In this document: piece by piece, positions 1 through 64,000 of the stretch
Layout of the letters: each line of letters opens with the position of its first letter
How positions within the stretch are numbered: position 1 is the first letter of the stretch
Assembly: GCA_026874595.1 (NCBI GenBank)
Contig: CM049309.1
Location: 55,712,079 to 55,776,078 of the forward strand
Source of the DNA: Sipunculus nudus
Taxonomy: Eukaryota; Annelida; Sipuncula; Golfingiida; Sipunculidae
DNA length: 64,000 nucleotides
Direction of reading: 5' to 3'
Position numbers and translations under genes: made by a program
Notes under the pieces: generated by a model
Told to the model about the DNA's origin: nothing
The model's input: only the letters and a program-made list of their open reading frames with translations
Database searches by the model: none

Positions 1-496
1 ACAATTTTCGCCTCTTGTGTATTTGTATGAACAGTCCTTAAAAGAATGAATGGGCATATGAAAAGGTCCTCTATATCGACCTTGTTAACTTTTATTAAAT
101 ATATGTATATAGTGTATAATCCGTTACCCGCTATATTCCCATTTATAATATAAAAAAAATAAGCAGTTTAATTCCAAATGCGAAGAGTGTAAAGATAAAA
201 TGAGGAACGCCTAATTAGCCATAACGGAACCATCAACATATGCAAATAATTTATCATCTGAGAAGTTAGTTGGTACTGTTTTGTCCAACATTTCCCCCCA
301 AATTACAAGTTCTTCTCATTATAATAAATTAATATCAGACCTCTGAATATTTTCTCACCAGTACTTTACTGTTTGAAAATTACGCTTGAGAGAACGCAAG
401 CCAAATATAAGCCAACATCTTCCTGTGGAAACTATAAACAATTAAAGGATAACATGGGCTCTCTTGTATCATGATTGGAGTGATTTTAAATTGCAG
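1..496. other. Intron sequence upstream of the first visible exon of copy A
   Basis: AT-rich DNA with no recognisable exon. It ends in the splice acceptor TTGCAG at 491-496. The following exon starts in phase 2, so an upstream coding exon must lie left of the window. Confidence 0.7.
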
Positions 497-662
497 AACC
501 CCTCCTCTTCTTCTGATGTCAATTGACGCTTTTCATACTGATTATCTGAAGAAGAATCTGACACCGACCATCCAAAGGCTGTATGATTGTGGAACGTCGG
601 CCCCGGCCATGAGGAGCGTATATCCCACCGTCACATACCCTAACCATTATTCTATTGCTACG
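497..662 (+). CDS. Copy A exon a: first PDE exon
   Basis: Residues 1-55 after a phase-2 split codon. It carries zinc ligand D10 (MSIDAFH) and nucleophile T46 (PTVTYPNHY). Acceptor TTGCAG, donor GTCAGT. It is 166 nt long, exactly like copy B exons 4 and 21. Confidence 0.92.
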
Positions 663-2202
663 GTCAGTATCTTTATCATTATTACACCTGTCAGGGGTTA
701 GACAGTACTGACCTATTTTAGATCAACGACAAGTAATAACCAGCCAGAATTCATCAACATATCCACTGCCGCCATTTCTACTGTGATTTTTTTTTTTTGG
801 TAACGTATCAGTTAGGTAATTAGTAAATTACATGTATTACTATTATGTAGTTATTATTTCAATTTAAAGTTATGTTAAACCAGATATTTAGTGTAAAAAT
901 ATCTTGTGTGTACAACTATTTGTTCATAAACAAATCTATTTAGCAATGATATAGGTAGCCGTCAAGAGATTGTTGTAAAATGTCATTAAAAATGACAATG
1001 TCACAAAAAGCTACACTATTCCAGAAAAAAATCATTAATATTTAGCAGACATAAATGAGGAACATGCGGACTTACAATATACCAGTGACTAAGTACATTG
1101 TTTAATTATTATTTATTTTATTTTATTATTATTATTATTATTATTTTGCTTTTGCTGGCCTTGAATGTCGAAACCATCTTTAAACATTTGTAAAGTCATT
1201 GGAAGTAGCCACATGACAAAGCAAAATAATGTTGAAATCAGAGTTCCAAGAGTTTCATGTTAGGGGTTAATTCCACGTATACCCAGTCATTAGAACCAAG
1301 CGACATTTGCAACTGAGAACCAGTATAACCAGTGTATCTAATTCACTATTAACTCTTATCAAATCTAAATGACCTCTTACCCGGCCATGCTCAACGTGGC
1401 AAGTAAAGGCAGAAAGGTTCCCTTACCGTGACTGGTGAATTGGGACACAAGGAATGATTCGATTTCTTTATGAATTTATTTTGTTTTTGTTATATGAACG
1501 TCCACTCGTTTTATTTTCTTTTACAGGGCCTGTACCCCGAGAGTCACGGCATTATCGATAACAGCATGTATGACGTGTCGATGGGCGCGTACTACTCTTT
1601 CCCAACAGACAATAAAACAGATCCAAGATGGTGGCATGGAGAACCAGTATGTCGGCCTCGTGGATGAATATGAAACTCTAATACCTAAAGCGGAATCACA
1701 AAAACAACTAAATTGCTTATCCAATTGACCTTATTTTAATAATAACATCAGACGATAGAAGAAATTACTTCATTTAGTAAACATTTTCTCTGCGAAGGGC
1801 AGTAATTAATCAATTTGCTGATGGTTATTTTAACTGCCCAATCACATATTTTAATAAGATGTTGAAAAGTTTTGTTTTCTTTAAAAAAGTGGAATAAATA
1901 CGTCATCATTACTTTAACTACAACTACATTAATATGTTTTATGTACTTTTAATGATTATCAAATTCACATATATTTCGTCTGTGTTAAGCTCTGGAATAC
2001 TGTGGAGAAAAATAACAAGACCAGCATGATTATTATGTGGGCTGGAGCTGAATCTGCAATACAAGGTAGATATCTCTTGATTTACCGTCATCACAGTTCT
2101 CTTAATGTGTTCCTCACCGATTAACGGGACTTATAACAGGTAATGTTTATATATTATTTAAATGCAAACATTTTTAAATCACCGTGCACTCACACTTATA
2201 TA

Positions 2203-2243
<41 letters not shown>

Positions 2244-5200
2244 CCTTTGTCGGTTTTTTTTTTCAGACATGAGACCGACACGTTATTATGAGTATAACGA
2301 GTAAGTGTATTTATTTACTTTTTTTCTTCATTTATTTACTTTTCTTCATAGACATATTCATGTAGATATCAGAGAAGGCACCAATAATTGTCGTTTTTTT
2401 TAATAGTGAAGAAATTTTCTCTCTCCAGACGAAAATGTGAATGTTGAAGAATCATTGAGTATTGCTAAACATTGTCAACGAAAAGAAAATCTTGATATTT
2501 CTCAGGGACATCCGAGAGAGAGAGAGAGAGAGAAAGGGGGGGGGGGGGGGGGTGATATTAAACAACTATTAATTCTAGCATAATTAAGTATACTAGTAAG
2601 ATGTTGCCATAGATGTTCTGCGCTCGTAATGCGGGACTAAACTTCTTATGATCAGTTTGTAACAAGTATGTTTAATTATTTTATTACAAAATGATGGATT
2701 ACGATGACCGGATGGACACGGTCCTCCCGTAACTTGTCTGATCTGAGGGCGTGAATGGGCCAGACATCATCATTTTCAACTGAAGCTCTGATGATTCTAC
2801 GCGCTGGTTATGGTGGTAGTCCATCTGTCCGAAGAAGAAGACTTTCATTCGCCTACAGCATTTCTTCTTTGGATTGGAATGTGGCCCATCGGCCCTTATC
2901 AAGAGGCAATGGACAGTGGGGGCATTTGACGGCTGACAGAGTGTCTTTGCGGAGTTGTTCCTATGTGGTCCTCCCAAGCCTTTGCGCCGGTATTTTTACC
3001 AGTTAGAAGGTATTTGCTGGGCTACTTCTCCAGCTTCTTAGGTTTGCCTGTGCTCCACTAAAGGTTTTTTTTAATGATACACTACGCATTTCTTTGGTCG
3101 GCCTCGATATCTTTTGTCCCGTGCGTGTTCTGCATACAGTAGGCGTTTGGGTATGCGGTGTTCTCCCATCAACCCATCGTAGTTTGATCTGTTTAACTTT
3201 GGATTCGATGCATGATACAGTGAGCTAAGTCCGAGGACCTGAAGGTTGGAGATACGACCCCGCCAAAGAGTTTACTTGTGTCCGTTTTCCGAAGTTTTGT
3301 AAGTGTAAGTGTCGTAAGTTTTGTTCTCTAAGCGAAGTGTTATGAAGCCGCGATAGAGTCCGACTTGTATCGCTGATTCAAGAATCAAATTCTTTATTCA
3401 ATAAGCCGTCGTGGTACCTACCACGTACTTGAAGCCTTAATGTTTTTACCTTGGCACCGTCTGTAGTTATAGCTGGTGCTGGTTGCTTGGTGTTTGACGC
3501 GGTTTGATTGTGCATTTGCAAAAATCTGTGGAGCAAAGAAGACTCGATCAAGCTGCAAGCTGTAATATGGCTGCTTATTGGTTTCTTTCCTCACAATCGA
3601 AGAAAAGTGTTTGCTTAAGCATATCTTTTTTGTTATTGTTCTCGCTGTAAGGTGGTTATGGTCAAATAGTGAACAGTCAATATTGTCAACCTGTCAACAG
3701 TGAACAGGTCAGGTACATCCTTTTCGCTTTTCGCATAAGACAGCCTGCCCTTGAGGAAAATATCGTAGAAGACAGGATTTGGTATGTAGCATTATTTCAC
3801 ACAACTGCTCATTTTCAAAGCTGCTGTCATATCTCAACATAGATGACGGGCCCAGTGAGGACTTTATGTCTTCTACAACTCATGTGCGCTGACTTCAGGT
3901 TCAGATCACAGGCGCTTGACCCAAAGTCAACAAACTTGGCGACAATTAGAGGGTATTCTGAATATAAATCAATGCAATCTAAATACTTGGCCGGTCTTCA
4001 GGTTGACCTTTTTATGGTAATGAACATACACATCCCTGTGTTTGCTATAGACATATTAATTACTGTGTCTAGTGTTTATAATATTTGAATATTCCTATAC
4101 ATTTGAGACGAAGTCTTAGCGCGTTATCTCGATCCAAGATGGCAGGATTCATACCTCGTGGTTGTTAGTAGGTTGACGGGATAAGTTATAGAAGTGTTAT
4201 AGATTGAAATTCAAAATAACGTGTTTTGTTGGGACAAGATGGTTTATTTAAGGTGTGAGACCCCTCAAAGCGTTAAGGATAAACGAGTTTAATTAGTGAT
4301 AATCTGATAGAAAGGCCGGTGTGGGCCGGAGCCATATTATCCTGTAATTGTCGCCCAGGCCAATTTTTGTTGACATTGTCACAAACGCCTGTGGTTCAGA
4401 CTCCTATATTAATTGCATTTACAGATATGTTCTCCTTAAATTTTAACGATGTACATGGAACGAGGCACGCCATTTTGAAACCAGTATAGATTGGAGCTGG
4501 GCCAGACAGAGAGGGTGTTTTTAGATAGGTAGTGTTTAAACCAGTTTTTCTACGCCCTTCCCTTTCCCATTGTAGGTTGACAGCGCTGTCATTAAGAGAT
4601 GGTCGCCTTCGTGCAGGATTGTGACTGCAACGATTAGTAGTCACCTCCACCTGTTGCTTTGTTACCAAATTAACAAGCAGAATTTGGATCGTATGTGCAC
4701 ATTAGCATACAAGTATTAAATGATGAAAGTGAAAAACGAAACCTTTCGGGGAGAATTTATATTTGGCGAATCATAATTATCTCTTGTTTGGGAGCCTTAA
4801 TATCGAGGGGCGTAGAAAGACGAGGAACTTTCAACGTGCACGACACCTCTATAGCTGAGATCCCAAGTATTCAGGATGGGTCCGCAAGGTACACAGTTAC
4901 CATTTTGTGCCACTAAAAGGCATTAAAGGAATCTAAAGGTACACCACCTCCCACAGAAAAGACTCAGGAATTGAATCACTTTGTTTTTTTGTATCCTAAT
5001 ATTTATTTCAGAACGGTAGATAACGATGACTGGATGGACATGGTCCTGTCGTGGTTAGACGGTTCTGAGGGGGTGAGGCCAGATTTTATCATCTTCTATC
5101 TGAAAGATGTTCTTGATGCTGCGGGTCACAAAGCAGGCGCTGAAAGTGGAAAGGCAGGTTTTTCATGTTAAAATTCATGTTTATGGTTCACCTGTAAACC

Positions 5201-5451
5201 ATGTTATAGGACAATCTCGTTGGTGCATGTTAATGTTTATAATACTCAAGAGTTTTCATTGACGACCTGTTTAATATTTTGAATAATGAACATTATGCAG
5301 GGAACATTACACGTCCTCATATTGACATTTATATCATATATGTGCATCAGCCTGTCCTTTAGTGCGGACCGTGCTGACAAAACCCCTGCTAAACCGCCTG
5401 GACTTCTTTGTCTTGAGGAAGACACGTCTCCTTAAGTCCTTCTTCGTGACG

Positions 5452-5503
<52 letters not shown>

Positions 5504-8500
5504 TATACAGAGCTATTAACTTCGATAATTGCAACAGACCCGAGTTCAATGTCCTCTAACATTGCAATTACAAATTTCTAAGAAGGATTGTACTGACGGT
5601 CACAGCAGGTTGGATGAGATTCTCATTACCTTCAGAAGCAATATTGTTATGACGTTGACAGGTAGATGACGCATTGATTCAACTTGACAAGTCCACCAAG
5701 AGGCTGATGGACACTTTATACCGACGGAGGACACATAACTGTGTCAATATCATCATTGTTTCTGATCACGGTACGTTTCACTGTAAAAACAAAGTATCTT
5801 AGTATTTTTTGTTGCATTTGGCACATGGAAATAGTGATTTTGTCTTAATATTCATAAATCATATTTTTTGTTGTTTGCAGAGAAAAAATATCAAACAATG
5901 AAATACAGAAATGCAGTGGTCGTGACCACCACACAGTACCACATGTCTTTTCCAACCAACCCAGCAAAAAAAACATAATTCAGCAAAAAGTATGAATTTT
6001 TATTAATGAACGTTTCATTTGATACCTCAGGAATGAATGACGCAAATTGTCAAGAAAGACAGTCCGGCGTCCGTAATCTAATCGACGAGAGAAACATGTA
6101 CGTGTGGAAAGGCGCAGCGGGCAGGCTCTCTAACAAGTACCGCAGTGATAGATACGACGGACCCTTCTACCATGTCGACCAGGTGGACCAAGGTGGGAAG
6201 CAGAGGCACATACAAAATGAACTCATTACAATCTGAGCCAATATAGACACATACAGACAACGTACCATTTTACCCCGTAGACCAGTATGGGTAACAAGGA
6301 GAACACGTTCGGTAGATATTCAATTCTCAGTTAATAATTGCAGACTGCACAGGTACTGTCAGAAATTACCTTCTTTTTCCTGCTTGGACAGTATTTTAGT
6401 TAGCGGAGTGAGTCCTTTTTGAGTTAAATGTATTCTTGATTTGAAAAGACTCGATTTGTTGTTAGTTAAGGAATACTCTGCCAAAAGCTTATTTTCAAAA
6501 TATTGGAAAGGTGTTTATATCATTTCAGTGCCTGTCGATAGATTTATTGAGAAGCTTGAATGTAAAGTCGAAGGCGTGAAAGTTTTTGAGAAACAAATGT
6601 TCCCAAAGAGACATCACTATGCCAACAGCATTCGAATTGATGACGTTATCCTTAATGTAGAGGACAAATGGATGGTTGCAGAGTAAGTGGCAATGTGGCT
6701 TCAGGTGAAATGCTTATTGCATTATTTCTGTTCGTAAAATTGAATGCTTTTCAATGTCTATTTTTTTCTACTAAGCTGCTCATGTAAAATTACGAAACTG
6801 GAGAAAGAGATGATTTTTTATTTGTAAATAAATTTTCTTTTCTGGCAGATGGAAGAACGCTACTGGATTATGTGTTTTGAAGGGCATACATGGTTACGAT
6901 GAGGTTCTACCCACGATGAAAGTGAGACAGTTTTTCGCGCATGTTTTCACAACCGTTTCTCTAGTCTCGCAGGTGTTTTAATCATATTTTCATGTGTCAT
7001 ACTATATCTAGCCCATACGGCAAACATAGAAATCCGTATCATTGGTGGATTTGGAATTTTATTTCTATGATATTTTTAGGTATTTGTGTCATTTCAGGCT
7101 TTCTTTATGGCACATGGCCCTGATTTTGCCAAAGAAAAGGAAATTGAAGAATTTGAAAATATCGAACTATATAATGTCATGGCACGTAAGTACAATTAGC
7201 ATATTATTTTTATGACTCATTTTGAGATGGTTTTGATAAAAAGTGTAAATCAAATCTGCGTAGATTTTCTACCAATTTCCAGGAGTGTTAGATGTCCCAC
7301 CGGTACTAAACAACGGCACAGAAGGGTCCTTGTACCCGATTTTAAGGAACCCTCCGTCACTTCCGGTTATAGATACAACAGACAGGTACAGCGTCTGTGA
7401 CTACAGAGAGTTAACTGGACACAACAACTCTTGTCCTTGTAATCTTGTGAGTATGATTGCTTTGTTGTTGTACGGAGACACCTCCGTCACTTCTTCTTGT
7501 AGATGTACAACAAATAGGTACTACATCTGTAACTACAGGGATCCATAAGTAAAGGACTATGAGTATCCCTGTTTGCTGACCGGTTTTCTTTTGGTGGATC
7601 AACATATACTTGTTGTTCGTGAATGAGGAACGATTCCGTCATTAGTCAACAGGGGCAATGGAACCTGAAGTGCAAATGCAGAATAATACAGTTATTTTTC
7701 TCCGAATAAACGACCACACAAAGTCCGACGAATAGGGATTGGTGTAGTAGTATGGTCGATGATAATGGACCAAGCAGGTATACGCGTCATATTACAAGTA
7801 CGATGGCCGTAGATTGGATATTTAAGTGAAGTAACAGATGTACAGATAAATTAATAATATGTTTAACTGAGCATTGCATGTGAATTTATTCAAAAAGGGA
7901 GAGTTAACAAGGGTTTCCCGGAATCCCTAAATATGACAACGCTCCTGTCACAGATCCTGTTTGATCTTATGTTTATTAGCCTATTGATATTACGAATCTG
8001 CAGAATGCGTTGGTACTTCATTATCAGCTCGATAATTTGGCGTTAGTAATGCTCATGTATTGATTTGTATCCTATAACCGCAGAGCACGTGACATGACAC
8101 GCATGTTAGTTTCTCATAAACCTTTGTAATATTAACTCATAACGTCCAGTTTCCTCTATTTCACACATGGAATCATTATTTTTTATTTTCATTTTTTCGG
8201 GATGTTAGGAAACAACAGCTGAGCTGAACGAGAGACTGAACAGAACAGAAATTCAAAACAACCAAAGTGTATCTGACCATCTGCCTCACGGGATGCCCGT
8301 CCTGAAAAACAACGACACAGTCTGTATCCTGTACCACGACGACTACGTCTCAGCCTACAGCCATCAACGCAAGATGGCGCTCTGGTCAGCATTCACCCTC
8401 AACAGGGATCAGGTGATGTTCTTGTCTTAATCAAAGTGTATAGCAAAAATGCATCTGTATACACGGTAGACAATCTATCGATGGAATAAAAAAGATTGTA

Positions 8501-11500
8501 TCATAAGCAAGTTAATCGATCGAGTAAAGTAATATCCTCGCTGTCTCCGCTCCTTAGTTCGAAATAGGCTTAGGCCCACGTGGAGAGAATACATATATAC
8601 ATTTTTGTAAAACAACTTTAGCAAAGTTTACCAGTTTGCGCAGATGTTTCGTGGAAATCACCGCTATCGCAGAAAGCGGGATCCAATTTAAATAATGCTT
8701 CAGTGCAACTCATAAAACACGAAGTAACAAAAATAAGCGGCCATGAACATGATAAAGTAGTTGTTAAATATACATCAACGTCTGTACAGAATTAATTCAT
8801 AGCCTTCTGGAGTGAAAGTTGCTTGCTGTTTACGTCAGATCTCAGCTTAGCTGTTATACTAACTGTTACACATATACAGCTCTCTGATGCCGAGACACCA
8901 TGTATAGTTTGTTAAATCTGACCCTTTTGTGGACTATTTGATAATTATTTCAAATCTAGATTTTAATACGTTTAATACGTTTAATGCTTCGACATGGAGA
9001 TACCAGACTGCGTTAGGTCTGATCCAAGGGCAGACCATATATTATTATTCTAACTCTATGTTTAAATACGTTTATAGCTCTCAGAGGTGGAGATACATTG
9101 TACCAGACTTTGTTTGATCGGACTACCCGGGTAGACCTTTTGTTTATCAGTATTCTATGTTAATGTTTTAATACCGTTATAGCTCTCCGAAACAGAGATT
9201 CCGGACTGCGTTAGATCTGACCCCCGGGTGGACCACGTTGACCAGACGACCTGCGATGATTATTCGTCCATAGAAGATCAGATGATCACCCGAGCCAGTC
9301 TTTTCCCGCCACAATTCAGCTCCTCAAATCAGACGATATACGACGCCATTATCCTCACCAACAGCGTCCCCATGTACAAGGGATCAGGTCAGAATGACTG
9401 CTTGTCCCAATATGCGTGTATTTTAAAACTAAAACAAAGGGAAATCGCACCTCAAAATATTAATAACCTAATTACTGTATAAATCCTTCCTTTAAAACTG
9501 TTATTTAACAGAGACTTGTATGCATTGTAGGTTACCAAAAATACATGAATTATCGCCCTTTCTTATTATGTGATATACACAGAATATTTAAAAAAATAAA
9601 TATTAAATACTGTAGATTTATTATCCACAAGGGTTGTCCGCTACAGCGTTTAATGTGCAGAATATACCACAGTTTGTCAGTTTTAAAATCATATTTTTAA
9701 TTCTAATATTGATGTTGCTTTGAAAATACTTTTTATGGCAGTCATTATGGCATATAGTAAACCTGCCAGAGTTATAATTTCCTATGACAACATCTGTCTT
9801 TTGATATCTTATAACTCCCTGCAGTGTTCATCCTAGTGGATAAAATAATTATAGTAATCATAATAATAATAATACTTATAATAAAATCAAACACGTGCTA
9901 TTTCCAGTGATATGGGATCACGTGATTACGTCCGTGGCTAGATGGACACGTGATTACGGCCAGCTTCACGTGATAGTTGGACCTGTGTTTGATTATGATT
10001 TTGATGGTCACTGGGACCCAGTCAGTTTATTACAGAGGTAAGACGTGGGGTCAGAAAAACAAGATTTATTAATCACCTGTGAATGAGAAATTATCTATAT
10101 ACTTGTCGAACATTTACCACATCCATTTTTCGTGTGATTTTTCTGTTTGGTATGGTTTTTTTTTTAAATATATTGAGACACATGTACACAAAGACTAATA
10201 AGTAATAACTTTAAGTTAACTAATGTAATGAAAGAAAAAAAAATAGTAATATCTGGCTGAGACACATCAATAGAGGATCGTGCTTACACAAACAGTTTTT
10301 ACATTAAAAACTGATATAATTCACAGAGTATGTTTACAAGTGTTTGAAGTGAAGGTCGATTTATATGAGACCGTAGCTCTGTTACGCTCCCCAGGCAGCG
10401 GAAATCTTGCGCTTCTAAAGAAGCAACTGATCTCACGCTGCCAGCTTTGACCGTTTATGATATATTTAGACACCAGATGGCGGTTCGTTGTCTGCTGAAA
10501 AAAACGTGCGTATGATGTGACAAGCAGCCAACCAGATGCCAATAAACAACCACTCGACAGGCCTCCTGTCATCGCCCATAGCTGCGATTCAAGCGCCGCT
10601 TGATGAGAGTTTACGGTCGAATTTTAATGCTCCCTCTGTATTCTCGCATCATCGACCAATTCGAATATGTCATTATGACTGTGACTGTGTGAGGTGTTAA
10701 AATCATTTTCATGTTTGATATCACCGAAAAGTTCTTATCCACAAATTATTCTGTGATTGCATTACCAAAGAAGTTGCATTATAATGACAGTTGAAACAGA
10801 ACTGGGCATCATATCTTGTGCAATATTCCCCGTTGACCGTTCACTGAACTAATTGAAGTTGCCTTCTCCTTATGCTTTAGTGGTGGAACTCTTGTAATTC
10901 TGTTATTCTTGTCCAACAAAACGTAACTGCCCGTGGAAATGTTTCATATTTCGAACTGCTTGTCCTGAATGAAGCCCAGTCTACTCGATTAAGCTGTTAG
11001 TTAATAGGATTCCTGTATTAACATCTCTCCTGGACACAAATTTGCCAGATTCCTGGAAAGATTAAGTATCCTCACAAGAAAAGGGTCCCTGTTTAGCTCA
11101 AGAAAATTATTAGGCCTATTTTTTTTCTAACTAGAAATCTTAATTCAAATTAATGCAAGTCTCCTCCATGTGGGGTCCCAGTTGTAGATTGCTCCATTCA
11201 CTTATTCTGAGCACATTTACAGATCCATTCGTACATAAGTGACTTTACATTTGTAAATATTCCTTGAAGACGAATCTAAAGCTGAATCATGTGCCGGATC
11301 CACACCAAAATTTAAAAGATTCTTCATTGGCCCATTTAAAAAATGCCCTGAAAATTTCATGAGACTCTGTTCATGATTGAGTTATATTGTGAAAAACACA
11401 CAGACACACACACGAAAACCCACACGAACGGAGATAAACGATGCCCTGCTGTCGGAGGCACAAATGTCAGCTTTCCCCTACTTTAAATTAATTATCATAT

Positions 11501-13391
11501 GGCCGATCGTATCACGGGACCATCTATAAATGTAATATCGATAAAGTTCAACGACACAACACCATCAAAGTTTGACAGGACGCACATTGCGGGCATAATT
11601 GGCAAAATAAGACGCCACACCAAAGAACCTACTGTGAGTCAAACTAACTCCTGAGCTTCAAAAATCAGCATTATATTTCTGTGAAATATGATTTTATACA
11701 GCCATACAAACATAATAAATAAATAAAATTAAGATGAGCAGTGTTCGCTATGCTCAGTCGTGACAACAGCCTTAATGGACAACAATGAACTACAGTGCAA
11801 AACAACATAATTAATACGTTTTCAGCCTAATATATGAGGTATTATAAACGCGGGTTCAAGGGGAATGAGTGGTACAAGAAGACATTATTCATCTCGTTAC
11901 AGAGACCAGGTAAACATCACGGTGTACATCCCCTCCCACTACTACCTTGTCGCCCTGAAATGTAACAAACCTGACTGTACAGCAGACATGGATTATGACG
12001 TACAGGCGTTTATCTTACCCAACATCGACAGGACGCTCAACTGTATGCAGGTAGGACACATTAAAATAAGTTATTTTTCAAATGTGTTATCGATTATAAA
12101 GGAAACTACCAATTCCATGTAGATACACAAAGAAAAAGTGGCTCTTAGAAAACACAGAACATATTTATATGCACGTGCACACGGGATACCATCGCGTGCA
12201 CACGCCAAAGTTCCTCGTGCACGCGTGATAGTATAAATCTCGTGCTTGCGATAAGTATCTCGTGCGCATGCGTTAATATATCATGCTAGATGAAGCCCTG
12301 ATTTGGGTATAAGGATTTCTGTTGTGTGTTCTCTAAAAAGCCTCTGTATGTATAAGATATAATTAAATTGGATATGAATGTGTGTTTATACGCCCTATGT
12401 TATGTCATAAATTTTACAGCGTCATTTCCTGATTTATACTAGATTTAAAATAGGATATACCAAAGTGTATGGTTAGAGCTAGCTAACTTAAGAGTTAGGT
12501 ATAGGGTGTTACAATCCCAGGTATACCAACCATGTAAACAAATCTGTCCCTTTGTATTATATCTCCCGGGAAAACTTCACAACGAAACTGTAAGCCATGA
12601 CACGGCACTGCAGGCTATTATGAAACCTCGCGTAAAAGCAAAACCTGACAAAATACGCCGTTTTCAAAATTTTATCTTATGACTTGCATATGCATATACT
12701 TTCCACAAAGTCAAGGGGTTTTATAAATGTTAAAACATCAAACATTTAATATTTTGGTTCATTATTGCATTGTTTCAAATTTAAACGCATTTATAATCAT
12801 ATGAAGGAAAAATGTTTTTCTGTCTATATTTATTTTACATGTGAGCACGCAATAGAACAAAAATAATTTTCTGTGTTCTGTACGAGCCAGCGCACAAAGA
12901 GGTCCACGTGACTTTGAGAAAATAAAGAAAACGCAACATTTTCTCCATGTTATTTGGTGAATGTTGCATGTTTTCATATTTGCATTTACCAAAATTTATA
13001 GAGCTGAGACAGAACCTCTTGCGATTTATTACATGAGGGTACATATGGATGAAACGTATGTTATAAGGAGATGTCTGGTCGAAAGAGTATGCTTCTATAA
13101 TGAAGATACTGGGCCAAAGTAAGCACCTTTGATCGTCATGACAACAAAGCTTGTCGGTTGCTTTCTGTGGTTCTGATGCTGAGCGGCAAGATGGCACCAC
13201 ATTAATTAAAGTTTGTATATTTTACTACTCTGTTGTTTTAGTCCCGCCTTGACGATTACCTGGTGGATAACACAGCACGTATCCGGGACATCGAGCTGCT
13301 GACAGGCTTACAGTTCCTGACAGCACACAACACTCAGCAAGGATTGCTGGCTCGGCTGCGTCTTCAACAGCGACTGTGGACCAAATCATAA
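497..13391 (+). CDS. ENPP1/ENPP3-type ectonucleotide pyrophosphatase/phosphodiesterase, C-terminal module (copy A, 5' partial, 16 exons)
   Basis: Sixteen exons join in one frame (2125 nt, 707 residues plus stop): 497-662, 1527-1646, 1990-2065, 2267-2300, 5012-5153, 5662-5770, 6031-6192, 6529-6682, 6849-6921, 7098-7185, 7283-7446, 8209-8412, 9183-9387, 9908-10037, 11903-12050, 13242-13391. Family knowledge: ENPPs hydrolyse extracellular nucleotide phosphodiester/pyrophosphate bonds using two zinc ions. Counting from the T of TPPLLL as 1, the metal/nucleophile set is present: D10, T46 (nucleophile), D167, H171, D214, H215, H335. A nuclease-like domain follows, with a DxDxDG calcium-type loop at 594-602. 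Odd points: MSIDAF where DGF is usual, MWAGA where WPGS is usual, one extra residue before DAAGH, and a GC donor after exon e. Introns and phases match module 2 of copy B, so an upstream module 1 outside the window is likely (inference). Confidence 0.93.
1527..1646 (+). CDS. Copy A exon b
   Basis: Residues 56-95, phase 0, 120 nt as in copy B. It contains [12 protein letters not shown], whose final N matches the conserved active-site Asn of the family. Acceptor TTACAG, donor GTATGT. Confidence 0.92.
1990..2065 (+). CDS. Copy A exon c
   Basis: Residues 96-120, 76 nt. Begins LWNTVEKNN. The nucleotide-pocket motif reads MWAGAES instead of the WPGS seen in copy B. The acceptor is TTAAG with a weak pyrimidine tract; length and homology to exon 23 fix it. 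Confidence 0.85.
2197..2241. repeat. (TA)n microsatellite
   Basis: Nearly pure TA run just upstream of the exon d acceptor. Confidence 0.95.
2267..2300 (+). CDS. Copy A exon d (34-nt microexon)
   Basis: Residues 121-131, DMRPTRYYEYN. Acceptor TTTCAG, donor GTAAGT. The same 34-nt microexon with the same phases occurs in both copy B modules. Confidence 0.88.
2692..2835 (+). pseudogene. Decayed duplicate of exon e inside the copy A intron
   Basis: Read in frame from ATG at 2692, it gives a start like MDYDDRMDTVLP followed by several stops, then SEGV and PDIIIF. This matches the [16 protein letters not shown] and PDF segments of exons e and 25. Similarity continues weakly through the GGTGGTAGTCCA stretch, matching GGAGGTCCCAGAAGTCCA of exon 25. 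It has no usable frame and is a dead exon. Confidence 0.75.
2836..5011. other. Rest of copy A intron d-e
   Basis: About 2.2 kb with no exon or recognisable mobile-element protein. Short open frames here do not resemble known proteins. Confidence 0.5.
5012..5153 (+). CDS. Copy A exon e with GC donor
   Basis: Residues 132-179. It contains zinc ligands D167 and H171 in DAAGH. It is 142 nt against 139 in both copy B modules, so it has one extra codon. The exon ends AAG followed by GCAGGT, a GC-AG intron. No GT donor fits the phase-0 start of the next exon. Confidence 0.88.
5453..5500. repeat. (TA)n microsatellite
   Basis: 48-bp pure TA run in the intron between exons e and f. Confidence 0.95.
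5662..5770 (+). CDS. Copy A exon f
   Basis: Residues 180-215, ending NIIIVSDHG across the splice. D214 and H215 are zinc ligands. Acceptor GACAG, donor GTACGT, 109 nt as in copy B. Confidence 0.93.
6031..6192 (+). CDS. Copy A exon g
   Basis: Residues 216-269, beginning GMNDANCQ. 162 nt, the same length as copy B exon 27. Acceptor CCTCAG, donor GTGGGA. A decayed copy of its 3' end follows in the intron. Confidence 0.92.
6250..6299 (+). repeat. Decayed copy of the 3' edge of exon g
   Basis: CGTACCATTTTACCCCGTAG and the following ACCAG...ACAAGG track the exon end that encodes DGPFYHVDQVDQ, about 60 bases downstream of the real donor. Confidence 0.6.
6529..6682 (+). CDS. Copy A exon h
   Basis: Residues 270-320, VPVDRFIEKLEC onward. 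It includes [10 protein letters not shown], the family segment preceding the last zinc-binding loop. 154 nt, donor GTAAGT. Confidence 0.93.
6849..6921 (+). CDS. Copy A exon i
   Basis: Residues 321-345. H335 in KGIHGYDE is the last conserved zinc ligand. Acceptor GGCAG, donor GTGAGA, 73 nt. Confidence 0.92.
7098..7185 (+). CDS. Copy A exon j
   Basis: Residues 346-374, [15 protein letters not shown] to ENIELYNVMA. This is the end of the PDE domain. 88 nt as in copy B. Confidence 0.93.
7283..7446 (+). CDS. Copy A exon k
   Basis: Residues 375-429, PDE to nuclease-like connector with LNNGTEGSLYPIL and a Cys-rich end CPCNL. 164 nt. The following intron holds a decayed copy of its 3' half. Confidence 0.92.
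7476..7544 (+). repeat. Decayed copy of the 3' half of exon k
   Basis: CCTCCGTCACTTC, then TAGATGTACAACA, TAGGTACTACATCTGT and AACTACAGGGA follow exon k positions about 7346-7412 base for base with scattered changes. Confidence 0.75.
8209..8412 (+). CDS. Copy A exon l: start of nuclease-like domain
   Basis: Residues 430-497. Includes [17 protein letters not shown] and [18 protein letters not shown], typical of the ENPP nuclease-like domain. 204 nt as in copy B exon 32. Confidence 0.92.
8875..9182 (+). repeat. Degenerate tandem copies of the exon m acceptor region
   Basis: Three decayed units at roughly 8875-8934, 8960-9038 and 9061-9140 precede the true exon. Each carries a form of 'ATAGCTCTC...GAGAT...CCAGACTGCGTTAGATCTGACC' with substitutions and small gaps. 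The unit is about 100 bp and includes the intron side (TTTTAATACGTTTATAG) and the first exon codons. Confidence 0.75.
9183..9387 (+). CDS. Copy A exon m
   Basis: Residues 498-565, LSETEIPDCVRSDPRVD to [11 protein letters not shown]. In copy B module 1 the same region is split by an extra intron (exons 16 and 17). Decayed copies of its 5' edge lie upstream. Confidence 0.92.
9908..10037 (+). CDS. Copy A exon n: calcium-loop exon
   Basis: Residues 566-608. FDYDFDGHWD at 593-602 has the DxDxDG pattern of the EF-hand-like calcium site of the ENPP nuclease-like domain. 130 nt, donor GTAAGA. Confidence 0.92.
10038..11902. other. Copy A intron n-o
   Basis: 1.9 kb of AT-rich DNA. A CACACAGACACACACACG tract lies near 11396-11413. 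No exon or transposon protein was recognised. Confidence 0.5.
11903..12050 (+). CDS. Copy A exon o
   Basis: Residues 609-658, containing VYIPSHYYLVALKC and FILPNIDRTLNC, the conserved histidine/cysteine segments near the C terminus. 148 nt, donor GTAGGA. Confidence 0.92.
12165..12295. repeat. Short degenerate tandem repeat (TCGTGC units)
   Basis: CGTGCACACG, CTCGTGCACGCG, CTCGTGCTTGCGATAAG and CTCGTGCGCATGCG recur every 25-35 bases in the intron after exon o. Confidence 0.6.
13242..13391 (+). CDS. Copy A exon p: terminal exon with stop
   Basis: Residues 659-707, including ARIRDIELLTGLQFL and ending RLWTKS, then TAA at 13389-13391. The homologous exon of copy B module 1 does not stop after the shared LW but continues into a linker. 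Confidence 0.92.
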   Translation, partial: SRLDDYLVDNTARIRDIELLTGLQFLTAHNTQQGLLARLRLQQRLWTKS

Positions 13392-13445
13392 ACTGTGTCG
13401 AACAGTCTGAACAAGCATATCATATAAAGGATCATATACCATATC

Positions 13446-13451
13446 AATAAA
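13446..13451 (+). terminator. Poly(A) signal of copy A
   Basis: AATAAA 55 bases after the stop codon. A run of A lies about 20 bases further on (from 13471), so the cleavage site is probably near 13465-13470. Confidence 0.7.
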
Positions 13452-13488
13452 TGAAAAGAGTTCCTAAAATTAAAAAAAAAAAAAAAAA

Positions 13489-14754
13489 TACCCAGATCTT
13501 GATCTTTCTTTTATAATTGGTTTTGCAGATGTGAACAAAATACATTGTGAAAAGTCGAAAACGGTATGGCTGGAAATAATTGACAAGCGTGTATCTCATT
13601 TATTATGATTTTATTTCGTATTATTTTGGAAACCTGCTCCCCCCCCCAAATACGCCCCTGGAAATTGGATAAAAATAATTCCTGTGACAGGTAAATACCT
13701 ATTTTTACTTTTTTTTTCTTGTTGAAATTCCTGTAACATAAACATTCTGAAAGCATGAAGCACCTTCAACATGTACAACTGATTTGTTTTATTTGTCCAG
13801 AGAGAAGTAAAGCATCAACAGCCTGGCAGACATCTTGCATCAGGAGGCAGTCAAGTATAATGCTTCAGGCTTGTGTATTATTATGTTCATATTTTCACTT
13901 CCTTAGTGCAAAATATTGCTGAGAATAAAACATTAATGTTTTTTTAGTGGTCAATACACATAGATGTACTGAACATTAATCAGTGGATATATGGTAAATC
14001 TCACAGCTGTGTATGGAGTGTTATAATCACAGTTAACTGCAGGGGCAATCTATAGACTCCACAATGCGCTTTTCACTAAAAAAGCAATTGAGGAGACCAT
14101 ATGTATGGGCTTAGTCCACGGGACACCGTTATTGCTAATCTCAGACGAGGAATGTATTTCACAGTCGTACAGGGTGACCGCTCCCCAGGTTGAATGTGAA
14201 GGGTGTTTCCAATAACCGTGCAAAATTCAGAAACAAGTTTCAATTTGAGATTTTCCTCAGTGTAATGACCCAGCATGTTAGTGATTATACACCCACGACC
14301 AAGTCAAAGGGTTATGAATGAGAGGAGGTGTTTGAGACTTGCCCATTCATGGAGCTCCATGAAGAGGAATTCTGAAGATGTACATACAGATTAAGATTAG
14401 TTAAGTAAGCATTTGATTACACCTGTAAAACGTGTACTGTTTAGGGAGTCAATACAGAAAGGGCTAGGGGCTATTTATATACCTCCCCAACTTTTCAGCA
14501 AAGGGGAGATGGTAAATGTAGTCATCCTCCTGCTATTCAGAGAATAATATTTATATATTCGAAATGAAATATATTAAAATTAGAAATAACAAACTTGGTT
14601 AGATTTCTGATTTTACTTTGATGTATTTTTTTATCTAAACCCGGTTTAAAAGTAAAAGAAGTTATCTATAAAAAGTTGTCCAAACTTTGATAACCCTCTA
14701 ACTCCGGGTCATTCCCCACCCACACCTGAAGATAAAATGACGTCTCTGTACCTG
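13489..14754. other. Intergenic DNA downstream of copy A
   Basis: No gene recognised. A segment at 13690-13783 (containing CCTGTAACATAAACATTCTG) recurs as a direct, diverged copy at about 15345-15445, so both belong to one dispersed repeat family. Confidence 0.55.
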
Positions 14755-15195
14755 TTTATCCTACCGACTGTGATTATACCTGTGACTCTAGCAGATGTGA
14801 TCATAGAAGAATGCTTGTGACTCTGGCAGTACGATCATACAGGTGTGTTTGGAATCCTGGCAGTGAGATAATACAAGTCAGATTGTGACTCTTGGAGCTG
14901 TGATCATTCGGTGTGGCTGTAACTCTCGCAGTTGTGATCTTTCAGGTATGGCTGGGGATCTAGCAGTAAGATCATCCGGTGTGACTGTGCCTCGAGTGCT
15001 ATTATCGTACAGCTGTTAACATGGTACAGATGAACTCTAGTTCTTTGGTCATATATTTGAGGCTGTGACACTAGCAGCTGTGTTCCCATAATTATTACAG
15101 TCACTTTACCATGCATGGTTATACAGGTACGTCCGTTACATAAGAAGCTATGATCACACAGTTTGGTTGGGATTCTGGAAGCTGTGATCAAATAA
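14755..15195. repeat. Degenerate tandem repeat, unit about 40 bp
   Basis: About ten loose copies of a unit resembling 'TGTGACTCTAGCAGCTGTGATCATACAGG'. TGTGACTC, GCAGTTGTGATC, GCTGTGATCA and GTAAGATCAT recur at near-regular spacing. It contains no sustained frame. Confidence 0.65.
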
Positions 15196-17549
15196 TTTTA
15201 TTTAAAAAGGTAAGAGATCGTGTCCAAGCTTATGTTCTTTAACACAAGATTTTAAAACATCAAATCTTATACTGAAAGATGGTGTTTAAGTTCCCTACCA
15301 CGCAGTTGATATATGTCAAGCGGTTGCCATTGTATCCACATGTAACATACCTATTTTCACATTTGTTTCATGTTAAAGTTCCTGTAACATAAACATTCTG
15401 ATAACATTCTGAAAGCATAAAGCACCTTCAACATCAACAACTGATATATGTCAACCTGCTGCCATTTTATCCACATGATGCCCTATTTACTTGATTCAAA
15501 AAGCCGTGAAATAACCACTAGCTCATAAATGAGTAGAGTTCCAAACGGGTTTTGCAGTATGGCCCTATATGGAAATACTTTAATGCATAGAACTTTGAGT
15601 TCCTAAATGAATATAGTCAGTTATAGTATAAACACAAGAAGGAGAGAAGGTGCTTCAAGAGAGGCCCCTACTGAATAATTTCTACATTCCTCACGCAGCA
15701 TGAATACACTGCAGTCGTTCCAAATATCCTTCGTTTTAACCGCTGCTTTGTATAGCAGGATTTCCCGGATCTCACCACCAGGGCTCGCGCAGGGCAAACA
15801 ATTGTAATAAAACAAACAGAGCGTGGTATCGCAATGTGTTTCAAACTCCATGTTTTAAATCCGCGACACCCCGCTGTCTTTGGTCTGATTCCTGGCCCTG
15901 TGCCAGCTCTGGTGTCAAGACCCCGAAAAACTTGCTTAAAAGAAGCGATTAAAACGGAGATCTAGAACGGCTGCAGTGTATAGTAGCTGCGTGAGGCGTG
16001 CACATTATCTCATGAGCTAGATCATATGGAATGTTTTACTGATTATCTGTTGTATGGTTATTTGATGGCCCGGAACTGCGATGAGAGCCACCCGCCTTAG
16101 CTCACCATCACACATCCAGAGGCGTCTTGATCATGTGCTATTAAATTACTGCGGCCGCAACCTGCACACAAAGTAAACTTAATCTATGAGTAGGTTTGGG
16201 TTATTCGCTGATGCGCGGTTGATTAAAAGGCGTCACTTATTATGGTAGAATAGTACATACTATATGTGGTCTTTATTTAATCACTGATCATAGAATATAA
16301 TTGACCGAAGAATTTCATGATGAGGCTGGAAATTTGTTTGTGGGGTCTGTTAATTTCATTTAATAAGACTTATATTCCCAGAAAAAAATCATGAATTGCA
16401 TGTACTGTTGTCAGTACACAACTACACGTTGTTCACTAGCAACCCATGAAAGATAAGTTACTTGATGTATAGGTTACTCCCGATGCATGCTCAGGTAGAA
16501 ACTATTACTAACAACGTTAGCCTGTGTATATTCATTGCAAGATCCAGGAGTGTCGGAACAGTCCGTGAGTTAAATATCAGACGAAAGATACAGTGAGCAA
16601 AGTTATAATGTGGTTACATGACAAACACCTGGTTTTATATGAACCTGCCATATACCGCACGTTACGTCCCTGGGCCCTTCAGAGAGGATTTCACTTCCGA
16701 TGCGTGCAATTCTGTTTGACCTATTTTGAACGCAAAGTGACATGTCATCCTTCACGGATACCTAGAGAAATATATTCCTTTGCAAAGTCACAGTCGGCTG
16801 ATGTCATCCCCATTACCCGGTTTATCTACACCCATGTGTACGTATATGTGTGTGTGTGTGTGTTCCGAATGCGCACCTCATATATATATATATACATAGC
16901 ATATATACCGGTAAATCTAATGGATCTACTGTACATATCTGAAACCATGTGTACCATGAAAACGATATCAGTGGTATACACTTTCTAGTAATATTTTCAT
17001 ACCAATTCGCATAAAATTTCCCTTACCAAACCATTGTCATTTTCCAGTTTACACGGGTACAAAAGAGCTTGACAGTTGTACAAAGCCAGACTCCATGGGC
17101 ATTTCCCCTTATTATATTTGGAAACGCATTAGGGAAATCTGGCATCTGAGATGGATTACTATTGTAAATTGAGTCCATCACCGTTTGTTCTTAGGGTTGT
17201 CAGCAGATGGCATGACCAGTTAAACTCATCTGAATCAATCTTCTATTTTAACAAATCATGTAAAGTATAAGGAATGATTTGTTAGCGAAATTACACTAAA
17301 AGCAAGGGTTATCTAGCTATATAAGTAAATGTATATATCATTCGGAATTATTCCCGAAGATAAGATCTACTGGACTCACGTTTAATTATCTTCGTTCCTT
17401 ATATACTGAAACAAAAGATTACACTTATGCGTGGGGAAGAGATATTCAATAATGATGGCACGTGCTACCTACGCACTCACGTAGAGTATGTTGGTAAATA
17501 ACAAATATGCGTATTTATTTTTGTGTATTTATAATAAGAGTAGTTACTC
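15196..17549. other. Intergenic DNA without recognised gene
   Basis: Contains the second copy of the repeat at 13.7 kb (about 15345-15445). A 131-codon open frame at 16593-16988 includes TG/TA microsatellite translation and resembles no family I know. Confidence 0.5.
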
Positions 17550-18065
17550 TTATTATAATACAAGAGCACCGCAAAGTTGCATAATACGCCTGTCGTGTAA
17601 CTGGTGACCTCTGACCTCATTAATAATGTGTGAATTTTGATGAAAAGGTAATTCAGGTGAGAGAAGAGAAACTCTATTTGTAAATATATGTATAATGAGT
17701 GTCATGAAATCCATAAGATTTTTTGGTCTGCACCAAGGTGCCTCCAAATTGCGGTTACCTCAGACCTAATTAAATATGCATAGTTTTTGCTGGAAATCAA
17801 GCTTAGGCGAGATATTTTATAGATTAACATTTCGGATGAGTTTTATAAAAATCCTTCATATTCTTCATAAGTTATCGCAGCGACACCACAAAGTAGCCTG
17901 TGACCCGAGACCTTAATAAATATACGTGGATGTTATCCATATTCGAACTCGGTCGAGATAATCTGTTGGTAAGTAGTTATGGTTCGGCAAGTGATCGCGG
18001 CGACACCAAAAGTTAGCGGACGGACAGACGGGCGGACGGACGGTTGGTATACCATATGATAATAC
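17550..18065. repeat. Non-autonomous repeat with about 130-bp internal units and GGACGGACGG end
   Basis: Four related units each hold a form of 'GCGACACCA(C/A)AAAGTTGC...TGACCTCAGACCTAATTAAATATGCATAG'. The last runs into GGACGGACAGACGGGCGGAC and TTGGTATACC, an arrangement common in molluscan dispersed repeats (background knowledge). Confidence 0.55.
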
Positions 18066-18851
18066 TCCGGTCATATGACGGGCATGTAAAAATTATGAAA
18101 GATAAGGGTGACACAATTTCAAGTGTCTTTTAGTACTGCAAGCCCTATATACCTGACCTTATTGACACATGTATACAACGGAAACCGCGTAACCCGCGGC
18201 CCTTGATCAACGGAGAAATATCCCTGGATTACTAAGCCTGGTGCAGGATTAAACACTGACACCACACACAAACACGAGGCCGTATAACTTAATTTATCAT
18301 AGCTTTGCTCATCGCCGGGATATAAAATGATGCATATTTTGACCAAACGGCAAAATATGGTGAAAACAAAAAGAACTGCACCCACATTTATGTTTTGTAC
18401 TTGATGGAAAGACTGTTGTGCCGTGTGCGTGTATGTGTGTGTATGTACACAGCAGTGACACAGCAGGGGTCTGGACATTGTGTATATCGTATTTCTGGGT
18501 TTGTGTATCGTCACTCCATTCTGAAGCAACCTCTCATGTTTCACTGCACACCACAGTAAACGCCTGATGAGCACTGTACCAGGGAATCTCAGCCACACAG
18601 CGAGTACTTCACAGTCCGAGTGTCATCTTTACTGCTTCGGTCTACAATGCCTGTAAGTTATAATTTTTTTTTGTTGGAATGTAAAAGAAATTTTATTAAT
18701 GGGGTATCTGTTTTGAGTTCAAGAAATTATTTCAAACCGTACTAACATCAGCATTTTTCATTGCTTGTTGATTTGTCCACATACAAAGTTCAGGGTCAGT
18801 TGATGGGATCCCTTGATTGTCAGCCCATGCAGGAGGTTGCCCTTTGGCCAA
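18066..18851. other. Intergenic DNA
   Basis: A 159-codon minus-strand open frame (18119-18598) crosses a CACACA tract and matches no family I recognise. Treated as non-coding. Confidence 0.45.
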
Positions 18852-18865
18852 CAGTGGCGGATCCA
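18852..18865 (+). repeat. hAT-like terminal motif, left
   Basis: CAGTGGCGGATCCA resembles terminal inverted repeats of hAT-type DNA transposons. A partly matching inverted motif is at 24197-24209 on the far side of the LTR element. No matching 8-bp target duplication was found. Confidence 0.35.
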
Positions 18866-18918
18866 GAAGTTCGAGAACAGGAGGGCGCTAATTCTGGGTC
18901 AGCGGTTGATGCGTATTA

Positions 18919-18920
<2 letters not shown>

Positions 18921-18954
<34 letters not shown>
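18921..18954. repeat. (TA)n microsatellite
   Basis: Abuts the LTR element. The retrotransposon probably inserted into or beside it. Confidence 0.95.
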
Positions 18955-18958
<4 letters not shown>

Positions 18959-19713
18959 ACGGAACCTATTATAAACAGATCACGTATGCGTGATGAACAC
19001 CAATTTTTTAATGGAGATAAAAAAAACAGATTTTGTAACACTAGGCAGCGGGAAATGTCTAGGGGTATGAATAAAGAAGTCAGTGTTTTTTTTTTGTTAA
19101 CAAATAACTATAAGTTATTCCTAAAAACAATCCTAACAATACAATACACTAAATCAATACAATTATACAGTGAAACAGCGGTATAGCTACAAGTCAATAC
19201 AATCACACAGAAAGATAATGGTACAGTACCTCGAGACCAACAGTGTCACCAAGATTACCTTTGAATGTAAACTCTCGGAGAATGACAGTCTAGTGGAAAG
19301 TTCTTGCAACAACACAGAAAGTCCAAAATATAAAATCCAGGAAAGTTCTAGAAAATATCTATAATTGCCGCATTCGTCGGATAAGATCTTAGAATCTAAC
19401 ACACGCATCTGCGTCCGCTGGTATCTGCTCTGCTGTCTGCCCCCTGGTTCTAAAAAACAGCCCTTTATATACCTTCACACCCTAAGCCGGGAACCTTCTA
19501 CTTCTCGAACAGTCTGTAAGGACTTGCATGACACGCGTTTCAGGAATTATGTAGAAAGACATCGCTGTGTATCTCTACACATACCAGGCTAATCACGTGA
19601 CCCAGTACCAAGCGTGAAAACTCAAGGCCCACATGAGATCGAGAGTTCAACCAGTACGGCATGTAACAACAACACGAGTTACGCCCGTGTCACATAATAG
19701 AGCACCTGTAACA
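18955..19713 (-). repeat. 3' LTR of the Ty3-type element
   Basis: 759 bp bounded by TGTTAC at 18955 and GTAACA at 19708-19713, a short terminal inverted repeat. It sits directly beside the polypurine tract. No partner LTR is in the window. Confidence 0.8.
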
Positions 19714-19726
19714 CTCCCCCTCCTGT
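19714..19726 (-). other. Polypurine tract of the LTR element
   Basis: On the minus strand it reads ACAGGAGGGGGAG immediately before the LTR. This is the expected plus-strand primer position for reverse transcription. Confidence 0.75.
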
Positions 19727-19845
19727 AAGAAAAAGGAAAGTTTTCACAGAAAACAGTCTTTGTGCGATCACAATCACTAAAATTTTTACAACATCTCAAA
19801 ATCATCTTATCTACAACATTACATAAACATCTTGTTTACATCATT

Positions 19846-20240
19846 TCATAAACATCTCGATAAGCAATCAGCAAGTATATTTTCTTTCCCTTTAATGTGT
19901 ATGATATCAAGATTGTATTCCTGTAAGAACAAACTCCATCTCAACAATCTTTGATTTTTACACTTCAACTTGTTCATGAACGTGAGGGGATTGTGATCAC
20001 TGAAGTCAATGATAGGCCTGACTGATAAAGTAACATAAACTTCAAAATGTTGCAACGCCAAAATCAAATCCAAACAATCTTTTTCAATAGTGGAGTAGTT
20101 TTTTCTGGTTTGCATTAAACTTTCTTGAGAAATAACAAATTGGATGATCTATGCCATCATTGCCTTCTTGTAACAACACAGCACCAGCAGCAGTATCACT
20201 AGCATCTACAGCTATTTGGACAAAACTTCCTGTAGTACCC
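19846..20240 (-). pseudogene. RNase H domain of the Ty3-type element, decayed
   Basis: Minus-strand frame containing YSTIEKDCLDLILALQHF, DHNPLTFM and a HIKGKENILADCLSR end, the characteristic Ty3-type RNase H C-terminal half. The N-terminal half is frame-broken. Confidence 0.8.
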
Positions 20241-20341
20241 AACCATACCAAGAAAACGCATTATTTGCTTTTTGTTTTCTGCTCAAGGAAAGGCAGAAAT
20301 AGCACTTATCTTAGCATTAACAGGTTTTACCTGACCCTGCC

Positions 20342-21600
20342 CTACAATATGACCAAAAAAGTTACTTGTGCATGACAAAACTCAGATTTTACTAAGTTGA
20401 CGGTCAGACGTGCTTCACTGAGTCTTTCGAAGAGGTCGCGAAGAATTTGCAGATGTTTCTCCAAGGTGTCGCTGTACACGATAAGGTCATCAATATATGC
20501 GTCGCAGCCCTGAATGTCCTTGACAACCATATGGATGAAGCGCTGGAACGTGGCTGGCGAGTTTTCATGCCAAACGGCATAACTTTATATTGGTACAGTC
20601 CTTGCGGCGTCACAAATGCGGACACTTCTTTCGCTCGTTCTGTCAGCGGAACTTGCCAGAATCCTTTTAGCAAGTCAAACTTGGAGACATATCTGGAGCT
20701 ACCGACTCTATCAATACAATCATCGATTCTCGGAATCGGGAACGTGTCAGTCTTGGTGACAGAGTTCAGTTTTCGATAATCTGTGCACATACGGTAACTT
20801 CCATCAGGTTTTGGCACAAGAATACATGGTGAACTCCAGTTACTGTTACTAGGTTCAATAAAATCATTGTCCAGGAAATATTGAATCTCATCCTGTAGAT
20901 ACTTTTGCTTTTCTGGATTCAGTCTAAATGGATGTTTCTTGACTGCGCTTGCCTCGCCAACATCGACGTCATGGCACAACATGTTAGTTCGCGTTGGAAT
21001 GTCACTAAACATCTGTTCATAATTCCGCAGCAGGTTCTTGAGGTTTTGTTGTTTTTGTGCGGTAAGGTGTGACAGTTTGGCATCCTGGCTTTTAAGCACG
21101 TCTGTGTTTTTTAATGGTACTGTACCACACTGAATGTCTACATCACACTTACAATCAGTATCAACTTTTACTGGGTCAGGGTCAGTTTTTACACAATTAA
21201 CAGCAGTAACATTTTGTACAACATCTGATGTGCTATTTCTGTCATAATATGGTTTCAACATGTTAACATGGCACAGTTGTTTCTTCTTACGTCTATCTGG
21301 TGTCAACAGTGTGTAATTTAAATCACTGACTTTCTTGTCAATAATGTAAGGACCAACATACCTAGCTTGCAGAGGTCTGCCAGGGATGGAAAGAAAGGCA
21401 AGGACCTTTTCACCAGGCTCAAACGTCCTACTTTCAGTGTGCTTGTCATACCCTGTTTGCATTTTACTTTGTGCAGATTTTAGATTTGACTTTGCAATCT
21501 CACAAGCATTGAGTAGTTTAGTGCGAAAGTCTGAGACATACTGCAGTAAACTAAGAGAATCAGGATTTTCACACAAGAGTTTTTCTTTAAGCAATTTCAA
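20342..21600 (-). pseudogene. Integrase C-terminus continuous with reverse transcriptase
   Basis: One frame (21600 down to 20404) begins in the integrase tail (YVGPYIIDKK, HVNMLKPYY), crosses a linker and enters Ty3-type RT (WSSPCILVPKPDGSYRMCTD, KFDLLKGFWQVPL, VMPFGM). The YIDD box (CDAYIDDLIVYSD) is in another frame, 20342-20530, so a frameshift lies near 20560. The continuous frame proves integrase precedes RT. Confidence 0.88.
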
Positions 21601-22324
21601 TGGTCCGCAAACGGGGTGTCCAGAACTAGTTCAAAGGGACTGAAACCCAAAGACTCTTGAAAGGATTCTCTGAAAGCAAACAACAATAGGTGGATTCCTT
21701 CATCCCAGTCTTTTTGTGTGTCATAGCAGTAAGTTCTGATCATGTTTTTTAATGTCTGGTGAAAACGCTCGAGGGCTCCCTGACTTTCAGGATGGTATGG
21801 CGAAGAGCTGTACTGTTTTATACCTAGCTCAAGCATAACTTGTTGGAATAAGCCAGACATAAAATTAGACCCTTGGTCAGACTGGACGGATTTTGGTAAT
21901 CCAAAAGTTGTAAAAAAACTTGGTCAGAGCTTAGACAACACTTTTGGCATTAATTTTGCGCAATGGTATTGCCTTAGGGAACCTGGTAGATGCGTACATA
22001 ATTGACAGAAAGTACTCATGTCCAGATTTTTTTGGGCAGTGGTCCAACACAATCAACAATAATCCTACTGAATGGTTCCTCGAAAGCAGGAATAGGCCTA
22101 AGTGGGGCCTGAGGAGGATTCTGATTGGGCTTGCCTACCATCTGGCATGTATGGCATGATTTATAATATTGTACAACATCTTTCCTGAGGTTAGGCCAAT
22201 AGAAATGTGTACTTACTTTCTGATAAGTTTTACTTATACCTAAATGGCCAGACAAAGGAGCCTCATGTGCCATGCTTAAAACGTCATTGCAAAAGCTTTT
22301 GGGCATTACTGTTTGATGGCCCAC
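21597..22324 (-). pseudogene. Integrase zinc finger and catalytic core, decayed
   Basis: The HHCC finger is seen in HLGISKTYQKV...HTCQM and the core in RIIVDCVGPLPK, then GLPKSVQSDQGSNFMSG and SPYHPESQGALERFHQ, giving the D, D and E of the catalytic triad. A stop and frameshift around 21.88-22.01 kb separate the parts. Confidence 0.83.
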
Positions 22325-23050
22325 TCATCATCAGCGCATACATCAGGTGGTCGCCATTTACGCATAAGCACTCCATTTTTGACATTGAAACAAACTGGGT
22401 TCTGTGACAGCTCATTCTTAGAAACTGCCCTGGGAAACAAACATGAAATATCAGGGTCCTTATGCTGTTCCGCGATAAGTTCTGACCTTGAGAATGCTGC
22501 ATCCTGTACGGGCGAGTCGTTAGACGAGTCACTTATGACTACCAGAGTGTTATCATCTGAATCATTATCCTCATGTGTGTTTTTCTTGGCCATAGATCTA
22601 GTTACAGCACATGAAGGATACAAACAAGGGATTTCCTGAATTTCCGGATCAGTGTCCTGATCAAGTGACGGCTTTTCTGTCACTATTGGTACAGGCTGTA
22701 CTCTATCACCTGCAACATCATTGCCTAGTAGCAACTGAATTCCCTTAAAGGGTAAAGTAGTTCTTATGCCCACATTAATATTCCCTGAAATCAAATCTGA
22801 CTTTAAATGGATACTGTGAAGCGGAACTGAAGTGTGCCTGTCTGAAAACACATCATTTAACAAGTGCATGTGCACCAGTAAAGGACCTATTAGAAAATGG
22901 CAAAGTGTTTGCTAACATGAGAGTCTGGCCTGAACCAGTGTCCCTCAAAATTCTAATAGGGGTAGAACCTGAAAAATCACTTAAAAGTGATACAAAACCA
23001 TCATGTATGAATGGCTCAAATAACCCCATTTCAGAGTCAAGAGACTCTTC
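22306..23050 (-). pseudogene. Protease region of the Ty3-type element
   Basis: IRILRDTGSGQTL at about 22926-22964 holds the DTG catalytic motif. The following frame has GIQLLLGNDVAGD, a typical protease flap/tail motif. Frame breaks lie between them. Confidence 0.7.
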
Positions 23051-23053
23051 TAC

Positions 23054-23585
23054 CTAAACCTCATCAAACAAAGAACTGACATTGAAGGTGTCAGTCATAA
23101 ACTCTGTTTCAGAGTCATCTAAGGAATCTACATCCTTACCAAACTCCTCATGGGAGTCAACAGAGGAATTTTCCTCAGCAGAAACAAAATTGTGTTTGTC
23201 ATAAAAGGACCTGGCCTCATTTGAAATACTCTCGCAAGAGTCATAAAAGGACTTAGCCTTATCCAGAGAATACTCCACGCAGGAGTCTTGCAAGGACCTA
23301 GCATTATTTAATTCCTCGCAGGAATCAACTGAGGTTTTTACCCCGCAAGCTACGGATTCTTCTTTGGATTCGGACAGCACTTGGGCCTCCGTAGCATCAA
23401 ACTCTATATTTGAGTCAACAAAGGAGTTGTACCCCTTATTTACATGAAAAGAGCCTGGCTCTTGTACTATGCTATGCATAGATTTTGAAACAAACCCAGA
23501 AGGTTTGCTATTTGGTCTATTCGCAAGTTTCCAGCAGTCAGATATTAGATGACCTTCCTTCCTGCAACCATAAAAGATATGAGGA
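23054..23585 (-). pseudogene. Gag-like end with degenerate zinc knuckle and acidic linker
   Basis: IFYGCRKEGHLISDCWK near 23525-23580 resembles a CCHC knuckle with the first Cys lost. A 141-codon acidic frame follows with repeats such as SCEELNNARSL and SCESISNEARSF. Homology ends near 23590, the truncation point. Confidence 0.6.
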
Positions 23586-23590
23586 TTTTC

Positions 23591-24278
23591 TGTTCATCAA
23601 CAACTGTTCTCTAAAATGTTCTCTTGGATAAGGTAGTCAAACTTCACAGGGTGGAGGTTCACGCGTGGCTGGCTATAATATTTATATTTCTTCAAAATTT
23701 GGATATTAACTGGAAATTAAAAAAAAAATCAATCGTTTTAATATGTTGATATCTATTTTTGAAAAAGCGTTTCTACGTTCATAACTTGCAATTTATCATC
23801 GCTTTATTGTAATGCTCGTGGTAGTATGACTGATATTTTCAAGTTGCATGTTTAACATTTTACTGGCTTCTGTGATCCAGGCCGCGCACTGGACTCAACA
23901 GAGCACAGGTCGTGAGTTAAAGTATTAGCCGAGGAACCGTGAGATACGGAGAGACTCCCTCCCTCAGAATATATAAAAATTTAATCACAGGGCTGTTTGT
24001 TTATATCCTTAACTTATGAATTGGTATGCAATTAACTGTGGATACATTAATAATTCAATTGCTAGGGGAAAAAATACATAACAAATGAAAATTAATAATG
24101 AATAACTGGGAAAAGAATAAATAAAATATCAGAGATGTTACTGCTCAATAGGGCGGGGAGGGGGGGGGGGGGAGGGCGCTCCGAGGGCGCCCCCTATAGA
24201 TCCCCACTGCTCAAATTGTTCTTGTAAAAACAATAATTCTTCAGAAATATTTAATTTTGATCTTTAACTTATTTGTCT
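23591..24278. other. Intergenic DNA upstream of copy B
   Basis: No gene seen. Contains a G-rich run near 24151-24175 and a possible hAT-like end at 24197-24209 (TAGATCCCCACTG, inverted relative to 18852). Confidence 0.45.
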
Positions 24279-24286
24279 ATATAAAT
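24279..24286 (+). promoter_or_regulatory. Candidate TATA box of copy B
   Basis: TATAAATA, 73 bases before the proposed ATG. That would leave a leader of about 40 bases. AT-rich surroundings make chance matches common, and a CTTTCAG at 24324-24330 could instead be an acceptor for a 5' untranslated exon. Confidence 0.35.
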
Positions 24287-24351
24287 ATATTAAATAGCCC
24301 TCATACATCGACGTTCATCTGTCTTTCAGAACACATTCCTTATCAGTGAAG

Positions 24352-24368
24352 ATGGTGAATCGGCCGAC
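24352..24368 (+). CDS. Copy B exon 1: start codon
   Basis: MVNRP plus two bases. Chosen because it joins in frame to a basic stretch and hydrophobic anchor. Donor GTGAGT is consensus. Confidence 0.7.
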
Positions 24369-25073
24369 GTGAGTTGCGATTTTACAATTAGCATCGCCCA
24401 TGCATTTAATTATTTTACTTTTCAGTCAAACTAAATACTATGTACAGTTTGGAAAGACGCTTTACGTCAAATTCTTTTATGGGAAACCAGAAAATTCCGT
24501 GTGCTTTGTTGCATATTGGAACTTATGAATTAAGTGCTTAAAATACTTTGACCGAAATGTCCATTTTCAGGATTAAAAATGAAAAAAATATAAAAGTGTG
24601 TTGGTCACATGTTGTGAAGATTACAGAATGATCAGTGGGGAACCCAATATAAGACAGACGTAGAGTGTGTATGCTTCCAATCGTACACAGCTACACGCGT
24701 GTGTATGTCCAAACGAACATCATGGACAATATAAAAACCGTTACCAGTGGTTAGTTCATATGACCAGGGCCAGTGTAAATTCAGATTCTGTATGCTTCAC
24801 CAACTTTTCTATTTCACTCTACAACAGGTTCGTCATAGATCAGCTCGCCGCAAGAAAATTGTTGTCGTATTTACAGTAGCCACATTAGCGGTGAGTTTTC
24901 AAACCTATAGAATGACAGTATGACAGATAAGCGGGGGTGACTTACTCAGTTGCACGTCTCATGTATGGATTTTGAATCTGACATGTTGCTTCTATTATTG
25001 CGAATTTGTCGGCCAACTAAAGGGGCTGAAATTTTTATTAAATGATGATGATGATGATAACAATAATAATAAT

Positions 25074-25151
<78 letters not shown>

Positions 25152-25610
25152 TTAATATTCTTTTGGTGAAACTGCCAGTTTCCTAGGTTCCATCAAGGGT
25201 GTATGCTTATATTGGGAGGGAAATTATCAGTCGTGGACGGGACAGGGTGTGCAGGTGGACTACTTGGTATACAAACTATAATTGTATGTTCAGGTAATAG
25301 CCCGGATGTTAGCAAACATTATAAATAACATCGTCTTCTATTTAAAAAATATAACCTGCAGATATTGTGCGTGGCACTTATCGTCGGACTCGCTCTGTGC
25401 TTTGGTTCATCACCTGTTGATGGTGCAGATTTTGCTGCGGCCAGTGCTAAAACAACAGCTCCGAAAAATACCAGATGTCGTACCAAGCAGGAACTACAGC
25501 CGGGCAATATGACGTCACCACGGAAGCGATGGATGGACACTGATTGTAAAAAACCAAGCGTCTGTCCTGAAGGGTCTGTTCCATTTAAATAAACTGCTTT
25601 CTTGTATATA

Positions 25611-25662
<52 letters not shown>

Positions 25663-28600
25663 TAAACATTGAACCAGATAAAATGTGAGCCATTTTTCGT
25701 TACCACAGCCGAATATAGTAAGCCTATTCTGAAAGTATGACTTTGCTTTAATATACCCTGTCTCTGTTCTAGAAGAGTTTAAAGTCCCTCCTCTGCTTGA
25801 ACAGGTAACCCTGAGATTTTTCCGTTACATGAGCGACAAATGTGGGCGATGATTTACTCTAAGAATCTAGATCCGTAGCATCAAGAAAGAATCCTAACAC
25901 ATCATACAACCGTCACGCGCATTGCAAAAACTGCTGTTACATCAAATTTAATATTAAGTCACATTTGCATGTCTGGAGACAGGAAACCAGCATAAATCTC
26001 TGAAATCTCTCATGGGACCGTCAAAAGCACATAACAGAGAATTTCATCACCCAGTTACATAATATTGTACTCCTAATCTGTAATCTTATCCCTCGTAGGT
26101 ATTTGTCATGGGACCCGACGGTGAATTACATTAACGTCATGGAAACGTGTTGCACGGAATTGAGAACATGCCCCCTCGAACAATAAAAACAGAAAAACAC
26201 GTCACATAACTGACATTGTATACATTAATTATGTTCACAAATGGTTTATGGATGTTTATTCCAACGGTTTCAGATAAAAGTGTGGTGTACTTGACTTAAT
26301 TATTCCTAAACACACTGTATTATTATCCGTTTGTCGACTGAGTGCTTTCAAACCACAGTCCGGCCTTCTGACCATGCATGCGTATAATTAAGCGGTACGG
26401 CCTTTTCACAGTAGGCGGCGTGCGCGTAGCCCATAGTCAGCTTCGGTCTAAAAGTGCGTGTTTATCTAAAAGGGACATAATCAGGAACAATATTATTCCT
26501 GTTCTTTCACACTATCAGCTCAGTTTTGCTTTATACATACGTTTCCCAGCAAAACATTCCAGAGCACAGTCTCATTTCCTCGCATACGACTGTTTAACGC
26601 CTTGTTATAGGCCTTCGTGTTAGTAAACACAGTCTGTTTAACATTACAAGACCGCGTGACCGGAGGTCTGATTAAGAGGGGCAACACGCAATGTTTCAGC
26701 CAGCGGGAACATGTATTGCATTTTTTAGGCCCAGTCAGTCAGGGCATCTCCTGATTGGCACGTGTTGTGGCTCCGCGCAGCACACGACCCGAAGCACTGT
26801 GTTTATGTTGACACTGCGATCGCGCCCGGATCATTGTTTAAACACTCGTTTACAGGAGTAAATAAACGGTTTCAAGGCAATATTTTGGCAGGTACAGATT
26901 TATTTTAAAGGGAAGAAGCTATTTTTCGTGTTAACTCAACATGTTTCATGGGTGATTGGGCCCCTTTAAAGTTGTTTAATTTTTATCAATGGAAGTTTTC
27001 AGTAAATTGTTTCATGGGCTTGAACAAACTGTTATAAGTTAGATCGCTTTATTCACGGTTAAAGGGAATGATCTGATATTTGTTTATTATCTAGAACCCC
27101 CCCCCCCCCCCCCCGCCCTTTTGAAATACGTGCGCTTGTGGTCAACATATCCATTCAAACGAGCCAGCTTGTTGTGAGACCCTGGCTATAGGAAAACGGC
27201 TTGCCAGGATAATGGCGAACAGAAGGAGAGGGATCTGGGAAGACTATTCATGGTTGAAAAATTAAACTTTAAAGCGTTTCAGATACCGTGGCAAGTTTTA
27301 TTTTCTACCCAAACTTGTTAAAAATTATGTATCATTTATACCCAGTTGTCACTTTTCCATCGGATATTTAGGCTCCGCAAAATTATTTTGCGCGACGCGT
27401 ATTTTGCACCACGAAGAAATGAATGCTTTTTCCAAAACTGAAGTAGCCTAGCACTTCAGTCTTGATCGAGAATACGTAGGTATAACCTATAATCTGCAAG
27501 ATTTAACATCGCTGATCTCTGGCTTTATGATTACTTAGAAGGCAAAGTTGATCCAGTCACCCGTCAGCCTTGGCTTTACACAATAGTTTACTCTTCCTTT
27601 CAGTAAATCTCTCGAAAAGGTGAGTTCGTCCTGCGAGACTTTGACCTATAAGGCCGCCGGGCCAGCTATTTCTTAAATTTAAAAAAAATACGGTTGAAAC
27701 AGTCACGTTTCTCGCATCTTTACCGTTTACGCACCAAACACAACAAATATGTTGCTATATATTTTAAGATCTGCGGTCTTGCAATGCCAAAACGTCTTCG
27801 AGAATCTGACGAACAAGTGGTAGCTTTACCTAGCGCAATATCGGCCCACTAACCTTAAGCCCGGATTAATGGCTGTCAGAGTGCCATTACATCTAGGTCT
27901 GAGGAACGCATTATAAGGCCCTATGAGGATGCAAATATTTTCGTCAATTTTTGACAAGCTTCATGGCCTACAGGTACACTGTCTATTGGCAAAACCAGAC
28001 TAATCGTTAGCATTATTAGTGTACTTTCTAACAACACCAAACATGAGCGAGAAAAGTTCCGTTTTAACTCAGCATATTGGTAAACACCTCCGCATGTTTG
28101 TTGACTTTCTGACCGCATGAATATATGACTAGCATGGGTTACTTGTCGCAGCCAACTTGTACGCGATACAGGAAATGATTCGTTACAATAGAGACGGGGT
28201 TTCAGTTTTGATTGGGAGTTCACTTGTATTCTCTTGTATAAATTTATAATTCGTAGCATAATGTGGAGATTATGGGCTGTATACCACAAACAGAATGCAA
28301 CATGATGGAAGACCACTGCGATGCATTCCTCGATATTGCTTGTATCACGACTCATATAGGCTTACCAGCCCAATTATCATTGCCTACTGAGTCGGGTTTC
28401 ACGGCTAGGTTAAACCTAACCCGAAACTGGCAAAGCGGTCCGGCAGAGCAAAGTCTCTGGAGCCGGGGCTTAAGAAGAAGATTTAAAGGCATTTTTTTTT
28501 GCAGTCGGGCGCCATGTGGAAAAGAAATATGGCCATGGTAAATCATGCAATATATATATATGCCCTTTCGGTGACAGGGTGTAATTTCTGTGGGCTCTTC

Positions 28601-31600
28601 AACAGAAGGCAGGTGCCGCTACCGCTCTGATCTGTGCGTCACCCTTCCGCCAGATGTCGTTTCGTCTCAAGACGAACCTCTACTGTTTGGGCACTGTGGG
28701 ACGGCAGGGACTACTTGTCTCAACTGTCAAACTTCAAAATCATTTTTTTTACATTTCAAGGAAACACTTTCTGTTCAAATTTCACATGCACATGCTTACA
28801 AAAAATACTTATTCCTTAAAGTTCTTATCACAAAAACACCCAATGTTCATGTAATTTGTTCCAACATACTTGAAAAGAACTACATCGTTCTCTTCACCAC
28901 TTTTATACCTACGCCGCTGATGTATTAAGAAGCCCCGGTGCAATATGGGTGTCAGATTTTTTCTCCAACAGTCACTAAACAGCAGAGTCGTACTCTAATG
29001 ATTCCGAGTCTGCGCAGTGTGAGCTGTGCGTATGCGCACCATTTTTGAACAATGAAACCAGAAAAACGGATGTCTCGTTTTGCTTGTCCAAAGAATCCCT
29101 TCACGCGAGGTCAAACTCTCCAACAGACGCTAGGTGTCGCTACCGTAAACCAATAGACAGTTATTTCCTGCCAGGTATCCAACCCCTCTCCAATTTAGCA
29201 GTTATTCTTCCTGTGTGTGTTTATAACTTGCTTCCACAAAAGGCAGAATTTGATGTTGTTAAATATATATACATTTAAGCATTAGAACCCTACGAACAAT
29301 GTATGGTTATTTACTGACCGAGCTGAGTCATTTGAGGGCTTCCCCGGTCTTGACCAATATTGAAAATCATTCTGAATTCAGCCTGTTGGAGAGGGCAACG
29401 ACATCTGAACCGTCACAAAGTGTATATATCGTAGACCTACATTTATTTACAGATTCAGCCACAGTTTTCTCCTATTCATTTCTCTAGAGTGGTTTCCTAA
29501 CATAAATCATGTTAAGTAATTACTGACTTTCTTTACGATTCAGTTCTCCTCCTCTCCTGCTGATCTCCCTGGATGGTTTCAGAGCAGATTACTTGTTGAG
29601 GAACTTCACGCCAACCATTAAGAGACTGAGCGAGTGTGGTGTCCATGCCAAGCACATGAGGTCTATTTTCCCCAGCAATACTTTCCCCAACCACTATTCG
29701 ATAGTTACGGTAAGAATGTAAACATGTATATATAAAACAAATTCTTAAACTATTTGTAACAGTGGGCTATGTACATTCTAGGACACAAGTGAAAACATCT
29801 CAATGTTGCCAATGAACTATATACTTGTACAAAGCAAGATTCTTGCTTATCAATCATGTTTATCAAAATATATAGAATACATTTAAAAATACAATAATCT
29901 CTGAACGTCACTTGTAAGTAACCAAATGAAAAACACCAATATTTCATCAACACTGAACGCCACCAGTATAAAATACGTCAACATCTCTGTAATCCATGTA
30001 CCTTGAACTTCACCGGCATGTATCAACATAAAAAACGCCAACATGTAATCACCAGTAAGTATAGAAACTTACAAATGTCCAGTATGGAGCCTAGACAGCT
30101 ATGGACGTCAATTTTTTTTCTGTTTGTTCAGTATTTGAAAATAATGGTTATGAAGAACACTTCAGTTATAGTCGCATGGGATCACACTCAAACCATTTAT
30201 ATTAAGACCAACCAAAAGCAATGCGTTAACGTTATAAAAACTTTCAGAACTTATATGTCGATAATTAATAATTAATTAATGTTTCTAATATCAATAATTT
30301 CATATACCATTATATCATGCCTCGTTTTTGTTCTAGGTGTATGCCATTTGCTTTCAATTTACAGGGTTTGTATGCAGAATCTCACGGCGTCATTGACAAC
30401 AGAATGTACGACAGAGAGAGGAAAGAATACTTCAGCCTCGCCAGTAAAACTAAATTTGACAGTCACTGGTATGGTGGGGAGCCGGTGAGTTAATTAAACA
30501 TGGCATATAAGCATACTTTACGGGAGCAACATCTGATTTACGATGTAACCTTGCGCGCAAGCATGTACTTTGATAAATGTGGTATTACCCATGTAAGAAC
30601 TATTTACGTTTGTAACGCCTCAACGTCAGTTTCGATTCCCGCGTGACCTCAGCTGATGCAGTAAAACCATATCGCACATACAGAAATCAATCTTGAGCCG
30701 GATTTTTTCCGACCTATTTATTGTAAGCGACCGGACAATCTAAAAGTCTCGCCGGCCATCGAGTTCTCGCGCACCTACCGATTTTCCATGCGGATCACTA
30801 TATTTTCCCGATCATTTTGGGCACTTTTGATTTCGTCATCAGGATTGTTATTGGCGTCAGGAATCATGAAAAGAAGGAAAAGCAGGTAGTAAATCAGCCT
30901 ATTTTTGGGGTTCCGTCATTACATCTTCCAAATTCACCGTCCGGATAATAATCGGCCGAAAAACCCTTGACATTGTCAAGGATATTTGCAGCCGATTTTG
31001 CCAGGTTAGGTGAATAAAATAAATGACCGAGAGCACCCTCTCATCTACCGGCTGGAAAAAATCGGTAGAATTTAGGCCGGCTTTCGTCGGACATCCTGCT
31101 CGGGCGACATTTGTCCTGTTCCATGACAGAGTCGGGAAACGTTTCAGTTATGCACCCTTTATACGGAAAATCATTTGCAGCACGACACTTAATAAGGTCG
31201 CAGTTAATGAAGGAAAAATTTTAAAAATTTTAACCGTTCAGGCCGAATAACTTCCTGTGATGGAAATTCCAATTATTAGACGATACCGTAAAAATACGAT
31301 AAAAAACAGTTTTATAAAAAAAGGTGTCAGAGCATTAAAAAAAACTATGATCTTACTGTCCAGTTAAGGTAATTTACCTGGAAATACCCGGCTCAACTGG
31401 AAAGAATTCTTCAACCATTCTGTACAGACCACTTACAGCAACTTCTTGGTGGTCATATTTGCAAACGTAAGTGTACATCTTTATCTTGTATATATGATTT
31501 TCTGTTTTGTAATTTAACTTACAATTTAACTGCTTCTTTGTATGCCTATGGGCCTGAATATAAATAGGCGTAAGGCTGTACGTGTTACTGTTAGGATGTT

Positions 31601-31693
31601 TCTATGAATTCATTTTAGCACATTATGCGGAGATCCGTGCATTGTTCAAATTATTAAAATTATGAAACTAATCATCATGGTATGAATAATGCG

Positions 31694-31740
<47 letters not shown>

Positions 31741-32156
31741 GTTAAGGGGCAGCATGCGTGTATCTGTGACAGCAACACCATAGCAGCAGAAATGTAAGAA
31801 ATGTGTCACTGCCAGGCCAGTGCCCTAAATTAAGTCAACACTTATCAGTACGGTAGGGTATATACCCCACTACACATTTTTCCATGTGCCATAAGGTTAT
31901 TTAGCATTGACAGACATAGTAGTCACGATTATATTTGATGTCGAGAGCGAAAGTTGTAAGCTGAAAACTTTCCTTGTTTTGATATGAATAATATATCAAA
32001 GAGAGGCCTTATATAACAGGCATGTTAATGGAACAATCATTTACGTTGTATGAGATAGAATTAACAGATATCCAGTATGCAGAGCAAGATACAATATATG
32101 AGCTATTTACACATATCAGGCAAGCCTGTGTGGCTGTATGAGTAGGCTTTACTGAT

Positions 32157-32208
<52 letters not shown>

Positions 32209-35200
32209 AGTAAGATTTTGAGTTAGACACAAATCACATGATTTCAGATATTTTTATTATCAGTTAATTAATTAGCATGGTTACTTAAAACTAGGTACAG
32301 CAATTCATTTCTCTCTCGGTTTCTTTATTTTCAGGCACAGCCCACTATGATACAGACATGCAGATGCATGTGATGGTAGATATCCACGCAGTTTGAAAGG
32401 TATATTCACATTGCAGTTATACTCGTGTTCATTGTCTCACTTCTTACTGCGTGTCTGACACTTGTGTTGGAATATATATATATATAAATTTCTAATCTTA
32501 ATAAATCCATAAAATATAAGGTTAACGTTAACTGTTTTAGCGCTTTTCATAATTAAATCCATTAAACGTTTGCATTTTATTTCCTGAGTATATGTATTAT
32601 TTTCAGGTGATACATGGATACAACCCCAGACGGGGACCGAAAATGACCAGAACGAATAAAATACAGATAAGAAAAGCCGAAATCTGTCAAGAAATCTGTC
32701 AGAGCTTGCTTAGATAGAATAGATGCATTGCATAAAAGTCGCCGTGCACCTTGAATAATTCTGGATATGATACAAACTGCTGTTAGAAAGACTTGTACTC
32801 CGACATGAGAATCCGGGCCAGGAAAAAAGGATATTCACAGAACAATGAAATTTATGCATATGTAGATGCATAATGTGTGGCAAGGATATATTTTCTTTTT
32901 TCGAAATTCATTTTTTTTTTATGAAAAATGCACTTAGACCGAAAAATTGTATTCCTTACAAAGATGCTCCTGTATATATGTGAGCGTTGCTCTTACTAGA
33001 AACAACAAAAATATAAATTGTATTCTGACTTACTACCTTACCAAGGCTTTAACATCAATACATGTATTTAAAACTGTTATCATGTTTCATATAACAAAAT
33101 CTATGAGATCTGTGTTGATTATTATATATATGTGTGTGTGTTGTGTGTGTGTACGAGTAAACGAGTGAATAACAGAATATGTTGTATTTGTAAGAGCATT
33201 CCTCTTTTATTCAACCCAATATTCACTTTAAGTAATACACTGCCCCTGTAATTTAAATAAACTGTGACGTCTAAATTGCATTTGGAATGTACGACATAAC
33301 CGCATAAATTACGGTAAATAATCAGTGGAAAAATTTACGGTATATTACCGTTATTTTTACGGTCAATGTTATTCACATTTACGGTCATCGTTAAATTTAC
33401 GGTATTTCTTTGGCAGCCATAATTGACGGTATTTTACGGTAAATTTTAAGGTCTGTGTCTGAGAGTGATATATGAGAGTATGGATGTTAAGTAATATCTT
33501 CATATGACGCAGTATGTATATATGTTTTTCGGGTGCAATTACAGACATGTCAAGCGTATTATCTTATCACTTCACGCTGAGATGACATCTTATCCCCCCA
33601 ACCGGGAAAAGTAGACACTGCCAAGATAAGATAAGATTTCCCTTGTTATGGAGTGCTTTTATCTTTTTAGCAAAATATTTCTGTTAATATCATTCTTTTC
33701 CCTGATCATATGAAATTTTTATCGAAACATACAAAAAGGTAAAAAAAAAATCGCCCGCCCGCACCGATTTCTGAAAAAAAGTGCCTGACAACCATACCTT
33801 TTTTTGGCCTTAGAGTTATTACAGGTCATGATATCGATTTTTGTGCATTGACTTGTTTATTATTCCTCTGCTTTAGATATGGCTGACGGCAATGAAACAA
33901 GGGAAGAGAGCAGCTACGTTTTTCTGGCCCGGAAGTGACGTGCCCATTAAAGGTCAGCAGGAAAATTATAATTTAATATTAAGTACACGCCACGTGTAAA
34001 ATGTGACATCATTTGAAGAGGTATTATAGACATGCAAGGAGTAGGTCAAATACGGCATAAATGTATCTAGTTATATCACGGTATAATGCCTAAAGATCAT
34101 AGTCAGCTTTTCCCTAAAACTGTGATTTTGTATACTATTCACACACGAAAAGCATTTCGTTTCTTATTTTATATAGCTATTCAACTCTCTAATTTTCTAC
34201 TAGATAATTTTAACCAAGCTCTTGATCATGTGAAATATTAAGTAAATAAACAATATTGACGAATTGCAAAGAAAATATAAATAAATGCATTTTGAATTTT
34301 ACAAGGTTGAATATTTCTTGCAGGAGAATACCCGGATATATGTTATACATATGACAGGTAAGTGGTTAATGATCTTTATAAATAGTTAAGCAAAAACATA
34401 TTGACGCCTATAAGTTTTCCATCGAAACGGCGATAGTCAGCTGATTAAAAATTAAGTTTTGACTTCAACACCTCTGTCTGCAGTGCATGCTGTAGTGTAA
34501 ATATATATAAAATATCCCCGATGATAGTATCAGGCGCTCAGCAATGATATCAGATTAGGCAAAAAAAAAAAGGTTTGATTCTCAGGCACTTTTTTCAGGC
34601 ATCAGTGCGCGAGGGCGATATTTTTACCTTTTTTTGTATGTTTCGATAAAAATGTCGCATGATAAGGGAAAAGCATGAAAATATAAAAGAATTATTTTGC
34701 TTAACAGGTAAATGCACTGCATTACAAAGGGAATCTTATTAAAATTGGATTATATTATGGCTTTGAAAGAATAATCCGAGCGGCTGGAGCTCAAAATTGT
34801 ATCAAGTTTCTATTGAAAATCAAAACCTTACCTGAGAACCTTACCTAAATTTTATGGCCTTACCTGGTTCTTTTTTTTTGTAGGAGTATTTCATTCAGGG
34901 ATCGTGTTTCTCAGGTCCTGGGCTGGTTGGATTTACCGAAAGACGAGCGCCCCGATATTATGACTCTGTACTTTAATGAACCAGACAAAACGGGACACAA
35001 TTACGGTCCGTATGGTGATAAGGTAGGTGTAGACATACATACGTGCATACATACATACATACATTACATACACATAAAATAAAAATAATAAAAATAATAA
35101 TATCATAATATTATGATATTATTATTTTTATCATTATTATGCCCCCCCCCCCCCCCGGGGAAAATTTGTTGATTTAGGTGCCATCGTCTGTCGTCAGTCG

Positions 35201-36334
35201 TCGTCTTTAGGATATCTTGCGAACGCGATTACTATGAAGGGCTGAATATTTTTCTTCAACATTTTTAACACTCATTGTTTCAACCGAAATCTTGGACGAG
35301 TTTGAATTCCGGTGACCTTTACTTTCATCTTCAAGGTTAAATCTGCCGAAATGTAAAATTCTTTTGAGCCCCATAACTTTTGAAGCGCTTCACATTTTCC
35401 CTCAGATTTGTACACAAATTTTTCCTACCAAGTTCTTCGCCGAGTTTGAAAACCGGTTACCTTGACCATGATCATCAAGGTCAAATCAGCTGAATTATAG
35501 TTATTCCTTTGTGAACGTGAGAAGTTTTGAAGAGCTGTATATTTTCCTCCAAAATTTAAAAAACTGGTGATCATGGCCTTCATCTTTAAAGTCAAATCTG
35601 CCGAAATGTAAAATTTTTGGTAACCCCATATATTTTGAAACGCTTCACATTTCTCACCATGTCTTTATTGGTACAACCTATATGCAATGGGGGAGATATA
35701 TGTTTTTGCAAGTGCGAAAACAAGCCATTCTAATTTTTATTTGACGACTGAATGATTATTGTTAAAACCCAGCACATTTATTGTTGCCATGGATACAGAG
35801 ATATTTATGTCACACACCTGTCATTGCTTCCATGCAGGAGCTTAATTTTCTTGGTAAACTTGTAAACATACCATACATGGAAGATTATAAAAGGCTTACG
35901 CATTACATTAATATATTTAGACTGCTTTGACACACATATACATACATGTACATTCCACAAAGAGTTATACAAATATGGAACTGGCAGTTGTACTCTGTCT
36001 AATTGCAGTTACAGCAGAAGCTTGTGGAAGTTGACGGAATGCTGGAGTTATTACTGGATGGACTTGTCAGGCGGAATCTGGATAAATGTGTCAACATCAT
36101 CATTGTGGCTGATCATGGTAATGTAGCATCCAGTCGCTCTCTATTATAATCGTTTATTAAGAGTTTCTCTCATATATCACTTGTGGTATTGCTCCTTCAC
36201 CAAGGAATAAATCTGATATTTTCATTTTATAATTCATTGAAGTTATCTGTTATAAAAATATCCAAATTCCTTTTATATGATAGTATGATATTAATGAAAT
36301 AAAATCGTTTATGAGAGGGAGGTCAAAACTGAAA

Positions 36335-36397
<63 letters not shown>

Positions 36398-39300
36398 TAT
36401 GTGTGTGTTGTGCATTAATTTTAGGTATATTGTAGGTAAATATTGTAGATATTTGTTTATTGTAGGTGTATGTTGTAGGTATGGAAGGAGTGAACTGTAA
36501 ACGTTTAGTCAAGTTACAGTCTTATATTAAAACCAACGACTACTACATCTATGAAGGGGCGTTTGGCCGTGTAACAAGCAGCTATGTATACAGAAACAGA
36601 CAGATTGTACCACAAACAGACGGAGGTATAAGTCAGATTACAGATAACATCATAGTGTCTTCTTTTAGAAAGTCAATACACCATTCACATGCTGGCACTC
36701 TTTAACTCGTTCTTCTGCCCTATTGATCAACGTTTCACCAGAATATAACCGTGTTGACAAATGATGATATTTTGTTGATACTTTTATATTAGTATTGGTG
36801 GGAAAATGCGTGACTTACTTCAACGAAAAGTGTATCATTTGTCTTTTTTACATCGAAATAAAAGAAGACTCAATGTTGCCCAACACAAATAATCCTATTA
36901 TACCTTAAATATCTCCATACTATTTGAAAAAAATATAATTTTTCTTCTGGTCATGGCGAATTTTCTTTCCTGTACAATTCCTATTTAAGTATACATAGCG
37001 TGCTTGATATAATTTATTTATTACCAGACACACCTGACGAGATTGTGAAAAAGTTGGAATGCAAGAACGAATATATGAATGTTTATAAGAAAGAAGATTT
37101 GCCGAGAAGACACCATTTTTCAAATAACAAACGCATTGACGAGGTCATCATGACTGCCAAGCCAAAGTGGCAAATCAGCAGGTACATGTAATTAATTACC
37201 AATGTTGGGTGTACTGTGGTTTATACACTAAGGAGGTATAATTGACTTGCTTCCTATGTCCCTCTCCATGTCCATTGTGGTATACAGGGCAATGCACTAA
37301 ACCCTTCAGCTTCACTAGGTAAATGGCAACTCTTTCCATCCTCTTTCGGGATCTCCTTCTCTCAACTTCTGCTGTCGTTTCTCAGTTATTAAGCCTATTC
37401 GGTGTATGTCTCTATGTATTTTCCCTGGCGGTTCCTAAGTGAAAGCTACATTTATGAACTATTGGCCTCCTTTCTAGGGACATATCCGAGCCACTTTCAC
37501 CGTCTTACTTAAATATAGTATGTTACTGAAGTCACTTTGATATTTTTGTTTACTTAATTGTATCTGCCAAACCAGAGCTTTCAGCCGACCGCCGCCAACT
37601 CTGCCGCCACATAGGTTTCCGGAGGTTAACTCCGTAACCACTGGACGGAATTTTGATCGGGTCACATGTGAACTGCTGCGCCTTCATTTTGGGTTAACCT
37701 CTGATATTTCCTGTCCGGACAGGTGTCACCACTTATAACCAGGGCACAGCGGCGATAACAGTCATGTTTAAATGGCAGACATCCAAGCTAATATGCAAAC
37801 CTTCGTAAAGGGTCAAAAGTCTATTTAGCCAATGAAAGGAGACTGCCATTTGATACGGACTAAAGCATGTTTGACCTGACATTTGACCGAGTCAAGGCCT
37901 CACTTAGGTGATCAGAAAATGTAAACAACATTGGACTCTCGATCCCTGGGGACTCATATATTATTTCAGCATACAATAATGGTTAATCCCTCAATTCATG
38001 CAGGTTATCCTTTTGCATAATGTTTAAGGACAACAAATGTCCCTGCTGTATTATCGTGCATTAATGTCTGCAACAATTCTGGCACCATTTTCTTTTAAAT
38101 GTGGTTGGCTTTTTCATATCTGCTTTTCTTTTAAGTTCCTGAGTTATAAATAGTTAAATTGACAAAACATTCTCCTCGAATATTCTGAACGTTTTGTCCG
38201 TCTTTCATTTCATTGATTTCCATGATAAAGGTGATAAAGTTTATGAGGTAATAAAGTTTTAGTTATGCTGCTCACATTTCCATTGATCACCTTCCACCAA
38301 CTTCTGCTCCGACAGATATGTTACCCCTTCATCATATTTCATTTCTTTTCCTCCGATCGATATAAAAAAGTTCTGTTGTTAATTCTTAAGAACTCTATTG
38401 TTTATTTCTAAAATCCAACTAATCTTTCTACCTTTTCAGTTGTTCATTACGTTCTTGAATTTACGTGCGATTGTTTGTTAAAAGCACCTTTTCAGTTACC
38501 TGGTATGTTAAATATACACGAACTTCAATATTCTTTCCCTAAAATATTATGATTTCTGACAATATTTCGCTCTAAAACCGTTCCTTACTTCTGTACAAAA
38601 GTAGAAAAAAGTGCATCCGGGCAAGATAAGCGGTGCAAAATACAAGTATATTTATATAGCGCCCGCTTCCCGCCGATTACTCTTCTATGTTCCTTCTTTT
38701 ATGTTACTTTTCCCTGCTTGTCGCGCATGCGCAAGACCAGACCTATAGTCATGCAGTCTTGTTATGATAAACATACTCATCGTACTGTTTTTACTTACAC
38801 ACAGAACCATATAAACGTATAAAGTAGGTGAACTGGAGAGGGCAGATCCGTGTACCCGGATGGTTGTGCTTGGAAAAATTTTGTATTCAGCCAAAATGAA
38901 CTAATGGCATGAAATAATGCCCATATTATAGCAAATAATAATTTACCTTAAAAGGTGCTATTTTCATATAGATATTCAAGGTCGTCTTATAATGCTGTAT
39001 AATTCAGATCAAGTTCCTCGTCTCTTTCCTTCAGATTTGCACTCCATCAATTCCACTACTATTATAAAATTAATCCTGATCACATCTTAGGTGAGCCCGT
39101 CTTAATATCAAACGCCAGCTAAAAACCTTCGTCTCCTCCTCGTACACCCTTGTATATATGGTAGTTATTGTAAATAAACTGTAGTACCTATGAATATCTT
39201 AAACCCTGTCCATTCTCGTATTGTCAAACGCCTTCGTGAAGTGCATAAAATTTATATTTAAAAGAACCTGCAATTCAATTTCTACCTTCGTTATATTTTT

Positions 39301-40489
39301 TTTTTTGCGACCTGTGGTTCTTTTTTCCGCTTTAAATTATCTCTTCATTTTATAGGGGTGTCTGTATATCCCTTTATCTTTTCTCTTAAAATCATCGCCC
39401 GGATCAAACCGAAATGAAAAAGTTTAGAAATGAAACATTTTGTAAGGTCTCCTGTTTTGGTACTTTGGTTATCAGACATTTTTCTTAGTGTTTTATCTTG
39501 TGTATATTTACATTACGAATATTCACAATAATCTCCCTACATTAACGACATTTTAAGTATTAATGTTCTCAGATTGCCTTCTTTGGCTAGCTCTCACTCC
39601 GTTGTACGTTCTTCTCATTACATTTCTTCCTGATTTATTCTTGTTTTCTCCAGCTTCATTTGCATACCTGTTGTGACTTTAGATTTCATTTCCTTGTTTT
39701 TCTTTTTTTGTTTTCGAGTTTTTTTCTTTTTTTTTTAACACTTTTACCCTCTAAGATATCGCATAAGAGTTTATACAGTATGGATAAAGCGTACACCTTT
39801 AATTATATGCCAATTGTATGCCACTTGTATGTAAGTGTACTCACTGGCTGTAGACAGAGAACTAACAGTGACGGTAATTCTTATTGTAATTTAGATTGTC
39901 ATTTGGCGCATATTGTGAACTACAGACTGTAGATTTATACATTTTATATGTAGCGTGTGCTGTGATTTGCAAACGGTAATTTCTACAATACAGATCTGAT
40001 ATAGTTAACACTGAAAGTATTAATCATCATAACGACTGTCAGTATGTTTTAATGCATATATTGATTATTTTATATTATATTTGATTAAAAATTTGTCATA
40101 TAATTTTACATATTGGTTTATTTCCCAACAGAAATGGAAAGCCGAACAAGTTTTGTAAAGGTGGAGGGCATGGCTACGATACCGTCCTGCCAAGCATGCA
40201 CGTCGGTATCAAAGATAACTCTCCGCCGTTTATTTGCCTATTTTAGTTAGCCATTGTTAAATTTATAATAATAATATATTTGATAGAGCTGATATATATG
40301 AAAGATTTAAGAGGAAAAGCGGGATTTTTCAGCAACTGATTCAGTCTACTCGAAATAACACTAACTTCGCCTATTTTTTTTATGCATTAATTATTTTCAA
40401 CTTTGACGGGCAACAACGTTCCTCTCATTGGTAGCCTCGCTTCCATTGGAAAACTGAAGTGGTCGTATCATAAAGACAATGGAAAATGA

Positions 40490-40526
<37 letters not shown>

Positions 40527-43500
40527 CGTTATATCTAAATTTAGTCTATGTGAATTCTCAACAAATTCTCTTTTTTTCGAATTATCATTTGCGTTATCAG
40601 TAAATAATTCTGAGACAAAAAGAGTAATAAGATACTTTATAACTGTACCTTTATACATAAAAAAAATATATCCATGTTTCAACCTTACTTGTCCTATTAC
40701 AGTCTCTTTCTATTACAGTCACTGTTTATGGCCTACGGACCAGACATTGCTCAGATTGGAGAGGTGGATCCATTCGACAATATTGAGATCTACAATTTTA
40801 TGGCTGGTACGTAATGAGATGTATCGGTTTATGTCAGTTATGTATACAAATATAATATCTTATGGCTGGTACATGAGATCCCTTCGACAGGCCTGACAAC
40901 TATCGAGCTTTGCTGTTGATATATTTTTCAAAACATAAATAACCAATCATATGACCGTTACGTAATGAGATCTACAATCTCCTTACTAATGTCAGATAGG
41001 CCACAAGATATTCTGTAATTTAATAACCTACATGAATCATGTGAACTGATAGTTTAATTTCAACATCCATAACCTTATGACTCGCCGGTATCGATACCTA
41101 TGCCTCAAAGGCTTTATGATATGGTGATATAAAGCGTTTGAAGGTATCGAGGTCTATAACTGATGACCGGTAGGTATTGAGACCAAATAACCTTATGACT
41201 TGTTGGTATCTGGAATATAACTGATGGCTGGTAAGTATTTAGACATACACTTTATAATCGGTTGGTAGGTCTATCGAGACCTATGACAGTATGGCCTGAG
41301 GATATGACAATAAAAACCCTTGTGCTGACAGGTATTGAGACCTACAGTATTATGACTTGCGGATCATATGGCTGTATAAACCCCAAGAGCCGGTAGGTAT
41401 CGAGGTTTATAAACTGATGGCCACATGACAGCCGTTGGGTATTGAGGTTTCTGTTACATGTAGTATTGCGACTACAACACTATGGCTGGTAGGTGAGGAG
41501 TCCTATAACTCACTGTTTTATATGTCATAGGTAACTAGATCCCTTATCTTATGGTCGTTAGATACTGAGGGGCCTTTCGCAGTTATCGTGAAAACTGTTG
41601 TAGGTAGTTTTCGAGAAATACAGCCTTATAACTGGTAGAAGACCTATAAACTTACAATCAACAGCTATAGAAATATTACGTTTAACAAATATATTACATA
41701 TCAAGTGATACATATCATCTCCGATACTATGATCAAACAGATCTGTGCTTATTTAAGATTTGTTGGGTGTGACGCCTGCTCCTAATAATGGCACTGCAGG
41801 ATCGCTGAGACACCTGTTGAAGAAGCCAGCAGATCTGTGGCTTAAACCCCCACCAGAGGGCGCTTACTCCAACTGTCCGTATCCATCCGTATCTGAGGAA
41901 GAAAAGCGGCTGACCAGTAGTAACTCCTGCACGTGTCCAACAAGACAGGTACTTATTATATCAAAGCTTTAAATTACGCTGTAAGACGTGGTATTATTGA
42001 GAAAATGTATCACACCATAGTTTGTCATCATCTTTCGAATTAATTCAATATACTTTAGGTATATGAACACTTTTGATAGTTTTGTTGCGATCAAATGTAT
42101 AGGAGGCTTTGCTGGGACATGTTCTGATACCATATATTCTCTATTAAATGGCAGCATTTTACCAATGTAACTGTGATGAAACTGAACAGCCGACTTGACC
42201 TGAACCAGGATCAGATGGAAGCCGCCTCAAAACAACACCTCCCTACAGGGGCACCCGAGATGAATATGGTGGACACGAAGCCCTGTCAGCTCACACACAC
42301 AGATTATATCAGCGGCTACAGCCACGAGTACCGAATGCCACTTTGGACAGCGTTCCTGCTTAACGGAGAGGTAAGACAAAGTGACGTCACGTGAACGTGA
42401 TATGACGTCTTTCAGATATGCATATACTGACACATTAGATCAGGGGCTAAAGGCACGAGTAGCGAGTGCCCCTGAGGAATGCCACTGCTCACCAACGTAA
42501 CGTGTATCACGTACAGTGACGTCATTCATACATAGTGACAGACAAATAATATTAGCAGCTTCAGCCACTGTAGAGGACAGCTTTCCAGCTTGACGGAGAG
42601 GTAAGAAATGGTGACGTCACGCATTGTGAAGTCACGGAAACATACTGATGCGTTTAAAATGATGCATATTTCATTTCCCAAATATAACTTGCCAGTTTAT
42701 TGCCACTCTGGACAAAGCTCTGGTTCATGCGTTCTCAGTCTCTCTGTCAACACTAGTTAAACGGTAATGGTTGGACTGGATTTCAGCATGCAGTACTCAC
42801 GATGTTTCCATCATTCGGGTCTTAATTATGACGTCCTCCTAGATCCGATACATTTTCTGGGTACTCCGATAGGGAGGACCGTTTGACAAAATGCAGAAAC
42901 TGTTTGAACATTTGTATTTCAGGACGATTTTGGAAGGCCAAACGTGAAATCCCGACTCAATCGATTGATCCCTGATTGCTCACGAGCGGATGTTCGTCTT
43001 CCTGTCAATAGGAGAACCGAGTGTTCTTCATACATTGATCCGGATAAAGACATAGTGCCGGGCTTCCTCTTCCCACCAGGTCAGTAGTATTTATTATAGG
43101 GAGATCATGCAGCTCTTTTAGTACATATTTTATCTATATAGGGTTAAAAGATAGATCTATATGTGGTGCTAAGAGACTTCGACGAAGACATGTTTTATAT
43201 CATGGTAATGTTATCTACCTTTACAAAATAACAATTCACCAACCCCTGAAGTACTTAGTGGGGAATTATGAATGGCCTCCATTTCCATTATTCCGCTATT
43301 AATTCTATTGTGACTCGTTACCTGTTTATCTACAGTAGGCCTATTCTGTGTGTGTTTGTGTGTTTCAGGGTTTGCAAGCTCGACTGAGTCACAATTTGAT
43401 GCCTTAGTCTCATCTAACATTGTACCGATGTACAAAGGATTTGCAGAAGGTGAACCATCTCCCGTCTCTGAAATCGCTACTAAGTAAAATTAAGACACTG

Positions 43501-46500
43501 AGAACATGATTCTTATTCATTTAGGCATTTAAGTAGAATAGAGGGATAGGGCGGGGGGGGGGGGGGGGTAAATGGATGAAAATAGCGTGTAAAGTCTCAT
43601 AATTGATGATGCGTTGTAACCTAATAATGATAATTTTACCCAGAACAGGTGCTCTAGTAAAGTACCTCGTGAGGTACCTCGTTTTCTGGGCAGTATGTAG
43701 CGCTAGACATAGGGGAAGTTAAAGTAGTGTAGGGACAACCTCTGACTAGCCCGATAGGTATCACACAATACTTGAAGTACATAATCTAAACTTTATATGA
43801 GGAGAAAAAAGCAAAACATGACATAACTTGCATATTTGATGTTTATAAATTTTACAGGAGTGTGGCGGGATGCGATGCTACTTGTTGAAGAATATTCATT
43901 TAAATATAAAACTGTCCACGTGACGGCCGGTCCTCTGTTTGATCACGATGCTGATGGACTCAGGGATATCCTGGAGTCCATTGAAGAGTGAGTATTTAAG
44001 TATATGTAAATCTGTTCAAGTGACCGCTGGTCCTCTGGTTTGACGCTGACACAAATGATATCAGATTGAAGTTGCCGTTATATGGCTTCTAGAGGTCTCT
44101 CGCTAAATATGGCCTATCGAAGAATAAACTAAAAGCCTATATATTACCGGTAAGATATGTATGAAGTTGTATGTATTTTGATATATACGACGTATCTTAA
44201 TACAGACGATAATTACAGTTAACGCCAACCCAAAAACCCAAACATGTGTTTTATAAAATAGAAATAGAAAAGACCCTGTTCCTTATATGATATAAATTAT
44301 ATATGTATCTGTAAAGGTATTTAACAGCACCATACATACTAAGAAAACCTCATTATCCAGGGCACCTGTTCCATTGTCGCAGTGTCTAACATTTAGTGGT
44401 GTTACCTATGTACATGATATATGTTATTCACTCTATGAAGTTACAAGGATCTACTTTTTTCTTGCCTTCCAGACGAGCTGGAGATGATAAAATACCAGTT
44501 CCGTCACACTTTTACGTGGTTCTGACAAAATGTGACACCAACCCTTGCACGACGAGACGCCAGCCGATGACAATAGTCATTCCTCACAGGAAGAAGGTTG
44601 ACAACTGTCAGGTAAACCTAGTTGTGTTTGCACAGATTCAGAATTTACGCACATTAGCAATATAACGCAGCAAATACTTATTATTTATAAATATATTGCA
44701 TTATATTAATGTAACCGTGCGCACAAAGGCGTTCCTACTGGCCTTGGAAATGAAGCTTGCTTTTCTAGTGAAGCGGTATGAACGCCACACGTGCGCCGTG
44801 GATTTTGGTTCGAATCCAGGACCGGCTCAATATTTCCCCGGGAAGAATGATTTCGTGATATATGGGGGCTCGTCCGGGAAGACGTCCAACTTTGGGGCCC
44901 GGGGAAATGTGGTTGGAAGTAATTGGATAATTAAAGCCACTTAGGTCACAAAAAGTGCCACTTCTAGGTCTCGCTCTGAAAGCAGGACACTCTTAGGAGG
45001 GAGTGTGTTACGGGATGCATATAAAAAGAGGACAGAACTGTCTCGGTAGGTAAGCTTGCTTTATTAGTCTAGCAGGTAGAACATTTTACTTGTAGGTCAC
45101 AGGTTACGGGTTCGATTTCACATTCAGCCCTGTTTGTGTTTTCACCAGTTACAAAGGTATAGAGCAGCGGTGGGATCCTTTGAATTTGAGCGTAGCTTTA
45201 TGTCCCGAACTGGTCACTAGTTTGAATCTCGGTATGGCTTCGGAAGTTCTGAGTAACATAGTTCTAGGAGAGATTGTTAATATAACTGCATACACAAAAG
45301 CGTTCCTACTGGCCTTTCTAGAGAAGCTTGTATTTTAAGTCAAGCGGTAGAAGGTCGGAACTGTGTGTCACAGGTTGCGGGTTCGAATCAACATTCAGCT
45401 TTATTTCTATATTCACCCTATACATTAATCACACGGGATTGAGCATCAAGTCAAGCAGCATTCCTTGTTGCCTCCCTTCTAAGTGTTTCTCAGTGCTTTA
45501 AAAGAGAAGACTTTGCTGGTATTTCTCACATTAGGACAGAAATTAATAATTGAATGATTGCCTCCTCGCTTCTTTGGCTGATGGTCTTGCATTTGAACAG
45601 CCAGTAGTTTGTCACAGTCTGCGGTGAAGTACGATCATTCGGAGACTCCATTAGTTTTGAGCGACCATGTCTCCAGCAGGTGCCCCTTGGTCCCATTTAT
45701 GTTAGCAGCGTATCCGAGGCATGGAGGCTAGTATCCATGATTTTCTGTCACTATTAAAATCAGACGGATGATAGGGTGTTTTCAGCATGAAATGTACCAG
45801 ATGCTTTCACTGAGACTGACATAGAACTTAACCAGAGTAGAAAAAAGCGTCCCACCTTCACTATATATAAAAAAATATCGTATGTATTGGCACAATACTC
45901 GCGTCTGTTCCATCTGTGTCTCAGGTTTTAACAACTAATCTTTGATAAAATTATGGTATATCAGTTATTAGCTAGTTTTTTGTTGATACTCTTCCCAGGA
46001 GAACGACACGTTTTCTTACTTACAACTGAACACAGCCCGGGCGCGGGACGTGGAGCTGCTGACCGGACTCAACCTGTTCACCTCCGTCTCCCAGCAACAA
46101 CGAATACAGATGTTGATTCACCTGGAAGAACATCTGTGGGACAGAAACTCCTGGTTAGACACGGACACGTGCACTGTACACGACAACAGTAACTGTCCGG
46201 CGGGGTGAGTTAAAATTACGATTAGAGGGGTGTTCAGCACCAGTCAAATCGTTTGAATACTGACGTCATGTTATTGTTTAATGATTCTTCACGGTAAAAA
46301 TTTGTGACGGATGATATCGAACACAATGGACTAGTATCAGCAAATATTTTTTGCGTTTTACTATGACTTTTATTTTATGGGCTTTATTTTATGAGCCTGC
46401 TTAATGCTACAATATAGTAGAATTCTATTGTTTTGTTCTTCCACATAGCCAGGGTTAATGGTGAATTTATATATTTACACTTATTCAGAAGACACCCACT

Positions 46501-49500
46501 GCTGCTGGTGTCCATTGATGGGTTTCATCCTGATTATCTGATGAGGAATCTGACACCGACCATCCAAAGGCTGTATGACTGTGGGACGTCGGCCCCGGCC
46601 ATGAGGAGCGTATATCCCACCGTCACATTTCCTAACCATTATACACAAGTTACTGTGAGTCATCATTATCACACCAAACCGTCGGACAAAATATGTTTTA
46701 GGCATTGTTGTGCCGAACACTAGATATTCATATATTTGGTAGAACTCACATAGTTTAGCTTAAGGTTTTGGTGGCTGCTTCTCTGTGATCACGTTCATGC
46801 TATGGGTCTAAAGGCTGAAGTGTCATGTCATATTTTAATTGAGAGCCTACAAGAAGTATAACGGTTAAGCCAACACAGTGTATTCTTCTTTCTACTCTGT
46901 CCTATACTTGACCTCAGAATATATCCATCTTTCAATCTTCTTCCATTGACCAATCACTCCACTGTACCTATGCAGTGTATCTTCAGCCTGTGAATCAATT
47001 TTTCTTATATTTTCTTTCATATTATTTATCACATCCTTGTAAACACATCATTTCAATAGATTTGCCGCTTTTATCATTTCATATTCTTGTCTTTTTTTCA
47101 GTGTGCTCAGTACGCGCTTCTTAGATCATCACATTTCAATCTTTGTGTAGATCGTAGAATTTCGTATTAGCGGCTGGATGTTACATTAGTTTCAGTGTGT
47201 GATCAGGACGTCGATCTTATTTAGTTCAGTGCTAGAACTGCAGAATCCCGTATGGGGTGGCTAATCCTCATAAAAATTCAGTGCTCGAATCGTAGATATA
47301 TGTATTTGGGGCATCATGGGTAAGGTATTTTGATACTATCCATGTCCAGTGAGACACTGCATGGGATATGTTTTTAAAGCAAGGTTATGAAGAGGGAAAA
47401 TTAAATCAAAATGATTGTAATGTATACGAGAAGTTCGATGGGTAATCAATATTCATCAGTTTTCCCTTACTCTGATTTTTATATGGCAGGGTCTGTACCC
47501 CGAGAGTCACGGCATTATCGCCAACAGCATGTATGACCTGTCCATTGGCGCGTACTTCTCTTTATCAACAGACAACAAAACGGATCAAAGATGGTGGCAT
47601 GGAGAACCTGTGCGTGACAAAACCTTTTTTTATTTCTCCTAAGATAATATGTAACGTTCCCAGATATATTGAAAATCAGATCTTGCTTTGTATATGTTTA
47701 TTTATGCTTCTTTATGAATAATCTGTATTATCGTGCAGGCCATATTTATTTAATAATTTCCACATTATTTTATCAGTAATATATTATGTAATTATTTTTA
47801 TTAAATAAATAAACAACATACTTCGAAGGCACCGGTGTTATTAAAGAGAAACATTATGTTTTATAAATGTGTTAAGTTCAATAATTTCTTTGTCCTCCGC
47901 TTTAGCTATGGAATACTGTTGAGAAAAACAACAAAACCAGTATGACATTAATGTGGCCTGGAAGTGGAGTGGAAATTCAAGGTGAGCGACAGATATATCT
48001 AAACTTAATTCAGACACCGGTCCACCAGGTGTTTTACCTGGGGATGATGAATATATATATGTTATATGACTCATACAGAGCGTCTTTAGCTTGAATTTTA
48101 ACGGTTTTAAATTTAATTTCAATAACCATAAACATTAAGAATAATTGACTGACCTTAATTTTTCCACCATCTATCAGTTTTCTCTTATGTTTACCGTCTT
48201 CGTTGAAGACACAGCTTAATAGCATATCATCGAAACAAAGTTTAATAAATAATGAGTTTTTTTTGTATTGCTCTTGACAAAATGTACTCCCCTTTTTTGT
48301 TTTGCTTTAGATGTTCTGTATTCCCTCTTTTGTATTGTTCCAGACATTTTGTATTCCTCTTTTTTGTACTTGTATTTCGCCAGACATTTTGTATTCCTGT
48401 TTTAGTATTTGTATTGCTCAAGACATTTTGTATTCCTCTTTTTGTACAAAGTATGTATTGCCCAGGCCATTTTGTATTTCGCTTTTTGTATTTATATTGC
48501 TCCAGACATTTTGTATTCCTCTTTTGAGGATATCGTTAAAATGAATAAAAAACATATAATAAAAACTTCCTTAAAATTTGGCGGAAAATCTGACTTCTCC
48601 CAACGATTACAAAAAATATTTGTCAAACGGGTTTCGTGCAGGTATATTGGTGAAAATACAGGAAAAAAAAACAAGTTGTTACAAACGTATCCTCTTTACA
48701 TAAATTTCCAAATTTATTAGATCTGGTCGACCAAGAAAGGGCCTTTGACACCTTAGAAAAAGATTTCTTATGGCAAACGTTAAATGAATACAGTATACCT
48801 AGTTACTACTTGGAATAAGTCAAGGTTCTTTAACCCGAAATAAGTAAGTGTATAATGAACAAGTTCAACAAGGGTGTTCATTATCGCAAATACCAAATTT
48901 ATTTTGGCACATGAATTATGGTCGATTAATATCCTAATCGATAGGTCAATAAGAGGGGTTATTTTTGTAAATTGGAAATAAATATTTCACAGTTGGCGGA
49001 CGATACCACTTGTTTTGTTGCTGATTTGGTGTCGAAAACGGCTTCTTTAAACTTTTAATCATTTTCATTTTTAATCAAAATCGGATCTGAAAAAAATCTG
49101 ATTTGGTGTCAGGAAAACGGCTTCTTTAAACTTTTAATCATTTTCATTTTTAATCAAATTCGGATCTATAAGTAAATCTAGAAAAACGGAAGTCCTCTGG
49201 CTAGGCTGTAGAGCAGGAAAAAAGAATGGCGATCTACCAGTTAGTTGGACAGTTACAGAATTTCCTGTACCGGTAAAAACACTTTGTAGAAGAGAACGTG
49301 AATCTGTGGAATATACTATAAAGGGGAAAATATAGAGAATGAAGTTACTGTTTAAACCATTGTGTCGTGGATCACAAACTCTTAAGAGCAAGATTTTAAT
49401 CACCAAGAATATCGGTCTGTCACAGCAAATGTGTTGTATGTCCCTGGGTAATATACCAGATTTATATATAAAAGAGGAAAAGCGCAGTATCCATTCATTT

Positions 49501-52500
49501 ATATAAAAATAACCGACCATCAAAGATAAAAATACGACAGGTGATTAGGACATTTCATAAAAGGGGTTTAACGCTTCAAGACATAGAAATTCAAAACAAA
49601 ACAATAAAGGTTAGCTGAATTAGCAAAACCTTGGAAAGACCTTATTACTCAGTTATAGGAAAGCTAGTTAATGTTTACCTGGAGAACGATTTAAATTCTT
49701 TAAAGATATACTTCAGAGTCAATGCTTCCTTTACGTTCCATCTTCTTATGTGAATGTGATTACTACGCTTAAAGAAATTCGTAAAGAAATAATATGGTAA
49801 AACAAATTTATAATGACCATGCAATAACGGACAAAAGGTATATTTTATAAATAAAATTTTATTTTATAAATGATACAAAGCGGGGATTCTACGTGTCAGG
49901 GACTTGACTATGAATAGTGCCATATTATCAATGGAACGTTGAAACAGAATTTTAAGATAGTTCTAAATTTAATTGAATATTATAGTATTGTTAAAGCAAT
50001 ACCGAAACATTGAAGAAGTGAGTTAATCCAAAGACCTATAAGACTCGACGGTCAAATCAGCAGAGAAAACAAATCGATAAATGTAAACATATTTATAATA
50101 TATTGATAAAACGAAATACGAAGAACGAGTAGTATCTGCATATTGCGAACAAAACTACAATATCAGTCTTGAAAAGTTTAATATATTATTAGCGATCCAC
50201 TGAAATATGTGATCTGTATCAAAACAAAAAAAAATCCTTTTAGATTTATGCATAAAATAAACATTTTGGAAATCTTGAAAGTTATGGTATGATGAAACTG
50301 TCATTACCACCCGACACAATTATGTTTGGGCCATATGATAAAATGAAATCAATTCATGTTGATAAACTGAATTTTTTGGAACTACAAGCTTAAATGTTTA
50401 TACACAAAAATGTTTTGAAAAAGATTTTTTTTCAGTATTTTTCCTAGTCAAATACGCTCTGGGTTAATCTGTATTAAAATAACTCTGTGCATTACAGGAG
50501 AAGAAAAAAAAAGAATTACTTAAGAATGAACAGGAAGTTCATGTATATTGATGTTTATATATGTATGTATATATATCTTTGTATATATATGTAAATGTAT
50601 GTCAACGTGATTGTGCATGTAATTACTTCGCATGTTGACAACCTTTTTGATAAATTATCATTATAAAAACTGAAACATTGTGCCACGCGCGAACAAAATA
50701 TTTATATATACTAATTACAATATATTCTTTAAAACCTATATCACAGTATAAATTCGTTGTTATTATAAATCTACATCTTTACTCTTGTTTTGTCAATGTA
50801 ATCAATTAAGTGTCATCTTGTTCATTACGATTCGACGTCGATGATGAAATATATTACATCAGTTAAACAAGTCTGAGATAAAAAAAGAGAAAAATTCCCC
50901 TTTCTGTATTGTTCTAAATATTTTTATTCCTCTTTTCGTGTTTGCTTTAGACATTTTGTATTTCTCTTTTCGTACTGCACTAGACATTTTGAATTCCTCT
51001 TTTTGTATTGCTCTCGTCATTTTGTAATCCTCTTTTTTATTGCTTTAGATTTGTTGAATTCCTGTTTTGTATTTCTCTCGATATTTTGTTTTCCTCCTAC
51101 TTTTTGACATCGACATTTTGCTTTCCTCTTTTTGTGTTGCTCTCGACATTTTGTATTTCTCTTTTTGTATAACTCTAGACATTTTGTATTCCTTTTTTTG
51201 TACTGCTCTTGACATTTTGTATTCCTCTAGACATGAGACCGACTCAGTACCAGGCGTACGGCAGGTATGTATAAATTTTCTGTTGATATTAACTGGTAAC
51301 TGTAATTATTTTAATTACCGGTACCAGCACTCTACTTACATCATTGAAATACGGGGTACTGAAATACAGGATCATGTGTAAATGATAGCTCCATGTTAAA
51401 CATGGGTACGATTAAAGTTTGGCAGACATGGTAAAATACGATCATGATTAATAGGCGTTCTTCACATTTTATCTATATATAGTCCTATACTTAGCCGTGA
51501 ATATACGACTCGGTAGGCAATTAAATTGCACTGGTGAGCTTAACTCTAGTCGTGATACAAGCCGTATGGGGGTCCAACGGTCACACATTATATTATATTG
51601 ATATTGTGGTTCACAACCGGTAATATTAATATAAGGGTATGAGTGATCGATTAACAAAAAGAAATCATGTGAACTCACAAACTTAACTGAGAATCCGTCT
51701 CTATAGTAACGAGTCATTCCCTGTATCGCGAGCAAGTTAGCTATCGCGCAGTGACCCGTTCGAGCCATACTTTTATTCATGAGGTCAGTATTCAACAAAA
51801 TGCAGAAGGGTTTATTAATATTCTGATCTGAAACTCAATTCAATAGAACTTGTTTTTGGAGAGTATGCTAAAACAACTAGCAAATGGTCTGGTTCAGTCA
51901 AGTGACAGTTTACATGTAGGACACGAGGCGTTGTTAAAATGACGAAAATATTTGCATCCTCATCGAGCGTTACAGTGCAGTCCTTGTTGCATGATGTAAA
52001 GATATAGTTTGCTGGTCGTAGGCTCTCTAATGTCAGGAGACCAAATGGCTGAGCTATTATGAAAGAAATGCTTGTCCTCAGCGGAAAATTATTCTTTTTA
52101 GTATCATGGATAACGATGATCGAGTGGACACGGTCCTTTCGTGGTTCGACGGTGCTGAGGATGTGAAGCCGGATTTTGCGACTCTTTATTTCGATTCCGT
52201 TGATTTAGCGGGCCACTATGGAGGTCCCAGAAGTCCAATGGTCAGTAAGTTTTGCAAATATACATATTTGTATTTTTTCATTATCTTTCCATTTACGATG
52301 AAGATTTTGCTAATGGGCTGAAATAGAAATATCTCAGGGAAGGACTTTTTTAAGCCTATAACATCCAGGAATCCCAATGTTTACTAGCAAGAAGTGAAAG
52401 GACGCCGATCGCAGCTCACTCGCGTAATCTCAGATATCACAGATAGAGTGAAAAGCCTTGCATATTAAACAACAAAACATTTTTATGTAAAGTTGCTCAC

Positions 52501-55500
52501 CTCAACAGAGCACTGGGATTTCCAAAACCTTACATAAATAGTCAGCTAGGAACATATTGATTCAATATCAATCCTGTAACGGGTTCCAAAAATTATTTGA
52601 CATATTTATACAAACGCGTTAACAATGAGTCCTTACAACAACAACAACACGCATTAACAGTATACTTAGAGGACAATGCAGCTGCATTCTTAGTCGGCGA
52701 CACTAAAAAATGCTGTTATGGATATATCTGGATTTTTTGGGGATATCTTTGCGATTATACGTGTATGAATAACATTGTGATATAACTGGCTAAGTGAAAA
52801 TATGCAGAGATTTAGAAGACAGTTGTTTGAACTAAGTCCTTATGGTTTTGTAATAGGTCGATGACGCCCTGACTGAGATAGACAGTAGTATTAAGAGACT
52901 GATGGACGGCTTGTACCGACGGGGGACACATAACTGTGTCAACATCATCCTCGTCTCCGATCACGGTGAGTTCGCTTCAGCAATCAGTGGCTCGGTAAGT
53001 ATTTGCTGGTACGTAGAGATATAATCCAGATAGTAGCTCATATATAAAATTAAAGATTCATTACTTGTGAATATATTGGTAATTACTGACATCTCGTTTG
53101 TCATAACTTTTACGCGTTTTCATTTTCCATTTGAAGAATTTCAAATTTGTATTTAAAAAATTTTGAGACATACTGATGCACTACTGCCCTCGGTAAAATG
53201 TGTGCAACCTTACAGGAATGAATGACATCAACTGCAAGGAGAGACAATCCGGGGTCCGAGAGTACATTAACGAGAAAAACATGCATGTATGGACAGAGTC
53301 AGCGGGTAGAATCTCGAACAAGTACCGCAGTGACAGGTACAATGGACCCTTCTACCCAGTCGACCGGGAGGACCAAGGTATATAGTTACTTATAGTTAAG
53401 ACGAACTTCGGTAAAAGGGACCCCATTGAAACCCAAACCACAATTAAACAATTGAAGGTTTCCTGAATTACATCTGGTTGTTAGCGAACCTGTGAGCTTA
53501 TGCGATGGCGCAGGGTCGTCCATCCACCAATGTCCGTACGTTAACCCATGCTATCTCAAAAATCGTTGGAACTACCATCACCAAATTTTATGAAAAAAAA
53601 AATCAGTCATCTTAAAAACTATATGGGATTTTGCTTATTTTTTCTGTCTCCATTTACTTAGATTTTATAAGGTAAAAGTAAAAAAAAAAATCTTCTTCTC
53701 CGAAAATGTCCAACCGAATTGTTCAATATTTCACAGAAATAATCTCTGAAATCATCTCTTTCAAATTTGTTCGAATGGTTCCAGTTCGTTGAATAGATTG
53801 GTTTCATTGATTTTTGGTAGAGTATAGTTAGGTGGAGTTGGTCTTATGGCTAATAGTAAGCCTATTTCAAACTGAGGGCTGCAATAGTCTTCTTCTGATA
53901 AAACTGTTGTTTCAACATTGCACAAAAATGATTCTTAGGAGGCCTTTGTTCAAGTTTACTGAAATAATTTTTTTGCAAAATTACTAGACCTTTAACAATG
54001 AAAGGACATTATCTTTTATTATTCTAAACTTTTGGTAAAAAAATCTTGTGAATTTGTCAGCTTGAAAAAAAAGTATTGTAGCCAAAGTCTTTCAGTATGT
54101 TGAAACAGATTTACCAGCAGGGCAAGATTGTGTCTGTATCAGTAAATAGCATGGCACACTGCCAACTATTTCAGAATTGGCAAAAGGCCAAAGGTCAGTC
54201 TAGATCTATTTATAGCTTTGGTAGACTGTCATCTGTATCGAAATATGCAACAAGTCAAGAGTTTACACAGTGCAGCCAGGTACAGGTCAAAAGTTCACTC
54301 AGTGCAGCCAAGTGAAGGTCAAGAGTTTGCTCAGTGCAATAGCTATAGCTAGCAATTTGATCCGGTCAACTCGGGGAACTGCCTTTCTCACCTAAGCCTG
54401 GTCAGCCCAATGCACCTAACACAACAGAAGGTTGATGTATTGGCCTGATATTTTGACCTGACTGCATCTTTAATGGCTTTCTCGTACACAAGAATGGTGT
54501 CGCCACCTACAATGACCCTTTGCACAGTGTACCTGCTTATTTCTCAGAAGGGATTTGATTTATCAGCCTGAAATTGTGAATATTTATACATATCGGATAG
54601 CTTCGTCGTATACAAGACTGGTGGCGCAACCTACAATAATTGTAGCAAAGTGTATGTCTCTGCTTTTTTTAGGATGAATTTGATATATCAGCCTGAAATT
54701 GATAGCTTTGTCAAATGCAAGACACGTGGCGCCACTTACAATATTTTTGCAGTGTATGCTCCTGCTTATTCCTCAGAAGTGATTTGACATAAAAAAAACC
54801 TGAAATTATACAAGTCTATACATCTCTAACAGTTTTGTTGTATACAAGACTTGTGGCGCCACCTACAATTGTGTCATACAGCTGAGCACATAGCCGAAGA
54901 GTGGTTTGAAGTATCTGAAATGTTGCATGGCCGTACATCTTTGATGGCTTCCTCCTACACTAGACTTGTGGTGCCTTGTGTGCACCAGTACCAGTATTTC
55001 TGCAGTGACGTTTATGTAATTGGTGCATGTACTCGGGTTCAAATGTCTAGTGCTTGCATTATACCTATACATATCACATTTGTACGTGAAAAATTACGGT
55101 CCAGCATGGAAGCATTATACCCGATGTATTTCCCATTGCACAGGTTCGCATTAGGCCTGTAGGCCTTGTTTAAATCATGCTTTCGTAAGCGTGAATACTG
55201 GCATTAGTACTTAATGGATTTTAGGAACAGTCTATGCATGACAACTATAGTGAGGCTTAATATATTTTAATTTTCTTAGAGCTATCATGGTGGTTAGGTG
55301 TAGTCCTGCATTTGAGCATCTTCAGCTCCTAAATTAATTATAAAACAAAGTATCCAGAACGCCAATATTTTTTAAACGCCGTCTTTATATTATTGGATAT
55401 AAAATTATGTACTTTAATGTTTTGTTGTGTTATGTTATTGTTGTTCCGCAGTGCCTATTGAAAAGTTTATTGAGAAGCTTGAATGTAAAATTGAGGCTGT

Positions 55501-58500
55501 GAAAGTGTTCGAGAAATCGATGTTCCCAAAGAGACACCACTACGCCAACAGCCACCGAATTGATGACGTCATTCTTGACGTGGACGACCGATGGTTGGTC
55601 ACAGAGTGAGTCATGTGGTTTATGATATACATACATATCATGCCTATCTTGAAATACATGTACGAATAAAGAATAACGCATAAAAGAAGAAAATAAGGAG
55701 TGTTTTTATGACTGAAACACAGATGTTTCTTTTACTGAATTTAATACAGATTAGGCACGTTTACGTATAGAAACGTATAACCTATAATCCTACAGTAACT
55801 GTTGAGAATTTCAACAGAAGTATGATTTGATTACACATATTACAAACCAGATAACGAACATTCGTCAGAGACCAGTTATCACTAGACTCGGTAACCGCAT
55901 CTGAGTTAATTATTTTTAAAACATTTGCACTTTAATGTACTTCTTTACATTGGAGCCTATCTCCTTTTGGATGGGTTTGTAAAATGATATATACATGTGT
56001 TTCAATGAAAGACGCAAGAAGGACCGGTATTTGTGTGGATTGAAAGGTATGCATGGCAACGACGAAACACTTCATACAATGAAGGTAAATATTGATCACT
56101 ATATAAACATTTATCATTAAAAGTGATACACAGATACACGTACACGACATACTTATGTGCATATACACGCATACACAAACATTCACTTGTGATTATACAA
56201 TAAAATGGTCTTTATATATAATTGACCTATCCACCACAGCCCATATGCTCCGCCCTTTTAACCTAATTATTATAATGAACCCCCAAAATAATCCCACACA
56301 GATGGTCTTCCGTGCCCATTGTTACGAGAGCTGTTTACAAGACAATTATGACGATGACGTTTGACGTCGCTTTGACTGATGTCATCAACCAGAATCACTG
56401 TTCTACATTGTCGAATATATCGCAGTCATTGTGAAATGAGTTGCAATATTTTGGATTATTTGTCTCATACGAATTACGTGCCAGGTAAAACATTATTATT
56501 CACTTGGTAGTCGGAGGAATCGCTCCTGCAACCTTTGGCATAGAACTTTTTATACTGTCTCTTTTTTGTATAAAAAAATTTCCCGGATAACATTCCGACA
56601 CTGGTACTGGTACAGACTACATGTGTTCTGTTTGGCAGAGCTCTGCCAAATTTTGCAAATGTTGTGCTTGTCAGATGATTTGCGGTTTACCAGGCCACGG
56701 TCATCTGATTGGTTGGACGTAAGTCCAATGCTTATGATTATTCATTGAATGAATATGCGATTAAGGTCACATAGGTTTTCAAACAGAAACGCTCATGTAG
56801 TTCTCATGGTATTTTCCTTTATTTGACCGATGAAATATAGGAATATCATAAGTACTGGAGTCTTGATATATCACTTATCTTGCTGTAATGGTGTTAGTCC
56901 TGTATGCATAATTGGAATATATCAAGTTTTTGTAATAAAATGAATATAGAATTGAATTATGTTACAATGTGTTTCGTTGGAAATGGCATTACGGTATTAC
57001 ACAGCTATTCAGTTTGCTCTCCTTGTGTAGTGCAACGTGCTTATAACATGAGTTTCAGACTTCTTTCAGTTCAAAGTTTTTATTTCTCCTTTACAGGCAA
57101 TTTTCATGGCACACGGTCCAGATTTTGCCAAAGAAAAAGGAATTGAGGAATTCGAAAACATCGAACTTTACAACATAATGGCCCGTGAGTGAACTATAAC
57201 CCATTAGAGAATGATATAGTGAGCTTAATATCCAAATCGGAATGACGGCTGAAGATAATTGTCGCCACATGACTGGGTAAAATTAGACCATGCCTATTCT
57301 GTATCTTTTATGCATATTGGTATATAAGTCTGGCTCATTTCTCGTCTTACGAGATCACGTGAGAGAGCGCCAGTCCACAGTTCCCATCAGGCATGCGCTT
57401 CCGGTTCCCATAAGAGCATACCAAATGTTCGTGCCACTGATTCTGAAAACACTGCCGCATCAAACAACGTGGGCAATAATGCAAAATACCAAGGCCTGGC
57501 CAGCAGTACTACTCCAAGTAATGGTGAAGTGTCCACTTCAGCCAACCCTGCCATGCTGGATTCACAGATTCACAGCATACAAGGCCTCATACTTTCTCTG
57601 ATGAGAAAGAAGAAACAGAAGCATTTGATCAGGATGCAGAACCGGATCAGCTTCTGGATCCAGGTACTCAAGACTGAAGTCATTTATGATTTCTCTAATC
57701 AAGCAGGAACAGCTTGGCACGGAAGTCACGCCTAAGCTTGCTGACTTGATTAACAATTAGCTGGCATCTGGATCCTCAGATCAAGTGAAGGAAATGCAAA
57801 ATTCCATCCTAACCTCTGCTTACCGTACGGGCTTAACTACTACTTAGGTGTACAAAGAAATGTGGACTAGACAAAGAAATTATACAAAACTGAGTGATGG
57901 CAAAATGAAAAAAAGTGCAGTAAAGAATCGTAAAAGGGATGTAGCCTCTGATCACTGTTGCTGACTCCCTCCTTATTGTGAAGCAAGGTAAGCTACCTAT
58001 CAATGACTTAGACCTGGGATCCCTAGTTGAAACCTAACGGACAGTCTGGCTATATTTGGTCATCAAAGCATAAGCTTAACCTACGAAAAGGAGAGCTCCT
58101 TCGTGGAAACCTGCATGGAAAATATAAAGTAAAATGTGTTAGGCAGACGTGCCCATTACTGACATGTTATTCGGGGACAACCTTTTACAGTCCATCCAGA
58201 AAATTCAGGACTCCAACAATGTTGGAAGACGGCTAGTAGGACCGACCGCTGAGTGAACAACCAAATTTCATGAAAAAGGTTCAGCAAACCTCAGTCGTTA
58301 AGGCAAAACACCTACTAGCAAGAATTTTAAGATCAGACGGCCAGGTTAGTCTTTAAGCTGAACAAGTCGGGCCACAATAGACTATACAGCAAGTAAAAGA
58401 CGACACTCAAGTAACTTCACAGGCAAGTAGGATTTCAAACACTTAACTCACTAATAAACGATACAGACTCTTCAAAATTGGCGGAAGACAAAGGCATTTC

Positions 58501-61500
58501 ATCAAGTAATGGGAACCAGTTTCATCTGACCCAATTTAATCTTAGCATGGTAGAAGGAATGGAATTAGAATTTACAGACCATTTGACTGTGCAAAATTCG
58601 TCCCTGGGCCCATACACTTTAATGACAAAGAAAAATCTATCATTAGAGGAGAACGTTGCTCATTGTTTGCAAAGGATGGATCACACAAACTGAGTTTGAA
58701 CCGGGAACTACTAGCAAACAGTTTCATTAGGGCCAACAAAGAAATGGGTCTTACAGAGTAATACTCAAAGCGGCCCAACCAAAACATTGAGTATCACCAG
58801 TTTAAAATGGAATCCCTTCAAAATGCCATTGACCTTGTATCTCCGTACTCTTTCTTCGCCTCGGTGGATCTTAAGGATGCTTGGTATAGCGTTCCCATGC
58901 ATAGAGATTTCCAGAAATTCCTCACATCCCACTGGGAAGGGAATTGTTATAAATTGACATGCTTGCCCAATGGTTTATCTTCGGGACCTAGAGTGTTCAC
59001 AAACTTGGTTAAACCGGTGAACGCATGGTATAGACAACAAGGCCATATCACTGTGACATACAAAAATGACTCCTTGCTCATTGGAGACAATCCTGCGGAA
59101 TCTTCCCGCATTGTAGCAGACATAGTGCGCCTGTTCAAAAGCTTGGCTTTGAAATACACCAGGACACGCCTGTTTTAAAGCCCTGCAAATAAATAAAATG
59201 TTTTGGGTTCATTCTAGATTAGGATAACATGACTGTTTCACTCACTAGTTCGAAGGCAGTTAACTTAACTGGAAAATTATTCGCACCAACAATTAGGAGA
59301 GTTTAAGAGGTCTTGGGATACATAGTTTCAAGCTGTCCCGCCGTTAGCATTGGGCTCCCTATGTGTAGGTGGCTAGAATTAGACAAGGCACCGGCTTTAA
59401 AAGGCAGTAAAGGCAATTTTGACACTATGACCATATGTAATTCAGCTAAATCTGAACTGGTCTGGTGGGTTGATAATGCACATATTTTGGACAAGCCCAT
59501 AAAACAAACTAAACCAGGTTTCAATTGGGAAACAGGTGCAAGTAAACCTGGCTGGGGTGTTGTTCTATGAAAACTACTGGGTTATGGTCCAGCAGTGAAA
59601 CAGATCAACACATTAACTGGCCAGAACTTATTTCATTTTCTTAGGACTTAAGGCCTTATATTGAAACCTCCAAGGTGTACATGTTAGGGCTTTGGTAGAC
59701 AACACCACAGTGGTGACTTACATTTAAAACAAAAACAAAAAACAAAACCTAGCTTTTTAAAAAATGACAATATTAATTTAGGACTGGTATCGCCATATAT
59801 GGATACATATGGACATCAGCAGCGCATATACCAGGCAAAGATAATGTGCAAGCAGACCTGCTCTCAAGGCTGGTTAATTTAGATGCTGTGTGGCAGCTTC
59901 TACCCTCAGTGTTTCAGCGCATTACCTTAATTTGTAATTGACTGAATTTAGACTTCTTTGCTTCGAGGATCAACCACCAATTACCAAAATATATGTCATG
60001 GAAACCGGACCCCAACCATGACAGTTGATGCAGGTCCTCGCATATGTTCTATGCTTCTCCGCCTTTCAGCATTCTGAATCAAGTGCTAAAAAAGATCAGG
60101 CTGGAAAACACAACGGAAGAATTAGTGTTACAATGGTGGACGACAAAGCCGTGGTTCCCAATGGCAAACCTCATGCTGTAAGACAAGCCGCTGATACTGC
60201 CGCACAGTGAATTAATACTCCAGTTACCACAGAACAAGAGCATGTCGCACAAACTAAGAAACACCTAGCATGCCGCTTACCCGGCAATCCCTGCGCATGC
60301 GTTCAGTTTCGGACCGAGATTCGCAAATTATTCAACAGTCATTGTGGAAAACAACAAATAGACAGTATACACTCTACATCAAACGAAGGGAAAGATACTG
60401 TAGCGTGAGAGGACTTGGATCCCGTGTGTCCCTCTATAAGTCAGTCTTTGGACTTTCTCGTAGTGGCCTGCCATCCCAAAACCCGCTGGTCACTTGGGAC
60501 ACAAATATTGTACTCAACTACCTAAAGATGCTTTCTCCAGTTGAGTCGCTTTCATTCAAGGATCTATCACGAAAATTATTTATGTAACTATAGCTTTGTT
60601 AACCGGGCAGAGAGGCAATACCTACACTGCTAACATCACAGTATCATCTTCATCAGTCAAACTACGCATTGGAGAAATGGTCAAGCAATCATCACCACCA
60701 CACAAGCATCAATCAAAGATTACTTTTAAGGCGTGCGCCCCTGACAGAAGATCATACATAGTGACTGTTATGACAAATTTTCTGGACAGGACTAAACCCC
60801 TTAGGCAAAATGACTACAAACTATTTATTAAGCTTTACAACCCTCCCACACAGCGGTTTCGAGGGACACCATCTCAAGGTGGTTGAATTTACTCTGCAAC
60901 AAGCTGAAATCGATATGAGTTTCTTTACCCCTCACAGCACGAGGGTAGAAGCAGTTTCGTCTGCCAGTAACTGTAACATTCCTGTTACTACCATTCTCAA
61001 AACAGCTGTTGGTCTTCTGAATCTACTTTCACAAAATAGTATAAAAACCAGTCACTTCTCCAGACTATCATACTTAACACATGCATTTTAAAACTCTCAC
61101 GTGATCTCGTAAGACGAGGGGTGAGACAGAATCCCATAGTTAAACGAGAGTTACCTGTAAATTGAAGTTTGAAGAGAATTCTGTTTATCCTCGAGCCGAT
61201 AGTGATTTCTAGCATGTTTTTTCGCTGAAATTTGTCTGATTGTAACTGTCGACTGGCGCTCTCTCACGTGATCTCTAACGAGTCGAGGATTGACAAAATT
61301 CTCATGAAACTTGACCTTACAAGAAAGTCTCGTTTAATAATGGAATTCACTTGTATATATAACGTATTGACAGTTATAAGCTTTAGATATTCCGTTGTTG
61401 TGCACTGAGGAATGTCAAGCAAATAATCTTAGGAACCTCTTTTGCAGCATGACTACCTGTTCTTGGTTAAACTTAAGGCTTTATTATCGCAACAGACCGG

Positions 61501-64000
61501 ATTTGATAAAAATTTAAATACAGTCATGATGCATGAGTTTAGGTTGCTCTATAAAACTTAAACCGACTTATGATTTCCATGCATATACCTAATCGTGTGT
61601 ATAACAAATTGATCTTGTTATTACTGATTTCTGAAGATGTTTTGGGTGTCCCGCCGGCGCCCAACAACGGAACAGAGGGAGCTCTGTACTCCATTCTGAG
61701 AAACCCTCCGTCACTTCCGGTTATAGACACTACAGGCAGGTACAGCATCTGTAGCTACAGAGGGCCGACTGCGCATGACAACATCTGTCCGTGCAATCTG
61801 GTAAGTTTACCTGTTTCTTCTGTGTAATTTTCATTCGTTTGTTCACCAGTTCAGAGATTTACATAAGAACCATATGTTTCTACAATACGCTTTAAAAACA
61901 CTTTCAATATATTGCATGCAGAAAACAATAGCAGCTCTGAATGAGAGACTGAACAGAACAGAGATCCAGAACAGTCAAAGTTTATCTGACCATTTGCCTC
62001 ACGGGATGCCCGTCCTGAACAACAACGACACGGTCTGTATCCTGTACCATGACGACTACGTCTCAGCCTACAGCCATCAACGCAAGATGGCGCTCTGGTC
62101 AGCCTTCACCATCGATAGAAATCGGGTGAGAATTTCTTCGTTTGCCAGTCATGTTATTTATGGTTATCTTCTAATACACGTCACGATGTTTGTTGTCAAT
62201 AACTCGACAACACAGGAATAAATCTTTTTATTTTAATAGCTGAAATGAGATGTATGACAAATGTTTTGTTTACTAATATGTTTCAACTTCCATTTCCCTT
62301 GATAAACATTAATGTAGTCTGAGGTATATATTTAACAAGATTATACGTTTGATCTTGGGCCTGGTGCCTCCATAGATTTCCGCCATAGATATATTATGCC
62401 GTCAGTTAGATCCGACCCTTGCGCCACTGCGGCCCAATGTTTTACAAAGTCTAGAAGCCTTGTGTTTATTAATTATACTACCGGTATGTTTATGTTTTAA
62501 TACTTTTACAGTTCTCCGACATTGAGATTCCAAACTGCGTTAGAATTGACCCCCGGGTGGACCAGGTTGACCAGACGACCTGCGATAATTACACGTCCAT
62601 GGAAGATCAGATGATCGCCAGAGTCAACCTGTTCCCGCCAAAATTCAGCTCCTCAAACAAGACGGTACACGACGCCATGATCCTCACCAACAGCGTCCCC
62701 ATGTACAACGGAACAGGTCGGAGACAAATAAAATATATTTAAAGGTGCCACATCACCTACCTTTTGAAAAATAATTATGTGATATCTGGCTTCCTCTGTG
62801 TATATATTAATGATCTTAGGGTTTTTTTTTTTGTGAAAAAAATCTTATTCGGCCTTCGTGAAGGATGTGTGAACTTGTTTACCATAAACATGTTTGTTAA
62901 CACAGTAATGTTGACAAATGGGAAATATATGTTACCTAAGGTGGTAGGCCGCATATATGCGGAGGTAGAAAGGTCATTCGCAATTTGCAAAGCTCTGGCT
63001 TATCTGACTTGCTGCCAGATGTCCTTGTTGTATTTGTTTTGATTATTTGAGCGGGCCCCACATAAACATGGTGATAAAAACAAAACAAGCAGCCTGTGTG
63101 CGATGATATCCACGTTTCATTGCCTATTTTTAAGAAAGCTCCAAGGGATTGACTTTAATTTATAAAGTCAGATAGGTGATTGGGCCCCGGAAAACAATTG
63201 TTATAATATCGTTAATTGCCAGATTATTTCACTATGTTTATTTACGTATAACCTCGAGATGATTTTTTATTGTAGGTCAGACCTGGAGACATCAGTCCCT
63301 TGTCATAACGTCATGTGTATATGTATTCATTTAAATCACTGTAATTAGGAATTTTACCTCTAAATGATAAAGATTAACTCTAACTGAATCTCTTCATTTG
63401 CAATAATAAAAAGGGTTCATTGTTTCATTGACTGTTGTTATCATCTGTAAATTCCAATTTCCAGTGATTTGGGATCACGTGATTACAACTGTGACCGAAT
63501 GGGCACGTGCCTACGAACGGCTTCACGTGATAATGGGGCCGGCGTTTGATTCCGACTTTGATGGGCACTGGGACCCAGTCAGTTTATTACAGAGGTATGA
63601 CAAGTGATCATAGACTTAACTATAATAAACGAAACGTGTAGAAACGTGTGATCAGCAGATGACTGATGTGTTTAGGCTTAGTACAGAGACCAAGCTTAAT
63701 GTCTTTAAGGATATAAATCGTCATTGATGGTATTTTTATGCTAACTGCTCAACAGAGATAACATAATGGTGCCTACCATCGGATTATGCACATTGATTTT
63801 CAAATACATGTTATCACAATGTGTTTAATTTTGCTATATACATTGTAAATATAAATATTTCAACGCCCTTTTTTTTGCTTTATCCCCGTCCACGTGTTTC
63901 TCTTCCATTTGTGTTGTGACGTCACTTGTATTTGCTTTATTGGTGTTTTTACAGAGAACATATAAACAACACGGTGAACATCCCCTCCCACTACTACCTT
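24352..64000 (+). CDS. Two-module type II membrane ENPP: anchor-stem-[PDE+nuclease-like]-linker-[PDE+nuclease-like] (copy B, 3' partial, 35 exons in window)
   Basis: 35 exons join without a frame break into 4374 nt, 1458 codons. Order: basic tail (residues 1-12), signal anchor about 13-38, stem to CPEG (91-94), PDE module 1 (95-462), nuclease-like domain 1 (463 to about 815), linker [18 protein letters not shown] (818-835), PDE module 2 (836-1209), nuclease-like domain 2 (1210 onward, cut by the window). The metal/nucleophile set is complete twice: D104, T140, D260, H264, D307, H308, H422 and D845, T881, D1001, H1005, D1048, H1049, H1169. Somatomedin-B domains, usual in ENPP1-3, are absent. 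The active sites should be extracellular (type II anchor). By analogy with copy A about 83 more residues remain; a third module cannot be excluded. The fusion rests on phase-perfect splice sites and needs transcript support. Confidence 0.87.
24839..24890 (+). CDS. Copy B exon 2: basic tail and start of anchor
   Basis: Residues 6-23, [18 protein letters not shown]. The acceptor is the TAG at 24836-24838. The upstream CAG (ends 24827) would shift the frame into a TAG stop. Positive residues before the hydrophobic run predict N-in, C-out. Confidence 0.75.
25042..25151. repeat. (AAT)n microsatellite with short (GAT)n start
   Basis: About 110 bp of trinucleotide repeat between exons 2 and 3. Confidence 0.95.
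25362..25573 (+). CDS. Copy B exon 3: end of anchor and stem
   Basis: Residues 24-93, beginning [15 protein letters not shown], then an Ala/Thr-rich stem and [14 protein letters not shown]. The donor is GG|GTCTGT, weak. It is fixed by the phase-2 join (GG+T) to exon 4. Retention of the intron would stop after five further residues. Confidence 0.8.
25604..25659. repeat. (TA)n microsatellite
   Basis: Lies 30 bases after the exon 3 donor. Confidence 0.95.
25660..29543. other. Long copy B intron 3
   Basis: 3.9 kb of unique-looking DNA. A poly-C run is near 27099-27114. The 144-codon minus frame at 27921-28355 and other frames match nothing I recognise. No exon encoding a somatomedin-B-like Cys pattern was found here. 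Confidence 0.5.
29544..29709 (+). CDS. Copy B exon 4: first PDE exon of module 1
   Basis: Residues 95-149. [17 protein letters not shown] carries zinc ligand D104. [13 protein letters not shown] carries nucleophile T140. 166 nt, acceptor ATTCAG, donor GTAAGA. Confidence 0.93.
30365..30484 (+). CDS. Copy B exon 5
   Basis: Residues 150-189, [16 protein letters not shown] onward. N161 matches the conserved active-site Asn. Donor GTGAGT. Confidence 0.93.
31701..31736. repeat. (TG)n microsatellite
   Basis: 36-bp TG run. Confidence 0.95.
32159..32206. repeat. (TA)n microsatellite
   Basis: 48-bp TA run. Confidence 0.95.
33296..33455. repeat. Cluster of TTTACGGTA motifs in both orientations
   Basis: At least eight ACGGTA/ACGGTC/TACCGT motifs in 160 bp, several as TTACGGTAAAT palindromes. 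Resembles a MITE-like or palindromic satellite fragment; family not identified. Confidence 0.55.
33631..33800 (+). repeat. Left arm of an inverted repeat flanking exons 6-7
   Basis: The reverse complement matches 34571-34739 over about 170 bases. Shared blocks include TGTATGTTTCGATAAAAAT and the GTGCCTGA/TCAGGCAC end. Confidence 0.85.
33877..33952 (+). CDS. Copy B exon 6
   Basis: Residues 190-214, containing [13 protein letters not shown], the canonical ENPP1/3 nucleotide-pocket motif. 76 nt. Flanked with exon 7 by an inverted repeat. Confidence 0.92.
34324..34357 (+). CDS. Copy B exon 7 (34-nt microexon)
   Basis: Residues 215-225, [11 protein letters not shown]. Acceptor TTGCAG, donor GTAAGT. 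Confidence 0.88.
34571..34739 (-). repeat. Right arm of the inverted repeat flanking exons 6-7
   Basis: Inverted partner of 33631-33800. The two arms enclose exons 6 and 7 and intron 6. Family unknown; probably two opposite insertions of one short element. Confidence 0.85.
34884..35022 (+). CDS. Copy B exon 8
   Basis: Residues 226-272. [20 protein letters not shown] and [11 protein letters not shown] are strongly ENPP1/3-like. D260 and H264 are zinc ligands. Confidence 0.93.
35141..35710. repeat. Molluscan-type dispersed repeat with internal duplication
   Basis: Begins with a poly-C run, then TCGTCTGTCGTCAGTCGTCG. It holds two or three related units built around 'CAAGGTCAAATC(T/A)GC(C/T)GAA' and 'TTTTGAA(G/A)CGCTTCACATTT', ending GGGGGAGATATATG. 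No coding capacity. Confidence 0.6.
36009..36117 (+). CDS. Copy B exon 9
   Basis: Residues 273-308, [18 protein letters not shown] to NIIIVADH. D307 and H308 bind zinc. A second CAG six bases in is a possible alternative acceptor. The 109-nt length shared with other modules favours 36009. Confidence 0.9.
36338..36394. repeat. (TA)n microsatellite
   Basis: 57-bp TA run between exons 9 and 10. Confidence 0.95.
36422..36478 (+). repeat. Tandem TATTGTAGGT acceptor-like units before exon 10
   Basis: ATATTGTAGGT, ATATTGTAGAT, TATTGTAGGT and TGTTGTAGGT follow one another. Each ends in an AG that could serve as an acceptor. Confidence 0.65.
36479..36625 (+). CDS. Copy B exon 10
   Basis: Residues 309-357, [17 protein letters not shown] onward. 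147 nt against 162 in the module 2 homologues. Several TTGTAG acceptor-like repeats precede it; the last is used. Confidence 0.85.
37028..37181 (+). CDS. Copy B exon 11
   Basis: Residues 358-408, [12 protein letters not shown] to KPKWQIS. Contains [16 protein letters not shown]. 154 nt as in the other modules. Confidence 0.93.
37182..40131. other. Copy B intron 11
   Basis: 2.95 kb of AT-rich DNA. No exon, RT or transposase motif recognised. Confidence 0.5.
40132..40201 (+). CDS. Copy B exon 12
   Basis: Residues 409-432. H422 in KGGGHGYD is the last zinc ligand. 70 nt against 73 in module 2. Confidence 0.9.
40501..40526. repeat. (GA)n microsatellite
   Basis: Short GA run in intron 12. Confidence 0.9.
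40719..40806 (+). CDS. Copy B exon 13
   Basis: Residues 433-461, [19 protein letters not shown] and NIEIYNFMA. End of PDE module 1. 88 nt. Its 3' edge seeds a decayed repeat array in the next intron. Confidence 0.92.
40807..41640 (+). repeat. Degenerate array seeded by the exon 13 / intron junction
   Basis: Exon 13 ends ATTGAGATCTACAATTTTAT then GGCTGGTACG. The intron carries ten or more loose copies such as 'GGTATTGAGACCTACAGTAT', 'TTATGGCTGGTACATGAGAT' and 'CACTATGGCTGGTAGGTGAG' at about 60-80 bp spacing. The unit contains both the last codons and the donor. Confidence 0.75.
41758..41948 (+). CDS. Copy B exon 14
   Basis: Residues 462-525, [17 protein letters not shown] to CTCPTRQ, the Cys-bearing connector between PDE and nuclease-like domains. 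191 nt, longer than the 164 nt in module 2. Confidence 0.9.
42155..42370 (+). CDS. Copy B exon 15
   Basis: Residues 526-597. [15 protein letters not shown] and [18 protein letters not shown] mark the nuclease-like domain. Acceptor GGCAG, donor GTAAGA. Confidence 0.88.
42371..42625 (+). repeat. Decayed tandem copies of the exon 15 3' edge
   Basis: Two units (about 42436-42530 and 42548-42625) repeat the exon end 'GGCTACAGCCACGAGTACCG' through 'GACGGAGAGGTAAG' and the intron 'AGTGACGTCACG'. The second keeps TTGACGGAGAGGTAAGAAA, an intact-looking donor. Confidence 0.75.
42923..43079 (+). CDS. Copy B exon 16
   Basis: Residues 598-649, [19 protein letters not shown] to VPGFLFPP. Together with exon 17 it matches the single exon m of module 2, so an intron was gained or lost here. 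Confidence 0.9.
43369..43449 (+). CDS. Copy B exon 17
   Basis: Residues 650-676, [20 protein letters not shown] and MYKGFAE. Acceptor TTTCAG. Confidence 0.9.
43858..43987 (+). CDS. Copy B exon 18: calcium-loop exon
   Basis: Residues 677-719. [10 protein letters not shown] at 704-713 has the DxDxDG pattern. 130 nt as in exons n and 34. Confidence 0.92.
43991..44080 (+). repeat. Decayed copy of exon 18 3' half
   Basis: 'GTGACCGCTGGTCCTCTGGT' then TTGACGCTGAC and GATATCAG follow exon positions about 43897-43985, placed immediately after the real donor. Confidence 0.75.
44473..44611 (+). CDS. Copy B exon 19
   Basis: Residues 720-766, containing [14 protein letters not shown] and [12 protein letters not shown]. 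Acceptor TTCCAG, donor GTAAAC. Confidence 0.92.
44740..45430 (+). repeat. tRNA-derived SINE cluster (three related units)
   Basis: Units near 44740-44840, 45050-45140 and 45300-45420. The first has an A-box-like TAGTGAAGCGG (44766-44776) and a perfect B box GGTTCGAATCC (44807-44817). The others keep GGGTTCGATTT and GGGTTCGAATC. Units 1 and 3 share GCGTTCCTACTGGCCTT. Not functional tRNA genes: no acceptor stem is seen. Confidence 0.65.
45999..46204 (+). CDS. Copy B exon 20: end of module 1 and read-through linker
   Basis: Residues 767-834. [15 protein letters not shown] matches the terminal exon of copy A. Instead of stopping after LW it continues [20 protein letters not shown] and PA, then donor GTGAGT in phase 2. 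No stop occurs before the donor in this frame. Confidence 0.88.
46489..46654 (+). CDS. Copy B exon 21: first PDE exon of module 2
   Basis: Residues 836-890. [17 protein letters not shown] has D845; [13 protein letters not shown] has T881. A leading base completes the split Gly codon of CPAG. 166 nt, acceptor ATTCAG, donor GTGAGT. Very close to exon a of copy A. Confidence 0.92.
47490..47609 (+). CDS. Copy B exon 22
   Basis: Residues 891-930, [20 protein letters not shown] onward. The conserved Asn is kept, though the preceding D is A. Donor GTGCGT. Confidence 0.92.
47906..47981 (+). CDS. Copy B exon 23
   Basis: Residues 931-955, [20 protein letters not shown] onward. The WPGS motif is kept, unlike copy A. 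Donor GTGAGC. Confidence 0.92.
48240..48540 (+). repeat. Minisatellite, unit about 40 bp, upstream part
   Basis: Seven or so units of 'GACATTTTGTATTCCTCTTT' plus TTGTATTGCTCCA. The same array resumes at about 50890 beyond a LINE insertion. Confidence 0.85.
48545..50885 (+). mobile_element. LINE fragment (L1/Tx1-like reverse transcriptase), decayed
   Basis: In plus frames with stops and shifts: a CRYIGENTG block near 48635, [20 protein letters not shown] at about 48720-48780, [13 protein letters not shown] near 49000 (the ADD catalytic box) and KTEVLWLGC near 49185. These follow the RT order of non-LTR elements. The 3' end has TATGTATGTATA tracts. A 77-bp segment is directly repeated at 49013-49171. 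Confidence 0.75.
50890..51230 (+). repeat. Minisatellite, downstream part, supplying the exon 24 acceptor
   Basis: About nine units of 'AGACATTTTGTATTCCTCTT' plus TTTGTATTGCTCT. The last unit reads GACATTTTGTATTCCTCTAG and directly forms the pyrimidine tract and AG of exon 24. Confidence 0.85.
51231..51264 (+). CDS. Copy B exon 24 (34-nt microexon)
   Basis: Residues 956-966, [11 protein letters not shown]. Its acceptor CCTCTAG is the last unit of a minisatellite. Donor GTATGT. Confidence 0.88.
52102..52240 (+). CDS. Copy B exon 25
   Basis: Residues 967-1013, [18 protein letters not shown] onward. D1001 and H1005 lie in DLAGHYGGP. Donor GTCAGT. Confidence 0.92.
52857..52965 (+). CDS. Copy B exon 26
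   Basis: Residues 1014-1049, [20 protein letters not shown] to NIILVSDH. D1048 and H1049 bind zinc. Donor GTGAGT. Confidence 0.93.
53216..53377 (+). CDS. Copy B exon 27
   Basis: Residues 1050-1103, [18 protein letters not shown] to PVDREDQ. 162 nt as in copy A exon g. Confidence 0.93.
53378..54420. other. Copy B intron 27, left part
   Basis: No exon seen. Loose repeats of GGTCAAGAGTTTACTCAGTG occur near 54190-54330. Confidence 0.45.
54440..54985 (+). repeat. Tandem repeat, unit about 120 bp
   Basis: Five units share 'ACAAGACTGGTGGCGCCACC' then TACAAT, CAGTGTATG.TCCTGCTTATT and ATTTGAT..ATCAGCCTGAAATT. Internal to intron 27. No frame kept. Confidence 0.75.
55452..55605 (+). CDS. Copy B exon 28
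   Basis: Residues 1104-1154, [20 protein letters not shown] to VDDRWLVT. 154 nt, donor GTGAGT. Confidence 0.93.
56012..56084 (+). CDS. Copy B exon 29
   Basis: Residues 1155-1179, [19 protein letters not shown] onward. H1169 is the last zinc ligand. Acceptor GAAAG is weak; the 73-nt length and phase fix it. Confidence 0.85.
57097..57184 (+). CDS. Copy B exon 30
   Basis: Residues 1180-1208, [19 protein letters not shown] to LYNIMA. 88 nt, donor GTGAGT. The following intron holds the DIRS-type element. Confidence 0.93.
57341..57374 (+). repeat. Left inverted terminal repeat of the DIRS-type element
   Basis: Holds CTCGTCTTACGAGATCACGT and GAGAGAGCGCCAGT. Inverted matches lie at 61094-61118 and 61252-61274. 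Confidence 0.85.
57390..57735 (+). pseudogene. Gag-like region of the DIRS-type element
   Basis: Contains [17 protein letters not shown] followed by a lysine-rich stretch, in two overlapping frames. Position before RT is the main support. Confidence 0.5.
58478..59178 (+). pseudogene. Reverse transcriptase of the DIRS-type element, catalytic box damaged
   Basis: [37 protein letters not shown] and [16 protein letters not shown] follow DIRS-type RT. The YxDD box reads YKND, so one catalytic Asp is lost. A stop near 58692 separates the N-terminal part. Confidence 0.82.
59313..59950 (+). pseudogene. RNase H region of the DIRS-type element
   Basis: [20 protein letters not shown] and KPGWGVVL, then after frame breaks [17 protein letters not shown] near 59825-59880 and [19 protein letters not shown] near 59945-60002. 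These are typical of DIRS RNase H. No methyltransferase domain was recognised after it. Confidence 0.75.
60270..61091 (+). pseudogene. Tyrosine recombinase of the DIRS-type element
   Basis: Three overlapping frames. [11 protein letters not shown] near 60595-60630 holds the first catalytic Arg; [17 protein letters not shown] near 60920-60970 holds the HxxR box. The final catalytic Tyr was not seen. Confidence 0.8.
61094..61196 (+). repeat. Internal complementary region of the DIRS-type element
   Basis: First 25 bases complement the left end of the element; the next about 75 complement its right end (TAAACGAGAGTTACCTGTAA against the end at 61283-61345). Confidence 0.75.
61637..61800 (+). CDS. 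Copy B exon 31
   Basis: Residues 1209-1263, [18 protein letters not shown] to CPCNL. 164 nt, acceptor TGAAG, donor GTAAGT. Confidence 0.92.
61922..62125 (+). CDS. Copy B exon 32
   Basis: Residues 1264-1331, nuclease-like domain start with [17 protein letters not shown] and [16 protein letters not shown]. 204 nt. Confidence 0.92.
62372..62420 (+). repeat. Decayed copy of the exon 33 acceptor region
   Basis: ATAGATTTCCGCCATAGATA then CCGTCAGTTAGATCCGACCC parallels the exon 33/exon m start. The same kind of relic precedes copy A exon m. Confidence 0.55.
62512..62716 (+). CDS. Copy B exon 33
   Basis: Residues 1332-1399, [17 protein letters not shown] to NSVPMYNGT. 205 nt as in copy A exon m. 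Confidence 0.92.
62717..63464. other. Copy B intron 33
   Basis: No exon recognised. A 92-codon open frame here overlaps AT-rich sequence and has no known match. Confidence 0.5.
63465..63594 (+). CDS. Copy B exon 34: calcium-loop exon
   Basis: Residues 1400-1442. [10 protein letters not shown] at 1427-1436 has the DxDxDG pattern. 130 nt. Confidence 0.92.
63955..64000 (+). CDS. Copy B exon 35, cut by the window edge
   Basis: Residues 1443-1458, [16 protein letters not shown], matching copy A exon o. By homology about 102 more bases of this exon and a final exon lie outside. Confidence 0.9.

What the first reader, a model, noticed from the sequence alone, without database searches (positions are those of the whole stretch)
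24352..64000. A single gene encoding two complete ENPP modules in tandem
The 35 exons join without a frame break. Exon 20 of module 1 has no stop and ends in a consensus phase-2 donor. Exon 21, the first catalytic exon of module 2, accepts that phase exactly. Both modules keep all seven metal/nucleophile residues and the nuclease-like calcium loop. Known ENPPs carry one catalytic and one nuclease-like domain; I know of no described two-module form. A membrane-held double phosphodiesterase could process nucleotides in series or carry two specificities (inference).
Basis: partly seen in the sequence, partly recalled or inferred. Interest (0 to 1): 0.88.

Follow-up and report, generated by a model that had tools for sequence, protein, structure and literature searches.

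The report
Two-headed ENPP phosphodiesterase gene cluster
A worm-like animal genome carries a tandem cluster of genes that each fuse two complete nucleotide-cutting ENPP enzymes into one predicted membrane-anchored protein, part of a many-headed enzyme group that sits mostly unnamed in databases and that we did not find described in print.

Summary
A 36-exon gene (35 exons touch the window; the last lies beyond it) encodes two full ENPP modules in one open frame, joined by the exon 20/21 splice (46204/46489, phase 2). It is not a chance pairing: five tandem copies share the same 206-nt exon 20, GTGAGT donor and 166-nt exon 21, both modules are under purifying selection (dN/dS 0.13-0.30), and the junction linker repeats the one before module 1. 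Corrections: the ATG at 24352 is probably not the start (that exon is better read as internal, phase 0; the first exon was not found), and the host groups with annelids, not molluscs. Relatives already lie in databases: two-module proteins in annelids and, unexpectedly, three-module proteins in bivalves, a chiton and an octopus, mostly 'uncharacterized'. My searches of an open-access library found no paper describing them. Best reading: an SMB-less, predicted type II membrane ENPP with two nucleotide-type active sites. The adenine-contact Asp is kept in five of five module 1 copies but varies in module 2 (E, D, D, E, G), so specificities may differ. Activity, a transcript in this species and serial processing are untested. 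New variant of a known kind.

The parts
24330..24368 (+). exon 1 of the model (read as internal coding exon, phase 0, [13 protein letters not shown], cytosolic N-terminus); a further upstream first exon is implied but not found
   Evidence: acceptor TTTCAG, donor GTGAGT, same 39-nt exon in genes 2 and 4
24828..24890 (+). exon 2: [21 protein letters not shown], start of the predicted membrane anchor
25362..25573 (+). exon 3: rest of membrane segment, stalk, linker W-M-D-T-D-C...C-P-E-G before module 1; no SMB domain found
29544..29709 (+). exon 4: module 1 catalytic start (SLDGF metal Asp, TFPNHY Thr nucleophile)
30365..30484 (+). exon 5, module 1 catalytic
33877..33952 (+). exon 6, module 1 (WPGSD, adenine-contact Asp kept)
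34324..34357 (+). exon 7, module 1
34884..35022 (+). exon 8, module 1 (EPDKTGH metal ligands)
36009..36117 (+). exon 9, module 1 (ADH metal ligands)
36479..36631 (+). exon 10, module 1
37028..37187 (+). exon 11, module 1 (RRHHF metal His)
40132..40201 (+). exon 12, module 1
40719..40806 (+). exon 13, module 1
41758..41948 (+). exon 14, module 1
42155..42370 (+). exon 15, module 1 nuclease-like
42923..43079 (+). exon 16, module 1 nuclease-like
43369..43449 (+). exon 17, module 1 nuclease-like
43858..43987 (+). exon 18, module 1 nuclease-like, calcium loop DHDADGLRD
44473..44611 (+). exon 19, module 1 nuclease-like
45999..46204 (+). exon 20: end of module 1 plus inter-module linker [18 protein letters not shown]; no stop; phase-2 donor GTGAGT
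   Evidence: same 206 nt in 5 of 5 paralogues
46205..46488 (+). intron 20 (284 nt); no AATAAA/ATTAAA; if retained, the next codon is TGA
46489..46654 (+). exon 21: module 2 catalytic start (SIDGF, TFPNHY)
   Evidence: same 166 nt in 5 of 5 paralogues
47490..47609 (+). exon 22, module 2
47906..47981 (+). exon 23, module 2 (WPGSG, adenine-contact Asp replaced by Gly)
51231..51264 (+). exon 24, module 2
52102..52240 (+). exon 25, module 2 (SVDLAGH metal ligands)
52857..52965 (+). exon 26, module 2 (SDH metal ligands)
53216..53377 (+). exon 27, module 2
55452..55605 (+). exon 28, module 2 (KRHHY metal His)
56012..56084 (+). exon 29, module 2
57097..57184 (+). exon 30, module 2
61637..61800 (+). 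exon 31, module 2
61922..62125 (+). exon 32, module 2 nuclease-like
62512..62716 (+). exon 33, module 2 nuclease-like
63465..63594 (+). exon 34, module 2 nuclease-like, calcium loop DSDFDGHWD
63955..64000 (+). exon 35 (cut by the window end; runs to 64102), module 2 nuclease-like; exon 36 (66408-66557, then TAA) lies outside the window in locus L029
497..13391 (+). module 2 (exons 21-36) of the next gene upstream (gene 4), ending LWTKS-TAA with AATAAA nearby; same layout

Best explanation
The window holds one gene of a tandem array of at least five. It encodes a predicted type II membrane protein: short cytosolic tail, one membrane anchor, then two complete ENPP modules (phosphodiesterase plus nuclease-like domain) in series, each preceded by the same kind of short W...C...CP linker. 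It arose by an old duplication of the whole module, before this lineage and the annelid Dimorphilus split. Shown from sequence: one continuous frame, the conserved splice joining the modules, intact metal sites, nucleophile and calcium loops in both modules, and purifying selection on both. Inferred: both modules hydrolyse extracellular nucleotides or dinucleotides to 5'-monophosphates by the usual two-metal, threonine-nucleophile ENPP mechanism; module 1 keeps the adenine contact of ENPP1 and module 2 has drifted, so the two heads probably differ in base preference.
For: Continuous 36-exon frame and phase-2 junction. Five of five tandem copies keep exon 20 (206 nt, no stop, GTGAGT) and exon 21 (166 nt). 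Exon 20 is 95% identical between this gene and genes 1, 2 and 4, while its intron 20 gives no blastn match to those of genes 4 or 1, the two compared with it, so conservation stops at the donor. Linker pS above pN in 10 of 10 gene pairs (not independent), pooled 0.16 against 0.048. dN/dS 0.13-0.21 in module 1 and 0.15-0.30 in module 2, 10 pairs each. Pfam PF01663 E 2.9e-99 and 3.2e-91, PF01223 E 7e-11 and 1.5e-10. Nearest solved structure of both by sequence is snake venom phosphodiesterase 5gz4 (E 1.5e-175, 5.8e-148). Active-site table. Database relatives cross the same kind of junction: two-module contigs P0021 (1542 aa on a 5,017-base contig) and P0022 (1571 aa on 5,152), too short to hold comparable introns and so apparently spliced RNA; Dimorphilus P0028; Owenia P0027/P0029, identical over 706 residues across the junction.
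Against: No transcript of this species was available. Intron retention would end the protein at once (next codon TGA in 5 of 5 copies); genes 1-4 have poly(A)-like hexamers in intron 20; and in genes 1, 3 and 4 (not 2 or 5) the short open stretch before exon 21 holds an in-frame Met, so single-module isoforms are possible. Introns 20 of genes 1, 2 and 3 partly match one another. The true first exon is missing. High exon 20 identity may partly reflect gene conversion. Gene 3 looks damaged: two exons not found in the stretch modelled and module 2 nucleophile Thr to Ser. Some relatives have broken modules (Octopus modules 1 and 2, contig P0023 modules 1 and 2, Dreissena module 2), so presence of a module does not prove activity.
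Confidence: 0.87

Rival explanations
1. Two neighbouring single-module genes, with the apparent junction a by-product of gene prediction.
For: Domain hits on C12 look like two adjacent separate ENPP genes in this genome (hits only). Poly(A)-like hexamers occur in intron 20 of genes 1-4, and an in-frame Met precedes exon 21 in genes 1, 3 and 4.
Against: Exon 20 has no stop and continues into a conserved linker in 5 of 5 copies; the module 2 end exon has a TAA soon after the homologous place. In this gene intron 20 is only 284 nt, with no Met in the open stretch before exon 21 and no poly(A) hexamer. Transcript-like contigs and annelid proteins span the junction.
Confidence: 0.05
2. One locus making both a long two-head protein and a short one-head protein by retention of, or polyadenylation in, intron 20; the short form is the main product.
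For: Phase-2 GTGAGT gives an immediate TGA in 5 of 5 copies; AATAAA/ATTAAA in intron 20 in 4 of 5 copies.
Against: TGA follows automatically from GTGAGT in phase 2; such hexamers are common in AT-rich introns; none in this gene's intron; module 2 is under purifying selection in all 10 gene pairs.
Confidence: 0.1
3. The copies are decaying or artefactual products of tandem duplication or misassembly.
For: Gene 3 lacks two exons in its model and has a 15.4-kb-spaced direct duplication, 99.7% identical over 3.9 kb.
Against: Genes 1, 2, 4 and 5 have no stop in either module and dN/dS well below 1; the architecture recurs in other annelid proteins.
Confidence: 0.03
4. Only one head is catalytic in practice; the other is a structural or regulatory pseudo-enzyme.
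For: In Octopus two of three modules and in Dreissena one of three have lost catalytic residues.
Against: In this array 9 of 10 modules keep all seven residues, under purifying selection.
Confidence: 0.15

Closest known systems
ENPP1 / ENPP3 and snake venom phosphodiesterase (5gz4)
   Same: Catalytic domain, two-metal site, Thr nucleophile, nuclease-like domain with calcium loop; ENPP1 is a type II transmembrane protein (PMC6891441, abstract and passages); 5gz4 is the best PDB sequence match of both modules
   Different: ENPP1 has one catalytic and one nuclease-like domain and two SMB domains (PMC6891441 passage); here two modules and no SMB domain at E up to 0.1
Three-module ENPP proteins of molluscs, uncharacterised (e.g. 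Mytilus LOC143067274, Crassostrea virginica LOC111119482, Liolophura LOC135470602)
   Same: Tandem modules, the same W...C...CP-type linker before each module, N-terminal anchor in the complete-looking ones shown
   Different: Three modules; 38, 37 and 39% identical to the query for these three; relation of individual modules unresolved
Two-module annelid proteins Dimorphilus DgyrCDS1695 and Owenia P0027/P0029; unnamed contigs P0021/P0022
   Same: Two modules in the same order; module 1 groups with module 1 and module 2 with module 2, except Owenia module 2
   Different: 34-43% identity; known only as predictions here, no function found
ENPP5-like proteins of the vampire snail Colubraria (PMC4460706, passages read)
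   Same: Invertebrate ENPP
   Different: 441 residues with a signal peptide, so room for one catalytic domain only (my inference)

Membership tests
ENPP (NPP) family | PF01663 phosphodiesterase domain | tested here: met
   Both modules, E 2.9e-99 and 3.2e-91
ENPP (NPP) family | Six metal ligands and Thr nucleophile | tested here: met
   7 of 7 in both modules of this gene; 9 of 10 modules in the array
ENPP (NPP) family | Hydrolysis of nucleotide pyrophosphate or phosphodiester bonds | not testable with these tools
   Needs expressed protein
ENPP1-3 subgroup | Nuclease-like domain with EF-hand-like calcium loop | tested here: met
   PF01223 matches in both modules; four loop Asp in both modules
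ENPP1-3 subgroup | Two N-terminal somatomedin B domains (PF01033) | tested here: not met
   No PF01033 match at E up to 0.1 in the N-terminal 850 aa; only the part before the anchor is incomplete
ENPP1-3 subgroup | One catalytic plus one nuclease-like domain per chain | tested here: not met
   Two of each
ENPP1-3 subgroup | Type II membrane anchor (ENPP1, ENPP3) or secretion (ENPP2); the ENPP2/3 part recalled | tested here: inconclusive
   One strong hydrophobic segment after RRKK (mean hydropathy 3.13); start codon exon not found, cleavage not tested
Multi-module ENPPs (unnamed group seen here) | Tandem modules, each preceded by a W...C...CP-type linker | tested here: met
   Linkers in exon 3 and exon 20 resemble those in the mollusc and annelid proteins

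The most novel reading that the evidence does not exclude
The protein is a dedicated two-step dinucleotide degrader of invertebrate immunity or digestion: one head opens a cyclic or linear dinucleotide (for example 2'3'-cGAMP or Ap4A) and the neighbouring head, with its altered base contact, cuts the released intermediate, with the array expanded as the ligand repertoire grew. Mollusc three-headed forms would be the same idea extended.
Probability: 0.1. Interest if true: 0.75.

Novelty: new variant of a known kind. Interest (0 to 1): 0.55.

Why it matters
ENPP1 controls extracellular ATP, pyrophosphate and cGAMP and is described as one catalytic plus one nuclease-like domain (PMC6891441, passages). 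A widespread animal group with two or three such units in one predicted membrane-bound chain, mostly unnamed in databases, is a natural experiment in tethering an enzyme to itself. It makes a concrete question testable: do tandem heads differ in substrate or pass products on? A passage in PMC7148315 reports a zebra mussel plasma ENPP with a nuclease domain raised 4.6-fold after poly I:C, so a defence role is worth testing; whether that protein is the multi-module one was not checked.

Tried and rejected
Disfavoured, not excluded: the start codon at 24352 (an earlier thought that gene 4 has no ATG in that exon was wrong: it lacks one at the same place but has others in that frame). Rejected: mollusc host. 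Led nowhere: the first coding exon upstream of 24330 (repeat-like matches and the known exon, none pursued as an exon). Led nowhere: naming the species by its mitochondrial COX1; the whole-genome search did not complete in 12 tries, so the annelid assignment rests on the ENPP trees alone. Structure prediction was not run: the tool takes up to 1200 aa, less than a two-module chain, and sequence matches already settle the fold; an alignment was made for that and not used. NCBIfam gave only matches below its cut-offs, to alkaline phosphatase superfamily members and the like. Rfam gave none in the window. A DNA-level test of the linker is blunted because exons 4, 20, 35 and 36 look gene-converted.

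Rows dropped or changed before counting: the aligner's output for genes 1-4 held small spurious exons and poor N-terminal exons; I kept only exons 4-36, left out the spurious ones, trimmed one gene 3 exon by 3 nt and wrote N for gene 3 exons 10 and 34. Gene 3 was left out of the second tree and the exon identity table. A few paralogue donors are GC. The second tree used 42 sequences, chosen partly from the 74 of the first. Of 120 proteins listed (1309 at E up to 1e-20; only the 7988 candidates sharing most words were scored) I examined P0001-P0033 for module number: 15 of 33 show three near-full modules, 8 more show three with at least one split or cut, 3 show two full modules, the other 7 are partial or mixed.

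Full report
What was checked. The window is part of a 1.43-Gb genome (contig C4). A genome-wide look for the phosphodiesterase domain showed its first exon in pairs along C4:55.48-55.77 Mb, five pairs 11-18 kb apart, plus one inverted pair at 72.35-72.37 Mb. I fetched most of the array, found conserved exons by protein-level comparison between copies, and built spliced models with a dynamic-programming aligner guided first by a database relative and then by the window gene.

The window gene. The model has 36 exons, of which 35 touch the window; the last exon and stop codon lie about 2.4-2.6 kb beyond it. It encodes 1557 residues in one frame plus a missing first exon. Exon 20 (45999-46204) ends the first nuclease-like domain, runs on without a stop into a linker, and stops at a phase-2 GTGAGT donor. 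Exon 21 (46489-46654) starts the second catalytic domain in that phase. The start probably is not. The exon around 24352 is 24330-24368 with its own acceptor; in phase 0 it reads [13 protein letters not shown], and the same 39-nt exon in genes 2 and 4 reads TTFLVGEDGKKEV and TKFLVDEDGRTDV. The next exon has a well-placed phase-0 acceptor in genes 5, 1 and 4, where it was found. N-termini of relatives (for example MSSSKYDFVLQDSDGE...) suggest that only a few residues and the Met are missing.

Why the junction is real. First, five of five tandem copies have exon 20 of 206 nt with GTGAGT in phase 2 and exon 21 of 166 nt. Second, the linker [18 protein letters not shown] before module 2 repeats the pattern of [15 protein letters not shown] before module 1; both are followed by a phase-2 intron and PLLLxSxDGF, and a W...C...CP-type linker stands before the modules of the mollusc and annelid relatives. 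Third, exon 20 is 95% identical between this gene and genes 1, 2 and 4, whereas its intron 20 has no blastn match to intron 20 of genes 4 or 1, the two compared with it; introns 20 of genes 1, 2 and 3 do partly match one another. Fourth, between copies the linker has pS above pN in 10 of 10 pairs (pooled 0.16 and 0.048; the pairs are not independent). Fifth, this intron is only 284 nt and holds no poly(A) hexamer. Against it: retaining the intron gives TGA at once in 5 of 5 copies, introns of genes 1-4 contain poly(A)-like hexamers, and genes 1, 3 and 4 have an in-frame Met in the short open stretch before exon 21, so short isoforms cannot be excluded.

The modules. Each has the phosphodiesterase and nuclease-like domains. 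Both have snake venom phosphodiesterase as the nearest solved structure by sequence. Aligned by residue, both modules of this gene keep the seven metal/nucleophile residues and the four Asp of the calcium loop. In the array, 9 of 10 modules keep all seven; gene 3 module 2 has Ser for Thr. A review of ENPP1 (PMC6891441, passages read) names Thr238 as nucleophile, Asp780/782/784/788 as calcium ligands, and Trp304 and Asp308 as water-mediated contacts to adenine. Counting from the Thr, Trp304 is kept in all ten modules, and Asp308 is Asp in five of five module 1 copies but Glu, Asp, Asp, Glu and Gly in module 2 of genes 1 to 5. The same place varies in some modules outside the array too (Glu in 7 rows and Gly in 1 of that table, other letters in degenerate modules), so drift there is not unique to this gene. 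The other nucleotide-pocket labels in that table (F239, N259, K277, Y322) are recalled, not from a call. Both modules evolve under constraint: dN/dS 0.13-0.21 (module 1) and 0.15-0.30 (module 2) over 10 gene pairs. The two modules of one gene are 40-42% identical to each other.

Relatives. The protein search returned 1309 proteins at E up to 1e-20; I examined the first 33 for module number. Fifteen of 33 carry three near-full modules: Mytilus, Saccostrea, Ostrea, Crassostrea, Potamilus, Mercenaria, Liolophura, Ruditapes, Mactra, Dreissena, Octopus and four unnamed contigs. Eight more carry three with at least one split or cut. Three carry two full modules (P0021, P0022 and Dimorphilus P0028). 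Owenia P0027 and P0029 are identical over 706 residues across the junction, so together they show a two-module gene. P0021 and P0022 lie on contigs of about 5 kb that hold the whole frame, so they look like spliced RNA; I do not know their species or what the source tag 'lgn' stands for. The trees put window module 1 with the first modules of Owenia (bootstrap 87), Dimorphilus and the two contigs (100), and window module 2 with Ridgeia and the second modules of Dimorphilus and the contigs (100); a FastTree run agrees for Dimorphilus and the contigs. Dimorphilus sits on long branches. Owenia's second module falls elsewhere with low support (69), and the link of these modules to individual mollusc modules is unresolved. 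I therefore take the host to be an annelid; the species could not be named because the whole-genome search did not complete.

How it most likely works. Shown: sequence, gene structure, intact sites, selection. Inferred: a predicted type II membrane protein whose two heads face outward and hydrolyse nucleotides to 5'-monophosphates by the usual ENPP mechanism. The variable adenine contact makes different base preferences of the two heads likely but unproven. Passing of a product from head to head is speculation. Octopus modules 1 and 2, contig P0023 modules 1 and 2 and Dreissena module 2 have lost catalytic residues, so in some lineages a head may be structural.

What is known. Eight searches of the open-access library listed no paper whose title or abstract start describes a chain with more than one ENPP module; one search matched 12,047 papers, of which 10 were listed, so it says little. 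I read passages of five papers (PMC4460706, PMC7148315, PMC6891441, PMC11677397, PMC8204762), which mention none; the rest I saw only as listings. Subscription journals and preprints are not held. The group is thus deposited but, as far as these searches go, undescribed. I rate it a new variant of a known kind.

Noticed in passing
C4:55455001-55655000 and 55697001-55786000 (L009-L031); window 497-13391: Tandem array of at least five two-module ENPP genes; gene 4's second module fills the left end of the window. A sixth, inverted pair at C4:72.35-72.37 Mb was seen only as domain hits.
   Followed up: partly
Window exons 4 (29544-29709), 20 (45999-46204), 35 and 36: These exons are 90-97% identical in DNA to genes 1, 2 and 4 while the other exons range from 50 to 90%; looks like patchy gene conversion between array members.
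   Followed up: partly
C4:55635658-55639571 and 55651083-55655000 (L027, L028): Gene 3 holds a direct duplication, spaced 15.4 kb, of part of module 2, 99.7% identical over 3.9 kb, with a possible third copy at 55668605 by domain hit; its model also lacks two exons and has Ser for the Thr nucleophile. Recent duplication or assembly error.
   Followed up: partly
P0026 (Octopus), P0023, P0019 (Dreissena): Three-module relatives in which one or two modules have lost metal or nucleophile residues: multi-headed ENPPs with dead heads.
   Followed up: no
P0031 (Priapulus caudatus), residues 127-1001: A predicted priapulid protein holds one module (in pieces) plus the start of a second behind a W...C...CPAGF linker, so the multi-module form may be older than annelids and molluscs.
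   Followed up: no
window 20404-21923, minus strand: Retrotransposon remnant between genes 4 and 5 (reverse transcriptase and integrase matches in separate frames).
   Followed up: no
C6:71636489-71637280 and C6:71672864-71673658 (L001, L002): Two further phosphodiesterase places where most of the domain (positions 1-253 and 1-256 of 342) matches in one uninterrupted frame, unlike the many small exons of the array.
   Followed up: no
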